Source: an uncultured Opitutia bacterium
Lineage (GTDB): Bacteria > Verrucomicrobiota > Verrucomicrobiia > Opitutales > Opitutaceae
Length of the DNA: 64,000 bases
Assembly: GCA_903834135.1 (NCBI GenBank)
Contig: CAILHZ010000018.1
Coordinates: 1 to 64,000, forward strand
Direction: 5' to 3'
The notes beneath the pieces are model-generated. The model was not told the origin of the DNA. It saw only the letters and a list, made by a program, of their open reading frames with translations, and made no database searches. Position 1 is the stretch's first letter. Each line of letters begins with the position of its first letter. Below are positions 1-64,000 of the stretch, in pieces. The position numbers were made by a program, and so were the translations under genes.

Positions 1-371
1 ACACGTAACTTCTCAATTTTTGCTTCAACAACTTGTATGTAAACTATTCCATGTTTACCTTCTTGTTGAGGTATTTGAACAGAGACCGTTTGATAGCCCT
101 TGGTATGATAAGCATCTTCAAGGGCAAGACGTGCTTTCTCTACATCTTCGCGAGTACGACCTGGGCCTAGATACGGATAAACCGTTTTCTCAATTTCTAC
201 CTTACTTAAAATATGAGCACCTTTAACACGAAATTCTTTGATGAATAATGTAGGAAGAACTGCTGATTGATTATCAGCGACAGCATTTGTCTCACCAATT
301 GCTAATGTGCATAAAGCACCCATCACTATAACAATTCCTAAAACGTGATAAACTCGGCGATTAAGGTTCAA
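1..371 (-). CDS. ShlB/FhaC-type two-partner secretion outer-membrane protein, N-terminal fragment
   Basis: The gene runs off the left edge, so only about the first 123 residues are visible. A basic N-terminus (NRRVYHVLG) and a hydrophobic stretch ending near TNAVA form a plausible signal peptide. This favours the TTG at 371, because an ATG at 323 would leave out the basic segment. Next comes a POTRA-type region with the pattern typical of TpsB transporters: a hydrophobic strand (FIKEFRVKGAH), PYLGPGRTREDVEKARLALE, then YQTVSVQIPQQ and a VEAKIEKLRV strand. In that family POTRA domains recruit a secreted TpsA partner to an outer-membrane beta-barrel. The barrel and the partner gene are outside the window. 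It lies downstream of, and in the same direction as, two secreted-protein genes, but a strong terminator separates them. Confidence 0.75.
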   Translation of the reverse strand, partial: MNLNRRVYHVLGIVIVMGALCTLAIGETNAVADNQSAVLPTLFIKEFRVKGAHILSKVEIEKTVYPYLGPGRTREDVEKARLALEDAYHTKGYQTVSVQIPQQEGKHGIVYIQVVEAKIEKLR

Positions 372-393
372 AGTGACTAAATTTATATAGTAA

Positions 394-423
394 AAACCCC
401 TTTACTATAGAGTAAAGGGGTTT
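394..423 (-). terminator. Rho-independent terminator after the secreted-protein operon
   Basis: A perfect 13-bp inverted repeat (394-406 pairs with 411-423) encloses a four-base ATAG loop, with a CCCC/GGGG core. On the minus strand the stem runs into a T-rich tail. It lies 26 bp past the stop of the Ig/tandem-module gene and before the TpsB start, so it should separate the two transcripts. The plus-strand reading also ends in T-rich sequence, so it could work in both directions. Confidence 0.85.
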
Positions 424-449
424 CGAAAAACAATAGCTTTTTGTTACGA

Positions 450-2345
450 TTAAGGTACTTCGTATACTTCAACCATTGCACTACCTGATTTACCGCTTGC
501 GCTAGTTACAACAGCACTATAACTGCCAGGCGGTAAGGTCAGTAATACAGCTGAGTCAACACTGTTAGCATTAAGTGCAAATGCACCTACTGCTGACGAG
601 TATGTTGAAATAGAAGCAGTATTAGACCAACCTGTGTTAGTAGCTACGATAACATTAGGTGTTACGCTGGTATTATAAACAACGAGCTTTGGATCTGTTA
701 TCATATTTGGCAAATTATAAGGTGCGCCAGCAAGTGTAGGAGCATCAGCACGAATGAGTACCGTCTTTGATGCACCACTAATAACAAAACCTGCAGATAA
801 ATTACCGCCTGCACTGATGTTATTCAGTGATGATACATTGATTAAACGTGTTGTAGTTGCAGTTGGTGAAGTTGAAGCATCATATATTTCAGCAATAACT
901 TGCCCACTTGTACCGTTATTTCCAGTTACTTGCACAGAATATCCACCTGCTACAGATGGGAATGACTGCGAGAGTGCTGCGTCCATTGAATTCATTACTG
1001 TATTAGCAAAAGCACCAGTAGCGGTATCTGCAGCAGTAATTTGTGCAGCTGTTGACGTAGAAGGAGCAAGAGTTGTCTGCCAATCGTTATTAGCACCAAC
1101 AACAGTAGTTGGTCCTTGGAGTACTTTTTCAGTAGGATCTGTTAATACGCCAGTTAAACCAAAACCAGCAAGAGCCTGTCCTGATGCACGAATTAATAGA
1201 CTTTGTGAACCTGAAGTACCCGAACCTCCATTAACAAATCCTAATGTGAGTGTACCTCCATTAGTTACGGTAGTCAGTACTGATAAATTAACAATACGAC
1301 TGGTTGAACCAGTAGTCGCTAAACTTAAAGTAGCTGCATTACTTGTATTAGAACCTGTCGAATTAGTCGCAACAACTGTATACGAACCTGTATTAGTAGC
1401 TGCTACATTGGTTAATACTAAGCTGGAGTTAGTCTGACCCGCTACGATATTACCATTGAAGTACCATTGATACGTAGGAGTTGGTGTTCCAGTAGCTGTG
1501 CTAGTTAATACGACAGTTGAACCTACTAATACAGTTTGGCTAGTTGGATTAACTGTAAATGAATTATTGCCTTGCGCTGTCTTAAAATAAGTAGGCGAAC
1601 CACTGTAGGTTAAAACACCACTCGTATTAAGACCAAAAGTACCAAGATATGTTGGTGCTGTTGTGCCTGATGCAACTTGATACAAATCAGCAGCTGAATA
1701 GCTACCAGCAGCGATTAATGCGGATACTTCTACCGTAGGATTAAAGTAAGCAAAACTTACTCCGGCTTGTAAGGAAGTTTGGAAAGACCAGCTTCCTGAC
1801 AAATTAGGGTTAATAGTAGAAGAGTACGAACTATTCACTGACGAAGTAGCTCCATTCAAACCACCTGGAGTACCTGGTGCTGACCCATATAAAGGCTCAA
1901 TTGCTGATGAAGCTATTGATACAGCACCACGACTTAGCGAGGATAGAAGCCAAGGTGTGGATTGTGTACCAATTGTCGTTTCAGCACAGGTTGCCCATAC
2001 AGTTGGTGCTGGCTGCGAAGATGATCCGCCAGGACCTGAAGAAATACGTCCTGTAGTTCCAACAATGCCCCAGTATAAATCAGTGCGTGTCGACCAATTA
2101 GTTCCGTATGCTGCTACTATATCAGCAACATTAAGTTGGCTGATAACAGTTTTTGAACTCGCTGCAACGCCTGTGAAATTGCTGATAGGTCCAATATCAA
2201 CCTCGAGATTGATACTTTGGCCCTGACCGCCGTTAGCGTGAAAGCCTAAAATCAAATCATTAAGATTTGCTGAGACTGCCGCCTGAGATTGTGTTGCTAG
2301 ACAGCCCCAAGAAATCAGGCCTGCCAAGATAAGTTTATTTTTCAT
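450..2345 (-). CDS. Secreted protein with Ig-like domain and two C-terminal tandem modules
   Basis: About 631 residues from the ATG at 2345, chosen because it opens a clean signal peptide (MKNKLILAGLISWG to QSQA); an upstream start at 2366 would add seven unlikely residues. Residues 24-255 form an unrecognised Ser/Gly/Thr-rich domain beginning LNDLILGF, a motif seen in exported proteins of several phyla. Residues 261-341 are an Ig-like domain (YQWYFNGN, then TGSYTVVATN). Residues about 349-490 and 500-631 are two copies of a module that opens RIVNLS or RLINVS and ends AEIYDAS or VEVYEVP. The same paired module ends the S8 protease at 51.7-56.1 kb. The gene follows the PstS-like gene by 21 bp, so they are co-transcribed. 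I infer a cell-surface or extracellular location; the function is unknown. Confidence 0.75.
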   Translation of the reverse strand: MKNKLILAGLISWGCLATQSQAAVSANLNDLILGFHANGGQGQSINLEVDIGPISNFTGVAASSKTVISQLNVADIVAAYGTNWSTRTDLYWGIVGTTGRISSGPGGSSSQPAPTVWATCAETTIGTQSTPWLLSSLSRGAVSIASSAIEPLYGSAPGTPGGLNGATSSVNSSYSSTINPNLSGSWSFQTSLQAGVSFAYFNPTVEVSALIAAGSYSAADLYQVASGTTAPTYLGTFGLNTSGVLTYSGSPTYFKTAQGNNSFTVNPTSQTVLVGSTVVLTSTATGTPTPTYQWYFNGNIVAGQTNSSLVLTNVAATNTGSYTVVATNSTGSNTSNAATLSLATTGSTSRIVNLSVLTTVTNGGTLTLGFVNGGSGTSGSQSLLIRASGQALAGFGLTGVLTDPTEKVLQGPTTVVGANNDWQTTLAPSTSTAAQITAADTATGAFANTVMNSMDAALSQSFPSVAGGYSVQVTGNNGTSGQVIAEIYDASTSPTATTTRLINVSSLNNISAGGNLSAGFVISGASKTVLIRADAPTLAGAPYNLPNMITDPKLVVYNTSVTPNVIVATNTGWSNTASISTYSSAVGAFALNANSVDSAVLLTLPPGSYSAVVTSASGKSGSAMVEVYEVP

Positions 2346-2366
2346 GTGTAGTCTGGGCGTCAGCAA

Positions 2367-3683
2367 TTAGTTGTGGTTGATTACGCCACCTTCAACTGAG
2401 CGTGAAACATTCATCGCAGAGAGAGCTATACCAGAATAATGCGCTTCAGTTGTTATAATTTGTTGCGCAATTTGATCGGCTACAGTCTTAGCAGGTCCTG
2501 CTAAAGTTGGTACATAGTCTAAGAGTTCGTAGGACCAGAATGTATATGCACCGTTCGTGATATTAGTTGCTGTTGAAGGAATTGGATCACCAGATGGTGA
2601 TAATTGACCACTTACTCCGTTATAATTTAATAAAAAAGCAGTTGATGGTGATGCGATAGCTGTCTGAGCATCGCCTGCACCTAGGTAAGTAATAATCCCG
2701 AATTTACCGCCGAATTGATCTCGTGCATTAATGTCAACAGGTGTGTAAATTGTTTTAGCTACATTACCTCCACTTGCTATACCAGAATGACCTACAGGGA
2801 AAGATAGGCCGTCAACTGTGTTTGCTGGATATGGCATAATACCTGTGATCGTTGTAGCTGTAGGTGATGCAGGCCATGAAGCTATTGGGTAAGTTACATT
2901 ATTAGAAATCGAGCCGCCAAAGCCTGGTGCATATTGAACAGGAGAACCGAACACACCGAAACCTGGCTCAGCAAAAGCATCTAAACGTGTACCAGAGTCT
3001 TCATCGCGTCCAATAGGATACATTGTTACAGAAGCATCTGCGTCTTTACCTGTTAATAGCGAGAGAGGTAAACCTGCAGATAGAAGCAGTTTAATTTGTT
3101 GTGCTGATATACTTGTTACACTGCTCAAACTTGCCTGAACCGCAGTATCATTTGAACATCCCATAACATAGAAGAAAGGCACTACTCCAACCTTAGTTTC
3201 CTTCAATTGAGTAAATCCAGAACCGTATGCGAATGAAGAAGCCTGGAAAGAATCAGCCAAACAGATATCAGCAGGAGCAGCAGGATCAGTATTTGATGCT
3301 GAAGCAGTTACAGCTGTTGTAATTGTTGTAGTTGTAGCAAGTGATGTCTGTAACCAACCCAACGAACCAGAGAATGTGATTTGTGGACTTTGTTGAGCAA
3401 GTGATTGAACACCGCCAACGGATCCTTGAAGGCTTGTTTTGATTACAACCGGATAGTTACCAACTTTAGTTGTACCTGATACGACAAGTTGAGTTGCACT
3501 TCCTGGCGATGTGTTAGTACCAGCAATCAAGTAACCAGGATTCATGATATCAACAATAGCATTATTGAGAGCTTTACGGAATGCAGTTGAACCTGAGATG
3601 TGAATAACAGTTTGAGCGGAGGATATTCCGGCCAACGCAACAGTGATAATGCCAAGGGCAAATGACTTAAGGAGTGCTTTCAT
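2367..3683 (-). CDS. Secreted PstS-like phosphate-binding protein
   Basis: 438 residues with a standard signal peptide (MKALLKSFAL to ISSAQ). The sequence follows the layout of PstS-type periplasmic binding proteins: an opening HISGSTAFRKALNNAI strand-helix where PstS has its GAGATFP segment; GSVGGVQSLAQ near residue 88, like the GSGGG loop; QQIKLLLSAGLPLSLL; and GRDEDSGTR at 225-233, which resembles the R-x-D-x-SG-T phosphate-binding loop. It is longer than ordinary PstS and has no adjacent ABC permease. It heads a two-gene operon with the Ig/tandem-module protein and has the best 11-bp repeat array of the window upstream. I infer that it binds phosphate or a phosphorylated compound outside the cell. 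The assignment to the fold is fairly firm, the ligand less so. Confidence 0.7.
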   Translation of the reverse strand: MKALLKSFALGIITVALAGISSAQTVIHISGSTAFRKALNNAIVDIMNPGYLIAGTNTSPGSATQLVVSGTTKVGNYPVVIKTSLQGSVGGVQSLAQQSPQITFSGSLGWLQTSLATTTTITTAVTASASNTDPAAPADICLADSFQASSFAYGSGFTQLKETKVGVVPFFYVMGCSNDTAVQASLSSVTSISAQQIKLLLSAGLPLSLLTGKDADASVTMYPIGRDEDSGTRLDAFAEPGFGVFGSPVQYAPGFGGSISNNVTYPIASWPASPTATTITGIMPYPANTVDGLSFPVGHSGIASGGNVAKTIYTPVDINARDQFGGKFGIITYLGAGDAQTAIASPSTAFLLNYNGVSGQLSPSGDPIPSTATNITNGAYTFWSYELLDYVPTLAGPAKTVADQIAQQIITTEAHYSGIALSAMNVSRSVEGGVINHN

Positions 3684-3766
3684 TTCGTCTAGTTTTTGTT
3701 TTTCTTATTCTTGAAGGACTGATGTCTACCAAGAGTTTTGGTTAATAATTACAATTCTGAGCCATT

Positions 3767-3821
3767 ACTATAAATCACTCATGTTACAATCTGGTGTCGC
3801 AACTGTAACAAACCGGTTAAC
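3767..3821 (-). promoter_or_regulatory. Four-unit Pho-box-like repeat with -10 element
   Basis: Read toward the gene, four hexamers GTTAAC, TGTTAC, CGACAC and TGTAAC start at 3821, 3810, 3799 and 3788, exactly 11 bp apart. Ten bp past the last unit is TATAGT (3772-3767), one mismatch from the consensus -10. PhoB-family regulators are known to bind direct repeats with 11-bp period that replace the -35 and end about 10 bp before the -10. No competing -35 was seen. That PhoB binds here is inferred. Confidence 0.65.
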
Positions 3822-4033
3822 ACTTGATTATTCCTAACAGGTGAAAAAAAATTAATGGAACAGCTAAAAGGTAGTACTCCTCATTAAAAGATCACAAAGA
3901 ATGTATGATACTTTAAATTTGTTAATCAAATTACGTATAAATCATTCTATAGCATATAGATAAGAAATAATAACTTCTACTAATGCGTAACACAGCTCAC
4001 AGCCGTTCTATATCTCAAAAAATATATATTTAA

Positions 4034-4061
4034 GGTCTACATCATTCAAAGGATGTAGACC
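4034..4061 (-). terminator. Terminator after the fucose permease gene
   Basis: A perfect 10-bp stem (4034-4043 with 4052-4061, core GGTCTACATC) has an eight-base loop. On the minus strand it is followed by an AT-rich tract ending in six T. It sits about 40 bp past the permease stop codon. Confidence 0.8.
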
Positions 4062-4101
4062 ACTATTTCTAGATAAAAAGTACCCTAGACCTAATGACTA
4101 A

Positions 4102-5442
4102 TTAATGGCCTGAAGTTGTACTTATTTTTCCAGCACTTTGCGCCTTACTAAATTTAGACCAGTTAAAGCCGTAATAAGACACGAACGCAAAGCACACCAA
4201 AGGAACAACGAAGCCCCTGGACATATCGGTCTGGTCTGCAATATAGCCCATCAATTTTGGGAGTATAGCTCCACCCATAATTGCCATTACAATGTACGAA
4301 GATGCACGTTTAGCGCGCACACCAAGACCGTAAATACCTAGGGCAAAAATTGTTGGGAACATAATCGACATGAAAAAATAACTAAGAAATACAGCACTAA
4401 CAGATATCCAACCAAGTTTGCTAAATACAAGAAAACACAAGATCACATTTATTAAACCATAAATACCCAAAACTTTATGCGCATCGTATTTTCTAAGAAT
4501 AGCAGCCCCACTGAAACGCCCCGCTAAGAAGAAAATAAATCCTAACGATGCTAATTTTGCTGCACCACTGTCGCTGAGTGACAATACGCCAGATTTAGAG
4601 GCCTCAAACCAGCCATGTAACATACCCGAATCCCAAGACTGCGGAATCGCAGGTACTTGTGATGTCATATAATTAATAAAGAAACTAAATATACCTGATT
4701 GTGCAGCGACGTATAAAAACTGAGCAACTACTGCCATTACAAAGTGAGGATGCTTCCAAATTGAGTGTGAGGTCTGATCTGCTGAGTCATCCAGATTGTA
4801 GTCATCCTTCATTTTGATATCGGGCACATTAACAAAATAAAATATTCCCGCTAAAATGATCACAACTACAGCAACACCAGCATAGGGTATCCAAAGGGTT
4901 TGACTTCCGGTACCATGACCAGATGCATCTTTAGAATAGAAAAACATAGCTCCAGCAATTGGTCCAAAAACCCAGCCAATTCCGTTAAAGGATTGAGCTA
5001 GATTAATTCGGGTAGCACCATACTGCGGATCGCCAAGAACTGTTGTATATGGATTAGCAATCGTTTCTAAGAAAGTTAACCCAGCTGCTATCATACATAC
5101 GCCGACTAAAAATGCCCAGAAAGAGGCAATGTGAGTTGCCGGAATAAACCATAAACCACCTACAGCCACCATGAGTAATCCAGCAATAATTCCTCCCTTA
5201 TAGCCTAATTTCGTTGCTAGCCACCCTGCTGGGAGAGCCATTAAAAAGTAGCCTAGATAATGAGCAAATTGCACCCATGCCGATTGTGATAAAGTTAAAT
5301 GCAACTCCTGCTGGAAGTGCTTATCCATCACATCAATCATTCCGTTACAAAACCCCCAGAGTAAAAACAAGGAAGCAACAAGAAAGAAGGTGAACGTATG
5401 GCTCTTGCCATCAGGTGTTTTGAAGAGACTATTTTTATTCAT
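4102..5442 (-). CDS. fucP: FucP-type L-fucose:proton symporter
   Basis: 446 residues of the major facilitator superfamily with about 12 hydrophobic helices, close to the length of E. coli FucP. Diagnostic segments are LFLLWGFCNGMIDVMDKHFQ, with an acidic residue in helix 1, and LETIANPYTTVLG, whose Glu matches the family's helix-4 Glu used in proton coupling. The second half has a long region facing the periplasm or cytoplasm (about 265-290), then FIFFLAGRFSGAAILRKY. It follows the alpha-L-fucosidase by 40 bp in the same direction, which supports fucose as the substrate. Family members also carry galactose, glucose or N-acetylglucosamine. No other fucose-catabolism genes are in the window. 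Confidence 0.8.
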   Translation of the reverse strand: MNKNSLFKTPDGKSHTFTFFLVASLFLLWGFCNGMIDVMDKHFQQELHLTLSQSAWVQFAHYLGYFLMALPAGWLATKLGYKGGIIAGLLMVAVGGLWFIPATHIASFWAFLVGVCMIAAGLTFLETIANPYTTVLGDPQYGATRINLAQSFNGIGWVFGPIAGAMFFYSKDASGHGTGSQTLWIPYAGVAVVVIILAGIFYFVNVPDIKMKDDYNLDDSADQTSHSIWKHPHFVMAVVAQFLYVAAQSGIFSFFINYMTSQVPAIPQSWDSGMLHGWFEASKSGVLSLSDSGAAKLASLGFIFFLAGRFSGAAILRKYDAHKVLGIYGLINVILCFLVFSKLGWISVSAVFLSYFFMSIMFPTIFALGIYGLGVRAKRASSYIVMAIMGGAILPKLMGYIADQTDMSRGFVVPLVCFAFVSYYGFNWSKFSKAQSAGKISTTSGH

Positions 5443-5482
5443 AGGGGTTTAGAAAAGAAACAATTCAGAGAAAACTTTAGCT

Positions 5483-6871
5483 TTATAATTGGACTTTATC
5501 ATCTGCTAGTTCAACGCATAGCGTTACAGCCATAGGATCAGGATTAGAACGAGGTAACTGAACACATCGTACCCCATCTCGTACTACAATTTTAAGTGGG
5601 GTATGCTCTGGGTCTGAGAGCATATAAGCCTGGGTAACTTTTGTTTTAAAAGCAGGTATTTCAAATCCATCTCTTGGATAATACTTCCTAAAAAGAGTGA
5701 AGAAAAGTTTACCTTTTGAAGTTGTGCAGCGCCAATCAGTTCTAGGTAAAAATATTGGTTTGCCTGCGTGATCTTTGATAGAAGCACTATACTCACCAAA
5801 TTCATCACCGAAGGGAGACTTAGTTGCTCCGTAAATAGCATCACCATTTAACTTAAGCCATTTACCTACAGTAAGAAGATTTTCCTGTATATGCTCAGGG
5901 ATTACACCCGCAGAAGTAGGTCCTACATTGAGTAAATAATTTCCTCCCTTACTTGCTACATCAACAAGTTTAAAAACAATTTCACCAGGCGACTTCCAAT
6001 CTGTATCATCTTTGCGAAAACCCCACGTATTATTTGTTGTAGCAGGAACTTCCCAATCTTCAGTCATAGACTTATTAGGTACAACATTGTCTCCAGTTGA
6101 TACATAATCACCATGGACTTCTTTACTCAGCCTTCCATCAATTAAGCAGTTAGGCTGTACAGAGCGTACCAAACGCATAAAGCGACTCCCCCGCTCTTCA
6201 GTCATCATGAAAGGTGTATCAAACCACATAAGACATACAGGACCATAGTGTGTTAATAATTCCTTAACTTGTGGTTCAGATTTTTCAGTTAGGTATCTAT
6301 CAAAATCCTTTTTTTCATCAGGCCCGAAATCTGCAGTATTTCCTGCACCGTTGGGTTCATGCCAATCCTGAGATTGAGAGTAATAAAATCCAAATTTAAT
6401 TCCATGTTTAGCACACGCATCAGCCAACTCTTTTAGCGGATCACGCTTAAATGGCGTTGCATCATAAATGTTATATTTACTGACAGATGAGTGATACATC
6501 GCAAAGCCATCATGATGCTTAGATGTTATCACTATATACTTCATCCCAGAATCTACAGCGAGCTGAACGATTTTCTCTGCGTCAAACTGCGTAGGATTAA
6601 ATTGGTCGGCTAATTTAACATAATCTTTAACAGGAACAGGAGCATTATGCATAATCCACTCTCCAAGTCCAAGGACCTGCTTACCTTGCCATTCCCCTGC
6701 AGGAATTGAGTAAAGACCCCAATGAATAAACATACCAAATTTGGCTTCCCTAAACCAAGCAATGCGTTTTTCGTGACCTTGATCACTGGTTTCAGCCTTT
6801 GTTTCAGCATGCACAAGTGGCGCTAAAAGTAAGGAAGCACAAAAAAGTCCTATAAGCGGGGTAAGTCTCAT
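5483..6871 (-). CDS. Secreted alpha-L-fucosidase (GH29)
   Basis: About 462 residues from the ATG at 6871, chosen because it opens a signal peptide (MRLTPLIGLFCASLLLAP, cleavage near VHA); a start at 6907 would bury it. GH29 landmarks appear in order: WFREAKFGMFIHWGLYS, KYIVITSKHHDGFAMY, GIKFGFYYSQSQDWHEPN, and VCLMWFDTPF, whose Asp at about residue 218 matches the family nucleophile. NYLLNVGPTSAGVIP follows, then a small C-terminal beta domain. It would release L-fucose from fucosylated glycans or algal fucoidan in the periplasm or outside. The fucose permease gene follows directly, so the pair forms a small release-and-uptake operon. Substrate linkage cannot be read from the sequence. Confidence 0.88.
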   Translation of the reverse strand: MRLTPLIGLFCASLLLAPLVHAETKAETSDQGHEKRIAWFREAKFGMFIHWGLYSIPAGEWQGKQVLGLGEWIMHNAPVPVKDYVKLADQFNPTQFDAEKIVQLAVDSGMKYIVITSKHHDGFAMYHSSVSKYNIYDATPFKRDPLKELADACAKHGIKFGFYYSQSQDWHEPNGAGNTADFGPDEKKDFDRYLTEKSEPQVKELLTHYGPVCLMWFDTPFMMTEERGSRFMRLVRSVQPNCLIDGRLSKEVHGDYVSTGDNVVPNKSMTEDWEVPATTNNTWGFRKDDTDWKSPGEIVFKLVDVASKGGNYLLNVGPTSAGVIPEHIQENLLTVGKWLKLNGDAIYGATKSPFGDEFGEYSASIKDHAGKPIFLPRTDWRCTTSKGKLFFTLFRKYYPRDGFEIPAFKTKVTQAYMLSDPEHTPLKIVVRDGVRCVQLPRSNPDPMAVTLCVELADDKVQL

Positions 6872-6952
6872 GGTTATAAAGACGTAGAAGTATCTACAAA
6901 ATAACACAATTTCATTCGCTATAATCAGACGCTTTTTCTTGAATCTGTAAGA

Positions 6953-7750
6953 GTGGATTTAAATATATCAATTTTCGTCATTAAAAAGTTTGTTTCACTG
7001 GCCTTACTCCCACTACCTTTTTGCCTGTGCATGCTAGTTTTTGGATGCTTCTTTCTCTGGTTTAAAAGATTTAGAGACCTAGGCCGTATTTTTATCACGT
7101 TTAGCGCCATAGCTCTGATTCTTTTTTCAAATACGTCATTTAGTAATTGGCTCATGGTTCCACTGGAAAATCAGTACGCCAGCATTCCTGCAGTAACTAC
7201 TAACAGTACCCCAAAAGAACTAGCCTCATGTAGTTATATTGTCGTCTTAGGCTCAGGAAATTCTAATGATGAGAGATCGGCACTAGCTAAACTCTCAAGT
7301 TCGGGGTTGGCTCGAATTACCGAGGCAGTGAGACTAGCTAACTTACTACCTCAAGTAGGAATTATAGTATCGGGACCTGCTTATAAAGATTACCCATCCC
7401 ATGCATCCGTTCAAGTAGCTGCTGCTTTAGAATTGAATGTAAAAAGTGATAGATTAATCAAAGTAGAATCTGCAAAAGATACTGAGGAAGAAGCCAATGC
7501 TATTCGCACTCTAGTTGGTACTAAAACTGTAGCGTTAGTGACCTCAGCGTGGCACATGCCAAGGGCTGTTATACTCTTCAAAAAAGCGGGTATTACGGTG
7601 GTCCCTTGCCCTACAGATTTTACTACCCATACATCTGCACAAAACAGTGCACTAGAACTAAACAAATTTAATGCATCACTTACACGCAGTACATGGGCAA
7701 TACATGAAAGATTGGGTCTTTTATGGCTAAAATTACGCTGGGTTAATTAG
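6953..7750 (+). CDS. elyC: ElyC-like DUF218 envelope protein
   Basis: 265 residues starting with GTG. Two N-terminal membrane helices (about 7-31 and 43-58) precede a DUF218 domain: YIVVLGSGN, GLARITEAVRLANLLPQ, VSGPAYKDYPS, DTEEEANAIRTL, LVTSAWHMPRAVILFKK and VPCPTDF. The length and the helix-pair-plus-domain layout match E. coli ElyC (YcbC) rather than the shorter SanA. ElyC affects peptidoglycan and lipid-carrier metabolism at the inner membrane; the chemistry is not settled. It is divergent from the fucosidase gene. The GTG start has no Shine-Dalgarno sequence, and no in-frame ATG lies before the first helix. Confidence 0.75.
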   Translation: MDLNISIFVIKKFVSLALLPLPFCLCMLVFGCFFLWFKRFRDLGRIFITFSAIALILFSNTSFSNWLMVPLENQYASIPAVTTNSTPKELASCSYIVVLGSGNSNDERSALAKLSSSGLARITEAVRLANLLPQVGIIVSGPAYKDYPSHASVQVAAALELNVKSDRLIKVESAKDTEEEANAIRTLVGTKTVALVTSAWHMPRAVILFKKAGITVVPCPTDFTTHTSAQNSALELNKFNASLTRSTWAIHERLGLLWLKLRWVN

Positions 7751-7810
7751 TATCTGCGTGAGATGGCTCTTATTAAGATCACTTAAGTTCAGTTGCTTAA
7801 TCAAAGCATA

Positions 7811-7840
7811 TGTTACAAATTAACTACAATCGTTTATACA
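7811..7840 (+). promoter_or_regulatory. Weak Pho-box-like repeat upstream of pstS
   Basis: TGTTAC (7811-7816) and AACTAC (7822-7827) lie 11 bp apart, with TATACA at 7835-7840 as a possible -10, closer than the 10 bp seen elsewhere. A lone TGTTAC also sits at 7886. Given the expected control of pstS this may be its Pho site, but the match is poorer than upstream of pstC. Confidence 0.35.
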
Positions 7841-7921
7841 GTTGCCGATATCGCTTTTAGGTTAAGACTTAATACCAGAAAATTTTGTTACATGCATAGA
7901 AAAGTCTAAATAAAAAAACGG

Positions 7922-8944
7922 ATGAGTAGAATATATAAAATGAAGCATGTCGTTTACGCAGTTTATATTCTAGGTCTTTTTTTATCTAGTGCGGCAGCTC
8001 AAATTTTAATTAATGGAGCCGGTGCTACATTTCCAGAGCAAATTTATCAAAAATGGTTTTCTGAATACCAAAAAATTGATCCAACAGTTAGCTTTAACTA
8101 TCAAGGTATAGGTTCTGGGGGCGGGCAAAAACAAATTCTAGCTGAAACAGTAGATTTTGGTGCTTCCGATGGTCCAATGTCAGATCAGAATATAGCAAGA
8201 GCTCCTCGTGAATTGTGGCACATTCCAACGATTGCTGGAGCAGTAGTCATTAGTTACAATCTACCTAATTCCCCAGTTATCAATATTGATGGTCAAACAC
8301 TTGCCTTAATTTATTTAGGATCGATTAGTAAATGGAACGATCCACTAATTGTTAATCAAAACCTAGGAATTCAAATACCTGATATTGATATTGTTGTAGT
8401 ACACCGCTCAGATGGAAGCGGAAGTAGTTTTATATTTTCCGATTTTCTATCAAGTGTTAGCTCGGAGTGGAAAAATAAAGTAGGCAAAAATACCTCTGTA
8501 AATTGGCCTGTTGGTTTAGGCGGCAAAGGAAATGCAGGTGTAGCAAGTCAAATAAAACAATCTCCAGGTGCAATAGGATACATTGAATTAGCCTACGCTC
8601 ATCAAAATAAATTGGCTGTAGCAAATATCAAAAATAGCAGTGGCATATACATTACTCCTTCAGTTCAAAGCGTTAGTGAAGCACTCAAATCTGTCAGTAT
8701 TCCAGATGACTTTCGCTTTTCGATGGTAAATCCAGCAGGCTCTAAAGCATACCCTATATCTGGAATTTCATGGCTACTCGTTTATTCCCAACAAAAAGAT
8801 GCGGCTAAGGGTAAAAAACTGATAGAATTTTTAACTTGGGCTTTTGCAAATGGTGAAAGCTATGCAGCCTCTTTAGATTACGTTGCATTACCCGATAGCT
8901 TGATAAAAAGAGCTATGCTTCGAGTTAATGCCATAAAATATTAA
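7922..8944 (+). CDS. pstS: Phosphate ABC transporter substrate-binding protein
   Basis: 340 residues with a signal peptide (hydrophobic run to LSSAAAQ); the ATG at 7940 is an equally good start. PstS hallmarks are NGAGATFPEQIYQKWFSEY, GIGSGGGQKQILAETVDFGASD, HRSDGSGSSFIFSDFL (the phosphate loop) and GKGNAGVASQIKQSPGAIGYIEL. The protein captures phosphate in the periplasm for PstCAB. Here pstS is separated from pstCAB, which sits about 5 kb away on the other strand, and is followed by a low-affinity Pit system in the same direction. This split layout is not unusual outside Proteobacteria. Confidence 0.92.
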   Translation: MSRIYKMKHVVYAVYILGLFLSSAAAQILINGAGATFPEQIYQKWFSEYQKIDPTVSFNYQGIGSGGGQKQILAETVDFGASDGPMSDQNIARAPRELWHIPTIAGAVVISYNLPNSPVINIDGQTLALIYLGSISKWNDPLIVNQNLGIQIPDIDIVVVHRSDGSGSSFIFSDFLSSVSSEWKNKVGKNTSVNWPVGLGGKGNAGVASQIKQSPGAIGYIELAYAHQNKLAVANIKNSSGIYITPSVQSVSEALKSVSIPDDFRFSMVNPAGSKAYPISGISWLLVYSQQKDAAKGKKLIEFLTWAFANGESYAASLDYVALPDSLIKRAMLRVNAIKY

Positions 8945-9004
8945 GATTAAAATGGCCATCTCTTCTTTTATTCGATCCGTAACATTCATCCTCTGTAAAT
9001 TATC

Positions 9005-9025
9005 GTGTAATTTGCACAATTACAC
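9005..9025. repeat. Perfect inverted repeat between pstS and the DUF47-pit pair
   Basis: GTGTAATT (9005-9012) and its reverse complement AATTACAC (9018-9025) flank five bases. The low GC and lack of a T-run argue against a terminator. An operator for the DUF47-pit unit, about 80 bp downstream, is possible. It does not fit the 11-bp direct-repeat pattern seen elsewhere. Confidence 0.5.
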
Positions 9026-9106
9026 ACGTTTGTTTCTTGCATGCATAATAATTCACAGTGAAAATAGTTAAGCTAATTTCATATCAATTAACCCTATATC
9101 TATACG

Positions 9107-9745
9107 ATGCTATCCCTCCAAAAACTATTCGGCAAAGACGAACTTTTTTTTGATTTACTTGAAGCAGCATCTGAAGAAGCCAGAGTAAGTGTTGTTCTGT
9201 TCGCACAATATCTCCAAGGCCTCAAAACTGGTGGTAATCCTACCAACTTAGATGCATTTGTAAATTCACGCCGTGAAGAAAAAAGACTAAGAAACGAAAT
9301 GACTGCTGCACTGAGCAGAACATTCGTAACTCCCATAGATCGTGAAGACATTGAAGCACTTTCCTTCGCCCTATACCGCATACCAAAGCAGGTAGAAAAA
9401 ATAGTTGAGAGGCTTTCAATTTGCCCTTTTCAAATCCCGTTGGAAGGTTTCCAAAGGCAAAGTCAGCTGATGCAAGAAGCAGTTGAAGATGTTGCTTATA
9501 TGGTTCATCAATTAAGAGCTGGCGCATCACTCGAAAGAATGAGTACAGCAAACAGCCGGCTTCAATACGCTGAAGGTGAAGCTGACAAAGTAATGCTAAA
9601 CCTATTACGTGACTTACACTTTAATTGTGGCGACGTTAAGCAACTTGTAATTTTAAAAGAGCTTTATGAATTAACTGAACATGCTGTGGATCGCTGCCGT
9701 ACCGCAGGCAATGTCGCTATTCAAATCGCACTTAAAAACTCCTAA
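9107..9745 (+). CDS. DUF47/PhoU-like Pit accessory protein
   Basis: 212 residues, all-helical, matching the DUF47 family (TIGR00153-like, PhoU-related) that accompanies Pit transporters. Visible family features are FFDLLEAASEEARVSVVLFAQYL, FVTPIDREDIEALSFALYRIPKQVEKIVER, and a C-terminal ELYELTEHAVDRCRTAGNVAI, an acidic/His pattern resembling the PhoU metal-binding helices. It lies 14 bp before pit, so the two are almost certainly translated from one message. The known role of such proteins is to modulate the paired transporter. It is distinct from the true PhoU at 12.7-13.4 kb. Confidence 0.85.
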   Translation: MLSLQKLFGKDELFFDLLEAASEEARVSVVLFAQYLQGLKTGGNPTNLDAFVNSRREEKRLRNEMTAALSRTFVTPIDREDIEALSFALYRIPKQVEKIVERLSICPFQIPLEGFQRQSQLMQEAVEDVAYMVHQLRAGASLERMSTANSRLQYAEGEADKVMLNLLRDLHFNCGDVKQLVILKELYELTEHAVDRCRTAGNVAIQIALKNS

Positions 9746-9759
9746 TCACTAGGCCACGT

Positions 9760-10788
9760 ATGATCCTGTTTCTCCTGGTTCTAGTGGCAGCACTCGCATT
9801 TGAATTTATTAACGGTTTTCATGATACCGCTAATGCAATTGCAACAGTTGTTTCAACTCGAGTTCTAACACCTCGCGCGGCTATTCTTTGGGCTGCATTT
9901 TGGAATTTACTTGGTGCTTTAGCAGGAACTGCTGTAGCAACGACGATAGGAAAAGGCATTGTTGATATTAGCACTATCACGATGACAACAGTACTTTGTG
10001 CTTTGATAAGTGCGATTCTTTGGAATTTGCTTACATGGTGGCTAGGACTACCCTCTAGCTCTAGTCACGCTCTCATTGGAGGTCTTTGTGGATCAGCATT
10101 TGCAGCCTCAGGAAATAATTGGATGGTGCTAAATTGGAGCAGTGGAATTTGGCCTAAGGTTGTACTACCCATGTTGCTTTCACCTCTCTTAGGTTTTGTA
10201 GGAGGTTTTATCCTGATGTGGTTAATTAAAATTCTTTTTAAAAAAACTAGTCCACGAATTGTTGGTAAAATATTCGGGAAAGCCCAATTACTTAGTGCTG
10301 GATTTATGGGCTGGGGCCATGGATCAAATGACGCCCAAAAAACAATGGGAATCATAACACTGGCACTTTTTACAGGCACTCAAACTGGAGTATTCTCACA
10401 TCTTCCTAGTTGGGCTCACTTCTTGCACGTTACAGAATTCAAAGCTGTTCCTTTTTGGGTTATACTTTTATGTGCACTTACCATGGCCTGCGGTACTGCA
10501 GCGGGTGGCTATAAAATTATCAAAACGATGGGACATAGCATGGTGAAATTACAACCCGTAAACGGATTTGCTGCTGAAACAACTGCTGCAATTATCATCT
10601 CCGGAGCCAGCTCTTACGGAGTTCCCGTTTCGACGACTCACGTGATTGCTACTTCAATTATGGGTGTGGGGGCTACCAAACGTTTAAGTGCTGTTAAATG
10701 GGGCATCGTAGAACGCATAGTATGGGCCTGGGTACTTACTCTGCCCGTAACCTTCATACTCGGGTATATCTTTTCTAGATTCCTTTAA
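9760..10788 (+). CDS. pit: Low-affinity inorganic phosphate transporter Pit
   Basis: 342 residues and about 10 membrane helices. PiT signatures occur in both inverted halves: [21 protein letters not shown] at the N-terminus, [53 protein letters not shown] and [19 protein letters not shown]. At this length it belongs to the short bacterial/archaeal form that lacks the large central loop. It imports phosphate, probably as a metal-phosphate complex, with protons or sodium. The stop codon overlaps that of phoR on the other strand: TTAA at 10785-10788 supplies both. Confidence 0.92.
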
Positions 10789-11969
10789 GCAGCCGCTAAT
10801 GGCAGAGTGAATATAAAGGTAGACCCTTTACCCAACTCACTTTCAACCCTAACATCGCCACCATGTGCTTGAACCACATGCTTGACGATAGCTAGACCTA
10901 AACCTGTTCCTCCTTGATCTCGTGAACGGGCTTTATCTACGCGAAAAAACCTTTCAAAGATTCGTGATTGAACATCAAGTGGGATACCTGGTCCATCGTC
11001 CATTATTCTCACTTCGATACGCTTCGTAGCAAGTACTGATGAACTGATATAAATTGAACCTTCATTCTTACCATACTTGATGGCATTATCGATTAAGTTA
11101 GATAGCACTTGGCGGAGTCTATTAGGATCAGCACTTGCATAGATATCTTCTTTAACCTGGTTCACTATAGTAATGCCCCTGCGCTGTGCTGCCGGTAATA
11201 GATCCTCACTGATTTCATTAATTGCTAAATAAAGTCCTACTGCTTGTAACTGTAATTGCATGCGGCCCGAATCTAAGGTAGATAGCAGAAGCAAATCATC
11301 AATCAGCAGCGATAATCTGTTAGCATTACGTTCAATAATTTCAAGAAAACGGCCCAGAGTTTTGGTATCGTCTTTGGCGCCATCGATGAGTGTTTCTACA
11401 GCGCTTTTAACTAGGGATAAAGGAGTTCTTAATTCATGACTCACATTACCTACAAACTCTTGTCTGACTACTTCTAGTTCACGCATTCGAGTTAAATCGT
11501 GGAAAACAAGTATTGCACCGTCATACATACCATCTCGGTTACGGAGCGCTAATGCATTAATTTGTAAAAACCGTGGTGGATTAACACCTTCTATACGTAA
11601 ATCATGACCTAAGACCTCTGAATCTTCAGCTAGTCGAGAAATAATTTCATTAACTTCATAGTTACGTACTACTTCTATTAGACTTCGACCCACTGCAGGA
11701 TTTGAAAAACCAAAAAGAGAGGAAGCTGCTTTATTACTAAGGCGTATGAATCCTTTAGAATCTAAAACGATTACCCCCTCAATCATGCGATCGAACAAAG
11801 TTATCGTACGCGTTGCCTGCTCTTCTAGTTCCGCTTCACGAATAAATTGCTGCTGTTCAGCCTCTACCAATTTATCGGCTTCAAGCTTGGTGGCTCGCTT
11901 ACGCTCCATCACCCAGGCTATAACAGCAATGAGTGTAATGATGTTTGTTATTAAAACGTAATAGGACAT
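10785..11969 (-). CDS. phoR: Phosphate-regulon sensor histidine kinase
   Basis: 394 residues. One N-terminal membrane helix (about 4-21) and no periplasmic sensor are followed by a charged coiled coil, a PAS domain (about 55-160), a HisKA domain with phospho-acceptor H178 ([16 protein letters not shown]), and a HATPase domain with an N-box ([13 protein letters not shown]) and glycine boxes ([19 protein letters not shown]). This is the standard PhoR architecture. It is the last gene of pstC-pstA-pstB-phoU-phoB-phoR; the 53-bp gap from phoB shows no terminator. Signalling likely goes through the Pst complex and PhoU. As in E. coli, phosphate itself is probably not sensed directly. Confidence 0.9.
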
Positions 11970-12022
11970 AGGTTTAGACCATTCACTAAGAATGACCGTT
12001 TAATAACAAATTACCATACGCA

Positions 12023-12706
12023 TTATTCACCAATAAAACGGTAGCCAACACCCCTAACCGTTTCTAAATAATTTGCTGATTCGCCTAATTTTTCTCTCAA
12101 GCGTCTCATATGAGTATCGACTGTGCGACTATCGATTGGATTTTCATATCCCCATACATCTTGCAATAGTCGTTCACGCGATTGCACTCGGCCACGCCTC
12201 TTTGCCAATATTTCAAGTAGATTAAATTCGGTCAATGTAAGAGTCACCTCTTTACCAGCTAATTTGACGACATGTGTTGGTATATCGATTTCTATATCAC
12301 CAATCTTAATATAGGCGCCAGACTCTGGAGTGCTCGAGTTTCTAGCTAACAACTTTCGAATTCTTAATACAAGTTCTCTAGGACTAAAGGGTTTAGTAAC
12401 ATAGTCATCTGCACCAAGCTCAAGGCCTACAACTCTATCCATTTCTGCAGCCCTCGCAGTTAGCATGATGATTGGCATCTTGGCTGTATTTGCATCACGT
12501 CTTAGAATTTTACATACTTCAAGACCATCAACTTCAGGCAACATGAGATCCAACACCATAAGGTCAGGCTTTTCATCTCGAGCAGCTGCTATGGCACGCG
12601 TGCCATCTTTAGCAAATATTGGATTAAATCCAGCTTCACGAAGCTTGAATCCAAGAATTTCGAGTGCATCACTCTCATCATCTACAATTAGTATCTTAGG
12701 TTTCAT
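12023..12706 (-). CDS. phoB: Phosphate-regulon response regulator
   Basis: 227 residues: an OmpR-family receiver with phosphorylation site D53 (LMVLDLMLPEVDG), acidic pair D9-D10, T/K switch residues (MLTARA; DDYVTKPFSPRE), then a winged-helix DNA-binding domain. The recognition helix region (DSRTVDTHMRRLREKLG) is very like E. coli PhoB, which binds 11-bp-periodic direct repeats; this fits the repeats upstream of pstC and other genes here. The start is 2 bp from the phoU stop, so translation is coupled. It is the obvious candidate regulator for the repeats in this window. Confidence 0.92.
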   Translation of the reverse strand: MKPKILIVDDESDALEILGFKLREAGFNPIFAKDGTRAIAAARDEKPDLMVLDLMLPEVDGLEVCKILRRDANTAKMPIIMLTARAAEMDRVVGLELGADDYVTKPFSPRELVLRIRKLLARNSSTPESGAYIKIGDIEIDIPTHVVKLAGKEVTLTLTEFNLLEILAKRRGRVQSRERLLQDVWGYENPIDSRTVDTHMRRLREKLGESANYLETVRGVGYRFIGE

Positions 12707-12707
12707 T

Positions 12708-13361
12708 TTATTTAATATTTTGGTGACGGATATCTACAGCTTCATATAAATAGACAACTTCTTCGGCTATATTCGTGGAATGATCAGCTATCTTTTCTAA
12801 ACTTTTGCATATTGTCATAAGACTAAGACAACGACTTATGGTATTAGAACGATCGATCATTAAGCTCATCAGTTCTTGATGGAGCAGATTATTAAGGTTA
12901 TCGACTTCAGTATCCTTAGGTATGACATTACGTGCACGTAAAGGATCGCGATTGATAAACGATGCAATTGAATCATTTAACATCTCAAGAGCCATCGAAG
13001 ACATACGCGGTATATCAACATAAGGTTTCAATTGAGGCTCAGCTCCCAAATCAATTGATTTACGAGCGATAGTAACAGCAGCATCCCCTACACGCTCCAG
13101 ATTCTGCGCAATCTTCATTGCAACCATAGTAAACCGTAAATCAGTTGCTAATGGTGCTTTTGCTAAAAGATGAATTGCTACGTCATCTACCCTCATTTCA
13201 AATTCATCAAGAACATTATCATCGTCTATAACCTGCCTAGCTAGCGCGTCATCTCTTTCAATCAACGCACGAATTGAACGTGCAACAGAGGCCTCTGCAT
13301 GACTAGACATAGAAAGCACAATTTGCTTAAGCGTATTTAATTCTTCTGTATAGTGGCTCAT
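12708..13361 (-). CDS. phoU: Phosphate signalling protein PhoU
   Basis: 217 residues, within the normal PhoU length, made of two three-helix PhoU repeats. Family motifs are visible: RVDDVAIHLLAKAPLATDLRFTMVAMKIAQNLERVGDAAVTIAR in the first half (the ERxGDxA metal-binding motif) and ICKSLEKIADHSTNIAEEVVYLYEA in the second (EKIADHSTNIAE, the repeat motif). PhoU links the Pst transporter to PhoR and keeps the kinase off when phosphate is plentiful. It sits between pstB and phoB as expected. Confidence 0.92.
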   Translation of the reverse strand: MSHYTEELNTLKQIVLSMSSHAEASVARSIRALIERDDALARQVIDDDNVLDEFEMRVDDVAIHLLAKAPLATDLRFTMVAMKIAQNLERVGDAAVTIARKSIDLGAEPQLKPYVDIPRMSSMALEMLNDSIASFINRDPLRARNVIPKDTEVDNLNNLLHQELMSLMIDRSNTISRCLSLMTICKSLEKIADHSTNIAEEVVYLYEAVDIRHQNIK

Positions 13362-13372
13362 TTAATTTAATA

Positions 13373-14200
13373 TTATCCGAATCTGCCTGATACATAGGCT
13401 TCAGTTTGTGGATTAAGGGGATTTGTGAATATAGTGCGCGTTTCACTGTATTCGATCAGTCGTCCTAAATAGAAAAATGCGGTTTTATTAGAACAACGAG
13501 ATGCCTGCTGCATATTATGCGTAACAATAACAATAGAGACTTTAGTTCTTAATGTCTGAATTAATTCTTCAATTTTCATCGTCGCTATTGGATCAAGAGC
13601 AGAACAGGGCTCATCCATAAGCAGCACTTCAGGCTGTACTGCTAAAGCCCTAGCAATACATAAGCGCTGCTGTTGACCACCAGATAAACTAACTCCTGGA
13701 CGATCTAAAAAGTCCTTAACCTCATCCCATAAAGCAGAAAGTCTTAACGATTCCTCAAGACGTTGCTTTAAAAACTTTTGGTCATTTACACCGTTTAAAC
13801 GCAGTCCAACTAAAACATTCTCAGCAATCGACATTGTTGGAAATGGATTAGATTTTTGAAAAACCATTCCTACACGTCTTCTAACATAAGCCGCATCGAT
13901 GCTCTTTAAGTATAGATCGTCTCCAAATAACTTTATGGAACCCTCCATACGCGAGCCAGCAATCGTTTCATGTAATCGATTTAAAGAACGTAAAAATGTT
14001 GATTTCCCGCAACCACTCGGTCCAATGATCGCTGTCACTTGGTTTGCTGCTATATCAAATGAAACATCATGCAAAGCCTGGTTCTGAGAATACCATAGCT
14101 TCAGATTCCTAATTTCAAAAGCAGGAATCACAGACACTGTGGGTTTTATTACCTGTGTGCCTATAATTATTCTCTTTTTTAGATTATCTATTGAAGTCAT
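13373..14200 (-). CDS. pstB: Phosphate ABC transporter ATPase
   Basis: About 275 residues from the ATG at 14200, preferred because it starts 4 bp after the pstA stop; the longer reading from 14242 overlaps pstA. Walker [10 protein letters not shown], the Q-loop (FQKSNPFP, the PstB-specific NPFP motif), signature [15 protein letters not shown], Walker [14 protein letters not shown] and the H-switch ([10 protein letters not shown]) are all intact. The N-terminus carries about 35 extra residues before the first strand compared with the compact E. coli protein. It powers phosphate import with PstA and PstC. Confidence 0.93.
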
Positions 14201-14204
14201 AAAA

Positions 14205-15086
14205 TTAGGTGGTCGATTTATTCCGAGATATAAAGCGAACAATAATATTAATACCTAATATGAGTAACATAAGCACAAGGGCCCCAGCCCATGCCTGATG
14301 ATGCAGATCTTCATAGGGAGATATTGCATAAGTATAAATCTGCAACGGAAGTGCTGCGATAGGTTGCGCTAGACTGTGATTCCAAAAACTATTTCCAAAT
14401 GCTGTAAATATAAGAGGCGCAGTTTCACCTGATACACGAGCAATTGCAACTAATACACCGGTTACAATTCCTTTAAGCGCAGTTCTTAAAACAATAGATG
14501 AAATTATCTTCCACCGTGCGATCCCTAAGGCTAGACCTGCTTCGCGATAGCTTTGAGGAACTAGGAGGATTACTTCTTCTGTAGTTCGCATAATAAGAGG
14601 AATCATGATTAGACCTAGCGCTAGACCCCCTGCATATGCAGAGAAAGCTTTAAAGGGAATAACTAGAATAGCGTAAACTACCATACCCCAAACAATAGAC
14701 GGAACACCATTGAGAATATCAGCACATAACCGAATCCAATAATTTACTGTTTCATTACCATACTCAGCTAGATATACACCGCCTAAAATACCTAAAGGGA
14801 TCCCAATACTACTAGCCAGTGCGAGTAATGTGATAGAACCAACAATCGCATTAGCCATACCTCCACCAATTTCACCAGAGGGTTTAGGGAGTTGAGTGAA
14901 GAAATCTACAGTAAGTGATGAGGCACCTTCTTTAGCCAAAAAATATAAGACTAAGAAAAGTGGTGTAACAACAAGGATCGTTGCACAGCCTAGAGCAAGT
15001 TTTACAAAGTAGCTCTTCCATCGTCTCAATTTCTGTTGACGCTCAGAAGGACGAAAATGAACAACATTTGAGTATAAATTATTCAT
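14205..15086 (-). CDS. pstA: Phosphate ABC transporter permease PstA
   Basis: 293 residues with six membrane helices. The first follows a basic cytoplasmic tail, and a BPD_transp_1 core holds the EAA-type coupling loop ([29 protein letters not shown]). [19 protein letters not shown] and [10 protein letters not shown] are typical PstA segments. The start codon overlaps the pstC stop in a TAATG arrangement, which implies translational coupling. With PstC it forms the membrane channel of the high-affinity phosphate transporter. Confidence 0.93.
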
Positions 15087-16051
15087 TAATTTTTTGCAGA
15101 CGCTCCATTCGTCAATTGCCTGAGCATAAGTTGAGCAATAGCATTAACAATTAATGTAATCACTAAGAGCACAAGTCCGAGTTCAAACAAAGAACTCATG
15201 TATAAATCTGTAGTCGCTTCTGCAAATTCATTAGCAATCACACTTGCTAGCGTATACCCAGGAGCAAACAGTGAAGCGCTAATCACTGGACTATTTCCAA
15301 TTACCATCGTGACAGCCATCGTTTCACCCAGGGCACGTCCTAATCCCAAGACACCTGCACCAAACAAACCACGCTTTGCATAGCTTAAAACTGCAATACG
15401 AATTACTTCCCAGTGTGTTGCACCTAGAGCATAAGCAGCTTCACGTTGGAGATCAGGAACAGCACGTAGCACTTCACGTGAAAAGGAAGTCACTATAGGT
15501 AAAATCATAATAGCTATTACAATTCCACCGGAGAGCATACTTACACCATAAATAGGGCCTTTAAATAACGGGAGGAAACCGAACGTACTTTTTAAAAACG
15601 GATAAAAAGAATCTCTCATCCAAGGAATTAAAACAAAAATTCCCCAAAGGCCATATATTACACTAGGAACTGAAGCTAAAAGCTCTATGATTGTTATGAT
15701 AGGCTGTCTAATACTCAGGGGTGCAACTTCTGTTAGAAAAAGTGCTGCGGCAACACCTAGAGGAATTGCTATGAGCAGTGCAAGCAAAGAGGACACTAGC
15801 GTTCCATATATAAAAGGTAATGCACCGTAGATATCAGCAGCTGGATCCCAGGCTAAATTTTTTACGAAACTAAAACCAAATTGATGCACGGATAGAGACG
15901 AACTTCGGTAAAGTTCATACCCAACAAGTACAATGAGTAGAACAATCATTAAAGCGCCTACCATGGCCAAATATTTAAATGAGATATCCGGCCACTTTCT
16001 ACCCTTTCTATAATTCAGGGCCGCACTATACTGAGGAGCAATCTCATGCAT
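15086..16051 (-). CDS. pstC: Phosphate ABC transporter permease PstC
   Basis: 321 residues with six membrane helices. PstC-type features are YGALPFIYGTLVSSLLALLIAIPLGVAAALFLTE, LLASVPSVIYGLWGIFVLIPWM, the coupling loop (REAAYALGATHWEVIRIAVLSYAKRG) and GLGRALGETMAVTMVIGN. It is the first gene of the pst-pho operon, which runs through pstA, pstB, phoU and phoB to phoR. A three-unit 11-bp repeat lies about 118 bp upstream, so the operon encoding PhoB is probably self-activated. Confidence 0.93.
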   Translation of the reverse strand: MHEIAPQYSAALNYRKGRKWPDISFKYLAMVGALMIVLLIVLVGYELYRSSSLSVHQFGFSFVKNLAWDPAADIYGALPFIYGTLVSSLLALLIAIPLGVAAALFLTEVAPLSIRQPIITIIELLASVPSVIYGLWGIFVLIPWMRDSFYPFLKSTFGFLPLFKGPIYGVSMLSGGIVIAIMILPIVTSFSREVLRAVPDLQREAAYALGATHWEVIRIAVLSYAKRGLFGAGVLGLGRALGETMAVTMVIGNSPVISASLFAPGYTLASVIANEFAEATTDLYMSSLFELGLVLLVITLIVNAIAQLMLRQLTNGASAKN

Positions 16052-16409
16052 TTAATAAAAAGAGTGTAAAATCTGTGACGCGCTTAATTAACTAGGATTT
16101 CAATATGAAGAGTTAGTTTATTAAACGAGTTAACATTAGTCTCCCAAGTAACATGATATACACAGATTGTTACAATTGTGTTAAGGACGTGTGACGATCG
16201 TGGCAAACCAACCATGTACCTCGTAGACCATGTAATCATTGCGGCTCTTTACTATTTAGAGCTTAAAATAATATAATATACTGTTAATTAGCTACTTACA
16301 ATTAATTTGATAGATTCGGTAAATGAATAAGTTTCAGATTAGTGAATTTAGAATTTATAACTGTTAAATCTCATGCTGAATAGTGAATATACAGCATCAG
16401 ACCTAATTC
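16052..16409. other. Divergent promoter region between pstC and the SulP gene
   Basis: 358 bp without a gene. The pstC side has the three-unit repeat and -10 at 16153-16196. The SulP side (about 16200-16409) is very AT-rich, with a weak GCTCT/AGAGC hairpin near 16244-16262. I see no 11-bp-periodic repeat facing the SulP gene and no convincing promoter for it. Confidence 0.6.
16153..16196 (-). promoter_or_regulatory. Three-unit Pho-box-like repeat and -10 of the pst-pho operon
   Basis: Read toward pstC, CGTCAC, CTTAAC and TGTAAC start at 16196, 16185 and 16174, each 11 bp apart. Exactly 10 bp further is TATCAT (16158-16153), one mismatch from the consensus -10. The geometry is the same as upstream of the secreted PstS-like gene. 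The operon downstream is the classic PhoB target, so this site anchors the interpretation of the others. Confidence 0.65.
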
Positions 16410-18275
16410 ATGGATATAGAACCTTTAACTGAACTAAATGAAATCACGGGCGAAGTTGCCGCCTTGAGCTCAAACATGTTCAAAGTTCGGCTGCCGTTTC
16501 TGAGCGAACTAAAAAGCTATACTTGGTCGAAATTTAAATCTGACCTGATTGCTGCAGCAACACTCACGTTAGTTTCAATACCGCAGGCAATAGGATTTTC
16601 CTTGATCCTAAATTTACCCCCTGCCCCAGTTATAGCAGCTGTTATAATAGGTGGTTTCATTGGTTCACTTTTTTTCTCATCCAGGCATCACGTATTTGGC
16701 CCTACTAGCTCTATTAGTTTAATTGTAGCAGCAACTATCTCAGCGCATACAAACGCGACAGGACTAGCTCCCCTACAACTAGCCATCTATTTAGGTGCAA
16801 TGATTGGATTTATCCAATTACTAGCGGGACTTTTAAATTTTGGCGAAATCACAAAATTTATCTCACGCTCTGTCGTTGTAGGTTATAGCACAGGCATAGG
16901 TGTTCTGCTTATCGCAAGTCAGCTGCACAATATTATTGGATTCTCAGCAGACCCACATGAACGCTTTGTTACAGACGTATGGCGCGCAATAAGTAGCATC
17001 GGAAACGTACGTGTTGAGTACCCATCGATTTTAGTAGGTGCATTAACTTTTTTAATATTTTTAACTGTCAAACGCCTAAAACCAAATTGGCCAGAGGCAT
17101 TAATAGGGCTAACAACACTCGCGTTAGGAGCTTTTGTATACGCTCACTTACCACAACTATTTCCCAACGCTAATTTGACTTCGTCCCTTCCATTTAGATT
17201 AGTGGGTGACGACGGGGCTTTAACAGCTGTAATACCCGCATTTGCAGGCTTTCACTTTGGACCCCAGAACGGAAAACTCATAGCTGAACTCGGAGGTACA
17301 GCTATCGCTATTGCAATTTTAGGGATGCTAGAAGCAGCATCTATTACCAAAGGACTTGCTGCACGTAGTGGGCAAAAAATTGAGCCAAACCAAGAACTTA
17401 TTGGTATGGGTGTAGCAAACATTGGATGTGCTTTATTTGGCGCAGTTCCTGGTTCCTCATCTTTTGCACGATCAGCAGTTAATTATCAAAGTGGCGCTGC
17501 AACTCAAATTGCATCAATGTTAAGTAGTCTAGTAGTACTGGTAGTACTATTATTTGTTACTCCTATATTTAATTACATTCCCGTTGCAGCACTAGCCGCT
17601 CACTTGATTCGTGTAGGTCTTAAAATGATCAATACGCATCAAATCAGAATTGCTTGCCGCTCAACACGCTCTGATTTAGCTGTATTTTTGGTAACGTTTG
17701 TTTCGTGCTTACTGTTTAAGTTAGATACTGCAATTTACGTAGGTATCGGTGTTTCACTTGCACTTTTTTTACAACAAACTTCAACCCCTACTCTTGTTGA
17801 ATACATGATAGATGATGTAGGTGCATTAACCGAGCTCGAAGATCCTTCTAAAAGACCGGATAATCAGATTTCAATTATTCACGTTGAAGGAGAACTCTTT
17901 TTTGGAGCCGCAGATCTATTCCAAGAACAAGTCAGACGTTTGGCAGAAGATCAAAATATTCGCGTATTTATTTTGCGAATGAAAAATGCACGCCATTTAG
18001 ATGCATCCACTGTTATGGCTATGGAGACGCTTTATGATTATTTACGCAAAACAGGGAGACATCTTATAATTAGTGGAAGCAACCCAGACGTAACTAAAGT
18101 TTTACGTAGAAGCGGTCTACTTAAACAAATCGGTGAAGAAAATCTTTTCCCAGCACAACAAAATGCAACAGCAGCGACACGATTAGCACTGATACGCGCT
18201 AAAGAGCTTCTGCCTAATCAAGACTCCGAAGTGCGCATTTTCTACGATAGACCACAAGAAGCCGATATGGCTTAA
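16410..18275 (+). CDS. SulP-family anion transporter with STAS domain
   Basis: 621 residues: a SulP/SLC26 membrane domain (about residues 30-440, 12-14 helices) followed by a cytoplasmic STAS domain (about 490-590; IIHVEGELFFGAADLFQEQV, VFILRMKNARHLDASTVMAMETL). Family signatures are ATLTLVSIPQAIGFSLI, VFGPTSSISLIVAA and GSSSFARSAVNYQSGAATQIASM. Members carry sulfate, bicarbonate, or dicarboxylates with sodium or protons, and the substrate cannot be assigned here. It is divergent from pstC and convergent with the helicase gene, only 12 bp away. Sulfate uptake would suit phosphate-to-sulfur lipid swapping, but no sulfolipid genes are present. Confidence 0.85.
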   Translation: MDIEPLTELNEITGEVAALSSNMFKVRLPFLSELKSYTWSKFKSDLIAAATLTLVSIPQAIGFSLILNLPPAPVIAAVIIGGFIGSLFFSSRHHVFGPTSSISLIVAATISAHTNATGLAPLQLAIYLGAMIGFIQLLAGLLNFGEITKFISRSVVVGYSTGIGVLLIASQLHNIIGFSADPHERFVTDVWRAISSIGNVRVEYPSILVGALTFLIFLTVKRLKPNWPEALIGLTTLALGAFVYAHLPQLFPNANLTSSLPFRLVGDDGALTAVIPAFAGFHFGPQNGKLIAELGGTAIAIAILGMLEAASITKGLAARSGQKIEPNQELIGMGVANIGCALFGAVPGSSSFARSAVNYQSGAATQIASMLSSLVVLVVLLFVTPIFNYIPVAALAAHLIRVGLKMINTHQIRIACRSTRSDLAVFLVTFVSCLLFKLDTAIYVGIGVSLALFLQQTSTPTLVEYMIDDVGALTELEDPSKRPDNQISIIHVEGELFFGAADLFQEQVRRLAEDQNIRVFILRMKNARHLDASTVMAMETLYDYLRKTGRHLIISGSNPDVTKVLRRSGLLKQIGEENLFPAQQNATAATRLALIRAKELLPNQDSEVRIFYDRPQEADMA

Positions 18276-18287
18276 TTCAGAATAGAA

Positions 18288-20849
18288 TTAAGTCGTTTGC
18301 TCAGATTCAGCATTCTCAGTTAGCTGCACAAGACTTTTAAGTGAAGTAAAGTGGCGACTTAAATCAAAGTCCCCACCTATTCCGTCAATTAAGCGATCGA
18401 AGAGATCTCGTTTAGATTGTTTTAATACTTGGATACGCTCTTCGACAGTGCCAGCAGTTACCATACGATAGACGAAAACAGTATTTGTTTGGCCTATACG
18501 ATGCACGCGGTCAACAGCCTGAGCTTCTACAGCAGGATTCCACCAAGGATCTAGTAAAAAGACGTAATCTGCAGCATGAAGTGTAATTCCAGTACCAGCA
18601 GCTTTAAGTGAGACAAGCATCACAGCTGAACCAGAGGCCACTTGAAAATCATGCACTGGCTTTTGCCTATCTAACGTCATACCTGTGAGTTCATAGCGCG
18701 CTAGATCAGGGAAATGCTGAATCAAAGCACTTCGAACACGATTAAGTAAGAGTACGAACTGCGAAAAAATAACTACTTTATGTCCACTGCTCACCACTTC
18801 CACTAATTTCTCCATCAGCAGATTAATTTTACCTGAATCTGCTAAAGGAGCATCAAGCCAAGGCAGCATATCAGGATCGCAGCACGTCTGTCTTAAACGA
18901 GTAAGTAGAGCTAAAAAGCCAAAAGATTTTTCTCGCATAGCAGCACCTACGTCATCACCAAGACGGGATAAGCCCTCAGAGCAAATGCGAGCGTACTCTG
19001 CTTTTTGTACATCTGTGAGTGGACAAATCAGATCCATCTCGACTTTTTGAGGAAGCTCCTGGGCTACTTCACGTTTTGTACGTCTTAAAATAAATGGAGC
19101 AAGCTGTGCACGTAAACGAATGAGGGTGCCTTCGCGGTCATTATTTAAAGCGGATTCAAAACTTGCGCGTGAACCTAATAATCCAGGAAGTAAGAATCTA
19201 AAAATACTCCATAAGTCTAACTGTCTATTCTCAAGTGGAGTGCCAGTAAGAACAATTCGGTGTTTAGCTTTAACAGCAAAACATGTCTGGGTTACTTTCG
19301 CATCCGGATTTTTAATAAACTGTCCCTCATCTAGAATAACATATGTAAAGTCATGTTGATCTAAAAGCGCACGGTGTTTTCGTAGCTGCGTATAACTGGC
19401 TAACCAAATAACAGAATCAGAGCGCGTACTAAAATCATGTCCGGATTTTAATGTATCCACTAAAAGTTCTGGAAAAAATTTCGCGATTTCTTCTCTCCAT
19501 ACAGGGACAACACTCGCAGGACATACGACGAGACTTGGTTTGTCTGTAACAGGACGAGCAGACAATAAAGACAATATCTGAATCGTTTTTCCCAGACCCA
19601 TTTCATCTGCTAAAAGTCCGTGACAGCCTACGTCGCATAAATGATAAAGCCATTCAACACCACGTTTCTGATAAGGTCTTAACCAATCCTTAAGTACAGG
19701 GGGTGTTGTCTCGGCATTAAGTACATTCTTTCTCCAAGCAGCTACCTCAGGAGATAATGTTACCTTAAGCCGTGCATCATTAAATAAAGAAAAAACAATA
19801 TAAGGCGGCAATCCTCCACCCGACGGGACTTCATCTAGATTTTTCTTCCACGCGATATACGAAGTCCATTTATCTGCAGGTAACGCTACTATCCCAAGAT
19901 TTGGCAAAATGACAGGGCCGCCATCACGCTTAAGTAGCACAGCCACTTCAGTGTCTGTAAGCATGCGCTCACCCGCCCTAAAAATCCACCTTAAATTAAG
20001 TCCAACCTCATTACCTGGACTAGAACCAGTTGTGGTACTGCGTTCAGCAACGGCTTCGAGTTCAATAGTACGTGTGCCCTTGAGTAACTTCTGTGAGCGG
20101 TCATCAAGTTCGATTGTAAATATCTTATGCCATGCAGGCATTGTCACCTTTAGGAAATTAGGGATTTCAACTAATGATGCCAAAAGATAAACGCCTGTTT
20201 CTTGATCGTAATGGAAATGGGCCTTACGGGCATATGAAGCCAAGCCTATTAGCTTTGCTCGCTCACCCGAAGAGACATGACCATTACCATTCGCATGGGA
20301 TTCACGGCCTAACGCAGGAATGCGTGTTTTACCTGAGTTTTCCACCCAAAAGGCTTGAAAAGTTAATCCTGCAGATTTCGTTTTAAAGACAAGGACAAGA
20401 GGCCTATTTACTCCTGGTGCCGCAGGACGCTGAGCTGCAGCCATAGAAATAGTGCGTGAATTTGTATGCTCTGCTACAATTGAACCAGCAGGTCGTCTAC
20501 TTCCATCAGGAAGTGGTGATATCTCATCAGCTACCAACTCCTCTATCTCATGTAGGCCCGCTACAGCCAAGGCATGGGCTAGCTCCTTATCTGTAGAAGA
20601 AGACCTTACAGAGATACCTGACTCAGGCCATTCTACGACAGCGTATTCATCTTTTTTATCAATACGGCGATGAATAATCGCATCCTTATCGGTCAATTCT
20701 AACTCACGTACTTCACCTTCACGGTAGATTCTACGACCTTCTTCGAGTTGCTCAGCAGTGAATGCATCCGCCCAGTCATTTTCTAATCGTTCAAACCAGA
20801 ACTCAAGGGAGTGTGGCGTGTAGAAGCGTTTTGGACCGTGGGATAGCAT
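18288..20849 (-). CDS. SNF2-family helicase-like ATPase
   Basis: 853 residues. The N-terminal about 370 residues are a bacterial SNF2-associated region (FWFERLENDW, then a Trp/Tyr-rich domain). The SNF2 ATPase follows: Walker A DEMGLGKTIQ, motif Ia region SLVVCPASVVPVWREEI, motif II ILDEGQFIKNP, motif III LTGTPLENR, then the C-terminal lobe with SLKAAGTGITLHAADYVFLLDPWWNP and QAVDRVHRIGQT (motifs V and VI). The motif II is DEGQ rather than the usual DEAQ or DEAH, but the essential Asp-Glu remains. Such proteins move along double-stranded DNA or remodel RNA-polymerase or DNA-repair complexes; the specific role is unknown. Confidence 0.85.
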   Translation of the reverse strand: MLSHGPKRFYTPHSLEFWFERLENDWADAFTAEQLEEGRRIYREGEVRELELTDKDAIIHRRIDKKDEYAVVEWPESGISVRSSSTDKELAHALAVAGLHEIEELVADEISPLPDGSRRPAGSIVAEHTNSRTISMAAAQRPAAPGVNRPLVLVFKTKSAGLTFQAFWVENSGKTRIPALGRESHANGNGHVSSGERAKLIGLASYARKAHFHYDQETGVYLLASLVEIPNFLKVTMPAWHKIFTIELDDRSQKLLKGTRTIELEAVAERSTTTGSSPGNEVGLNLRWIFRAGERMLTDTEVAVLLKRDGGPVILPNLGIVALPADKWTSYIAWKKNLDEVPSGGGLPPYIVFSLFNDARLKVTLSPEVAAWRKNVLNAETTPPVLKDWLRPYQKRGVEWLYHLCDVGCHGLLADEMGLGKTIQILSLLSARPVTDKPSLVVCPASVVPVWREEIAKFFPELLVDTLKSGHDFSTRSDSVIWLASYTQLRKHRALLDQHDFTYVILDEGQFIKNPDAKVTQTCFAVKAKHRIVLTGTPLENRQLDLWSIFRFLLPGLLGSRASFESALNNDREGTLIRLRAQLAPFILRRTKREVAQELPQKVEMDLICPLTDVQKAEYARICSEGLSRLGDDVGAAMREKSFGFLALLTRLRQTCCDPDMLPWLDAPLADSGKINLLMEKLVEVVSSGHKVVIFSQFVLLLNRVRSALIQHFPDLARYELTGMTLDRQKPVHDFQVASGSAVMLVSLKAAGTGITLHAADYVFLLDPWWNPAVEAQAVDRVHRIGQTNTVFVYRMVTAGTVEERIQVLKQSKRDLFDRLIDGIGGDFDLSRHFTSLKSLVQLTENAESEQTT

Positions 20850-21043
20850 CCGCTAAAGGTAAGGACGTTAGCGTTGCTTATAGGGGTGCTGCAACCCAAA
20901 TTTACTCTGAAACAGCATTCTTTTGATAGGGTGTAATATTTGACACAATTAGGTTACATTATTACAAGAAAGCGTAATTTATCAGCCAGCCTGACTTTAC
21001 AGCTTGCGGCATTCCTAAGAGCGGTTTGCGTAGTACACGTAGC

Positions 21044-23689
21044 ATGTCGTTTTACGATATACTCAGTAAAAACTTATTATCCTATTTTTCGATGCCGAGC
21101 GCACCTTCAAACACCACGTTATACACGCTAAACGAGGCTGAACTCTTTACTCAGCTAGGCAGCTCGGCCACGGGCCTAACTAGCGAGCAAGCAAGTACGA
21201 TTCTTGAAAAAGTAGGGCCCAATACAGTTGCAGCTGGAGAAAAAAAGTCAGTGGCTGGTGATCTTTTCGAGCGCTGTAAAAATCCACTTGTCATACAATT
21301 ACTGATTATCGCAGCTCTTTGCTATGCAACCGGTGATATACCCTCCACGATTGTCGTTTCTGGAATGGTTCTTTTAAGCGTAATTCTATCCTACGTTCAA
21401 GAAAGACGATCATCGCAAGCTGTAGAAAAACTACAGAAGATGGTTAAAACAAACGCGATTGTTGTACGCAATTCAAAGGAAACTGAAATTCCTTTAGATG
21501 AAGTCGTCCCTGGCGATATCGTTATACTAGCAGCAGGTAGCATTATTCCTGCAGATTTACGCATTCTGTCAGCAAAAGACTTCTTCGTTACGCAATCAGC
21601 ACTTACAGGCGAATCAATGCCCGTGGAAAAATTAGCTGATTCTGCTCAACCTGCAAACCGCGTTTCTTTTGAATGCACCAATGCTGTATTCATGGGAAGC
21701 AACGTATTAAGCGGCTCAGCTCGAGCTATTGTTTTAGCAACAGGTGCTAATACATACTTTGGTTCCCTGGCTGAAAAGCTTCTATCGAAACGTGAAACAA
21801 CCAGCTTTGACAAGGGAGTTCAAAGTTTCACCTGGCTGATGATTCGCTTCATGGTAGTAATGGTTTCTGTGGTGTTTTTAATCGTTGGTCTTAAAAGCCA
21901 CAGTCAACATCACTGGATTGATGCTCTTTTATTTGCTCTTTCAGTTGCCGTAGGTCTTACCCCTGAAATGTTGCCGATGATTATGACGGTGTGTCTGTCT
22001 AAAGGAGCATTAATGATGTCACGCAAGAAGGTCATCGTTAAACATCTACACGCCATCCAGAACTTCGGAGCCATGGATATCCTGTGCACAGATAAGACAG
22101 GTACGCTAACCCAAGATCATGTTGTCTTAGAGAGGTATGTAGATGTTACTAATCGCATTAGTGAAGACGTACTTAGGTACGCTTACATGAATAGCTTTTA
22201 CCAGACAGGACTTCGTAATCTTTTAGATCGAGCAATTCTTTCCCACAGTGATTTAGATGTAGAACGCAATTGTAAGAAGGTAGATGAAATTCCATTTGAT
22301 TTTAAACGTCGTAGAATGTCGGTTGTAATCGATTACGAAGATCGCCACGTACTCATCTGTAAAGGAGCTGTAGAAGAAGTCGTTAATGCCTGCGATAACT
22401 ACCAAGTAGATGAAGACATCAATCCTCTCATCCAACTAATTCGAGATGATATACTAGATGAATACCGCAGCTTGAGCGCACAGGGCTACCGCGTACTTGC
22501 GATTGCTTACCGTGAGTTTGACAGGACCAAGCAAAGTTTCAGTTTACATGATGAGTCCGAACTCATCTTGTTGGGTTATGTAGCTTTCTTTGATCCACCT
22601 AAAGAAACCTCAGCACGAGCGATCGAAGGCCTTCAAAAAGCAGGTGTAACTGTTAAGATTCTTACAGGAGATAATGAACTCGTCACACGAAAAGTCTGTG
22701 AAGATGTGCATCTTGATATAACGAAAATTATCACCGGTCCACAGTTATCACTCCTATCTGAAGAAGCCTTTGCAGAAGAAGTAAGTCACTGCAACGTACT
22801 CGCTCGTTTGACTCCAGATCAAAAAGAAAAAGTCATAAAGGTCTTACGATCCAAAGGGCATGTCGTAGGCTTTATGGGTGACGGCATCAATGATGTGCTA
22901 GCAATGAAGGCAGCTGATGTAGGCATTTCTGTGGATACAGCTGTAGATGTCGCAAAAGAATCTGCAGATTTAATTTTATTAGAGAAAAGCCTTCTTGTTT
23001 TAGAAGAGGGCATTCTTGAGGGCCGCAAGGTATTTGGTAATATCATTAAATACATAAAAATGGGCGCTAGTTCCAACTTTGGTAACATGTTTAGTTACTT
23101 AGGCAGTAGCTTCATGCTTAAATTCCTTCCTATGGAACCTATACAAGTCTTAGTGAATAATCTTCTCTATGATGTTTCCCAAGTAGGTATTCCTCTCGAC
23201 AATGTTGACGCTGAATATACTGAAAAACCAAGACGCTGGAATATTAGAAGTATCCAAAACTTTATGTTTTTTATTGGGCCAATTAGTTCAATTTTCGATT
23301 ATGCAACGTTCTTTCTTATGCTCTACTACTTTAATTGTAAGGCGTGGGAGCTACCGGGAACGAGTATCTTAGATAAAGAACATTACGAAAAACTCTTCCA
23401 CACCGCATGGTTTGTTGAATCTTTAGTCACACAAACCTTGATTGTTCATATTATTCGTACACGTAAGATTCCATTCTTTCAAAGCAGAGCAAGTACCCCG
23501 ATGATGTTGACTACGATATCAATCATGGCAATTGGCGCTTGGCTTCCTTTCTCGCCCCTAGCTACATTCCTAGGCCTAGTTCCTCTACCAGCTGTGTTCT
23601 TTGCCTGGCTAGCCCTCATTACTCTGCTCTATAGTGTACTCACTCATTTGGTTAAGACTTGGTTCTATAGAAGATTCGGCATGGACTGA
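21044..23689 (+). CDS. mgtA: MgtA-type Mg2+-importing P-type ATPase
   Basis: About 881 residues from the ATG at 21044 (a TTG at 21026 is also in frame but less likely). P-type IIIB hallmarks: A-domain TGES in SALTGESMPVEK, phosphorylation site D350 in CTDKTGTLTQDH, hinge TGDNELVTRKV, MGDGINDVLAMKAADVGISVDTAVDVAKESAD, and the Mg2+-family membrane segment MGASSNFGNMFSYLGSSF, followed by NNLLYDVSQVGIPLDNVD. MgtA-type pumps bring Mg2+ into the cell down its gradient at ATP cost. An EIIA-like gene follows by 36 bp. The 20850-21043 region upstream has GTTACA and TGTAAT hexamers, but not at the 11-bp spacing. Confidence 0.9.
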   Translation: MSFYDILSKNLLSYFSMPSAPSNTTLYTLNEAELFTQLGSSATGLTSEQASTILEKVGPNTVAAGEKKSVAGDLFERCKNPLVIQLLIIAALCYATGDIPSTIVVSGMVLLSVILSYVQERRSSQAVEKLQKMVKTNAIVVRNSKETEIPLDEVVPGDIVILAAGSIIPADLRILSAKDFFVTQSALTGESMPVEKLADSAQPANRVSFECTNAVFMGSNVLSGSARAIVLATGANTYFGSLAEKLLSKRETTSFDKGVQSFTWLMIRFMVVMVSVVFLIVGLKSHSQHHWIDALLFALSVAVGLTPEMLPMIMTVCLSKGALMMSRKKVIVKHLHAIQNFGAMDILCTDKTGTLTQDHVVLERYVDVTNRISEDVLRYAYMNSFYQTGLRNLLDRAILSHSDLDVERNCKKVDEIPFDFKRRRMSVVIDYEDRHVLICKGAVEEVVNACDNYQVDEDINPLIQLIRDDILDEYRSLSAQGYRVLAIAYREFDRTKQSFSLHDESELILLGYVAFFDPPKETSARAIEGLQKAGVTVKILTGDNELVTRKVCEDVHLDITKIITGPQLSLLSEEAFAEEVSHCNVLARLTPDQKEKVIKVLRSKGHVVGFMGDGINDVLAMKAADVGISVDTAVDVAKESADLILLEKSLLVLEEGILEGRKVFGNIIKYIKMGASSNFGNMFSYLGSSFMLKFLPMEPIQVLVNNLLYDVSQVGIPLDNVDAEYTEKPRRWNIRSIQNFMFFIGPISSIFDYATFFLMLYYFNCKAWELPGTSILDKEHYEKLFHTAWFVESLVTQTLIVHIIRTRKIPFFQSRASTPMMLTTISIMAIGAWLPFSPLATFLGLVPLPAVFFAWLALITLLYSVLTHLVKTWFYRRFGMD

Positions 23690-23725
23690 TGCTCTGTATC
23701 CATTTAGTTTCAAACATTCTTCACT

Positions 23726-24529
23726 ATGCGCAGTATACTCACAGCTCTACAAGATGGCCGCTTATTTGAACTTCCCGAAGGGGCAGACAAAGCACGCGTA
23801 CTCGCGTTTTTAGCCCGTATCTTAGATGCTAATCCAAATATTGAGTCAGGTATAGATGCTGGTGATGAAGTAGTAAGACGCGAACAAGAAGGCAATACGG
23901 CAGTCGGCCTTGGCGTGGCCGTCCCTCATGTACGCGGCAGAAAAGAAGAAGGTGAACTCTTCTGCGCTATTGGTTGGTCTGCTCAAGGAGTAAACTATCT
24001 AGCTTCAGATGATAAACCTGTGCACTTAGTGGTCATGTATTATATTCCAGGAGCACAGAAAAACATCTACTTAAAGGAAATTTCGAGTTTAGTAAAAGCG
24101 ATTAAGAAAAGTGGCGGTATAGAACCAATTTCAGGAGCTACAGATTTAAACGCCGTAAGAAATCAGCTCTTAGATTGGGTTAGCTCTGGTTTAGGCGATG
24201 CAGGTCCAGAATCTGTAGCACGCATGATTCGTCTTGAGGTACGAACCGCACAAGCAAGTCATGAACCAGCTTCCGAGATTTCAATTCCGGCACCTACTGA
24301 CGGCTCTAAGGTAAACTCATTTAACGTTCTAATCACCCCTACTACTTCATACGTATTAGGACCAGACAGTGAATGGACAAGAAACCTAGAAAAAGATCCT
24401 CAATTAAGTAATAAGTTGGCTGCGGGACATACTTTTAGCTTACCAGGTTTTTCAATCATAGTTACCTCCTCAAAAGTTTACCCTGCAGCTCGTATTCTTT
24501 ATGAATGCGTAGCTGTACATGTAGGTTAA
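23726..24529 (+). CDS. EIIA type-2 (fructose/PtsN-like) domain protein
   Basis: 267 residues. Residues 1-150 match the PTS EIIA type-2 fold, with GNTAVGLGVAVPHVRG, in which H68 is the expected phosphorylation site. Residues about 175-267 are an extra C-terminal domain that I do not recognise. No EIIB, EIIC, HPr or EI gene is nearby. The gene follows the Mg2+ ATPase gene by 36 bp and probably shares its message. This suggests a regulatory role, as for PtsN-like proteins that act on ion transporters, rather than sugar uptake. That link is inferred from gene order only. Confidence 0.75.
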   Translation: MRSILTALQDGRLFELPEGADKARVLAFLARILDANPNIESGIDAGDEVVRREQEGNTAVGLGVAVPHVRGRKEEGELFCAIGWSAQGVNYLASDDKPVHLVVMYYIPGAQKNIYLKEISSLVKAIKKSGGIEPISGATDLNAVRNQLLDWVSSGLGDAGPESVARMIRLEVRTAQASHEPASEISIPAPTDGSKVNSFNVLITPTTSYVLGPDSEWTRNLEKDPQLSNKLAAGHTFSLPGFSIIVTSSKVYPAARILYECVAVHVG

Positions 24530-24587
24530 TAAGTAAGTCTAGTCATACATTTGTAACATACGAATAAGGCTGGTCATTCATTCGTAA

Positions 24588-24642
24588 TGTAGCGTAATTG
24601 TGACAGAATCGTAACGCTTACGCCATGTGAATAAGTTATATT
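24588..24642 (+). promoter_or_regulatory. Pho-box-like repeat and -10 of the lipid-remodelling operon
   Basis: TGTAGC, TGTGAC and CGTAAC begin at 24588, 24599 and 24610, exactly 11 bp apart and in the direction of transcription. TATATT at 24637-24642 is a good -10. It lies 21 bp after the third unit, and 10 bp after a degenerate fourth position (CGCCAT, 24621-24626). An isolated TGTAAC at 24552 is out of phase. Confidence 0.6.
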
Positions 24643-24669
24643 GCAGGAAGACTTTATGTTCTTCTGCAT

Positions 24670-25827
24670 GTGAAAATCGCTTTTGTAACTGAAACCTTTC
24701 CTCCTGAAATCAACGGAGTAGCAATGACCTTTGGGGTTATTACTCGTGAGCTGGCTCGACGACACTCAGTTACAGTTTATAGACCTACACGTACAGATCT
24801 TAAAACGCGCGAAAAGCAAACTGGTATAAATGAAGTATTTCTACCAGGTCTACCTATACCCCGCTATCCTGAGTTGCGTCTTGGTTTTCCAGCGCATTCA
24901 AAACTAGAAAAACTGTGGATAGAAAATAGACCCGATCTAGTGCATGTGGCCACCGAAGGCCCGCTGGGCGCATCAGCTATCACAGTTGCACGTAATCTAG
25001 GAATTGCAGTCACCTCTAGTTTCCATACAAACTTTCACACTTACACAAAACACTACGGAATTGGCGCACTCAAAAGTGTAGCCATCTGGTGGCTAAGACG
25101 TGTTCATAATCGCACCTTAGCAACTTTCACACCCACAGAAGAATTACTGAAAGAACTTCATGCTGAAGGCTTCAAAAATCTAGCAATTTTATCACGTGGA
25201 GTGGACACAACTCAGTTTGGTACTCAGCGCAGATCTGAAGAATTAAGACAGAGCTGGGGTGCAAAACCAACAGATCCTGTTGTTGTACATGTTGGTCGTA
25301 TGGCCCCTGAAAAGAACTATCCCCTTCTTTTTAAGGCGTATGAACGCATGAAGGATATCGCACCTAATACGATTTTCGTAATGGTGGGAGACGGACCTTT
25401 AAAATCTCAGCTTGCTAGAGAATTTCCGAGTGCAGTTTTTACAGGGTTTGTGTCCCGCGATGACCTAGCTAAGCACTATGCTTCAGCTGATATTTACATT
25501 CATGCGAGTTTATCGGAAACTTTTGGTAATGTACTCACAGAGGCCATGGCTAGTGGCTTAGCTACTGTATCGTTTGATTATGCTGCAACTAGAAAATTCG
25601 TGGTAAATGGCAAAAACGGACTCTGCGTAGATACCGATGATAGCATTGGTTTTATCAAAGCTTCAGAACAACTTGTACGAGATGCAGGGTTAAGAATTAA
25701 TATGGCAAACGAAGCAAACGCTTCAGTTAAAAATCAGTCTTGGGAAAAAGTAATTAGTCACTTTGAGGAGCAGCTCATTGAAATTGTTAATAATTTTTAT
25801 AAAAAGCCGGCTAATACTATTAAATGA
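24670..25827 (+). CDS. GT4 glycosyltransferase, probable glycolipid synthase
   Basis: 385 residues from a GTG start (the ATG nearby is followed at once by a stop). The GT4/GT-B pattern is clear: MKIAFVTETFPPEINGVA at the N-terminus, FHTNFHTYTKHYG, FTPTEELLKELHAEGF, SRGVDTTQFG, HVGRMAPEKNYPLLFKA, VMVGDGPLKSQL, and the E-x7-E nucleotide-sugar motif in HASLSETFGNVLTEAMASGL. It resembles the SqdX, alpha-mannosyl and DAG-glycosyl transferases of phosphate-stressed bacteria. It heads an operon with a GT28 MGDG-synthase-like enzyme, a lipid kinase and a PlcP-like phosphoesterase, so I infer transfer of a sugar to diacylglycerol or to a glycolipid. Sugar and acceptor are not determined. Confidence 0.75.
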   Translation: MKIAFVTETFPPEINGVAMTFGVITRELARRHSVTVYRPTRTDLKTREKQTGINEVFLPGLPIPRYPELRLGFPAHSKLEKLWIENRPDLVHVATEGPLGASAITVARNLGIAVTSSFHTNFHTYTKHYGIGALKSVAIWWLRRVHNRTLATFTPTEELLKELHAEGFKNLAILSRGVDTTQFGTQRRSEELRQSWGAKPTDPVVVHVGRMAPEKNYPLLFKAYERMKDIAPNTIFVMVGDGPLKSQLAREFPSAVFTGFVSRDDLAKHYASADIYIHASLSETFGNVLTEAMASGLATVSFDYAATRKFVVNGKNGLCVDTDDSIGFIKASEQLVRDAGLRINMANEANASVKNQSWEKVISHFEEQLIEIVNNFYKKPANTIK

Positions 25828-26960
25828 GTCTCACATTACAGTCAGATCTTTCGACAAAAATTTGCACTAAGGTGCTAATCTTAACCGCAGGATACGGCGA
25901 AGGACATAATGCTGCAGCACGTGCACTTTCCTCTGCAAGTGAAGAATTATCCCCTGGTTCTTCAGCAGTTGTAGATCTTTTTAGTATAGCGTCACCTAAA
26001 TTCAATGATGTAGCGCGAAAACTCTACATCCAAATGATAAATAAAACACCCCATCTTTGGAGTGCCGCATACAGTTGGATGGATACATCTAAACTGCTTC
26101 CCAAAATTATAAAATCAATGAAGCGTGAGCATAGGCTTCTCTTAGAAATTATCACAAAAGAGAAACCTGATGTTATATGCAGTACATACCCCGTTTATGC
26201 TTTCTTGATCGAGAATCTAAGAAATGAAGGTAAGCTTAATATTGCTCACTACAATATTGTCACCGATTCAATCAGTATAAATTCTCTATGGTGGAAAGCT
26301 GGAGCGCACGGTTGGTTTGTACCCAATCAAGACTCGGCAGATTTCATGATAGAGAAAGGTGTAGAGAGGTCAAAAATTCATAATAGCGGCTTCCCAGTAA
26401 ATCCGTTTTTTTCTCTTAATAAAGATATTCTTAAGCGCTCAAGTCTTACACAGGGAAGTGCGCCTAGAGTACTTTATATTATCAACTCTGGAACACGATA
26501 TGCGGAAGAAACAGCATCAGCACTACTTGCACAAAATGATTGGGAAATTACATGTGCTGTTGGGCGTGATGAATCACTCAAAGCTAAACTAACAGCCAAA
26601 GCTCAAGGCCGTTTAAGACCAGCAAGTATACTTGGTTGGACAAATACAATTCCTGAACTACTTATGACACATCACGTCGTGGTAAGCAAAGCAGGAGGAG
26701 CTACAACCCAAGAAGCTATTGCTGCATGCTGTCCGATGATCGTAAATCAAATCGTCCCAGGACAAGAGGAAGGTAACTACGAATTATTGAGGCGTCGAAA
26801 TATAGGCTCACTTTCTCAGACACCTGAGGAAGTAATCTCGTCTCTTAGGAACGCATTTTCAAATTCCGGAAACGTTTGGGAATCGTGGCATAATTCACTA
26901 ATGACACTCACCCAGCCTAAAGCGGCATATACGATAATCAATCACTTGATGAAGAGTTAA
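25824..26960 (+). CDS. MGDG-synthase-like GT28 glycosyltransferase
   Basis: 378 residues. The N-terminal half matches the MGDG synthase N-domain (VLILTAGYGEGHNAAARAL, KPDVICSTYPVYAFLIENL, YNIVTDSISINSLWWKAGAHGWFVPN). The C-terminal half holds the GT28 UDP-sugar site (VVVSKAGGATTQEAIAACCPMIVN, then PGQEEGNYELL). The enzyme class adds a hexose to diacylglycerol to make monoglycosyl-DAG. Translation starts inside the ATGA that ends the GT4 gene, so the two are coupled. Either glycosyltransferase could make the first sugar and the other extend it. Sugar donor unknown. Confidence 0.8.
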   Translation: MSLTLQSDLSTKICTKVLILTAGYGEGHNAAARALSSASEELSPGSSAVVDLFSIASPKFNDVARKLYIQMINKTPHLWSAAYSWMDTSKLLPKIIKSMKREHRLLLEIITKEKPDVICSTYPVYAFLIENLRNEGKLNIAHYNIVTDSISINSLWWKAGAHGWFVPNQDSADFMIEKGVERSKIHNSGFPVNPFFSLNKDILKRSSLTQGSAPRVLYIINSGTRYAEETASALLAQNDWEITCAVGRDESLKAKLTAKAQGRLRPASILGWTNTIPELLMTHHVVVSKAGGATTQEAIAACCPMIVNQIVPGQEEGNYELLRRRNIGSLSQTPEEVISSLRNAFSNSGNVWESWHNSLMTLTQPKAAYTIINHLMKS

Positions 26961-26990
26961 TTAAAATTCGTACCTATTTCTAATAATCAA

Positions 26991-27863
26991 ATGAAAATTC
27001 ACTTCATTATAAATCCAAAATCGGGACGAAAAGGTGCATTACGTCTTTTACCTGTAATCGAAGAATTTTCTAGAACATATAAGTTATCTAGCACCATAGC
27101 ATTAACTCAAGGACCAGGACATGCAACTACACTAGCTAGAGAAGCTGTAAATCAAGGATTTGAACGCATCGTAGCTGTAGGTGGTGACGGTACGATGAAC
27201 GAAGTAGCTCAAGCTCTACTGCATCAGAATTCAGCTCTAGGATTATTGCCCTGCGGTTCTGGTAATGGACTAGCCCGTTTTCTTAAACTTCCTACGTCCC
27301 CTATTGAAGCACTTAAAATTGCTACATCTAAAAACTCTTACATAAAAAAAATTGATACTGGCAGTGTAAATGGTCTACCGTTTTTCAACGTTATGGGTCT
27401 AGGACTCGATGCAGATGTAAGTCGTAGATTTAATTTACTACCAAAACGTGGCCTACCTTCATACACAAAAGCTGCAATACAGGCGTTTATCGGACGTAAA
27501 ACAGAGCATTGCGACATACAGTGCGATGGTAATGCATATCCCTTAGATATTCTCTTAATCAGTATAGCTAATTCAAACCAATACGGAAATGGAGCCATAA
27601 TTGCTCCTAACGCTCTAGTAGACGATGGACTACTCGATTTAATCGCAATTAAACCTATTGGAATAATGGGTGCCCTATCACTTGCCTCCAAGCTTTTTGC
27701 TGGGACTATCGATAAGAGTGTATTTGTAAAACGCATAGAAGGTCGACGTTTTAACATACAAAGAGCACAACCGGGTTTAATTCACACAGATGGAGAAAGC
27801 CACGATACAGGTGCCTTAGTAAAAGTTGAAATCATTAGCAGCAGCCTACGCATAGCCTGTTAG
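26991..27863 (+). CDS. Diacylglycerol/lipid kinase (YegS/DagK family)
   Basis: 290 residues of the DAG-kinase catalytic family: FIINPKSGRKG at the start, AVGGDGTMNEVAQAL (G64-T68, nucleotide site), LGLLPCGSGNGLARFLKL, FNVMGLGLDADVSRRF, and a C-terminal beta sandwich with VDDGLLDLIAI and PGLIHTDGESHDTG. It starts 30 bp after the GT28 gene. In this setting it may rephosphorylate DAG released by the PlcP-like enzyme and so return it to phosphatidic acid, or it may phosphorylate another lipid such as a sphingoid base. Family assignment is firm; substrate is open. Confidence 0.8.
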   Translation: MKIHFIINPKSGRKGALRLLPVIEEFSRTYKLSSTIALTQGPGHATTLAREAVNQGFERIVAVGGDGTMNEVAQALLHQNSALGLLPCGSGNGLARFLKLPTSPIEALKIATSKNSYIKKIDTGSVNGLPFFNVMGLGLDADVSRRFNLLPKRGLPSYTKAAIQAFIGRKTEHCDIQCDGNAYPLDILLISIANSNQYGNGAIIAPNALVDDGLLDLIAIKPIGIMGALSLASKLFAGTIDKSVFVKRIEGRRFNIQRAQPGLIHTDGESHDTGALVKVEIISSSLRIAC

Positions 27864-27956
27864 AACAAACTTATAGATCAAAAAAAGAAGTCAAAAATCT
27901 TAAAAGATAAAACCCAGCAAGAGTCTTTTTCATTAACGCTTTAGCCAATTAAAGAC

Positions 27957-28769
27957 ATGCCTAAATTACGCGTACGTACCGTTATCCTTTCTGACATTCA
28001 CCTAGGATCAGTTGAAAGTAAAGCAACTGAGGTGAATCACTTTCTTAGACATGTACGATGTGAAAAATTAATTCTAAACGGAGATATTATCGATGGCTGG
28101 CAACTCAAGCGAAGTGGTCAGTGGACCAAAGCACACACTCGGTTCATTCGCATAGTACTTAAGATGCTAGAAAAAAGAGATACACATGTCATTTATTTAC
28201 GCGGTAATCATGATGACATTCTTTCCAAATTCCTTCCACTAGATTTTGAGAATTTACAGATTGTAGAAGAGCACGTACATGAAACACCTAAGGGTAAATA
28301 CTTAGTCTTACACGGTGACATCTTTGATTCCGTTACGAAGAACTTTGTTTTTATATCACACCTTGGTGACTGGGGTTACACTCTACTGCTTAAGATAAAT
28401 CGTGCCTATAACATATGGAGATCATGGAGAGGTAAAGAATACTGGTCGCTAAGTAAGGCAATCAAAGCTAGAGTTAAGGAAGCAGTAAACCATGTATCAA
28501 ACTTTGAGACACATATTGCTGATCTTGCAAGAGATCGTAACTGCATGGGTGTAATGTGCGGCCATATTCACACACCAGCTGATAAATATATCGATGAAAT
28601 ACACTATCTAAACTCAGGTGATTGGGTAGAATCTATGACCGCAATAGTAGAACACTTTGACGGATCATTTGAGATGATTGAGTACAATAATTTCGTGAAA
28701 GACTACCCTGTAGTTGATGAGAACAGCAGCGACGAAATATCAAGTGAAGCAGTTAGCAGAACTGTTTAA
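27957..28769 (+). CDS. plcP: PlcP-like metallophosphoesterase, probable phospholipase C
   Basis: 270 residues, calcineurin-like. Metal ligands are in place: SDIHLGS (D13, H15), NGDIIDGWQLKR (D43), RGNHDDI (N84, H85), VLHGDIFDSVTK and MCGHIHTPA. The long VNFET-like region with HVSNFETHI and the ending LNSGDWVESMTAIVEH match PlcP of alpha-proteobacteria, which removes phospholipid head groups under phosphate starvation to give DAG. UDP-2,3-diacylglucosamine pyrophosphatase (LpxH/LpxI-like) is a related but less fitting alternative, given the operon. It follows the lipid kinase by 93 bp in the same direction. Confidence 0.78.
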   Translation: MPKLRVRTVILSDIHLGSVESKATEVNHFLRHVRCEKLILNGDIIDGWQLKRSGQWTKAHTRFIRIVLKMLEKRDTHVIYLRGNHDDILSKFLPLDFENLQIVEEHVHETPKGKYLVLHGDIFDSVTKNFVFISHLGDWGYTLLLKINRAYNIWRSWRGKEYWSLSKAIKARVKEAVNHVSNFETHIADLARDRNCMGVMCGHIHTPADKYIDEIHYLNSGDWVESMTAIVEHFDGSFEMIEYNNFVKDYPVVDENSSDEISSEAVSRTV

Positions 28770-28787
28770 TCCTTAAAGTAATACTTT

Positions 28788-28814
28788 TATATTTAAGACA
28801 GATTCTTAAATATA
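28788..28814. terminator. AT-rich inverted repeat between convergent plcP and phosphofructokinase genes
   Basis: TATATTTAAG (28788-28797) and CTTAAATATA (28805-28814) form a perfect 10-bp stem with a seven-base loop. It lies between two converging stop codons. Weak in GC, but its position suggests a bidirectional terminator. Confidence 0.45.
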
Positions 28815-28823
28815 CTTATTCAC

Positions 28824-29963
28824 TCAATCTCCTAAGCAGGTACCAACACGCCTAGCAGATTCAATCCACTGGTGTTCAAGAGGGATTGTTTTTAAATTAC
28901 CTGCGACACTTTCGATGGGCACTGGCTTAACGGAATTGCCTCTCGCAGCTACCATCACACCGAATACACCTTGATGTATTAGACCTGCACACTCAGTTCC
29001 TAAGCGTGTCGCTAAAAGTCTGTCTGTAACTGAGGGAGTTCCACCACGCTGCACATATCCCAAAATTGATACACGTGCCTCAAGACCCGTTTTCTCTTCA
29101 AGTTCAGCAGCTAAACGCCACGTATTACCGGAATGCTTTGCATCTAATTGCCTAAGCTCTGCTTTAGCCATTTGGCGCTCCTCATCAGTTTTAGCTTGTT
29201 TCTTTCGAGCCGTTGCCGCTGCAAATGCCTTAGCGTACTGTTTTGACAAGGCACCTTCAGCGACAGCAACAATACTAAAATTAGCATGCTTGCGATCACG
29301 TCGTTTAATTGCCTCGGCTGCTTTATCAATATCGTAAGGAATTTCTGGAATCAAAACAACATCTGCACCCCCACCAATGCCCGCTCCCAAAGTTAACCAA
29401 CCTGCGCGGTGGCCCATGATCTCTGCGACAATAATACGGTGATGGCTATGTGCTGTACTATGCAAACGATCTAGTGCTTCAGCTGCGATTCCCAAAGCAG
29501 TATCGAAACCAATGGTAGCGTCTGTGAGTGCTACGTCATTATCAATAGTCTTTGGTAGAGTAATAATATTTAAACCTGCCTTCATCAGACGTAGCGCATT
29601 TTTATGGGTACCACCGCCACCGATGCACACGAGAGCTTTCAACTTTAATTTTTTGTAGTTTGCGACAATTTCATCAGTCATGTCATAAACTTTACCGTCA
29701 ATCTGCATCTTGTGTGGTTTATCGCGACTTGTTCCTAAAATTGTTCCACCTACTGTCAAAATGCCGCCTAGAGTGGCTTTATTTAACGCAGTGTAATTAT
29801 TCTGAGCTAGACCTAGAAAACCATCCTTAAAGCCTAAAACATCATAGCCATATGTACCTATAGCTGCTTTGCCTACAGCACGTATAGCGGCATTTAATCC
29901 TGGACTATCGCCACCTGCAGTTAAAATACCTATACGTTGCGTCTGTTTACTTTTCATCTTCAT
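28824..29963 (-). CDS. pfkA: 6-phosphofructokinase, group III-like
   Basis: 379 residues, about 60 more than E. coli Pfk[15 protein letters not shown] (nucleotide loop) and LPKTIDNDV (catalytic D141, equivalent to E. coli D127) identify a phosphofructokinase. The residue that discriminates ATP from PPi (E. coli position 104) is glycine (G118) while position 124 is lysine (K138): a Gly/Lys pair. PPi enzymes have Asp/Lys and classic ATP enzymes Gly/Gly. Gly/Lys is reported for group III ATP enzymes of actinomycetes, so ATP is favoured but PPi cannot be excluded. E. coli Mg-binding D103 is also glycine here (G117). A charged insert is at about 245-270 ([20 protein letters not shown]). Alone or with an upstream repeat element; no clear operon partner. 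Confidence 0.85.
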
Positions 29964-30018
29964 TTAAGCAAACAGAACAGTTGTAAACGTCGATTTTTTT
30001 ACAAATTAAGCGATAAAA

Positions 30019-30036
30019 CGTAACACGTCTGTAACC
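30019..30036 (-). promoter_or_regulatory. Two-unit Pho-box-like repeat upstream of the phosphofructokinase gene
   Basis: Read toward the gene, GGTTAC and TGTTAC start at 30036 and 30025, 11 bp apart. On the other strand the same bases read CGTAAC and TGTAAC, also 11 bp apart. The box is 56 bp before the ATG. The region 10 bp downstream has only a weak -10 (TTAATT), so this is less certain than the boxes upstream of pstC and the secreted operon. Confidence 0.4.
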
Positions 30037-30075
30037 TTTATACTCAAGGCATAACCCCAAGTAATAAAGCACCTG

Positions 30076-31263
30076 TTAACGAGGAACCTCAATTGATACT
30101 GTAGTTGACTTACCCCAAACAATATTGCCCTGTGAAGCTTTAGTATTCCAAAGGCACTCACGTGCAGTCAATAGATGTGTCTTCGTACTAAACGTCACAA
30201 TTTGAAATGCTAGTTTGCTTTCATCTTTACCTGAAAATTGTCCTTTCATAGGTGAATCGGAGCGAAAGGTATTCAATTGTACATTCTTATCTGGTCCCTT
30301 CCATGTGTAGAATTCAGTGAAATTGGAATGACCATGAAAATACGCAACGATTTGGGGATGGTCTTTGATAAAGCTAGCAAGCTGTCTTTGTTCAATATCT
30401 GTCTCTCCATCGGACTCTGTACCATCAGAGTAAATATCACAGACTACATTTTCAAATTTATCTTCACGATTTATATCATGCTTGCCGTTCGGATTAGTGA
30501 GATGCCTTGCATCGATTGCTGGCATATCATGGCAAAAAATAAATACAGGAATGTCTTTAGCTACCGTTTTTAGATCATTGGCAATCCAGGCGCGTGCAGT
30601 ACTATCTGGCCACATTGTAATAAAAATTTCGTGTGCACCACCAATATTTTTTGAGTAATAAATTCTATTATCTTTAAAATTATATGTCTCTTTAGTAACT
30701 TTCGTGATCGGATGCATGTAGCGATTATAAAGCTCGGCCAAGGTGGTTGCATCTGTAGCCGGGACTAACTTGCTTGGAGAACCAATTGCGTTCGAGACAT
30801 CATGATTTCCAGGCACTAGAAATAGAGGAGCCTTATTTCCTGTTACAGTTTTAAGATTAAGGCCATTTAGATAACACTGCTCAAATTCCTTCCAAGAGGC
30901 TTGAGCACTTTGTATTTTTATAGGGTACAATTCTTGTCGATTCGTTAGATCTCCTGTTATAACTGTAAAATCGATTCCTCCAATTTTTTCCCCCGAGCGA
31001 ACGCCTGTATCTTCAGGTATAATTGCATCAGCACTTGAATTAATAACACTCAGCATCGCTGCATTCACATCCTTTGAAGGAACATTTACCTTACCTCGAA
31101 ATCCTAGGCGACTTAATCCAAAATGAACGTCTGATGTAAAAACGAATGTAGCTTCGTAATTATGTGCTTCAACAGCCTCATCGCCTAATAGGTTTCTGGA
31201 AACTGACAATGAAACCAAAACACATATTAGATAAAGCCAGGATTTATTTTTAAAATAAGACAT
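30076..31263 (-). CDS. Secreted calcineurin-like phosphoesterase
   Basis: 395 residues with a signal peptide (KNKSWLYLICVLVSLSVS). Metallophosphoesterase motifs are TSDVHFG, ITGDLTN, VPGNHDVS, IFCHDMP and YFHGHSNFTE, so all the usual metal ligands are present. The insertion between the motifs and the C-terminal beta extension (about 310-395) are similar in size to secreted acid phosphatase or phosphodiesterase relatives; I cannot name the substrate. With a two-unit TGTAAC repeat upstream, I infer a periplasmic or extracellular enzyme that releases phosphate under starvation. Similarity to sphingomyelinase-like phosphoesterases is possible but unproven. Confidence 0.75.
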   Translation of the reverse strand: MSYFKNKSWLYLICVLVSLSVSRNLLGDEAVEAHNYEATFVFTSDVHFGLSRLGFRGKVNVPSKDVNAAMLSVINSSADAIIPEDTGVRSGEKIGGIDFTVITGDLTNRQELYPIKIQSAQASWKEFEQCYLNGLNLKTVTGNKAPLFLVPGNHDVSNAIGSPSKLVPATDATTLAELYNRYMHPITKVTKETYNFKDNRIYYSKNIGGAHEIFITMWPDSTARAWIANDLKTVAKDIPVFIFCHDMPAIDARHLTNPNGKHDINREDKFENVVCDIYSDGTESDGETDIEQRQLASFIKDHPQIVAYFHGHSNFTEFYTWKGPDKNVQLNTFRSDSPMKGQFSGKDESKLAFQIVTFSTKTHLLTARECLWNTKASQGNIVWGKSTTVSIEVPR

Positions 31264-31305
31264 CTTTATTTATTTAAATAAACACAATCTATGTTGAATG
31301 CAGCA

Positions 31306-31339
31306 ACGATAACCGATTAAAAGTTACAAATAAGTTACA
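31306..31339 (-). promoter_or_regulatory. Two identical TGTAAC units upstream of the secreted phosphoesterase
   Basis: Read toward the gene, TGTAAC starts at 31339 and again at 31328, exactly 11 bp apart and identical. TATCGT (31311-31306) lies 11 bp past the second unit and could serve as a -10 (four of six). The site lies about 45-75 bp upstream of the start codon. This is the cleanest pair of identical units in the window. Confidence 0.55.
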
Positions 31340-31410
31340 GACAAATGAATCTGAACCTATTGAATTTAAATAATATATCGATCGGTGTCCTAAAAATGTA
31401 CAGCTACAAT

Positions 31411-32697
31411 TCAATTTAGCTGACTACGTATCACTTCAAGTGTTCGTTCAACAGCGCCCCCATTCTGGCTGTGCCATTTCTGGGAAGCTTGTGAGAGTGC
31501 AAGACGCTTAGTCTGATTTGCCAGCAAGTCTTCGATCACATGGGAAAGCTCAGCAGCTGAAGCAATTTGAACCAATCCATTTTCTGCCTTAAGTTCATTC
31601 ACAATTGCTTTAAAATTAGCCATGCCTGGCCCTACGATAATAGGTATCCCTAAAGCAGCTGCTTCAACTGGTGTCTGCCCTTCAGTGTGGGGATGTAGAC
31701 TCTTTCCCACGAAAGCAATATCAGCTAACTGCGTTAAACGGCGCAATTCTCCGGTCGTATCTGCCACTGCTACGTCAACTGCTGCTGTAGCTAAGCCTTC
31801 AGATCTAAAGTGATAACTTAAAGTACTTTGTTTTAATACTTTTTTAATCTCATCACGCCTTTCTGCATGCCTTGGAACGATAAGTAGGGAGCATGCTATA
31901 CCCGCTAAGCGAGTCGCCTTTAGCGCTTCAATTAAAATCAGTTCTTCCCCTGGCCATGTTGACGATCCTAAAAGAACAAAATTTGTATTTAGTCCTACAT
32001 CACAACGCAATTGCTGTAGTGCTTCTAGTCCTTCCCTAACAATAACAACATCTAATTTTATATTACCAGTCAGACGTAAACGTTTTGTCTCTACCCCAAG
32101 CTCTCTGAAATGTTCAAGATCTCGTTTTGAAACAGGTAGTATCCATGTAAGATCACTAAAGAGTAGATTTAAAATAGCTGGTGCTATACGTTTAATTGTT
32201 CTAAGCCGTGTAAAACTTTTATCTGAAAGACGTGCATTGATATTAATCACTGGTACATGTCTTTTCTTTGCCTGCGCCATGTGTTCAGGCCAACGCTCAC
32301 CCTCGGTCAGGATTGCAAGATCAGGATTAATACGCCTCCACGCAAGTGCTGAGCAGACAATAAAATCAATTGGGAAATACCCTATACCAACAGTTAAACT
32401 GCGGTACTTTTCATGCGCCAACTTAAATCCGGTACTTGTCGTAGTAGTTAAATAGACACTGACCTTATCTTTTTTGAGTGCCTCAAGAATTGGAGCAATA
32501 GCTAAGACCTCTCCAACACTTACAGCCTGTAGCCACACCTTTTTTTGATTTTCAGGCCAAGTAATGAACCGAGAATGCAGCCCAAAGCGGTGGCTAAAAT
32601 GATGACCATACCCACCCCTTCTGCGCATCCTTAAAAGGTAGCTTGGAAGTAAGAGGATAAACCCCAGCGGATATAAGAGTCTATAGAGCCAAATCAT
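31411..32697 (-). CDS. waaA: 3-deoxy-D-manno-octulosonic acid (Kdo) transferase
   Basis: 428 residues, GT30 family. An N-terminal membrane-proximal segment (IWLYRLLYPLGFILLLPSYL) precedes WLQAVSVGEVLAIAPIL, whose Glu is the family catalytic residue, then TEGERWPEHM, INARLSDKSF, LGSSTWPGEELIL, VPRHAERRDEI and GKSLHPHTEGQTPVEAAALG. It adds Kdo to lipid A precursors at the inner membrane, evidence that the organism makes lipopolysaccharide. It shares a divergent promoter region with the M16 peptidase gene (about 127 bp). The E-x-W of TEGERWP differs slightly from the more common TELWP. Confidence 0.88.
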   Translation of the reverse strand: MIWLYRLLYPLGFILLLPSYLLRMRRRGGYGHHFSHRFGLHSRFITWPENQKKVWLQAVSVGEVLAIAPILEALKKDKVSVYLTTTTSTGFKLAHEKYRSLTVGIGYFPIDFIVCSALAWRRINPDLAILTEGERWPEHMAQAKKRHVPVININARLSDKSFTRLRTIKRIAPAILNLLFSDLTWILPVSKRDLEHFRELGVETKRLRLTGNIKLDVVIVREGLEALQQLRCDVGLNTNFVLLGSSTWPGEELILIEALKATRLAGIACSLLIVPRHAERRDEIKKVLKQSTLSYHFRSEGLATAAVDVAVADTTGELRRLTQLADIAFVGKSLHPHTEGQTPVEAAALGIPIIVGPGMANFKAIVNELKAENGLVQIASAAELSHVIEDLLANQTKRLALSQASQKWHSQNGGAVERTLEVIRSQLN

Positions 32698-32824
32698 TTA
32701 CTTAAACTAGTCTGACAAAACATTGCCATCTGGGGCAACTCATTGTTACGGTTTTTGATTACCAATTTACGTGTTTTAAAGTAACCCCAAAGAAACTAAT
32801 TCAGCTTATCTCTGTCACACCTCT

Positions 32825-35650
32825 ATGCGCTCGCACTACACTCTTATCGCACTGCTTAGTTTAGGTCTTTTAGCCTTAAGTCTTAAAGCTGATGTAGGCT
32901 TCCCCCAAGCTACAAGCGATATAGCAGCTGATCCTAATGCACGTTTTGGAACACTAGATAATGGCGTACGCTTCGTAATACAGCCAAATCACGAACCTCA
33001 TGACCGCATTTCAATGCGCATGCTTGTCCTCAGTGGCTCACTGATGGAGAAAGATGAACAACGTGGTCTCGCTCATTATCTAGAACATATGGCCTTTAAC
33101 GGCAGCTTACATCACCCTCCAGGAACCTTAGTTGAATACTTCCAGCGTTTGGGAATGAGCTTTGGAGGTGACACCAATGCGTATACTACGTTTGACCGCA
33201 CAGTTTATAAAATAGAACTTCCCGATACAAAAGCTGAAACAATTCACGAAGGATTGCAGGTGTTTTCGGATATGGCAGATCAACTTTTATTAACTCCTGA
33301 AATGATCGCCAAAGAAAGGCCGATTATTTTAAGTGAAAAAAGAGCAAGAGATTCGGCCTCTTACCGCCAATTCGTAAATTCATTTAAATTTATTCTCCCT
33401 GAATCACTACTGCCCAAACGTCTTCCAATCGGTGAAAGTACTACTATTGAATCAGCAACACGTGAACGATTCTTAGATTTATATCAAACGTGGTATAGGC
33501 CTGAGCGCATCATTGTAATTGTCTCAGGTGATACTACAGCCAGCGATATTGAACCCGTAATTAAGTCTACCTTTGGTGGTATAAAAGCACATACCACACA
33601 AGCACCAGAACCTAATTTAGGTAAAGTCGTGCCAGCTGTAGGCTTAAAGATATCGTACGATCCTCAGCCGGATGCATCTGCAACCACAGTGAGTATCAAT
33701 GTAATTACACCTTACAGCTACACACCAGATACAATTCAAGTAAGAATTGCCCATCTAAAACGTAATTTAGCAACTTCGATGCTCACACGCAGACTCTCTA
33801 TATTATCAAAAAAAGAGAATGCTCCGTTCAATGAAACTGAAGTTATTATAGATGAAAATTTCGATTTTTTTAGATCAGCTGGTATTACACTTACCTGTGA
33901 TCCCACACGCTGGCAGGCATCCCTAAATGTAGCAGAACAAGAATTAAGACGCGCACTTATGTTTGGTTTCACACCAGCAGAATTAAGCCAAGCTATTTCG
34001 AATGTTAAAAACTCCCTTAAACAATCCGTTGCTGGCAGTTCAACACGTCGCTCGAGTAATCTAGCTGATGAATTAGTTGATACCCTTGCTAGCAAGCAAG
34101 TCTTCACTAGCCCTGAGCAAGATATGGCCCTCTATGGACCTATCCTAGATAAGATTACTCCTGAAGATTGCCTAAACGAACTAAGACTAGCATTTTCAGC
34201 TCCAGGACGCTATGTGATGGTAGCGGGAAATACAAAAATTTCAGGTGATGCAAATAGAGTCATCGAAACAACTTATAAAGATTCTAGAAAAGTAATGGTT
34301 AAGCCTCCCGAGGGACAAAAGACTTCAACTTTTGCTTACACTGAATTTGGGAAACCAGGACAAGTAATCCAAAATAGAAAAGTCACTGATCTTGATCTCT
34401 CCTTAATTCGGTTTGAAAACGGAGTAACTGTTAATTTCAAAAAAACACCGTTTGAAGCAAATCGCATTCGTATTTCAATGCGCGTTGGTGCAGGTACACT
34501 TACTGAACCAAACTCAAAACCAGGTCTTAGTATTTACTCTGATATTACCTTCAAATCAGGTGGTTTAGGTAAGCATAGCCAAGATGAACTAGAACGCATT
34601 CTAGCAGGTAAAACAGTAGGCGTAGGCTTTCGAGTCGATACAGACGCTTTTCAATTTACAGCTTCAACAACCAAAGAAGATCTTCTGCTACAATTCCAGC
34701 TGCTAGCTGCTTCAATTACAGATCCAGGCTACAGACCTGAAGCAGCCCGGAGGGCACAAAAACAGATTGATGAAATCTACACTTCCTTAGCCCATGAACC
34801 TCAAGGACCACTCGAGACTACAGTACCTCGTGCACTCGCAAATAACGACCCTCGTTTTGGACTGCCAAGCAAAGCCGTTTTACTCCAGAGAAATCTTGCA
34901 GAAGAAAAGGCATGGCTTACACCTGAATTTACCCAAGGCCCTATTGAAGTTGCAGTCGTAGGTGATGTTGATGAACAAAGTGTCATCTCTGCAGTAGCTC
35001 AAACGCTGGGAGCTCTTCCTAAGCGCAATGAAAAACCAGATTATGCTGCGGAACGTAAAGTCTCTTTTCCTTCAGAAAAGTTTTCCCAAGATTTAACAAT
35101 CATTAGCGAAATCCCTAAAGCTATCGTACAGATTACATGGCCTACAGATGATTACAAAAACATTTACCGCACACGCCGCTTAAATCTTTTGGCCGATGTC
35201 ATGATGGATCGTTTACGTATTAAAATTAGAGAGCAATTAGGTGGAGCTTATAGCCCTGAAGCCTTCAGTTTGCCAAGCAACACCTTTACTCATTACGGCC
35301 AAATGACAGCGCAGTGTCTGGTTGCTCCCGAACAAGCCACATTGATTGCTGAAACGATACGTTCAATTAGTTATGATTTATCCACCAAGGGAGTAACCGA
35401 GGATGAACTCAAACGAGCAAAACAACCTTTACTTACTTCAATAAAAGAATCGGTTAGAACAAATCCTTATTGGATTATGTCAGTTTTAGCAAACTGCCAG
35501 GAAATGCCTGAACGTCTGGAATGGTGTAGAACTAGACAAAGCGACATTGAGTCAGCTACAAAAGCAGAAATAGATTCACTCGCTAAACGCTATCTTTCAC
35601 CTGACAAAGCATTCCAAGTTATTGTAAGGCCTGTTAAGCCCGCCCAATAA
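32825..35650 (+). CDS. M16-family zinc metallopeptidase, two-domain
   Basis: 941 residues, with a signal peptide (LIALLSLGLLALSLKA). The first M16 domain has the inverted zinc motif HYLEH (H84, E87, H88) in GLAHYLEHMAFNGSLHHPPG, and the downstream acidic region ERPIILSEKRARD. The second, inactive copy is about residues 525-935 (IRISMRVGAGTLTEPNSKPGLS, then LGGAYSPEAF). This fits pitrilysin-like PqqL/YmxG-type secreted peptidases. Its last 17 bp overlap the 3' end of fabF on the other strand. The substrate is unknown. Confidence 0.85.
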   Translation: MRSHYTLIALLSLGLLALSLKADVGFPQATSDIAADPNARFGTLDNGVRFVIQPNHEPHDRISMRMLVLSGSLMEKDEQRGLAHYLEHMAFNGSLHHPPGTLVEYFQRLGMSFGGDTNAYTTFDRTVYKIELPDTKAETIHEGLQVFSDMADQLLLTPEMIAKERPIILSEKRARDSASYRQFVNSFKFILPESLLPKRLPIGESTTIESATRERFLDLYQTWYRPERIIVIVSGDTTASDIEPVIKSTFGGIKAHTTQAPEPNLGKVVPAVGLKISYDPQPDASATTVSINVITPYSYTPDTIQVRIAHLKRNLATSMLTRRLSILSKKENAPFNETEVIIDENFDFFRSAGITLTCDPTRWQASLNVAEQELRRALMFGFTPAELSQAISNVKNSLKQSVAGSSTRRSSNLADELVDTLASKQVFTSPEQDMALYGPILDKITPEDCLNELRLAFSAPGRYVMVAGNTKISGDANRVIETTYKDSRKVMVKPPEGQKTSTFAYTEFGKPGQVIQNRKVTDLDLSLIRFENGVTVNFKKTPFEANRIRISMRVGAGTLTEPNSKPGLSIYSDITFKSGGLGKHSQDELERILAGKTVGVGFRVDTDAFQFTASTTKEDLLLQFQLLAASITDPGYRPEAARRAQKQIDEIYTSLAHEPQGPLETTVPRALANNDPRFGLPSKAVLLQRNLAEEKAWLTPEFTQGPIEVAVVGDVDEQSVISAVAQTLGALPKRNEKPDYAAERKVSFPSEKFSQDLTIISEIPKAIVQITWPTDDYKNIYRTRRLNLLADVMMDRLRIKIREQLGGAYSPEAFSLPSNTFTHYGQMTAQCLVAPEQATLIAETIRSISYDLSTKGVTEDELKRAKQPLLTSIKESVRTNPYWIMSVLANCQEMPERLEWCRTRQSDIESATKAEIDSLAKRYLSPDKAFQVIVRPVKPAQ

Positions 35651-36956
35651 CTAGAGACGCATTGGTTCCACCAAAGCCGAAGCTATTCACTAAAGAATAT
35701 TCTACGTCTTTTTTAACCGCTTGATTCGGTGTGAAGTTTAGTTCGAGAGCTTCACACGCAGGATCTAAATTATCTAAATTTATCGTTGGAGGAATCATTC
35801 CTTTAGCGATTGCCAAGGTTGCTGTGAATGCGCCCATTGCACCTGCAGCGCCAAGTAAGTGGCCTGTCATGGATTTAGAGGCACTGACATGCAAGTATTT
35901 ATTGCCCTTAAAGACGGCTGCGATTGCTGCTGCTTCTTCAGTATCTCCACCCGGAGTTGACGTAGCATGCGCTGAAACATAACCAACACGCTCTGCACTA
36001 ACTTTAGATTCTTTGAGTGCTAAATTCATCGCACGGCGTGAGCCCTCTGCTTCAGGTGCAAGCATGGATAAGTGATGTGCATCCGCTGTTGCACCGTAGC
36101 CCAATAATTCAGCATAAATTCTTGCACCGCGTTTGATCGCAAATTCACGTTCTTCAATCACAAAAGCCAGTGAGCCTTCACCGAGTACAAAGCCGTCTCT
36201 ATCTTTATCGAAAGGACGTGACGCTTTTTCCGGTGCATCATTACGGGTTGATAAAGCGCGCATTTGAGCAAATGAACCAACCGCAATCGGAGTGACTACA
36301 GATTCCGAGCCACCAACAACCATCACATCAGCATCACCTCGTTGAACCGCTCTAAAGCCTTCACCAATAGCGTGCCCACTAGTAGCACAGGCTGAAGCTA
36401 CACTCATATTAGGTCCTCTAAAATTTAAAAGCAGTGCAAGTTGGCCTGCTAAAATATTAGGAGCTGCTTGGAGGATGAAGAAAGGAGAAACTTTACGAAA
36501 ACCGCCTGTTTTCCACGTTTCATGGGTTGCAACAATTTCGGGTAATCCACCTAAACCAACTCCCATACCCACTCCAATTCGTTCAGAATCAATAAGTTCC
36601 CGTGCGGCATCTAACCCAGAATCAATGTAGGCCTCTAAGCCTGCACCCATACCTAAATGGGTAAAACGACCCAATTTCTTAACATCCTTAAGGTTTAATG
36701 GTGCAGTGACAGGCTCCCCAGATTTACCCCTTGGAAATAGGGGTGTCGCAATGGGTGAAGCTGGGTCAAAATCCTTCACTTCAGCTGCAATTTGAGCAGT
36801 ACAACCTGTTGGATCAAAACGAGTTATCTTCGATACACCACTTTTACCAGCAAGCATAGCTTCCCAGGTTAAAGCAGCACTATTACCTACCGGAGTTACA
36901 GCACCGATTCCGGTAATAACAACACGTCTAGGGATATAGGAGTTTGGAGAATGCAC
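35634..36956 (-). CDS. fabF: 3-oxoacyl-ACP synthase II
   Basis: About 440 residues from a GTG at 36956; a TTG at 36992 would add 12 residues that are not part of the conserved core. KAS II motifs are intact: VVITGIGAVTPVGNSAALTWEAM at the start, active-site Cys in ACATSGHAIGEGF, SVVTPIAVGSFAQMRALS, HATSTPGGDTEEA (first catalytic His), MTGHLLGAAGAMGA (second His) and NSFGFGGTNASLV. It elongates fatty acids. It is divergent from the HIT gene, from which it is separated by about 103 bp. I prefer the GTG start with moderate confidence. Confidence 0.88.
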   Translation of the reverse strand: MHSPNSYIPRRVVITGIGAVTPVGNSAALTWEAMLAGKSGVSKITRFDPTGCTAQIAAEVKDFDPASPIATPLFPRGKSGEPVTAPLNLKDVKKLGRFTHLGMGAGLEAYIDSGLDAARELIDSERIGVGMGVGLGGLPEIVATHETWKTGGFRKVSPFFILQAAPNILAGQLALLLNFRGPNMSVASACATSGHAIGEGFRAVQRGDADVMVVGGSESVVTPIAVGSFAQMRALSTRNDAPEKASRPFDKDRDGFVLGEGSLAFVIEEREFAIKRGARIYAELLGYGATADAHHLSMLAPEAEGSRRAMNLALKESKVSAERVGYVSAHATSTPGGDTEEAAAIAAVFKGNKYLHVSASKSMTGHLLGAAGAMGAFTATLAIAKGMIPPTINLDNLDPACEALELNFTPNQAVKKDVEYSLVNSFGFGGTNASLVIGRA

Positions 36957-37059
36957 TGGCTTATGTATGCCAAATCCAGGGATCTCTCTCAAGCCTATAT
37001 CTGGCCCATGTTGCTTTGACTTAAAGGCTCAAAATCTCTTTTATTGTCAGTCTTTTACT

Positions 37060-37557
37060 ATGAAGCAGCTCCACGCTCATTGGCGGATGGACTACATTGA
37101 AGCCCCGAAATATCCGGCTGAAATGAAGCGTCCTTTTACCGAGCTGCCTACATTGGCAGACGACAGGACCGCCCTGATCATACATAGAACTGCTTTGAGC
37201 TATCTTTTACTCAACCGCTTTCCATATAACCCAGGCCACTTACTGTGTGTACCATTTAGAGAGGTATCAGATCTTGATGAACTCACTAAAGACGAGAGAT
37301 CAGATATGATGGAGATCATTATCTTTGGAAAACACGTTCTCACAGAAGCTATGAAGCCTGACGCCTTTAATATTGGTTTTAATTTAGGTAAAGCCTCAGG
37401 TGGTAGTATCGAGCATCTGCATGCACACATTGTGCCTCGCTGGAATGGAGATAATAATTTCATGCCAGTACTTGGCCAAACACGCATTTTACCTCAATCC
37501 CTTGAGGCAACATGGGTGAGGTTAACCGAAGCAGTAAGTAAACTTTCTGCCCACTAA
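37060..37557 (+). CDS. HIT-family hydrolase, Ap4A-type
   Basis: 165 residues from the ATG at 37060; the reading from 36967 would overlap the fabF promoter and adds a non-conserved segment. Family features are a basic start (KQLHAHWRMDYIE), YPYNPGHLLCVP-type strand (here FPYNPGHLLCVPFRE), FNIGFNLGKASGGSIEHLHAHIVPRW with the HxHxH triad (HLHAH), and a C-terminal helix. HIT proteins hydrolyse nucleotide phosphoanhydrides such as diadenosine tetraphosphate. It starts an apparent operon with pgpH, ybeY and others, only a base or so apart. Confidence 0.83.
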   Translation: MKQLHAHWRMDYIEAPKYPAEMKRPFTELPTLADDRTALIIHRTALSYLLLNRFPYNPGHLLCVPFREVSDLDELTKDERSDMMEIIIFGKHVLTEAMKPDAFNIGFNLGKASGGSIEHLHAHIVPRWNGDNNFMPVLGQTRILPQSLEATWVRLTEAVSKLSAH

Positions 37558-37558
37558 C

Positions 37559-40006
37559 ATGAGTGTAAGAAATCAATTTAAACTCTTAGTCGGAGGCTTA
37601 GGTGCTCACAGAGCAGACAAAACTTCCTCTGCTGGTTCAGCTTTTCGTGATTTTTTAGATAAAAATCAACTCGTTGCTGTTTCAATATTCATATTAACCG
37701 TAACAGCAATCGTACTGATTAGTTCGGTTGGGATGACAACGATTAATCTACCCGTTCATCCCAGCGAGTTAGCAACCGTAAGAGTTGTAGCAACGTCCTC
37801 ATTCTCTTACGTCAGTGAAGCTAAAACAGCAACAGCACGAACACTGCTGCTCGAGAGAGTGCCTCCTGTATTTCACTTAGATTTAGCACCACTTGATCGC
37901 TTTAGTTTAAGTCAACAATCCCTTTTAAACCAACTGCGTACATTTGAAGAAACCCACGCTAAATACGGTGCTAATATTGGTAGTTACCAGTCTCAACTCG
38001 ACAATCTCGCAACTCAATTTAACACAACGACACCCTACCGCGTTAGTGGCGAAGACTTAGCTGTACTCTTAGCAGCTGGCGATACTCAAGTCAGACAAGA
38101 ACTTTTTCAGAATGGTTTAGCAGCACTGAAAGAAATTTATGCTGAAGGAGTGCATGACTCATCACTTGGCTCCTTGAGTTTAAATAGCACTACGGTTTTT
38201 CAAATTGCCCATGCTAATGGCAATGTAAGTTCACATCCCGTAGAGTCGATGGAAGACGCACTTACATTCTTGCGCGTGAGTGTATCACCAGAAGGAGTTA
38301 CTCGTGCTGTTTCTCAAGCTCTATTTCGGTTCTTTAAAAACGGCATCACTGCAAATCTTGTTTATGACCGTAAAGCCAGCGAAGAGCAGAAATTAGCTGC
38401 CTTAAAGCAACTTACTCCAGTCCCGGTTCAAGTAGCTCGTGGCCAAGTAATCATTGAAGCGGGAGAGCGCGTAACTCCAGAGCAGTATGAAATGTTTAGA
38501 GCACATCAAGACTATCAACGCACCCATGGCGAAGCAGAGCAAGTTGCAGGGTTACTTTTATTTGGCCATGTCCTTTTAGTGTTAGCAATGGTACTTGCTT
38601 CAATTATTTACATACGCCTTGAGGATCCTGAAACTCTACGCAGCAATGTTCGTCTCGGACTTTTAGCTTTAGTTGTTATCATCAATATAGCCTTAGTTCG
38701 AATTATTTACTCCTTAGGTGGAGCAGAATTTTTTATTCGTGACGGCTCTTGGGCGGCAACCCTACCCTACACTGCACCCACTGCACTAGCACCTCTGATA
38801 GTTGCTATTTTAATTGATACTGGATCTGCCATTTTTATGGCACTGCTGATTTCAATTTTTACAGGTGTAATTTATGGAAACAGATTGGATCTTTTAGTCC
38901 TCACCTTTCTTGCCTCCATGGCTGCAATCTATGTCTGCCGTGACGCAAGTAGACGTGGACGCGTGGTGAATGCAGGTGTTACAGGTGGTCTAGCGATAGC
39001 TGCATTCGCAGCTTTAATTGGTATAGCTCAGCAAACACCCTTAGAAATTATTTTTAGAGAAATGGCAGCAGGTTTACTTACAGGCTTACTCACAGGTATC
39101 GCAGTAGTAGGATTTTTACCTGTGCTAGAATCCTTATTTAAAAGGACTACTGATATTACACTCTTGGAATTAACGGATTATAACCATCCACTGCTTCGAA
39201 AGATGCAACTAGAAGCCCCAGGAACCTATCACCATTCGCTGATGGTTGCTCAGCTTTCTGAAAATGCAAGTAATGCAATTGGTGCAAATCCTCTTTTAGC
39301 ACGTGTATGTGCATTATTTCATGACATAGGTAAAATCACGAAAGCTGGATTTTTTACAGAAAATCAGCGCGATCGTGGAAATCCACATGACCAATTAGAG
39401 CCTGCCGTATCAGCTCAAATTATCCGTGATCACGTCAGAGAAGGAGTAGAACTTGCCCATAAGCATAAATTACCTCGCTCCATCATTGATGTGATTCGCC
39501 AACATCACGGAATGACCCACGTACGCTACTTTTACGAAAAAGCCCTGGCTATACGCGCACGCCTTGAGACTTCCTCAAAGCATACAGATCATGCGCAATC
39601 AAGTACCGCCTTAAATCCTTCATTACCTCATACTCAAAATAGCAATTCTCACACTCACCTAGCTAAGGTCGATGAAACACTGTTTCGCTACGAAGGACCT
39701 AAACCTCAATTTAGAGAGTGTGCAGTTATTTTCCTAGCAGACGCTGCCGAAGCTGCTTCTCGTTCACTACGTTCTGCAACGCCTAAAGAATTAAGCGAGT
39801 TAATCGAAAGTATAGTTAACGAGCGCATTGCACAGGGACAACTCAATGAAGTGGCCTTAACCTTAGAGGATATCGCTAAGATAAAAAATAGCTTTACCTT
39901 CACCCTTCTTAACATGATGCATTCAAGAGTCTCATATACTTTGGCTAATCAAGAATTACCAGTAGCTAAGCCAGATAAGTCAGTTGCAACTAATTCCGCA
40001 TTATAA
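37559..40006 (+). CDS. pgpH: 7TM-HD phosphodiesterase (PgpH, c-di-AMP)
   Basis: 815 residues. Layout: a cytoplasmic N-terminus with one helix (about 40-60), a large extracytoplasmic 7TMR-HD region (about 65-330, with FHLDLAPLDRF), seven membrane helices (about 335-540) and a cytoplasmic HD domain, where ALFHDIGKITKAGFF carries H588 and D589. FRYEGPKPQFRECAVIFLADAAEAASRSL completes the HD core. PgpH hydrolyses c-di-AMP. Between the HD helices is an insertion of about 35 residues rich in His (about 672-706; SKHTDHAQS, LPHTQNSNSHTHL), longer than usual. The start is 2 bp after the HIT stop. Confidence 0.88.
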   Translation: MSVRNQFKLLVGGLGAHRADKTSSAGSAFRDFLDKNQLVAVSIFILTVTAIVLISSVGMTTINLPVHPSELATVRVVATSSFSYVSEAKTATARTLLLERVPPVFHLDLAPLDRFSLSQQSLLNQLRTFEETHAKYGANIGSYQSQLDNLATQFNTTTPYRVSGEDLAVLLAAGDTQVRQELFQNGLAALKEIYAEGVHDSSLGSLSLNSTTVFQIAHANGNVSSHPVESMEDALTFLRVSVSPEGVTRAVSQALFRFFKNGITANLVYDRKASEEQKLAALKQLTPVPVQVARGQVIIEAGERVTPEQYEMFRAHQDYQRTHGEAEQVAGLLLFGHVLLVLAMVLASIIYIRLEDPETLRSNVRLGLLALVVIINIALVRIIYSLGGAEFFIRDGSWAATLPYTAPTALAPLIVAILIDTGSAIFMALLISIFTGVIYGNRLDLLVLTFLASMAAIYVCRDASRRGRVVNAGVTGGLAIAAFAALIGIAQQTPLEIIFREMAAGLLTGLLTGIAVVGFLPVLESLFKRTTDITLLELTDYNHPLLRKMQLEAPGTYHHSLMVAQLSENASNAIGANPLLARVCALFHDIGKITKAGFFTENQRDRGNPHDQLEPAVSAQIIRDHVREGVELAHKHKLPRSIIDVIRQHHGMTHVRYFYEKALAIRARLETSSKHTDHAQSSTALNPSLPHTQNSNSHTHLAKVDETLFRYEGPKPQFRECAVIFLADAAEAASRSLRSATPKELSELIESIVNERIAQGQLNEVALTLEDIAKIKNSFTFTLLNMMHSRVSYTLANQELPVAKPDKSVATNSAL

Positions 40007-40009
40007 AGC

Positions 40010-40519
40010 ATGGCAAAAGCAAGTGATAGCTCCAAGCAGCGACCTGTGGCAGTAAGATCTTTACATCCGAAACTTTCCTATTCGGACAAAGCTATCGTAA
40101 AGGTAATTCATTTACTAGATGAACAACACGCCAAGTGGGCAACCAAGGATTCTGTACTAGGAAATAATAACGAACTCTCCGTTGCATTCCTGCCTGCCCT
40201 AGCACTTGCAAGATTACATGAGCAATTCCTAGACGATCCCTCTGAAACAGACGTCATAACCTTTCCCGGCGATAAAGACCTAGGGCATGCAGGTGACATA
40301 TGCGTTTCGCCTGATGCAGCCGAAAGCTACTCCAAAGAACATAAGCGCGACTTTTCCGAAGAACTGACTCTTTACGTGGTTCATGGCTGGCTACACTTAG
40401 CTGGCTACGATGATCTAAAACCAGAGCTCAAACGAGCTATGCGTAGAGCAGAAGCCAGGGCCTTAATTCTATTACGTAACCACAAAGCTATCCCAAAGTT
40501 TGTGCTAAAGCGCAAATAA
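40010..40519 (+). CDS. ybeY: Endoribonuclease YbeY
   Basis: 169 residues, with the UPF0054 core: DETDVITFPGD, GDICVSPDAAESY, and the metal-binding region VVHGWLHLAGYDDLKPE. The canonical motif is HGxLHLxGYDH; the first two His are kept (HGWLH) but the third, usually His, is Asp. Asp at this place is also seen in Bacteroidetes-type YbeY, so this may be a natural variant rather than a defect. The protein matures 16S rRNA and polices ribosomes. It follows pgpH by 3 bp. Confidence 0.85.
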   Translation: MAKASDSSKQRPVAVRSLHPKLSYSDKAIVKVIHLLDEQHAKWATKDSVLGNNNELSVAFLPALALARLHEQFLDDPSETDVITFPGDKDLGHAGDICVSPDAAESYSKEHKRDFSEELTLYVVHGWLHLAGYDDLKPELKRAMRRAEARALILLRNHKAIPKFVLKRK

Positions 40520-40536
40520 TATAGCCTAAAGGTATT

Positions 40537-40555
40537 AAAAACGCGTGCGTTTTTT
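40537..40555 (+). terminator. Possible terminator after ybeY
   Basis: AAAAACG (40537-40543) pairs with CGTTTTT (40548-40554) around CGTG, with a further T. The T-run suggests a weak intrinsic terminator, but it is low in GC. A TTAAGCGCTTAA palindrome follows. Confidence 0.4.
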
Positions 40556-40578
40556 AAGCGCTTAATTAAGGTAATACT

Positions 40579-41244
40579 ATGCCTCCTGTTGTGTCACCTA
40601 TTGTAAAAATTAGAAACGGCTTTTTTGCAGGCGCAATTCTTGTCGCACCTCTAGTCGTAACGGTGTGGGCATTTAGCCGAATCATTGATTTAGTAGGTGG
40701 AACCTTTCGGCCAGTATTCTTTTTTTATCTTCCAGATACAGTACGCAATAATCCTAATTTAGAATTAATTTGGGATATCTTAGCTACATTTCTTGTTATT
40801 GTAACGGTCACTTGCCTTGGCCTTATTTCGAGAGCATTTTTTGCTAAGGTTTTCTTAGGTACAGCAGAACGTTTTATTCAAGGAATTCCTGGCGTTGGCG
40901 CTGTGTACAACACTGTCAAACAAGTCGTCGATACATTTGGTAAGCAAAACCGAAGCCTTTACAACAAAGTCGTTTTAATAGAATTCCCACGCAAAGGTGC
41001 ATGGACGATAGCATTTCTTACCAACAAAATACAGGGGGAAGCCCAGCAAAAATCAGGCGAAGAATTATGGACTGTCTATGTCCCTACGACACCTAATCCA
41101 ACAGGTGGCTACATGATTATGGTTCCTGCTAAGGAAGTGATCGAATTAGATATGAATGTAGGTGATGGTATGAAAATGCTATTATCTGCCGGTGCCTTTG
41201 TCCCGAGTTGGAACAAAGAAACATCTCCTCAGCTTTCAAAGTAA
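40579..41244 (+). CDS. DUF502 family inner-membrane protein
   Basis: 221 residues. Two membrane helices (about 13-35 and 62-84) precede a conserved cytoplasmic domain: FIQGIPGVGAVYNTVKQVVDTF, VVLIEFPRKGAWTIAFLTN, VYVPTTPNPTGGYMIMVPAKEVIELDMNVGDGMKMLLSAG. This is the DUF502 signature; no biochemical function is established that I can name. It lies 60 bp after ybeY and 6 bp before recO. Its start has a partial AAGG upstream, unlike most genes here. Confidence 0.83.
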   Translation: MPPVVSPIVKIRNGFFAGAILVAPLVVTVWAFSRIIDLVGGTFRPVFFFYLPDTVRNNPNLELIWDILATFLVIVTVTCLGLISRAFFAKVFLGTAERFIQGIPGVGAVYNTVKQVVDTFGKQNRSLYNKVVLIEFPRKGAWTIAFLTNKIQGEAQQKSGEELWTVYVPTTPNPTGGYMIMVPAKEVIELDMNVGDGMKMLLSAGAFVPSWNKETSPQLSK

Positions 41245-41250
41245 GCGACT

Positions 41251-41871
41251 ATGGCAGCTACGACGCTTCAAACTGAGGCATTCGTTTTAGCGAAACGACC
41301 AACCACGGCTGACGGGTGGCAAGCCTTCACTCTATTTTCACCTGAAGATGGCTCACTGCATGTCATGCAGCGCTTATCAGCTAAAGCAAGCAAGGGACGT
41401 GTGCTACTAGACTTATTTGATGAAGCCTCACTTACCCTAGACAGTTCGAATCAAGGAAAGACATGGTTTATAAAAGAGGTAAACTTAATTGCACGGCACG
41501 CTGCGATTGGTAAAAGTTACGGCGCACTGCAAGCAGCCTCTACATTTGCAAATATCTTAGCACGCAATCCTGTCTCACCTGAAAGTAGAGGTTCTGTAGC
41601 CCACTTACTTAGAAGTGCACTTGCTGCCTTTGAAGGCACTAATCGTCCTGAAATTGTAATTCTAAAATGCCTATACAGTTTTGCACGTGATGAAGGTTAT
41701 CCAGTAAAACAAGAATGGATTCCTTCCTTACCCGCCTTAGATCAAGAGAATGTCGCACGTCTTTTGCACAAACCTCTTGCTGACCAAACAGCAAGTGTTG
41801 CTGAAGTAGCTGGTTACACTCGCAGACTTGAGCAATACCTGCGCGAGCATACCGATATTCTCATTGATTAA
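41251..41871 (+). CDS. recO: DNA repair protein RecO
   Basis: 206 residues. An N-terminal OB-fold (TEAFVLAKRPTTADGWQAFTLFSPEDG) is followed by a helical domain (ATFANILARNPVSPE, ILKCLYSFARDEGYPVKQEW). RecO helps load RecA at gaps. The length is shorter than E. coli RecO (about 240) and I see no zinc-finger cysteines, as in several other phyla. It is followed after 3 bp by the nuclease-helicase gene, which hints at a shared repair role. Confidence 0.78.
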   Translation: MAATTLQTEAFVLAKRPTTADGWQAFTLFSPEDGSLHVMQRLSAKASKGRVLLDLFDEASLTLDSSNQGKTWFIKEVNLIARHAAIGKSYGALQAASTFANILARNPVSPESRGSVAHLLRSALAAFEGTNRPEIVILKCLYSFARDEGYPVKQEWIPSLPALDQENVARLLHKPLADQTASVAEVAGYTRRLEQYLREHTDILID

Positions 41872-41874
41872 CCC

Positions 41875-44238
41875 ATGCATTGTGACTTAGACCAAAAAAG
41901 AGTAAGTCTTGCGGTCGGTGAATTAGCAGATTTCTCAGTAGGCCCGCGGGAGGCCGGCAGTGGGCAACACGCCCTTTGGAGAGCTCAACTAGGGGTACAG
42001 TGGCACAACACTTTAAAAAAAGAATATAAGGCACTACACCCTACCGCATCCTTCGAAGTTTCGATCGAAGGTCGTGTCATAGAACATGGTTGGGCAATCA
42101 CCTTAAGTGGGCGTATCGATCAACTTCTAGATACAGAAAATAATTCCCTCATCAGGGAAATTAAAACAGTCACTGATCCGCTGCCACGAGATGAGCGTAG
42201 CTTAAGATCAGATTATACTAGTTATTTTGTTCAATTAGCAGCTTACGCGTCACTTTATCAAAATAAGCTAGGTATTAAATCTCAGAAAAAAATACAGGCT
42301 GAGCTTATTTTTGTAGAAGTTGCTACAGGCATTACCCAAACACTGAGTATTAATTCAGATGACTATATCGCATTTAAAACTCAGTTAGTAAAAATTGCTG
42401 AATTTTACTCACTTCAATTAGAGAACAGAGAAAAACGTAAAAGTCTTAAATTTAACCCCGCTTTTTCTGAATTAAGACTCGGCCAAGAAACAACATTAAG
42501 TGAAATAGAAGCGACTATCTTAAGTGAAAATAAAGCACTGGTTCTTAAGGCACCAACAGGCTTTGGTAAAACAGGAATACTACTGGAATTCGCACTAAAG
42601 AAATTAAAGTCTGCTGAATGTGAACGTGTAATTTACTTAACCAGTAAATCAACCGGTCAACTTCAAGTTATGGAGACTTTAAAACGCATGACTGAGTCAG
42701 CTGATAAAACCTCAGAAACAACCACCCCAGTTGCAGCCTGGCATATACGTAATAAATTTGAGCACTGTATTAATTCCACCTTTTACTGCGTAAAGGATTC
42801 ATGTTCATTTCTTGCTCAGAGTGCAGAAAAATGGCCCACCAGCGGGTTATCTCGGTTTTATCTTTTTAGAGATCAAGCCCATGATCTAGAGACTTTACGT
42901 AACGCAGGTTCTTTAGCAGGTGTTTGTCCCTACGAGATTACCCGTACTGCACTTGCCTTTCAAGATATGTGGATAGGAGATTATAATTACGTTTTCTCAC
43001 CTTCTACGGAAGGCCTGTTTAGTGATCAGCCAGGATATGCTGCAGAAAAAACTCTGCTTATCATAGATGAAGCACACAATCTACCAAGCCGCGTGGCTGG
43101 GGTTTATTCTCATCAACTCAGTGCACAAAGTGCATACGACGTGCGAGATGCACTCGAGCGAATTCACGCACCCGCTAATCTTATTTGGCACTGGGATAAG
43201 TGGGCTTTATTTTTAAGTGAATGCTCAGTCTGTGAATCGCTTGATGATAATGAAATAAGCGATGCTAAACAGCTACTTAGTCAACTTAGTTTAGCCACTG
43301 AAACGCATGGGCTTGATTATAGTTCACTGGAAGCAGCAGATGCAGAAAAAATCTGGGCATTTTTATCCGTTGCTGAACAAGTCCAGTTAAGTGATTTACC
43401 CTTACTGTGGTGGGTAGCTCAAACAGCACAAATAAACCTTACCTGTCTTGATGCCTCTAAGGTTATAGGAAAAACACTAAGCCGGTTTGGAAGTGTGATT
43501 TTAGCAAGCGCAACTCCAGGTCCACTGGATGCATTCAGTGCGGCCTGTGGTGTGCCACTTTGCACCGTGGAAGCAAAAGCACCTTGGAGAATAAATGCCT
43601 ACGATATCGCCTTTGATACACGTGTAGACACGCGCTACCAAGTCAGGAAAAGTCATCACGAGCAAACCGCTCATAGCATCACACGCCTAGTAAGGCAAAG
43701 TCAGGCAGGTCGACCTGTAGTAGTGTTTTTTCCAAGCTACATTTATGCAGAACAAATTAAAGAGGAATTAAGTGTATTAGCTCCTCAGCTAAGAGTGACC
43801 ATACAACCAAAACAAGCAGCCCTAGCTTCACAACTTAACTGGATACAATCATCACTCAATTCAAGTGATACACTGTTTCTTATCTTGGGTTCAAGTTTTG
43901 CAGAGAGTATCGACGCCTTGGGAGGCAAAATAGATTACACGATGGTAGTTAGCCCTGCTCTACCTGAAGTAAATGCCGTACAACGTGCTAAACTAGCTCT
44001 ATTAAGTCATCTAAGCCAGGATGAGGCCTTTAACCGCGTTTACCGCATCCTAGGTATGCAGAAAATTAATCAAGCCCTAGGTCGTCTTGTGCGTGCACCT
44101 GGACACAGAACTCGTGTCATCTTACACTGTAAGCGTTTTGTGGAACCTAATTTTTCGGCACTCTTAAGTCTAGATTCAGAAGTAACTACAGTTATCACTG
44201 ATGATAGCGAATTTGAGAACTGGCTAATGAAAAGTTAG
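41875..44238 (+). CDS. PD-(D/E)XK nuclease fused to XPD/DinG-type helicase
   Basis: 787 residues. Residues about 1-180 look like a RecB-type nuclease: H44, D82 (GRIDQLLD), E95-x-K97 (IREIKT) and Q120-x3-Y124 (QLAAYASLY) give the full active-site pattern. From about 200 on comes an XPD/DinG-type helicase: Walker A KAPTGFGKTG (G231-T233), cysteines in HCINSTFYCVKDSCSF and GVCPYE that could hold an iron-sulfur cluster, motif II IIDEAHNLP, motif III-like ILASATPG, and a final QALGRLVRAPGHR (motif VI). Known relatives combine helicase and nuclease for DNA repair; function here is inferred. Coupled to recO. Confidence 0.75.
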   Translation: MHCDLDQKRVSLAVGELADFSVGPREAGSGQHALWRAQLGVQWHNTLKKEYKALHPTASFEVSIEGRVIEHGWAITLSGRIDQLLDTENNSLIREIKTVTDPLPRDERSLRSDYTSYFVQLAAYASLYQNKLGIKSQKKIQAELIFVEVATGITQTLSINSDDYIAFKTQLVKIAEFYSLQLENREKRKSLKFNPAFSELRLGQETTLSEIEATILSENKALVLKAPTGFGKTGILLEFALKKLKSAECERVIYLTSKSTGQLQVMETLKRMTESADKTSETTTPVAAWHIRNKFEHCINSTFYCVKDSCSFLAQSAEKWPTSGLSRFYLFRDQAHDLETLRNAGSLAGVCPYEITRTALAFQDMWIGDYNYVFSPSTEGLFSDQPGYAAEKTLLIIDEAHNLPSRVAGVYSHQLSAQSAYDVRDALERIHAPANLIWHWDKWALFLSECSVCESLDDNEISDAKQLLSQLSLATETHGLDYSSLEAADAEKIWAFLSVAEQVQLSDLPLLWWVAQTAQINLTCLDASKVIGKTLSRFGSVILASATPGPLDAFSAACGVPLCTVEAKAPWRINAYDIAFDTRVDTRYQVRKSHHEQTAHSITRLVRQSQAGRPVVVFFPSYIYAEQIKEELSVLAPQLRVTIQPKQAALASQLNWIQSSLNSSDTLFLILGSSFAESIDALGGKIDYTMVVSPALPEVNAVQRAKLALLSHLSQDEAFNRVYRILGMQKINQALGRLVRAPGHRTRVILHCKRFVEPNFSALLSLDSEVTTVITDDSEFENWLMKS

Positions 44239-44265
44239 ATTCAAATCAGGCAGTTACAAAATCAA

Positions 44266-46578
44266 TCAGTCGACGTGTAACTCCGTGATCGACCAGTTTA
44301 CGTCTTTAGCATGTGTAACAAGTTTAAGTACCACATACCTACCATATGCTGCATCAGGAAGAGTAATCACTGTAGCATCTGCAGTACCTACTGCAGTCAT
44401 AACTACACGTCCTAACTGGTTAAGATCATCGGAAACATAAACTTCAAGATGCTCAGGGAATTCTCTAGAATTACGTCTTTGATCTAGAGTTATTTCACGA
44501 ATAAGTCGTGATTCTTTAAGATCAATTATAAGAACAGGCTTTGCTGCAGATGATACAGCCCATGCAGATTTGTAATTATTATCTATCATATTATGCAAAT
44601 CCTTAGGATTTGCTTCGCACGTTAGTGCAGCAGGCCAATTCTTGTTGGCATTAATTTCTGCTACAGCATTTTTTGCTTCTTTTGTATAGATTGAATCACT
44701 TAGAAGCGTGGATACAAAGTCTAGTGCTTGCTTACTCGAAGAGCGTCCAAGTCTATAAATAATCTTATTTTTAAGATCAGCAGTTATTGATGTGTTATAA
44801 AGTCTAATCAAAAGATCTGCTCTCTCATTTTCTGGAGATCCTCGATTGATATTAAGCTGACGAAGCACTGCTTCAGCAGATTCCTTACAGATTGCTGACT
44901 GAGTCGATTTCTCGGCAACCAAAACTAGGCTACTTAGTCCTTGATCATCACCCCAAGATTCAAGACTAGCAATTGCTTCATGTGAAACATCAGGATATTT
45001 ACCCAATGCTAAATTTTTTGCGCATACTAACGCTGCATTTGAATTTAATTTAGGCAGTACACTTATGAGCTTCAATTGTACTTCAGCACCACCTTGATTT
45101 ATTGTATCAATTATTGATTTACCGCGGTTGGCTTCATTTGTCTCTAAGAGAGCAACCTTAACGAGAGCTCTTTTTGCATGAATAAGCTCCTGTCCTTCAG
45201 ATGCTGCGAGTGCCCAATTTAGAAGTTGATCCTCACTACTTTTTGTAACCAGATTTGATAAGGCATCTAAAGCGGCCACACGTACTTTTACACTCACTGC
45301 ACTGCGAAAACCTAGTAGCATAGGGATTGAATCTGTCATATTCCTTTGCCCGAGCGCTTCGATATAAAATACGCTGCGTTTTAGATCACTTTTACTTGCT
45401 CCATGCAGAATCGCTTCACTAACACCTGCTCCCGTGAGTTTTGATATACTATATTTGGCAGTACGCAGTTCTTCTCCTTTTGCCGAGGTAGCAACATCCC
45501 CTATCCTATTTGCAACATAAGCATTGCATGGAATTGAACCTAGCGCCTCAAGCGCTGCACAGCGCAAAGTAACATCCTCACTTTTTAGACAATCAGTAAT
45601 TACAGCTAAAGCAGCGCTCTCTTTACGTCTGCCCAATACTGCAACGATTGCTCTTTTTGTACTTACATCGAACGAAGGTAAATTTAAAATCAAGGCTTCA
45701 GTAAGACCAGGCGCTTCAGAACTAAACAGTGACTCAATACATACTCTCTTAAAGAGTTGATCTGAGCCCTTTAGAATTAGGATAGAGCGGTCCGTTACAG
45801 CGTTTGGTTCTAACCTGAGTAATCCACGAAGTGCGGCAGCCCTACTTGCATGCAGCAGTGTATTATCTAAATAAATTTCAGATAAAACCGCTAAAGTTTC
45901 ATCAGCAGGCAAAGTGTAGGCTGCGCAAATCTTTGCATCTATTAAAAAATGGTTTCTTTGATCCTTGGCTGAAGCTAAGGCACTCAATGCATCACGAGTA
46001 CCGATTTCACCCAGACCGTAGATAGCGGCATTCGCAAGTGCTGAATTCTCATCATTTATCAGTTTCGATAATACAGGGATAGCTGAACTTTGTTTACGTC
46101 TAGCAAGCGCCTGAACAATTGCTAATTTCACTTCCTCTTTAGAGTCATCCAAAGCACTTAAAAAAGCCTGATCAACATCTTTTCCTGGAATTGGAACAAG
46201 TGCTAGGCATGCAATATTCACACTTCGTGCATCTAACAAAAGTGGTGATACAGCGGCCACTACTGACGATATGTCAGCAGGAGATAAGGATAAAAAACCA
46301 AGCCTTTGACAAATAGCCTGTTGCGCATCAAAGGTAACTCCAGGTGAACTTAAAACGCCAACCATAGAAGAAACAAGAGCAGACGTGCGTAAGGGATCTT
46401 TACCAGCTTCTGTAATTTCTTTGTTAAGATTTGCCAGCGCAGTTTGACTACCGTCATAGGTTAAAGCAGCAAGACTTGCATGCTCTACACTGGACTGAGT
46501 TGTGCTTAATTCAGCACATCCGCTAAACAGTATATTACTTAAAATTAAGGCCGTGAGTGAAAAATAAAATGATTTCAT
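44266..46578 (-). CDS. HEAT-repeat lipoprotein with C-terminal discoidin-like domain
   Basis: About 770 residues from the ATG at 46578, chosen for the lipoprotein signal (MKSFYFSLTA, lipobox LFSGC with C21); the longer reading from 46635 would hide it. Most of the protein is HEAT-like helical repeats (AIVQALARRKQSSAIPVLSKL, AIYGLGEIGTRDALSALASA and many more). The last about 130 residues form a galactose-binding/discoidin-like domain (IDLKESRLIREITLDQRR, YGRYVVLKLVTH). The likely place is the periplasmic or outer face, anchored by lipid. It follows the Gfo/Idh gene by 19 bp. No enzyme is recognised. Confidence 0.75.
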   Translation of the reverse strand: MKSFYFSLTALILSNILFSGCAELSTTQSSVEHASLAALTYDGSQTALANLNKEITEAGKDPLRTSALVSSMVGVLSSPGVTFDAQQAICQRLGFLSLSPADISSVVAAVSPLLLDARSVNIACLALVPIPGKDVDQAFLSALDDSKEEVKLAIVQALARRKQSSAIPVLSKLINDENSALANAAIYGLGEIGTRDALSALASAKDQRNHFLIDAKICAAYTLPADETLAVLSEIYLDNTLLHASRAAALRGLLRLEPNAVTDRSILILKGSDQLFKRVCIESLFSSEAPGLTEALILNLPSFDVSTKRAIVAVLGRRKESAALAVITDCLKSEDVTLRCAALEALGSIPCNAYVANRIGDVATSAKGEELRTAKYSISKLTGAGVSEAILHGASKSDLKRSVFYIEALGQRNMTDSIPMLLGFRSAVSVKVRVAALDALSNLVTKSSEDQLLNWALAASEGQELIHAKRALVKVALLETNEANRGKSIIDTINQGGAEVQLKLISVLPKLNSNAALVCAKNLALGKYPDVSHEAIASLESWGDDQGLSSLVLVAEKSTQSAICKESAEAVLRQLNINRGSPENERADLLIRLYNTSITADLKNKIIYRLGRSSSKQALDFVSTLLSDSIYTKEAKNAVAEINANKNWPAALTCEANPKDLHNMIDNNYKSAWAVSSAAKPVLIIDLKESRLIREITLDQRRNSREFPEHLEVYVSDDLNQLGRVVMTAVGTADATVITLPDAAYGRYVVLKLVTHAKDVNWSITELHVD

Positions 46579-46597
46579 AGAACGTAGGTTTAAGCCT

Positions 46598-47923
46598 TTA
46601 AAGGATTGCATAAGGTGCACGGCGTGGACGATCAAGCCAGCGTGAGGCTGCAGTATCTGCGATTATCTCTTCTTTTAAAGGATCCCAGCGAAGCGGGCGT
46701 CCGAGTCTTTCAGCAATTGCATTTAAATGACATACAGTCGCTGTTCTATGGCCTATCTCGACATCAGCAATAGGTCTTTGCCGAGTCACAATTGAATTAA
46801 GGAAATCATCATGGTGATCTTCACTAGCATATAAGTGTACTTCACCGGGCTCGAGCGGCTTTGATGCCATCGCTACGGGATCAGTCTCAAGATAGTCGCC
46901 ACGGGAAACCCAAATTGTTCCCTTTGTACCTGTAAATTCAATCATCGCTTTTAAATGCTCGTCCACTCGCTCAACATGAACTCCATTAGCATAAATATGC
47001 GTTTGATACTGGGTGCCATTCCAACCCTTAGGAATAAATTCCACTGGGCCTGTATGATCCATACCTAATGCCCACTGAATAATATCAAAATGATGGGCTC
47101 CCCAATCTCCATTCTTACGTGCACCATATTCATAGAAGCATCTCCAGCCACCACCATAATCTCCCTTCATGCGCTGTAAATTAAAAGGCCTCCATGGCGT
47201 GGGACCAAGCCAGCGATCGTAATCAAGTCCTTCAGGAATTTTTTCTTCAGGAAGTGCAGTAACAATAGGGAATTCACCCAGTGAAGTTCGAATACCTGTA
47301 ATCTCTCCAAGCCAACCATTGCGTACCATTTCAGCTGCTTTACGAAATGCTCCGTTTGAGCGTTGTTGACTTCCTGTTTGTAAAATACGTCCGTAGCGGC
47401 GTGCTGTCTCTACAAGCACTTGGCCCTCCTTGATCGTCAGAGTTAATGGTTTTTCACAGTACACATCTTTACCTGCTTTCATCGCAGCATTTGAAACAGC
47501 GGCATGCCAATGATCAGGTGTACATACGAAAACAGCATCGATATCGTCTCTAGCAACTAAGTCTTCGTATCTGTGATAGATATCTACCCCTTTATAAGAA
47601 CCACCACGTTTATTTTTACCGTAGGAAGTCTCGATTCTATCTTTTTGCTTCTGTGCCTTCTCTTGCCACACATCACATACGGCTAAAATACGGCAATTAT
47701 CACGTCCAAGCATAGCTCCGACATGACCACCACATTGTAGACCCATGCCCACAAACCCTAAATTAATTTGATTACTCGGAGCAGTAGCACCAAATAATCG
47801 GGAGGGTAAAATAAGGGGCGCAGCAGAGTAAGCAAGTATACCAGCAAGGCCCTGCTTGATTGCATCGCGCCGAGAGGGAAATATTACCGAGCTTTTAGAA
47901 CGAGAAGAATCCACAGTTTTCAT
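46598..47923 (-). CDS. Gfo/Idh/MocA-family oxidoreductase, exported
   Basis: About 441 residues from the ATG at 47923, next to a twin-arginine-like signal (SRRDAIKQGLAGILAYSAAPLIL); a longer reading from 47947 is possible. The NAD(P)-binding segment is INLGFVGMGLQCGGHV, followed by AVFVCTPDHWHAAVSNAAMKAGKDVYCEKPL, whose EKP is the family's hallmark. RSNGAFRKAAEMVRNGWLG and GDWGAHHFDIIQWALG follow. Members with this layout (secreted, often beside sugar-degrading genes) oxidise or reduce sugars or act as GH109-like glycosidases. Divergent from GH78 and just before the HEAT lipoprotein gene; a role in glycan handling is inferred. Confidence 0.82.
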   Translation of the reverse strand: MKTVDSSRSKSSVIFPSRRDAIKQGLAGILAYSAAPLILPSRLFGATAPSNQINLGFVGMGLQCGGHVGAMLGRDNCRILAVCDVWQEKAQKQKDRIETSYGKNKRGGSYKGVDIYHRYEDLVARDDIDAVFVCTPDHWHAAVSNAAMKAGKDVYCEKPLTLTIKEGQVLVETARRYGRILQTGSQQRSNGAFRKAAEMVRNGWLGEITGIRTSLGEFPIVTALPEEKIPEGLDYDRWLGPTPWRPFNLQRMKGDYGGGWRCFYEYGARKNGDWGAHHFDIIQWALGMDHTGPVEFIPKGWNGTQYQTHIYANGVHVERVDEHLKAMIEFTGTKGTIWVSRGDYLETDPVAMASKPLEPGEVHLYASEDHHDDFLNSIVTRQRPIADVEIGHRTATVCHLNAIAERLGRPLRWDPLKEEIIADTAASRWLDRPRRAPYAIL

Positions 47924-48121
47924 GAGGGGGGGTAAAAAATAATCCAAAACTAAGACGGATAAGGTTTATGAAACTACATCATTTCTAAAGCCAAGCTTAA
48001 GCGATTAGCAAACCATCATGCACAGATGATTCAATATTTGTCTGGAATCTGATACAGATCATTAGCACTGTAACTCTATCCCCTATCGCACGTCACAAGC
48101 CATATACCCAAGGTACGTTCT

Positions 48122-51100
48122 ATGCTCAAAATTACCCCCTACCGCGTTCTATGCTATGGCTCACTGTTTTTTGCTATCATCTTCATAGCTAGCTGCGCAA
48201 AACAAAGCTCCGCCACTCTATGGCCCGCCCATCTGCATGTTGAAAATAGGGTTAATCCCATGGGTATTGGGGAAATATCCCCAAGGCTAAGCTGGACACT
48301 GATGCAAACAGACACGCGCTTACGCGGACTTAAGCAAATGGCCTATCGCATAGAGATTGCATCGTCTCTGGAACGCTTAACAAAAGATCAGCCCGACATT
48401 TGGGATACTGGAAAAGTAGGATCAGATATAACCCACGATGTTGTATTTGCGGGTAATCCATTAACTTCACGACAAGACTGCTACTGGCGAGTAATGGTGT
48501 GGGATCAAGACACCCATGCCTCAGCATGGAGCCAGCCAGCTCGTTGGACGATGGGTCTAATCGATCAAAAAGAATGGAAAGCACAGTGGATAGGCCTAGA
48601 TTTACCAATACCTGCAGACGGATCTGCATTAAGTGAAGCTCAGCAAAACCACTTCAAAGAATTATCCTGGATCAAGGCTAAGCTGCCTACTTCTAAAGAT
48701 AACGCTCTGAATGCTTACTTGAGGCGTTCTTTTAACATTCCAGCTGATGATTCAATTACTCATGCGAGCTTAATTTTTACGGCCGATCAAAATGCATTCA
48801 TTAGTATTAATGGAACAGCCATTACCTCGGTACATCGCAGAGAACGTGCACGTGTTGTAGAGGTTACCCCATATCTAAAGTCAGGCCTTAACGTACTAGG
48901 TCTTTTTGTAAATCAAGAAGATGGTTACCCACCTTCTGCAGTTGGTGAACTCACAATTACTTTCAGTTCTGGGAAAACCTTGCAGATTCCAACAGACTCA
49001 GGATGGGAGTGGAATTCTGAACTCATCGCTGGTTGGGATACACCTCACACATCCACAGATACATGGTCACGTGCTGAAGTAATGACACAGCGTAGTCCTT
49101 GGGGTACACCTGATGACAGTTCCCTATATCTTCCACCTGCTCCTTTTTTGCGTAAAAGTTTTTCTGTTTCAAAGCCAATTAATAAAGCAACGCTTTATGC
49201 AACTGCACTTGGTCTTTACGAATTACATCTCAATGGAGAACGTATAGGTCGCGATTACTTAACTCCAGGTTGGACCGATTATAGTTCACGTGTTCAATAT
49301 CAAACCTACGATATCACCCTACAAATCACTCAAGGCTCCAATACACTTGGAGCTATTCTAGGCTCAGGTTGGTTTGCAGGTACTTTAGCTTACACAGGCC
49401 GTGATCACGTCTATGGCGGTACACCACGTTTTGCTGCTCAACTTGAAATTGACTATCAAGATGGAACACGCGAAACAATCACAACAGATTCTTCCTGGAA
49501 AGCTAAAGTCAGTTCAGTTGTTTTTGCAGATCTTTATCAGGGTAGTTCGATTGATTTAACAAAAGCAGACTCAAGTTGGTCTACTTCATCTTTTGATGCA
49601 TCTAATTGGACTTCACCAACTCTAGGATGGAATGCAGTTGGCTATAACCCAAAAACAGAAAAGCCACTACCTGGGAAAAAACTCATTCTTGCTAAATTAC
49701 CTCAAGTTATTGAAGCATCGAATGCAGACCCTATTCGTATCACTGAAGAAGTTAGCCCTGTAACGATTACAGCTGATAAATCAGGTGCCTATATTGTAGA
49801 CTTTGGTCAAAATTTAGTGGGCTGGGTTAAATTTAATACTCAAGGAGTACGTGGCCAAAAAGTCATTGTACGCCATGCAGAAATGCTCAACCCAAACGGT
49901 ACTGTCTACACATCTAACTTACGTGGAGCTAATGCTACGGACTACTACACGCTTAGTGGCAACGCAGATACCCTTGAGCCAATCTTTACATTTCACGGGT
50001 TTAGATATGCCGAGATTTCTGGGCTAAGCACTAAACCTCAACTGACTGATATTCATGCCGAAGTTGCTCATAATGTTATGGAGAGAACGGGAGATTTCTC
50101 CTGTTCAGATCCTCGTTTAAATCAACTCTTCCATAATATTATTTGGGGACAAAAAGGTAATTACGTAGAAGTTCCAACAGACTGTCCACAACGCGATGAG
50201 CGCATGGGATGGACTGGCGATACTGGATTTTTTATTAGAACTGCTACCTACAACTACAACGTACAACCCTTCATTGAGCGCTGGCTTACTACCCTCATAA
50301 CAGATGAGCAAAATGAAAACGGAGTCTTTCCAAATGTAGCTCCAATTGGATCTAAGGACGATCAAAGAGCATCAACTGCATGGGGAGATGTTGCAGTAAC
50401 AGGTACCTACAATTTATGGCATGTTTATGCAGACACCCGCATAGTCGAACGGCACTTCAATGCACTTACTCGTTACATGGGCTTTTTACAGGCTCATGCA
50501 AGTAACGGCATTAGCCATGTAGGTGGTTTCGGAGACTGGGTTAATTTAGGAGGAGGTGCTACTGCTGAAGTTATGGATACAGCCTATTACATCTATCTGT
50601 GTGATTTGATGGTTCAAATGGCTACGGCAATACATAAGCCTGAATACGCTACCTTCTATACTTTCTTAAAAGAACAAAGCTTAGAGAGTTTTAAAACTAA
50701 CTTACTGCTTCCTGATGGAACAATTAAGGATAGTAGCCAGACAGCCTACGCACTCGCCTTTACGATGCATTTGCTACCAGATAATATGTTTCAAAAATCT
50801 TCGGATCAATTCTTAGCATCAATTAAGAAATTTGATTGGCATTTAGCGACCGGCTTTATTGGTACTCCACGTCTACTACCTGCTTTACATAATGCGGGAC
50901 TTAATGATGTAGCATATAAATTACTCCTTCAAGATACCTACCCATCTTGGCTGTACCAAGTTAAATTAGGTGCAACGACCATGTGGGAAAGATGGGACGG
51001 CTGGACTAAGGAAAAAGGATTTCAGACAATCGGAATGAATTCCTTCAATCACTACGCTTTTGGCTCCGTAGGTGAATTTCTCTACCGCTATGTCTCTGGT

Positions 51101-51433
51101 ATTGATACTGAAGGTGCAGGCTACAAAACAATTACCGTAGCACCCTACCCAGGACCAGGACTTACCTCAGCTCGAGCCACATACCAAGCAGTCACAGGTC
51201 TTATCTCAAGTGATTGGTCGATTACTTCAGGTACACTAAGTCTCGAAGTTAAGATCCCACCAAATACTACAGGTCATATCCGCATTCCCACCTCCAACAT
51301 AAACGCTGTTTTAGAGAGTGGTAAGGCAGTTACTTCTGCAGATTCAGTGAAGGTGCTGCATAATGACTCTGAAGCACTCTACGTAGAGGTACAATCCGGC
51401 ACGTACCGGTTTACCGCGCCTTACAGTAAATAA
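48122..51433 (+). CDS. Alpha-L-rhamnosidase lipoprotein (GH78)
   Basis: 1103 residues. A lipoprotein signal ends at IFIASC (C25). Then come a fibronectin-like N-domain (LHVENRVNPMGIGEISPRLSWTL), a carbohydrate-binding Bac_rhamnosid_N part, and a six-hairpin catalytic barrel (DCPQRDERMGWTGDTGFF near 690-702; MWERWDGW near 955-962, both typical of GH78), and a C-terminal beta domain. It would release L-rhamnose from plant or algal glycans at the cell surface. Together with the fucosidase it shows the organism uses deoxy-sugar polymers. Divergent from the Gfo/Idh gene. Confidence 0.85.
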   Translation: MLKITPYRVLCYGSLFFAIIFIASCAKQSSATLWPAHLHVENRVNPMGIGEISPRLSWTLMQTDTRLRGLKQMAYRIEIASSLERLTKDQPDIWDTGKVGSDITHDVVFAGNPLTSRQDCYWRVMVWDQDTHASAWSQPARWTMGLIDQKEWKAQWIGLDLPIPADGSALSEAQQNHFKELSWIKAKLPTSKDNALNAYLRRSFNIPADDSITHASLIFTADQNAFISINGTAITSVHRRERARVVEVTPYLKSGLNVLGLFVNQEDGYPPSAVGELTITFSSGKTLQIPTDSGWEWNSELIAGWDTPHTSTDTWSRAEVMTQRSPWGTPDDSSLYLPPAPFLRKSFSVSKPINKATLYATALGLYELHLNGERIGRDYLTPGWTDYSSRVQYQTYDITLQITQGSNTLGAILGSGWFAGTLAYTGRDHVYGGTPRFAAQLEIDYQDGTRETITTDSSWKAKVSSVVFADLYQGSSIDLTKADSSWSTSSFDASNWTSPTLGWNAVGYNPKTEKPLPGKKLILAKLPQVIEASNADPIRITEEVSPVTITADKSGAYIVDFGQNLVGWVKFNTQGVRGQKVIVRHAEMLNPNGTVYTSNLRGANATDYYTLSGNADTLEPIFTFHGFRYAEISGLSTKPQLTDIHAEVAHNVMERTGDFSCSDPRLNQLFHNIIWGQKGNYVEVPTDCPQRDERMGWTGDTGFFIRTATYNYNVQPFIERWLTTLITDEQNENGVFPNVAPIGSKDDQRASTAWGDVAVTGTYNLWHVYADTRIVERHFNALTRYMGFLQAHASNGISHVGGFGDWVNLGGGATAEVMDTAYYIYLCDLMVQMATAIHKPEYATFYTFLKEQSLESFKTNLLLPDGTIKDSSQTAYALAFTMHLLPDNMFQKSSDQFLASIKKFDWHLATGFIGTPRLLPALHNAGLNDVAYKLLLQDTYPSWLYQVKLGATTMWERWDGWTKEKGFQTIGMNSFNHYAFGSVGEFLYRYVSGIDTEGAGYKTITVAPYPGPGLTSARATYQAVTGLISSDWSITSGTLSLEVKIPPNTTGHIRIPTSNINAVLESGKAVTSADSVKVLHNDSEALYVEVQSGTYRFTAPYSK

Positions 51434-51457
51434 AAAAAATCATTATATTTACTTAAG

Positions 51458-51551
51458 CACTATGCCTACAACATAGTGTGATCGCTCTAGGAAGGTTTTT
51501 ACCTACCTTCCCAGCAGAAAATAATTTTAGAAAGCCGTTTAAACAAACGGC
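51458..51551. repeat. Three consecutive hairpins between the GH78 and S8 protease genes
   Basis: First: CACTATG (51458-51464) with CATAGTG (51472-51478). Second: GGAAGGT (51490-51496) with ACCTTCC (51505-51511). Third: GCCGTTT (51534-51540) with AAACGGC (51545-51551). All three stems are perfect at 7 bp. None is followed by a long T-run, so at best the first two could end the GH78 transcript; the third might sit in the leader of the protease gene. The rest of the 284-bp gap shows nothing else. Confidence 0.5.
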
Positions 51552-51717
51552 CTGGAAATACGATTAGATTTTTATCTAACCAAAGAACTAAAGATTTCAA
51601 ATTCTGTAGCGGAATGTGGCGTTCATGTTGACGTGCAACTAAATGAACAAAAAGAGCCCCTATTGTTGTGATGCTTTTGACAGCTAAGGTATTACTGTTT
51701 ATTCATGTTTTGTAACC

Positions 51718-54700
51718 GTGAAGTCCCTTTTACCTAAGTTTTATTTATCTAAACTTATAGTTAAGTTTAATCGTATAAAGTATACGTTTCTTTCATTTAC
51801 TTTTCTACTAGCGCTTACCTCGCACTTATCTGCAGCTCTATTTTCAAATGCGGAACCTACGACAAAAGAAAAACTACAAGGATTTCTAGATCAAACCATT
51901 CTAGCTAAACCTAAGCAAAGCCAGTTAGGCAGTATTGATACAGATGAAGCTAAAGAGAACTGGGTTAAATTAAAAACGTTTCAACGATTCGGCGCTTTAA
52001 GAGTTTTACAAGTTAAGGCAGGTGATTCAGCTCAAGACTCAATCAATCGTTTGATTGCAACTGGCCGTTACGAATTCGTTGAACCAGATTATTTACGTCA
52101 CGCCTACAGCACATCTTCTACTGCTCCTAATGATACTAATTTTACCTCACAATGGGGTTTATCTAACATGGGTAATAACCCAGGCATTCCTGGACCAGGC
52201 GTAGCTAATGCAGATATTCATGCCTTAACTGCTTGGGCAAATACGCGCTACGATGCCTCAAATGTTATTGTCGGTGTTATTGATACGGGTGCTTTAATGA
52301 CCCACCAAGATTTAATAAATAATCTCTGGAATAACCCTAAACCAAATGGAACAACCAGTAACGGATTTCAGTATGTTAACGCAGCGCATGGGCTTAATTC
52401 CACTGTAGGAAGTGACTCAGTTAATAGCGGAAATCCTACTGATGACAACGGACACGGCACCCATGTAAGTGGCATTATTGGAGCTCAAGGAAACAACGGA
52501 CTAACGACAAGTGGAGTTGCATGGTCTGTGCAACTGATGCCCCTTAAATTTCTTACTGCTACGGGTGGAGGCAGTACATCAAACGAGATTAGCTGTATTG
52601 ATTTTGCTATCGCTAACGGAGCTCAAATTATAAACGCAAGTTACGGTAGCAACGTCTACAGTTCATCTGAATATACTGCGATCCAAGCCCTGCAGTCTGC
52701 AGGTATTATTTTAGTGGTAGCAGCTGGTAACGTTGCAGAAGACATAGACCTTACACCTAGCTATCCTAGTAGCTACTTACTTGATAATATTGTCAGTGTA
52801 GCCGCTTCAGACAACCGAGATGATGTCGTTTTCTTTAGTAGTACGGGCTCTGGCCTAGTTGATCTAGCTGCCCCTGGTTATCAAATATTATCACTGTCTA
52901 ATTCAAGTACTACAGCCACAGCGACACTTTCTGGAACCTCAATGGCGACACCTTTTGTTACAGGTTCACTTGCCTTATTAAGAGCGCAGTTTCCAACAGA
53001 TACTTACAGGCAATTAATTAATCGTCTACTGCGTCACGTTGATTTGAATGTGAACTTTAATAATCGAGTAGAAACCGGTGGCCGTTTAAATCTTGCTTCA
53101 GCCCTCGCATCTCCACTAAACGAAAATACTCCCTTTAATGATTCATTTCAAACACGTGCACATGTCAGTGGCTCACGCATAGCTGTACGATCCTCTAATG
53201 TTGGAGCTAGTTTAGATAGCTTAGAGCCTCTTATTGGCGGCTATACTGGAGGAGCATCTCTGTGGTGGGAATGGACAGCACCTGTCTCTGGCCCTGTTAG
53301 CTTAACAACCACAGGCAGTAACTTCCTCACGCTAGCAGGTGTATTTAGTGGAACCAGTTTATCTGCTTTAAATCCAATCGCCTCAGCTAGGGCTACAGGA
53401 ACGAGTGCAACCACAACAGCATCCTTAAACTTTAATGCAGTCGCAGGTAGCGTCTACGAAATCGCAATCGATGGGGTAAACGGGCAAACAGGATTAGTTA
53501 ATTTTACACTCCAATACCAAAACGACGCCTTTGAAACACCCGTAGTGCTTAGTGGCTTAAGTACATTGGTTACCTCAACAACAATGAATGCCACGAGGCA
53601 ATCAAGTGAGCCGACTATTTTAAATAACACGGGAGGTCATTCCATGTGGTACCAATGGACAGCACCTAAAACAGGCCAGTACCAAGTCTCCACGTTTAGC
53701 TACGACTTTGATCCACTATTAGCAATATACACAGGAGGTAAAATTAACGGCTTAAACCTTGTAAGTTCATCTAAAGGTAATGCGATCAACAGTTCAGCAG
53801 TTATTGCTGCTAGTATCACGCAGTGCACTTTTACGGCACTTGCTGGAACTACATACTCAATACAAGTAGATGGAGTCACCGATTCAAGTACTACACTTAA
53901 TAACGGTCAATTTACACTCTCCTTAGTCGATTCCAATTGGCAACTCACCACAGCAGATGCAATCACATGCGGACCCTCAGTCGCTGCTAATGGAACTGTA
54001 TATATAGGAAGTGAAGACGGAAATTTTTATGCTCTAAATCCTGACGGCACAACTCGTTGGACTTACTCCACAGGTGCTTACTTTGATACTTCAACTTCAA
54101 GCGTAGCTACTGATGGTTCTATTTATTTTGGGACCTCAACTACTGTGTATTCTTTAACACCAAACGGTACTCTGAGATGGACCTACGTATTACCTACAGG
54201 TACCACAACCGGTCCGGTCACACTTGCTTCAAATAAAACCCAGGACGATACGCTGTATATCAAAGCAACGAATAATACACTCTATTCACTGTCTACACAA
54301 TCTGGGGTAGTCAATTGGACCTATCAAGTACCTGGCACTTCATATGCAGCCTGCTCAATTGCACCCGATGGCACTGTCTATATAGGATCTGACAACGCTA
54401 CACTTTACGCCCTGACTTCTTCTGGAACACTCAAGTGGACCTATTTAGCAGACGCGGCAATTTATAATGCACCAGCTCTAGATAGTTCAGGTAATCTCTA
54501 TTTTGGTACACTTGGAGGAACCTTCTATGGGGTTAATTCAAAAGGCGTAAAACTATGGTCTTACACAGCAGCTAACAGTATAAGCTCTTCACCCGCTTTA
54601 GGAACAACGGGTATTGTGTACTTCGCAAGCTACGATCATCACTTGTATGCAGTTAATACTACAACAGGAAACTTAGCTTGGAATTTATTACTGCCCAGTG

Positions 54701-56076
54701 AAATACGTGCAAGTTCTCTAGCAATCGACTCTAACGGAGTTATCTATGTAGGCTGCTACGATTATAATTTATACGCTGTAAATTCAAACGGCACTATCAA
54801 CAGAACCTACGCAACAGGAGGTTGGGTGCGCTCTTCTCCAGCAATATTTGGTACAAATCTGTATTTTGGAAGTTACGATCATAAACTCTATAGTTTTAAT
54901 ATCGCTGGGAATACAAGTAGCTCGGCATGGCCAATGTACTTAGGAGGCGCTCGCAGATTAGGTCACATCCCGAGTGACAACTTTGGTTTTTCAATTCAAC
55001 CCCATGCAACACTTCCAATCTCAATAGGCTCTCCTCTAAATCTTACCACTTCAGCAACAGGAATAGGTCCATTAAGTTTTCAGTGGTACCTCAATGGAAC
55101 TGCTATACCAGGAGCTACTAGCTCAACCTACACTGTATCTAGTGCCAGCAGTTCTGACTTAGGAAACTATACTGTTACAGTCACTAATCCTACAGGTACA
55201 CTCACAAGCCAGACACTAAGCACTGTAGTTGGAGCAAGTCGTCTCACCAATTTATCCACACACGCAAATGTACTCACTGGAAACCAAATTTTAGTCAGTG
55301 GCTTTGCTGTTGGGGGAAGTGGAAGTAAAAATGTTCTTCTGCGCGGCGTAGGACCAACACTTAGCAACTTTGGCCTTTCAGGGGTACTGAGTCAGCCAAT
55401 CTTAACTCTCTTTGATTCTAATTCTTTAATAGTCGCTAGCAATACTGGCTGGAACAGTCAGTCCCTTGCAGGGAGTTCGACGCTCAGTGGTATAGTGAGT
55501 GCTGCTACAGCAACAAGCTTCGCTCAAAGTGGTGCTTTTAGTGTACCCGTTAATTCCTCAGATAGTGCTTTAGTAGCGACTCTTCCAAGCGGCAGTACCT
55601 ACACAACCAAAGTAGCAGGTTTAGCTAATGGTACAGGAATAGCGCTTTCTGAAATTTACGACTTAGATTCACTTAGCTCACCAAGTAAATTAATAAACAT
55701 TTCATCCAGTGCCTATGTTGGCTCTGGTTCGAGTAGCTTAGTCGCTGGTTTTACGATTACGGGAACTTCGCCAAAAACGATACTGATTCGGGGTGTTGGC
55801 CCTACTTTAGCATCCTTTCAAGTAGCTAATACCCTCACTAACCCGCAACTTTGTCTCTACGACTCATCAGGCAACATAATTGAGTCAAACTATGGATGGA
55901 ATAACAGTCCTACCCTAGCTGCAGCTGCCCTACAGGTGGGTGCCTTTGCCTTTAAAAGCGGCTCTTTGGACACGGCTATGCTCGTTACCTTAGCCCCTGG
56001 GGCCTATACGACCCAATTGACTGGATTAGGCGGTACATCTGGGATTGGAATGATTGAAATATACGATTTTCAGTAA
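51718..56076 (+). CDS. Large secreted S8 protease with propeller, Ig and tandem-module domains
   Basis: 1452 residues from a GTG start. After an N-terminal hydrophobic segment and a propeptide, the subtilase domain has D189 (VIDTG), H246 (GHGTHVSG), oxyanion N338 (AAGN) and S408 (SGTSMATPF). Then come two similar domains at about 470-600 and 601-735, each with a W-x-W-TAP motif (WWEWTAP, WYQWTAP), a PQQ-like beta-propeller (about 740-1080; repeated DGTVYIG/LYAL units), an Ig-like domain (about 1089-1170) and two C-terminal modules (1173-1310, 1322-1452). The paired module is shared with the Pho-linked secreted protein at 0.4-2.3 kb. The start lacks a Shine-Dalgarno. It likely degrades proteins outside the cell. 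Confidence 0.8.
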   Translation: MKSLLPKFYLSKLIVKFNRIKYTFLSFTFLLALTSHLSAALFSNAEPTTKEKLQGFLDQTILAKPKQSQLGSIDTDEAKENWVKLKTFQRFGALRVLQVKAGDSAQDSINRLIATGRYEFVEPDYLRHAYSTSSTAPNDTNFTSQWGLSNMGNNPGIPGPGVANADIHALTAWANTRYDASNVIVGVIDTGALMTHQDLINNLWNNPKPNGTTSNGFQYVNAAHGLNSTVGSDSVNSGNPTDDNGHGTHVSGIIGAQGNNGLTTSGVAWSVQLMPLKFLTATGGGSTSNEISCIDFAIANGAQIINASYGSNVYSSSEYTAIQALQSAGIILVVAAGNVAEDIDLTPSYPSSYLLDNIVSVAASDNRDDVVFFSSTGSGLVDLAAPGYQILSLSNSSTTATATLSGTSMATPFVTGSLALLRAQFPTDTYRQLINRLLRHVDLNVNFNNRVETGGRLNLASALASPLNENTPFNDSFQTRAHVSGSRIAVRSSNVGASLDSLEPLIGGYTGGASLWWEWTAPVSGPVSLTTTGSNFLTLAGVFSGTSLSALNPIASARATGTSATTTASLNFNAVAGSVYEIAIDGVNGQTGLVNFTLQYQNDAFETPVVLSGLSTLVTSTTMNATRQSSEPTILNNTGGHSMWYQWTAPKTGQYQVSTFSYDFDPLLAIYTGGKINGLNLVSSSKGNAINSSAVIAASITQCTFTALAGTTYSIQVDGVTDSSTTLNNGQFTLSLVDSNWQLTTADAITCGPSVAANGTVYIGSEDGNFYALNPDGTTRWTYSTGAYFDTSTSSVATDGSIYFGTSTTVYSLTPNGTLRWTYVLPTGTTTGPVTLASNKTQDDTLYIKATNNTLYSLSTQSGVVNWTYQVPGTSYAACSIAPDGTVYIGSDNATLYALTSSGTLKWTYLADAAIYNAPALDSSGNLYFGTLGGTFYGVNSKGVKLWSYTAANSISSSPALGTTGIVYFASYDHHLYAVNTTTGNLAWNLLLPSEIRASSLAIDSNGVIYVGCYDYNLYAVNSNGTINRTYATGGWVRSSPAIFGTNLYFGSYDHKLYSFNIAGNTSSSAWPMYLGGARRLGHIPSDNFGFSIQPHATLPISIGSPLNLTTSATGIGPLSFQWYLNGTAIPGATSSTYTVSSASSSDLGNYTVTVTNPTGTLTSQTLSTVVGASRLTNLSTHANVLTGNQILVSGFAVGGSGSKNVLLRGVGPTLSNFGLSGVLSQPILTLFDSNSLIVASNTGWNSQSLAGSSTLSGIVSAATATSFAQSGAFSVPVNSSDSALVATLPSGSTYTTKVAGLANGTGIALSEIYDLDSLSSPSKLINISSSAYVGSGSSSLVAGFTITGTSPKTILIRGVGPTLASFQVANTLTNPQLCLYDSSGNIIESNYGWNNSPTLAAAALQVGAFAFKSGSLDTAMLVTLAPGAYTTQLTGLGGTSGIGMIEIYDFQ

Positions 56077-56115
56077 AGGCTTTCTTTTTTAGCAGAACCA
56101 AGCTTTTCTAGGTAC

Positions 56116-56664
56116 GTGAGTAAATCATCTGCCAAGACGATAAAAGCTCCAGAGGTTCACGTTGCCATCTCACGTCTTGCCTCGGTCATCGCGGAACATC
56201 ACCGAGCGACCGAGCAAATCTGGCTTTTGGGTATTGCAAACGGAGGGATAAAATTAGCTTACCGCTTAGCAGAGCTAATTAATAAATCCAACAAAGCTAT
56301 ACCAAACCACGCAAAAGCAGGAACCTTGGATATTTCATTTCATAGAGACGATCTTGGACGCCATCCAATCCCTAAGGAATTCATTGCTACTTCAATTCCT
56401 GGAGATGTCACAGGGGCAACTATAATCTTAGTCGATGACGTCCTTTTTACAGGCAGAACAGTCAAAGCCTCTTTGGATGAACTCTTTGACCACGGCCGCC
56501 CCGCCTTAGTAGAATTAGCAGTCTTAGTAGACCGCGGCGGCAGACGACTTCCCGTAACCTGTAACTATGCAGGAATAACGCTAGGTACACATTTCAAAAA
56601 TCGAGTAAATGTTACTCTTTGTGATAATCCAAAACTGGACAATATCACCATTCATACCGAATAA
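56116..56664 (+). CDS. pyrR: PyrR-type pyrimidine operon regulator/phosphoribosyltransferase
   Basis: 182 residues from GTG. The PRPP-binding motif VDDVLFTGRTVKASLDEL and the RDDLGRHPIPKE region match PyrR, including the SFHRDDL segment. Family members bind pyr mRNA and attenuate transcription, and many also have weak uracil phosphoribosyltransferase activity. It begins pyrR-pyrB-pyrC; the first gap is 12 bp. The 39 bp before it are too short to show an attenuator, so RNA control would have to act elsewhere or be absent. Confidence 0.85.
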   Translation: MSKSSAKTIKAPEVHVAISRLASVIAEHHRATEQIWLLGIANGGIKLAYRLAELINKSNKAIPNHAKAGTLDISFHRDDLGRHPIPKEFIATSIPGDVTGATIILVDDVLFTGRTVKASLDELFDHGRPALVELAVLVDRGGRRLPVTCNYAGITLGTHFKNRVNVTLCDNPKLDNITIHTE

Positions 56665-56676
56665 TACATAACTTAT

Positions 56677-57621
56677 ATGTCCTGGACTCGAAAACATCTA
56701 CTCACCATCGAGGAACTCTCCTTAGATGAGATTAATCAAATCCATGCTACTGCATCAGCATTTAAAAAGATATTAGGACGTAACGTTAAAAAAGTTCCAG
56801 CTCTACGCGGTAAAACTATCGTTAATTTATTTCTAGAACCTAGCACACGTACTCGCATGGCCTTTGACATGGCCGCAAAGCGTCTTAGTGCAGATGTCAT
56901 TTCAGTAGACGCAGCAACATCCTCGACAACTAAAGGGGAAACACTTCGCGATACAGCGCAAAATATCCAGGCTTTAAATGCAGATATGCTTATCATCAGG
57001 CACTCTGCTTCAGGTTCCCCGCTTTACCTTTCTCGCATCCTAGATATCCCAGTGATTAACGCAGGAGACGGTGCACACGAACATCCAACCCAAGGACTGC
57101 TCGATACCTTCACCATGAAGGAACACTTTGGTTCTCTTAAAGGTAGAAAAGTAGTTATACTAGGAGATATTCTATTTAGCCGCGTTGCTCGCTCAAATAT
57201 TCATGCACTGACTAAACTGGGTGCAGCTGTTACTCTTGTTGGACCCTCTACCCTAGTTCCACACAGCTTTAGAGATCTAGGAGCAACAGTGTCTCATGAT
57301 TTAAAAACAGCACTTGCTGATGCTGAAGTGGTGATGCTTCTACGCATACAACACGAAAGACAATCCAGCAGCCACTTCCCTTCCCTTGGTGAATACACCA
57401 GTATGTTCGGCCTTAATAAGGCACGCGCTGAGTGGCTTCATCCTAAAGCTATCATTATGCACCCTGGTCCAATCAACCGCGGGGTTGAAATAGATAGCGA
57501 TTTAGCTGACGGCTCTCGCAGTGTAATTCTTGAACAAGTTTCCAACGGAATTGCCGTACGTATGGCTGTTCTTTATTTGTGCTCAGGTGGTATTCCCGAA
57601 CAAGCCATCGCTGGCGCCTAA
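56677..57621 (+). CDS. pyrB: Aspartate carbamoyltransferase catalytic subunit
   Basis: 314 residues. LEPSTRTRMAFDMAAKRL is the carbamoyl-phosphate site (STRTR), HEHPTQGLLDTFTMKEHFG follows, then VILGDILFSRVARSN, LLRIQHERQ and HPGPINRGVEI. It catalyses the committed step of pyrimidine synthesis. No regulatory pyrI is next to it. pyrR lies 12 bp upstream and pyrC 23 bp downstream. Confidence 0.93.
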   Translation: MSWTRKHLLTIEELSLDEINQIHATASAFKKILGRNVKKVPALRGKTIVNLFLEPSTRTRMAFDMAAKRLSADVISVDAATSSTTKGETLRDTAQNIQALNADMLIIRHSASGSPLYLSRILDIPVINAGDGAHEHPTQGLLDTFTMKEHFGSLKGRKVVILGDILFSRVARSNIHALTKLGAAVTLVGPSTLVPHSFRDLGATVSHDLKTALADAEVVMLLRIQHERQSSSHFPSLGEYTSMFGLNKARAEWLHPKAIIMHPGPINRGVEIDSDLADGSRSVILEQVSNGIAVRMAVLYLCSGGIPEQAIAGA

Positions 57622-57644
57622 AACTCTCTAAGCCCACTTTTACC

Positions 57645-58937
57645 ATGTCCGTACTCTGGATAACTAACGCCCACATCATTGATCCGGCTTCGAAGCGCGA
57701 TGAAAAAGGAAGCCTTTTTGTACGTAACGGTATCCTTGTCGCTTCACTGAGCGCCGCTGAAAAAAAATCATCAAAAAAAATTGATGCTAAAGGACTTATC
57801 GCCTGCCCAGGTCTAGTAGACATACATGTTCACTTCAGAGAACCTGGCCAAGGTCATAAAGAAACCATCGGAACAGGCTCCCGTGCAGCTGCAGCAGGTG
57901 GATTTACTACGGTTGTGTGTATGCCAAATACCTCACCTCCTGCGGATAATACAGGTACAATCCAATTCATTAAGGATGCAATTGAGCGAGATGCAGTAAT
58001 TAAGGTACTTCCTACTGGTTGCATTACTGTTGGCATGAAAGGACAGGCTTTAGCCCCTATTGGTTCACTTAAACGAGCAGGTGTAGTAGCGATCACCGAT
58101 GACGGTGACTGCGTACAATCTAATGAAGTCATGCGCCGCGCTGCAGAGTACGCCAAAATGTTTAATTTGCCGCTTATGGATCACTGCCAAGATTCATCTA
58201 TGACTCAAGGCTCCGTAATGAATGAAGGCATCATGTCTACACGCCTTGGCTTACGCGGGTGGCCAAATGCTGCAGAAGATCTGATTGTTTCACGCAACTT
58301 AATTCTCTCGAAATACACCGGCGCGCATATTCATTTACAGCATATCTCATCAGCGTATTCCGTTGAGCTAATTCGCCTGCATAAAAAAGAGAAAATTAAA
58401 GTCACTTCAGAGGCAACACCGCATCATATAGCGCTAACTGATGAAGCGCTTTCAAGTTATGATACGGCCTTAAAGATGAATCCTCCACTGCGTACAGAAG
58501 CAGACAGAAAAGCAATCATCGAAGGCTTAAGAGACGGAACTATAGACTGTATCTCTACAGATCATGCTCCGCATACTGACTATGAAAAGGATCGTGAATT
58601 TGATTACGCTCCTAATGGAATTCTTGGATTAGAAACTGCTCTTGCTGTTTGTTTAGACATACTTGTTAAAAAAAATAAGTTCTCGTTATCTAAAGTCATT
58701 GGACTGATGACACACAAACCAGCTGCAATTTTAGGTCTTAATGCAGGAACACTCGCCGTAGGTGCACCAGCTGATATTTGTCTATTTGATCCTACTGAAA
58801 AATGGACTTATGACGCCAAGAAAGGCTTTAGTAAGTCCGTTAATTCGCCGTGGCATAATTCGTCTTTTGTGGGTAAAACAAAAATGACGATTGTAGACGG
58901 TAAAGTCGTCTACAGTTCTGGCAAGATTCTAGCCTAA
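57645..58937 (+). CDS. pyrC: Dihydroorotase
   Basis: About 430 residues from the ATG at 57645; a TTG-type start at 57579 would overlap pyrB by 43 bp. Class I dihydroorotase features are DIHVHFREPGQGHKETIGTG (metal-binding HVH), CMPNTSPPADN, VTSEATPHHIAL, MNPPLRTEADRKA and CISTDHAPH. It closes carbamoyl aspartate to dihydroorotate and may form a complex with PyrB, as class I enzymes often do. It sits 23 bp after pyrB and 6 bp before the CPBP gene. Confidence 0.92.
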   Translation: MSVLWITNAHIIDPASKRDEKGSLFVRNGILVASLSAAEKKSSKKIDAKGLIACPGLVDIHVHFREPGQGHKETIGTGSRAAAAGGFTTVVCMPNTSPPADNTGTIQFIKDAIERDAVIKVLPTGCITVGMKGQALAPIGSLKRAGVVAITDDGDCVQSNEVMRRAAEYAKMFNLPLMDHCQDSSMTQGSVMNEGIMSTRLGLRGWPNAAEDLIVSRNLILSKYTGAHIHLQHISSAYSVELIRLHKKEKIKVTSEATPHHIALTDEALSSYDTALKMNPPLRTEADRKAIIEGLRDGTIDCISTDHAPHTDYEKDREFDYAPNGILGLETALAVCLDILVKKNKFSLSKVIGLMTHKPAAILGLNAGTLAVGAPADICLFDPTEKWTYDAKKGFSKSVNSPWHNSSFVGKTKMTIVDGKVVYSSGKILA

Positions 58938-58943
58938 GCTGTT

Positions 58944-59753
58944 GTGGACAATACATTCCCAGCCGTTGGGGCAGAAGTAACACTGGTTTTTATCGGTGCA
59001 CTTCTGCTGCTTAAGACCTTTGCACGTTATAAGTCAAAGCCTGCTGAGTTTGATAGCCACTTAAACCACTGGGAAATCACAGTATCTGATTTTATTTTAT
59101 ACTGCTTTATAGCGATTGCTGGAGCTTTGTTTTTCCAGGTTATTTCAAGTTTTGCTCTAAAACACACATCGATAGATTCCGATAGCCGACTGGTTTTAAC
59201 AGCAGCAGGTATGGATTTAGGAATCCTCTGTGGTGTTTATGTATTTCACCACTTCAAGGAAGAACAGTTTCCATTATTTATTCATAAAGGCTTCAAAACT
59301 CTTACCTCAGGATTAGTCACATTACTTATAGCACTACCACTTGTTTTTGGCGTAATGTTTATTTGGCAAGCAATTCTTAATGCATTTCACATCCCGATTG
59401 TGAAACAAGAGATGGTAGACTTGCTGATGAATTCAAAGTTTCCTTTTGCTCGTAATACATTAATTCTAGTAGCTGTTATAGCTGCACCATGTGCAGAGGA
59501 ATCTATTTTTAGAGCTGGTTTGTTTCGATATTTAAGAACACGTGCACCACGCTGGGTAGCACTACTTATTCCTGCCTTACTTTTTGCAGCTGCACATGGC
59601 AGTCTTACGTATTTCCCTCCCTTAGTTGTCCTAGGAATTGTTTTTGCCTTGGCCTATGAACAGACAGGAACCATTGGAACTACTATTGTTGCGCACGCCC
59701 TATTTAATCTAAATTCAATTCTTATGGTTATAGGTGGAGTCGGTGGATCATGA
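58944..59753 (+). CDS. CPBP-family intramembrane protease-like protein
   Basis: 269 residues from GTG, with about 8 membrane helices. The CPBP (Abi/CAAX-like) motifs are PCAEESIFRAGLFRYLR (EExxxR), ALLFAAAHGSLTYF (His) and IVAHALFN (His-x3-N). Such proteins cut or modify membrane proteins or peptides; roles vary and none is assignable here. The first third is less conserved. It ends in the ATGA that starts thiL. Confidence 0.8.
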   Translation: MDNTFPAVGAEVTLVFIGALLLLKTFARYKSKPAEFDSHLNHWEITVSDFILYCFIAIAGALFFQVISSFALKHTSIDSDSRLVLTAAGMDLGILCGVYVFHHFKEEQFPLFIHKGFKTLTSGLVTLLIALPLVFGVMFIWQAILNAFHIPIVKQEMVDLLMNSKFPFARNTLILVAVIAAPCAEESIFRAGLFRYLRTRAPRWVALLIPALLFAAAHGSLTYFPPLVVLGIVFALAYEQTGTIGTTIVAHALFNLNSILMVIGGVGGS

Positions 59754-60694
59754 AGACCAATATTCCATTTACTTTAGATACGAAAAAAAGTATTAGTGCC
59801 TTAGGAGAAACCGCATTAATTAAGCAAATAAAGATTTGGCTAGGTAAAACAAATCCTAGATCACCCTTTGGTATTGGTGATGATTGTGCCGTACTTCCGG
59901 CTTCAAAGACTTCACAGCTAGTCACGGTTGATCCAATTATCTACGGAAGGCATTTTGACCAGTCTGTTACCGCAGAACAAGCAGGTTCAAAATTACTTAA
60001 GCGCAACATTAGTGATATTGCAGCTATGGGTGGGAAGCCAACTTACTGCGTAATTTCACTTAGCCTCGATTCTCATGTGAAATTAAGTTGGCTTAAATCG
60101 TTTTACACTGGCTTAAGAAAAACGGCTGAAAAATATTTTATTCTTATTGTAGGCGGTGATATAGCAGAAACCAAAGGAGCATGTTCGGCTACACTGACAC
60201 TCCTAGGCAAAACTGCATCTAAACGTTTCTTAACAAGGCATTCAGCAAAACCAAATGATTTCATTTTTGTCACAGGTAAGCTTGGTTTAAGTTTACAAAG
60301 TGGACATCATTACTCCTTCACACCAAGGCTTAATGAAGCGCTTTGGATTAGTAAACAAACAGCTGTTAATAGTTTAATGGATCTAAGTGACGGTCTAGCT
60401 AAAGATATCAACTGTCTTGTCCCTAAAAAAGCAGTTGCTTGTATTTACTCAGATAAATTACCCCTTCGCTCTAAAGCCTCAATTAAAGAGGCACTCTGTG
60501 ACGGTGAAGACTACGAACTACTCTTCACAGTAAGTAATAAGACAAATCCTGAGCATTTTAAATCCCGATGGAAAAAGAAATTTCCAAACGTAGAACTCAG
60601 TTTAATCGGCCATATGTGCCCTCAAGGGAAACGGCCAAGTAATGCTTTAAATCTTAGTGCCTTCCAAGGCTATGAACACTTAAGCAAGCAATGA
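59750..60694 (+). CDS. thiL: Thiamine-monophosphate kinase
   Basis: 314 residues, PurM/ThiL fold: FGIGDDCAVLP near the N-terminus, VTVDPIIYGRHFD (usually VTTDxLVEGVHF), RNISDIAAMGGKPTYC, GGDIAETKGACSATLTLLG, SLMDLSDGLAKDINCL (DLSDGL) and DGEDYELLFTV. It phosphorylates thiamine monophosphate to the diphosphate. Start and stop overlap neighbours through ATGA sequences on both sides, so the CPBP-thiL-tsaE segment is tightly coupled. Confidence 0.85.
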   Translation: MKTNIPFTLDTKKSISALGETALIKQIKIWLGKTNPRSPFGIGDDCAVLPASKTSQLVTVDPIIYGRHFDQSVTAEQAGSKLLKRNISDIAAMGGKPTYCVISLSLDSHVKLSWLKSFYTGLRKTAEKYFILIVGGDIAETKGACSATLTLLGKTASKRFLTRHSAKPNDFIFVTGKLGLSLQSGHHYSFTPRLNEALWISKQTAVNSLMDLSDGLAKDINCLVPKKAVACIYSDKLPLRSKASIKEALCDGEDYELLFTVSNKTNPEHFKSRWKKKFPNVELSLIGHMCPQGKRPSNALNLSAFQGYEHLSKQ

Positions 60695-61122
60695 GCTTAC
60701 TGGATAAATTAAAACAGGGAATAACCACTCACTCTGCTGAAGACACCCGCAGTATCGCACAAGAACTTGCTCATTTATTACCTCCAACTGTAACCCTTGC
60801 CTTACATGGTGATCTTGGGGTCGGAAAAACTACCTTTGTTCAAGGACTAGCACTAGGCTTTGCAATTAAAGAGCCTGTCACGAGTCCTACTTTTTCAATC
60901 TACACGCTTCACTACGGCACTAGGCTACTCGCCCATTTAGATGCTTATAGACTCAATCGTCCTGAAGAAATTGAGCCACTATTACTTGAAGAATTTCTCG
61001 TAGCGCCCTACTGCCTGGCCATTGAATGGCCAGAGAAGTTAGGAAGTTGGGTGCCTAAGCAAGCACTCAACTTCGATTTAGGTATTTCGGGCAAAACACA
61101 CTCCCTAAAACTTAGAGCGTAG
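60691..61122 (+). CDS. tsaE: tRNA t6A synthesis ATPase TsaE
   Basis: 143 residues. Walker A HGDLGVGKTTFVQGLALG, the TsaE motif VTSPTFSIYTLH, LAHLDAYRL, and IEWPEKLG near the end make the assignment firm. It works with TsaB, TsaC and TsaD in making t6A in tRNA. The start overlaps the thiL stop (ATGA), and the last 11 bp overlap the opposing gene's 3' end. Confidence 0.9.
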   Translation: MSLLDKLKQGITTHSAEDTRSIAQELAHLLPPTVTLALHGDLGVGKTTFVQGLALGFAIKEPVTSPTFSIYTLHYGTRLLAHLDAYRLNRPEEIEPLLLEEFLVAPYCLAIEWPEKLGSWVPKQALNFDLGISGKTHSLKLRA

Positions 61123-63061
61123 CGGGAGGTGTTTGAGACTCGGGTGCAGGGGCTACCTCAGCAGCAGGCGCTACTTCAGCAGTCACCACAGGTACAGCAG
61201 GTTTATTTTCAATTACAGCTGCAGCTTCAGGAAAATTCTCAGGATCATTTTCCTCAGCTTCAGCTTGTTTCTTACGTGATTCAACCATTGGAGGTGAAGC
61301 GTAAAGCCCACCATCAATAAACTCAGTCACGTAACCCTCGCGCACAAGCCACAGAAGATCACCTTGAAGACGTGCAAGTTTTTCACGTTCCTCCATGGAG
61401 AGTAAACGTGATGGCGCTGGAGTACCCTCAGCACTCACTGGTGCATCAGGAGCTGCTTCAGCGATACCTAGGTACCTCTTAGCCAAGTCTCCTGCTTTGA
61501 CCATAGGATTTGCCTCAATAAAGCTTATTAAAGCACCGATACTGTCAGCAAAGGTTTGTCCAGGAACACGGAATTTACGCTTAACTGCACAAACATAAGA
61601 AATGCCCTTCGAGCCTTTCTTGAAAATAGTGAAATGCTCACGACGTAAACGACCACGTAGTGCATTTGCTGTATCAAGTGGAAAACGACGTTGGCGCTCA
61701 AGAGCTCCTTCTATTGCACGTCTAATTTCACCATCAGGTAGCGCTTCGGCATCGCGGCCATGAACGCGTACTTGAGCAGAGAAACGAATTAATTTCTCAC
61801 GGGCTGCGGTAAGTAAATAATTACGCGCATCGTCAAATGAATCGAAGGTAATTAAAGGCACTTCTTCTACAGAAGCAGCTGCAGGCGCTGCTACAGGTGT
61901 TTGCTCTGTGACTGCTGCTTGCTCAGGTGCTGCATCAGCGACTTCAGGTGCAATTTCTGCAACCGTTTCAGATTCTGCTACAACTTCTTCAGCAACTGTA
62001 TCTGCACTGACTTCAGCTGCCTTAGCAGCATCAGCTGCTTTAGCATGCTTGCGCTGAAATGATGGATTTTTCCATGTATAACGGGTCACCTTCTTCATCT
62101 TCTCTAACCACTTCGCAATCATTTCAGGATCACGAACAGATTCTATTTTAGAGCGGTACGCATCAAATGGAACGCGAATATTCGCAGCTGTGTAATGCTG
62201 CTGAACAATCTGAGCGTATCTGTGGTAATTAGGAGGTCCAAGAAGTTCGCCAGTCATTCCACAGCGATTAACCACTTGGAAATTACCCTTAGGTGGTTCT
62301 ACTTCGACTTCTTGTTTATCAAAATATTTATCGAGGTGCTTACTTAAAACATGCGCGATTGCGCTGTCTTCAGAATCAAACGGTACACCATCTGGAATGG
62401 AAATGATAAATGCTTTACGTTTAGCTTCTGGCTTAGCAGTACCTTCTACTTTTACTTCAGCAGTTTTAGTAGGAGCCTGCACTTCGCGAGGTGTAACAAG
62501 TACAGTGAAGCGCTCAATCTTACCAAGTACAGTGCGTGCAATTTCGAAAAGTTCGATTGTACGACAAGAAGCACGAATCGTTTTAACTAGGGCATTAAAA
62601 CTATTATCTTCTGGATAGAAAGCTACGGTACAAACCTGACTTTCGTAAGGCATGCGGTCACGTGGGTTTTGATAATTACCACGATCTTCCTGAGGACGTC
62701 CTCCACGATAGTCTTCACGTGGACGATTATCGCCTTGAGCTTCACGTCTAAAATTAGATTGAGGCCTATTGCCTTGGAACCTACTTGGACCTTCGGGGCC
62801 ACTTGGGCCACCTGGACTAGAAGGAGCTCTTCGCTGCTGATCAGGTGCACGGTAGCCTCCTTGATCATCTCCTGGTCTGCGTGTAGGGCGCCTATCACGA
62901 CGATCATCACGTTGTGGCCGAGGCGCACCGCGTTCTTGACCGTCCTGGGGGGCGGATTTTTCTTGGCTCCACTGTGTGCCGAAGCTAAAGCCAGAGAGCT
63001 GGCTTAGATCGAGCTTATTGAAAGCCTGGGAGGGATTCTCCTGGGCAGCTTTGTCGTCCAT
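61112..63061 (-). CDS. Unknown protein with basic low-complexity N-terminus and conserved core
   Basis: 649 residues. About residues 35-140 are rich in Arg, Gly, Pro, Gln and Asp with RRDRRPTRRPG-like runs, typical of disordered nucleic-acid-binding tails. Residues about 141-345 form a folded domain (VCTVAFYPEDNSFNALVKTIRASCRTIELFEIARTV; NRCGMTGELLGPPNYHRYAQIVQQHY). An Ala/Glu/Val-rich linker follows (about 350-405), then a second folded region (ITFDSFDDARNYLL to AKRYLG) and an acidic/Ala tail. I do not recognise the family and give no function; RNA binding is a guess from composition. Converges on tsaE. Strong coding character across the whole length. Confidence 0.7.
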   Translation of the reverse strand: MDDKAAQENPSQAFNKLDLSQLSGFSFGTQWSQEKSAPQDGQERGAPRPQRDDRRDRRPTRRPGDDQGGYRAPDQQRRAPSSPGGPSGPEGPSRFQGNRPQSNFRREAQGDNRPREDYRGGRPQEDRGNYQNPRDRMPYESQVCTVAFYPEDNSFNALVKTIRASCRTIELFEIARTVLGKIERFTVLVTPREVQAPTKTAEVKVEGTAKPEAKRKAFIISIPDGVPFDSEDSAIAHVLSKHLDKYFDKQEVEVEPPKGNFQVVNRCGMTGELLGPPNYHRYAQIVQQHYTAANIRVPFDAYRSKIESVRDPEMIAKWLEKMKKVTRYTWKNPSFQRKHAKAADAAKAAEVSADTVAEEVVAESETVAEIAPEVADAAPEQAAVTEQTPVAAPAAASVEEVPLITFDSFDDARNYLLTAAREKLIRFSAQVRVHGRDAEALPDGEIRRAIEGALERQRRFPLDTANALRGRLRREHFTIFKKGSKGISYVCAVKRKFRVPGQTFADSIGALISFIEANPMVKAGDLAKRYLGIAEAAPDAPVSAEGTPAPSRLLSMEEREKLARLQGDLLWLVREGYVTEFIDGGLYASPPMVESRKKQAEAEENDPENFPEAAAVIENKPAVPVVTAEVAPAAEVAPAPESQTPPATL

Positions 63062-63177
63062 GTAGTCGAATAGCGGTGAAAGTACCGCGAGTTGTGCTTG
63101 GTGTTACTGGCCTAAAATGATCACTTCTAGCATCTGAGGAATCTTGCCTCGGCGCAAGAGATTTCAGCAGGTTGTAT

Positions 63178-63378
63178 TTAGCTCTCTTTACGACCCTTAA
63201 AAGCCAAAAAAAGCATCAAAACGCCAAAACCTAGCAAAAAGATACCCCAATCTAAGTTAATATTATAACCTAAAGAGCGTGCGTACTGTGCTTTATCAGA
63301 GAAAAAACCGTAAATAACCAAAATAGCACCAAATAAGGAGAACATCAGGCCAATAGGAAGGCGTAGGTCAAAATTCAT
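63178..63378 (-). CDS. Small two-helix membrane protein
   Basis: 66 residues with two hydrophobic helices (about 8-27 and 44-60) joined by a short polar loop (SDKAQYARSLGYNINLD), and a basic KGRKES tail. Unknown function. It starts 20 bp after the sodium/solute symporter stop, in the same direction, so the two are probably co-transcribed; small membrane partners of transporters are known, which makes an accessory role possible. Confidence 0.65.
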   Translation of the reverse strand: MNFDLRLPIGLMFSLFGAILVIYGFFSDKAQYARSLGYNINLDWGIFLLGFGVLMLFLAFKGRKES

Positions 63379-63397
63379 GGGGTATGAGGTTTAAAGG

Positions 63398-64000
63398 TTA
63401 CCAAAAAAGGATGTTAAGAATAAGGGTTACACCTAAGACAATGACACCAAGTACGACGGGACGTTTATACCAGACCTCAACATCTGCCTTAGGACGTTCA
63501 GTTAGTGAATATACAAGACCTACTAATTCTTGATCTGTTTTATTCCGTTTGGTGAGTAAAGAGATAACAAAGGTTAGCGTAAAGCAGGAGGTCCATGCAA
63601 CGATTGCCATCCAGAAATTTTGCGCCATTTCACTGTGGAATATAAATTCAGGCGCAATCCATCCGCCTTTAATTCCAGGATGAGCACCTGCTGATAAAGC
63701 TAGGCCGTGAAATAATGCAGCGCCTAGTGTACCTCCAAGCAGTCCCCAGAATGCACCATTACCGGTAGTTCTCTTCCAGAACATACCCAAAAGGAAAGTT
63801 GCAAATAAAGGAGCGTTCACAAAACCGAACACGAGTTGCAGCATGTCCATGATGTTATTGAACTGACGAGCAAGATAAGCGGCACCGATACTGAGGATAA
63901 TTCCTGCAACAGTTGCGAATCTACCCATCGCTAAATAATGACCATCTGATGGTTCTGCTTTGCCAGCAGAGCGGCGTAGTGTCTGATAAATATCATAAGT
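63398..64000 (-). CDS. Sodium/solute symporter (SSS family), C-terminal fragment
   Basis: The frame is open to the right edge (TYDIYQTLRRSAGKAEPSDGHYLAMGRF continues into the shorter reading that starts at 63928), so the gene is partial; about 200 C-terminal residues are visible. Segments FGFVNAPLFATFLLGMFWKRTTGNGAFWGLLGG and several helices match the sugar-type sodium symporters (SGLT). Long cytoplasmic loop and a final helix (VVLGVIVLGVTLILNILFW). It may carry a sugar freed by the glycosidases of this region, but no substrate is readable. Confidence 0.8.
   Translation of the reverse strand, partial: TYDIYQTLRRSAGKAEPSDGHYLAMGRFATVAGIILSIGAAYLARQFNNIMDMLQLVFGFVNAPLFATFLLGMFWKRTTGNGAFWGLLGGTLGAALFHGLALSAGAHPGIKGGWIAPEFIFHSEMAQNFWMAIVAWTSCFTLTFVISLLTKRNKTDQELVGLVYSLTERPKADVEVWYKRPVVLGVIVLGVTLILNILFW

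Follow-up and report, generated by a model that had tools for sequence, protein, structure and literature searches.

Do the hexamers that recur every 11 bp beside phosphate genes in this DNA mark the operators of a phosphate-starvation regulon? The 64-kb window, meaning the whole stretch analysed, holds four such arrays (Table 1). The sequence-only reading had proposed that this YGTNAC family marks a local Pho regulon, and period specificity, phosphate-gene targets and relatives all support that proposal. We consider it highly probable (about 0.92) that the arrays are operators, that is, Pho boxes of variant spelling, of the phosphate-starvation regulator PhoB encoded between them.

Repeat arrays and promoter spacing in the window

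The coordinates reported earlier for the four sites were correct throughout, and the good -10 elements placed exactly 10 bp past the last unit at the first two sites were confirmed. Two units were absent from the earlier list: TTTGCC, plausibly the fourth and most upstream unit of box 2, and CGCCAT, probably the fourth unit of the lipid-operon box. Box 4, a two-unit site, is the weakest of the four arrays; its possible third unit (ATTCAT at 31350) is poor and its -10 candidate, TATCGT, lies at 11 bp. The window's pstS (7922), PhoU_div-PiT (9107) and phoB have no upstream array of their own. The gap containing box 2 is shared by the pstC operon and a divergent SulP gene.

Table 1. Arrays, promoter elements and genes in the 64-kb window
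Feature	Position	Strand	Description
Putative Pho box 1	3783..3821	-	GTTAAC 3821, TGTTAC 3810, CGACAC 3799, TGTAAC 3788; four units, 11-bp period; upstream of the gene for the 438-aa secreted protein
-10 element TATAGT	3767..3772	-	Exactly 10 bp past last unit of box 1
Putative Pho box 2	16169..16207	-	TTTGCC 16207, CGTCAC 16196, CTTAAC 16185, TGTAAC 16174; 11 bp apart; upstream of pstC-pstA-pstB-phoU-phoB-phoR (16051-10785)
-10 element TATCAT	16153..16158	-	Exactly 10 bp past last unit of box 2
Putative Pho box 3	24588..24626	+	TGTAGC 24588, TGTGAC 24599, CGTAAC 24610, probable CGCCAT 24621; upstream of the glycolipid operon
Presumed -10 element TATATT	24637..24642	+	10 bp past probable fourth unit, 21 bp past third
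Putative Pho box 4	31323..31339	-	Two perfect TGTAAC units, 31339 and 31328; secreted metallophosphoesterase gene downstream
438-aa secreted protein	2367..3683	-	PstS-like by motif only
pstS	7922..8944	+	TIGR00975
PhoU_div (DUF47) and PiT phosphate transporter	9107..10788	+	
phoR/PnpS-like histidine kinase	10785..11969	-	
phoB response regulator	12023..12706	-	43% identity to E. coli PhoB
pstC, pstA, pstB, phoU	12708..16051	-	
Lipid operon	24670..28769	+	GT4 glycosyltransferase, MGDG-synthase family, DAG-kinase family, metallophosphoesterase
Secreted metallophosphoesterase	30076..31263	-	PF00149

Three-unit arrays scoring at least 14/15 numbered five at period 11 in the window and zero at each of periods 7-10 and 12-16, compared with 0.03 +/- 0.17 (maximum 1) at period 11 in 100 dinucleotide shuffles; these counts cover both strands and, because the GTNAC core is its own reverse complement, one site may count twice. 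Perfect YGTNAC pairs at period 11 numbered four, two of them the lipid site read on both strands, versus 0.28 (maximum 2) in shuffles. Across the source genome, perfect TGTNAC pairs showed no enrichment at period 11 (5 rows versus 11 rows, in 9 places, at period 12), so pairs are insufficient as evidence; we reject perfect pairs alone and require three units for a Pho box signal. Three GTNAC cores with at most one mismatch occurred at 10 places in 2.65 Mb, 3 of them inside the window, and the reversed control pattern at 7. Two of the ten places lie inside coding genes, and three are not known to be linked to phosphate (C5:137404, C8:83258 and, in a gap between convergent genes, C5:15541).

The spacing to the -10 element was examined in 25 hand-picked phosphate sites, a set that included two window sites, a VTC site and a PhoU site and omitted the PiT pairs and the arrays of L086, L089 and L090. 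NANNNT stood exactly 10 bp past the last unit in 20 of these 25, versus 0-4 at the other distances from 3 to 20. Lipid-operon sites gave 11/23 at 10 bp and 0-3 elsewhere in a rule-based recount of all 23 loci, among 30, with a score of at least 13; an initial subset of 17 of the 30 loci, two of which score only 12, had given 12/17. When the 25 sites were aligned, the units proved position-specific (nTTnnC, YGTMAC, CGTCAC, YGTAACa), with three or four copies as the usual number, a fourth base that is free over the set, a last base that is nearly always C and a common CG start (CGTCAC). The spelling is YGTNAC instead of the E. coli TGTCAT/C.

The phoB and phoR genes adjoin the boxes, and the earlier placement of phoB inside the window holds. 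The encoded PhoB scores 252 bits, below the TIGR02154 equivalog cut-off of 296, and in the alignment made to judge its recognition helix RTVDxHxRRLR is retained. In the lipid operon, the metallophosphoesterase is PlcP-like by context, without a family match. The label 'PstS-like' for the 438-residue secreted protein, given by motif only, could not be confirmed; the protein had no family match, its structure model had a mean pLDDT of 28.3 and a search of solved structures returned 0 matches.

We infer PhoB as the binding protein, activation as its effect and low phosphate as the trigger. Phosphorylated PhoB would bind side by side on three or four YGTNAC copies set 11 bp, about one helical turn, apart; the last copy would take the -35 position, and PhoB would recruit RNA polymerase to the TANNNT -10 element 10 bp downstream. 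Low phosphate would switch on pstCAB-phoU-phoB-phoR, the 438-residue secreted protein, the glycolipid-remodelling operon and the secreted phosphoesterase.

Conservation in relatives and competing explanations

The sequences themselves show that the arrays exist with this period, where they lie, how far they stand from the -10 element and that relatives conserve them. At 20 pst loci from relatives we counted 41 period-11 arrays and 0 at every other period from 7 to 17. All 20 stretches carried a period-11 array scoring at least 13 upstream of pstS or of the preceding phosphate-porin gene, although four of them (G016, G018, G026 and G036) were picked after the box between their pstS and pstC was already known. 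Lipid-operon orthologues had a period-11 array at 23 of 30 loci, versus 0-1 at other periods. Conservation of this kind had been named in advance as a check, as had enrichment upstream of pst, pho, phosphatase and plcP orthologues, and both were found. In a strict scan of 57 genomes, rows that overlapped, repeated a site on the other strand or were nearly adjacent were merged, which gave 44 array loci in 28 genomes and 0 reversed-pattern matches. Of the 44, 24 belong to phosphate genes, 14 lie upstream of dnaA and 6, unassigned, lie elsewhere, with three loci assigned indirectly (G007 C42 through a partial pstS, G010 C193 through the neighbouring ispG and G036 C120 through distance to dnaA). 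Pfam-checked genes at strict matches include Porin_O_P, Porin_5, PBP_like_2, PhoU, VTC, metallophos and GT.

The box claim rests on genomes of the family. When 193 genomes of the phylum were scanned, 20 had a strict match and 7 a reversed-control match; within the family the counts were 8/19 versus 1/19, and outside it 12/174 versus 6/174, a small excess. The order-level relative L300 has an array upstream of its PhoB homologue. Perfect pairs occurred at 5 of 29 PhoU_div-PiT loci in relatives and not in the window genome. Four of the five belong to genus relatives (G001, G002, G006 and G007), in which a two-unit box starts 25-28 bp upstream of the first codon of PhoU_div-PiT; the fifth, in G054, is far upstream, at -124.

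Could the arrays have arisen by chance? GTNAC is palindromic and common, arrays could have been picked near genes of interest, and period 11 has no more perfect TGTNAC pairs in the source genome than period 12. The sequence-only reading had itself named a chance frequency of 11-bp-spaced hexamers as telling against it: perfect pairs alone are indeed unenriched genome-wide, whereas three-unit arrays exceed both shuffles (5 versus 0.03) and control periods. With the period-11 exclusivity at the pst loci of relatives and the empty reversed control in 57 genomes, these results lead us to reject a chance origin of three-unit arrays, which we regard as having a negligible probability. Direct repeats of about 10-11 bp are the usual binding sites of OmpR-family regulators, and the arrays might instead serve another member or members of the OmpR/PhoB family, such as the CopR-like protein at C8:49186. 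At least four PF00486 matches in 34 of 36 family relatives (G001-G036) would favour such an assignment, as would the presence of a dnaA array in G001 and G028, which lack a PhoB match at E<=1e-50. However, the source genome, 94% complete, has two PF00486 matches, the CopR-like protein and PhoB, whose gene lies beside the boxes; the one match found in G030 is PhoB; and the arrays stand before phosphate genes, at the same distance from the -10 element as in E. coli phoA. A regulator other than PhoB is accordingly very unlikely in our estimate, if less so than chance. The CopR-like regulator is followed by a kinase-like reading frame.

If the arrays are PhoB operators, the family has a defined, searchable Pho box from which phosphate regulons could be read in its genomes, with glycolipid remodelling, phosphate porins and a VTC-domain gene among the readable members. 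A limited literature search found no verrucomicrobial Pho box consensus in the source passages it covered.

The array upstream of dnaA

The array reaches beyond classical Pho genes, as the 14 strict loci upstream of dnaA show. The region upstream of dnaA was covered in 45 of the 57 genomes (that of G026 is probably truncated by a contig end), and 23 of the 45 carried an array, mostly near -480, counted from where the DnaA match begins, possibly a few codons into the gene; control periods gave 0/45. In the source genome (G000) the array is at C16:401785. It occupies the ispG-dnaA gap and adjoins a conserved block with DnaA-box-like words, aligned from 18 preselected genomes that all score at least 12, so that core conservation there is not independent. 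Among 23 sites aligned (G012, score 12, replacing G036 of the 23/45 count), 0 had a -10 element at 10 bp; the largest -10-like excess, 7/23, stood 17 bp away and coincides with one arm of a GGCTTnnnnAAGCC dyad.

Co-occurrence of PhoB with the dnaA array is weak: 21 of 36 PhoB-positive and 2 of 9 PhoB-negative genomes carried the array at threshold 13 (p=0.07), with p=0.02 at thresholds 12 and 14, and within the family the figures were 20/27 versus 2/4 (p=0.56). One genome with a dnaA array, G030, has PhoB as the only PF00486 regulator found. We tentatively suggest that PhoB may directly control dnaA in the family through this three-unit array at about -480, which has no -10 element of its own, with phosphate status setting the initiator level; we hold this to be possible, at somewhat under even odds. 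PhoB would then act by repression or at a distance. The array could alternatively belong to the replication origin as a response-regulator site within oriC, like those of MtrA, CtrA or ArcA; regulators of this type are described in passages of PMC4285127, and the position of the array in the ispG-dnaA gap beside the DnaA-box-like block would fit. In sampled 20-kb stretches, however, GC skew showed no sign change at dnaA in either G032 or source contig C16, and the nearest switch in G016 has terminus polarity. These samples leave an origin at the array unsupported, and we consider it improbable.

Control of dnaA by phosphate supply would have a physiological precedent, because starvation lowers DnaA or dnaA in Caulobacter: starvation, including for phosphate, lowers DnaA through inhibited translation (PMC10723716), and severe cytoplasmic phosphate starvation lowers dnaA along with other genes, which PMC11208175 attributes to cytoplasmic phosphate and not to PhoB. 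The result listings of a limited literature search contained no PhoB operator at dnaA. The array is a hint that the initiator gene may be regulated in response to phosphate supply, now a testable question.

Comparison with known systems

Mycobacterial MtrA boxes are likewise GTCAC direct repeats near dnaA (PMC4285127, in part), but they lie at oriC and serve a different regulator, and the dnaA array of the window lineage lacks a GC-skew sign of an origin in the stretches sampled. In S. meliloti, a PHO box immediately precedes the orfA-pit translation start and PhoB represses the genes on starvation, as passages of PMC3131613 describe; the two-unit boxes near the PhoU_div-PiT start in four genus relatives resemble this arrangement, and the window genome has no box at its pit start. 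The lipid operon, with its GT4, MGDG-synthase family, DAG-kinase family and phosphoesterase genes, recalls PhoB-controlled plcP clusters, which combine a PlcP-type phosphoesterase and a glycosyltransferase with putative Pho boxes. PlcP is reported in Verrucomicrobia, and the main-text parts of the same source (PMC4796936) give no box consensus for the window lineage.

Cyanobacterial SphR Pho boxes are also tandem, with at least three 8-bp repeats separated by a 3-bp linker (PMC1906773, in part); their unit is CTTAACCT, compared with YGTNAC here. Judging from such variation between phyla, the difference in spelling would lower identity without bearing on mechanism. The earlier notion of a 'distinct verrucomicrobial Pho box' holds in that the unit differs, and 'verrucomicrobial' is consistent with the data, but the difference from the E. 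coli units is modest. E. coli K-12 pstS, compared directly, also has multi-unit 11-bp repeats (TGTCAT, TGTCAT, TTACAT, TGTCAC). A 10-bp distance from Pho box to a -10 of the form TAN3T/A is given in parts of PMC1906773, and E. coli K-12 phoA has the matching layout, with TGTCAT and TGTCAC 11 bp apart and TATAGT following after a further 10 bp. Both E. coli promoters, pstS and phoA, show the architecture described here, with TGTCAT/TGTCAC units.

Period-specific arrays in the window and its genome

The sequence-only reading had proposed a local Pho regulon marked by YGTNAC units (candidate PhoB sites) at an 11-bp period. All hexamers that it quoted were recovered in place and in exact 11-bp register, and at its first two sites the last unit is followed, at a distance of exactly 10 bp, by the -10 elements TATAGT and TATCAT, respectively. 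Scoring three units against YGTNAC (out of 15) revealed five arrays with at least 14 matches at period 11 in the 64-kb window and none at periods 7-10 or 12-16; shuffled sequence held a mean of 0.03 such period-11 arrays (100 shuffles). Since GTNAC is palindromic, one and the same site may be counted on either strand or on both.

The window carries pstS, PhoU_div, PiT, phoR, phoB, phoU, pstB, pstA and pstC, confirming that phoB itself is present, along with phoR and the pst genes. When the upstream regions of 30 window genes were scored at period 11 and at control periods, a score of 14 was reached only at the 438-aa secreted protein, the lipid operon and the gap that pstC shares with a divergent SulP gene. 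An SNF2 gene, like the secreted phosphoesterase, scored 12, which alone means little, since control periods also reached 12 (once). The pstS and PiT upstreams scored 9 and that of phoB 10; phoB shares its strand with pstC, pstA, pstB and phoU and comes after them. A two-unit box near the phosphofructokinase gene indicates a possible phosphate link.

Coordinates of arrays and associated genes (window positions unless a contig, C, is named; G000, source genome; L, extracted locus)
Feature	Position	Strand	Detail
438-aa secreted protein gene	2367-3683	-	
phoB	12023-12706	-	
Lipid operon	24670-28769	+	GT4 glycosyltransferase, MGDG-synthase family, DAG-kinase family, metallophosphoesterase
Phosphofructokinase gene	28824-29963	-	PKTIDND motif
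Two-unit box	30019-30036		GGTTAC, TGTTAC (-); perfect pair CGTAAC, TGTAAC (+); starts 73 bp upstream of phosphofructokinase gene
Secreted metallophosphoesterase gene	30076-31263	-	two perfect units upstream
Perfect three-unit array, G000 (L061, L133)	C5:15541-15567		between two convergent genes; no -10 at 10 bp
dnaA array, G000 (L062)	C16:401785-401811		~480 bp upstream of dnaA
dnaA array, relatives			L096, L100, L106, L113, L115, L117, L119, L122, L123, L128-L130, L306
Array, G000	C26:35555		413 bp before metallophosphoesterase gene (weak purple-acid-phosphatase N-domain match)
Long arrays, distant genome G228	C45:52828, C45:117343, C68:357		several overlapping 11-bp units

Across the source genome (2.65 Mb, 26 contigs), period 11 showed no enrichment of perfect TGTNAC pairs. 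Arrays of three GTNAC cores with no more than one mismatch turned up at 10 places, against 7 for the reversed control. Window sites account for three of the 10; one precedes the metallophosphoesterase gene on C26, one precedes dnaA, two fall within coding genes and three lack an explanation. The perfect array on C5 perhaps serves a small transcript. In E. coli, many PhoB sites are described as intragenic and transcriptionally inert (PMC10294691, seen in part), a caution for unexplained arrays here.

Conservation in relatives

Conservation at pst and lipid-operon orthologues, a check that the sequence-only reading had proposed, was borne out. In 20 stretches around pst loci of relatives (328,684 bases, both strands), 41 arrays scored at least 14 at period 11 and none at any other period from 7 to 17; all 20 had an array scoring at least 13 ahead of either pstS or a preceding porin gene (two porins confirmed by Pfam as Porin_O_P and Porin_5). 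Orthologous lipid-operon loci reached at least 13 in 23 of 30 cases at period 11, vs 0-1 at other periods. The strict three-unit pattern matched in 28 of 57 genomes and its reversed control in none, and by our own assignment the 44 merged loci comprised 24 at phosphate genes, 14 at dnaA and 6 others. Among 193 genomes of the phylum, 20 had a strict and 7 a reversed-control match; the strict box is chiefly a trait of the source genome's family, as these split into 8/19 vs 1/19 inside it and 12/174 vs 6/174 beyond.

In four relatives (L050, L052, L054, L059) a two-unit box, perfect or nearly so, separates pstS from pstC and immediately precedes a terminator-like hairpin. In G013 (L098) an array lies upstream of a VTC-domain gene, a member of the polyphosphate polymerase family. 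Four genus relatives (G001, G002, G006 and G007; L200, L202, L204, L205) have a perfect two-unit box, absent from the window genome, at the PhoU_div-PiT operon; its first base is only 25-28 bp away from the start codon of PhoU_div, on the upstream side, too near for a pst-type promoter. This placement suggests, as a natural guess by analogy, PhoB repression like that reported for S. meliloti orfA-pit (in the part of PMC3131613 available).

A conserved array upstream of dnaA

The new part of the finding is a conserved array at dnaA. Among 45 genomes with usable upstream DNA, 23 had a three-unit array scoring at least 13 between -560 and -400, mostly at -475 to -483 (15/23), and none of the 45 had one at any of six control periods. 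At the loci checked it sits between ispG and dnaA, and in genus relatives a GGCTTnnnnAAGCC-like dyad follows it. None of the 23 sites has a -10 at 10 bp. G030, which has the array, encodes a single PF00486 match, the PhoB beside pst (the source genome has two); co-occurrence of PhoB and the array is a weak link. GC skew did not support a replication origin at dnaA in three genomes sampled. On the G016 and G032 chromosomes the skew switches do not coincide with dnaA; G016 has dnaA at base 1 and its minus-to-plus switch between 1.9 and 2.4 Mb. We therefore regard the array as a probable, unproven PhoB site that may control dnaA or a neighbouring transcript.

Our literature search on this topic found no report of a PhoB or PhoP operator at dnaA or oriC in the literature seen. 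The available part of PMC4285127, which lists origin-binding response regulators, omits PhoB (0 occurrences of the word). In Caulobacter, replication effects are attributed to cytoplasmic phosphate, not PhoB (PMC11208175, in part), an argument against PhoB and dnaA being linked in general.

Site anatomy and known Pho boxes

The consensus of 25 aligned phosphate sites reads nTTnnC, YGTMAC, CGTCAC, YGTAACa, 9 bp more and the -10. NANNNT occurred at 10 bp in 20/25, and in 0-4/25 at each of the remaining distances between 3 and 20; a rule-based count of the lipid set gave 11/23 at 10 bp and another 3 one base further on (11 bp), with 0-1 elsewhere. Searches aimed at the lineage and across phyla found no verrucomicrobial Pho-box consensus in the literature seen; PMC4796936 describes PlcP from Verrucomicrobia and, for clusters containing plcP, putative Pho boxes. 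By comparison, phoA and pstS of E. coli K-12 share the layout with units spelled TGTCAT/TGTCAC, and the PhoB proteins of the window and of E. coli have 43% sequence identity (box layouts of E. coli and cyanobacteria are described in the part of PMC1906773 seen). Together, period specificity, recurrence in relatives and -10 spacing show that the arrays are real and, as the Pho-box reading proposed, very probably a known operator in a spelling particular to this lineage.
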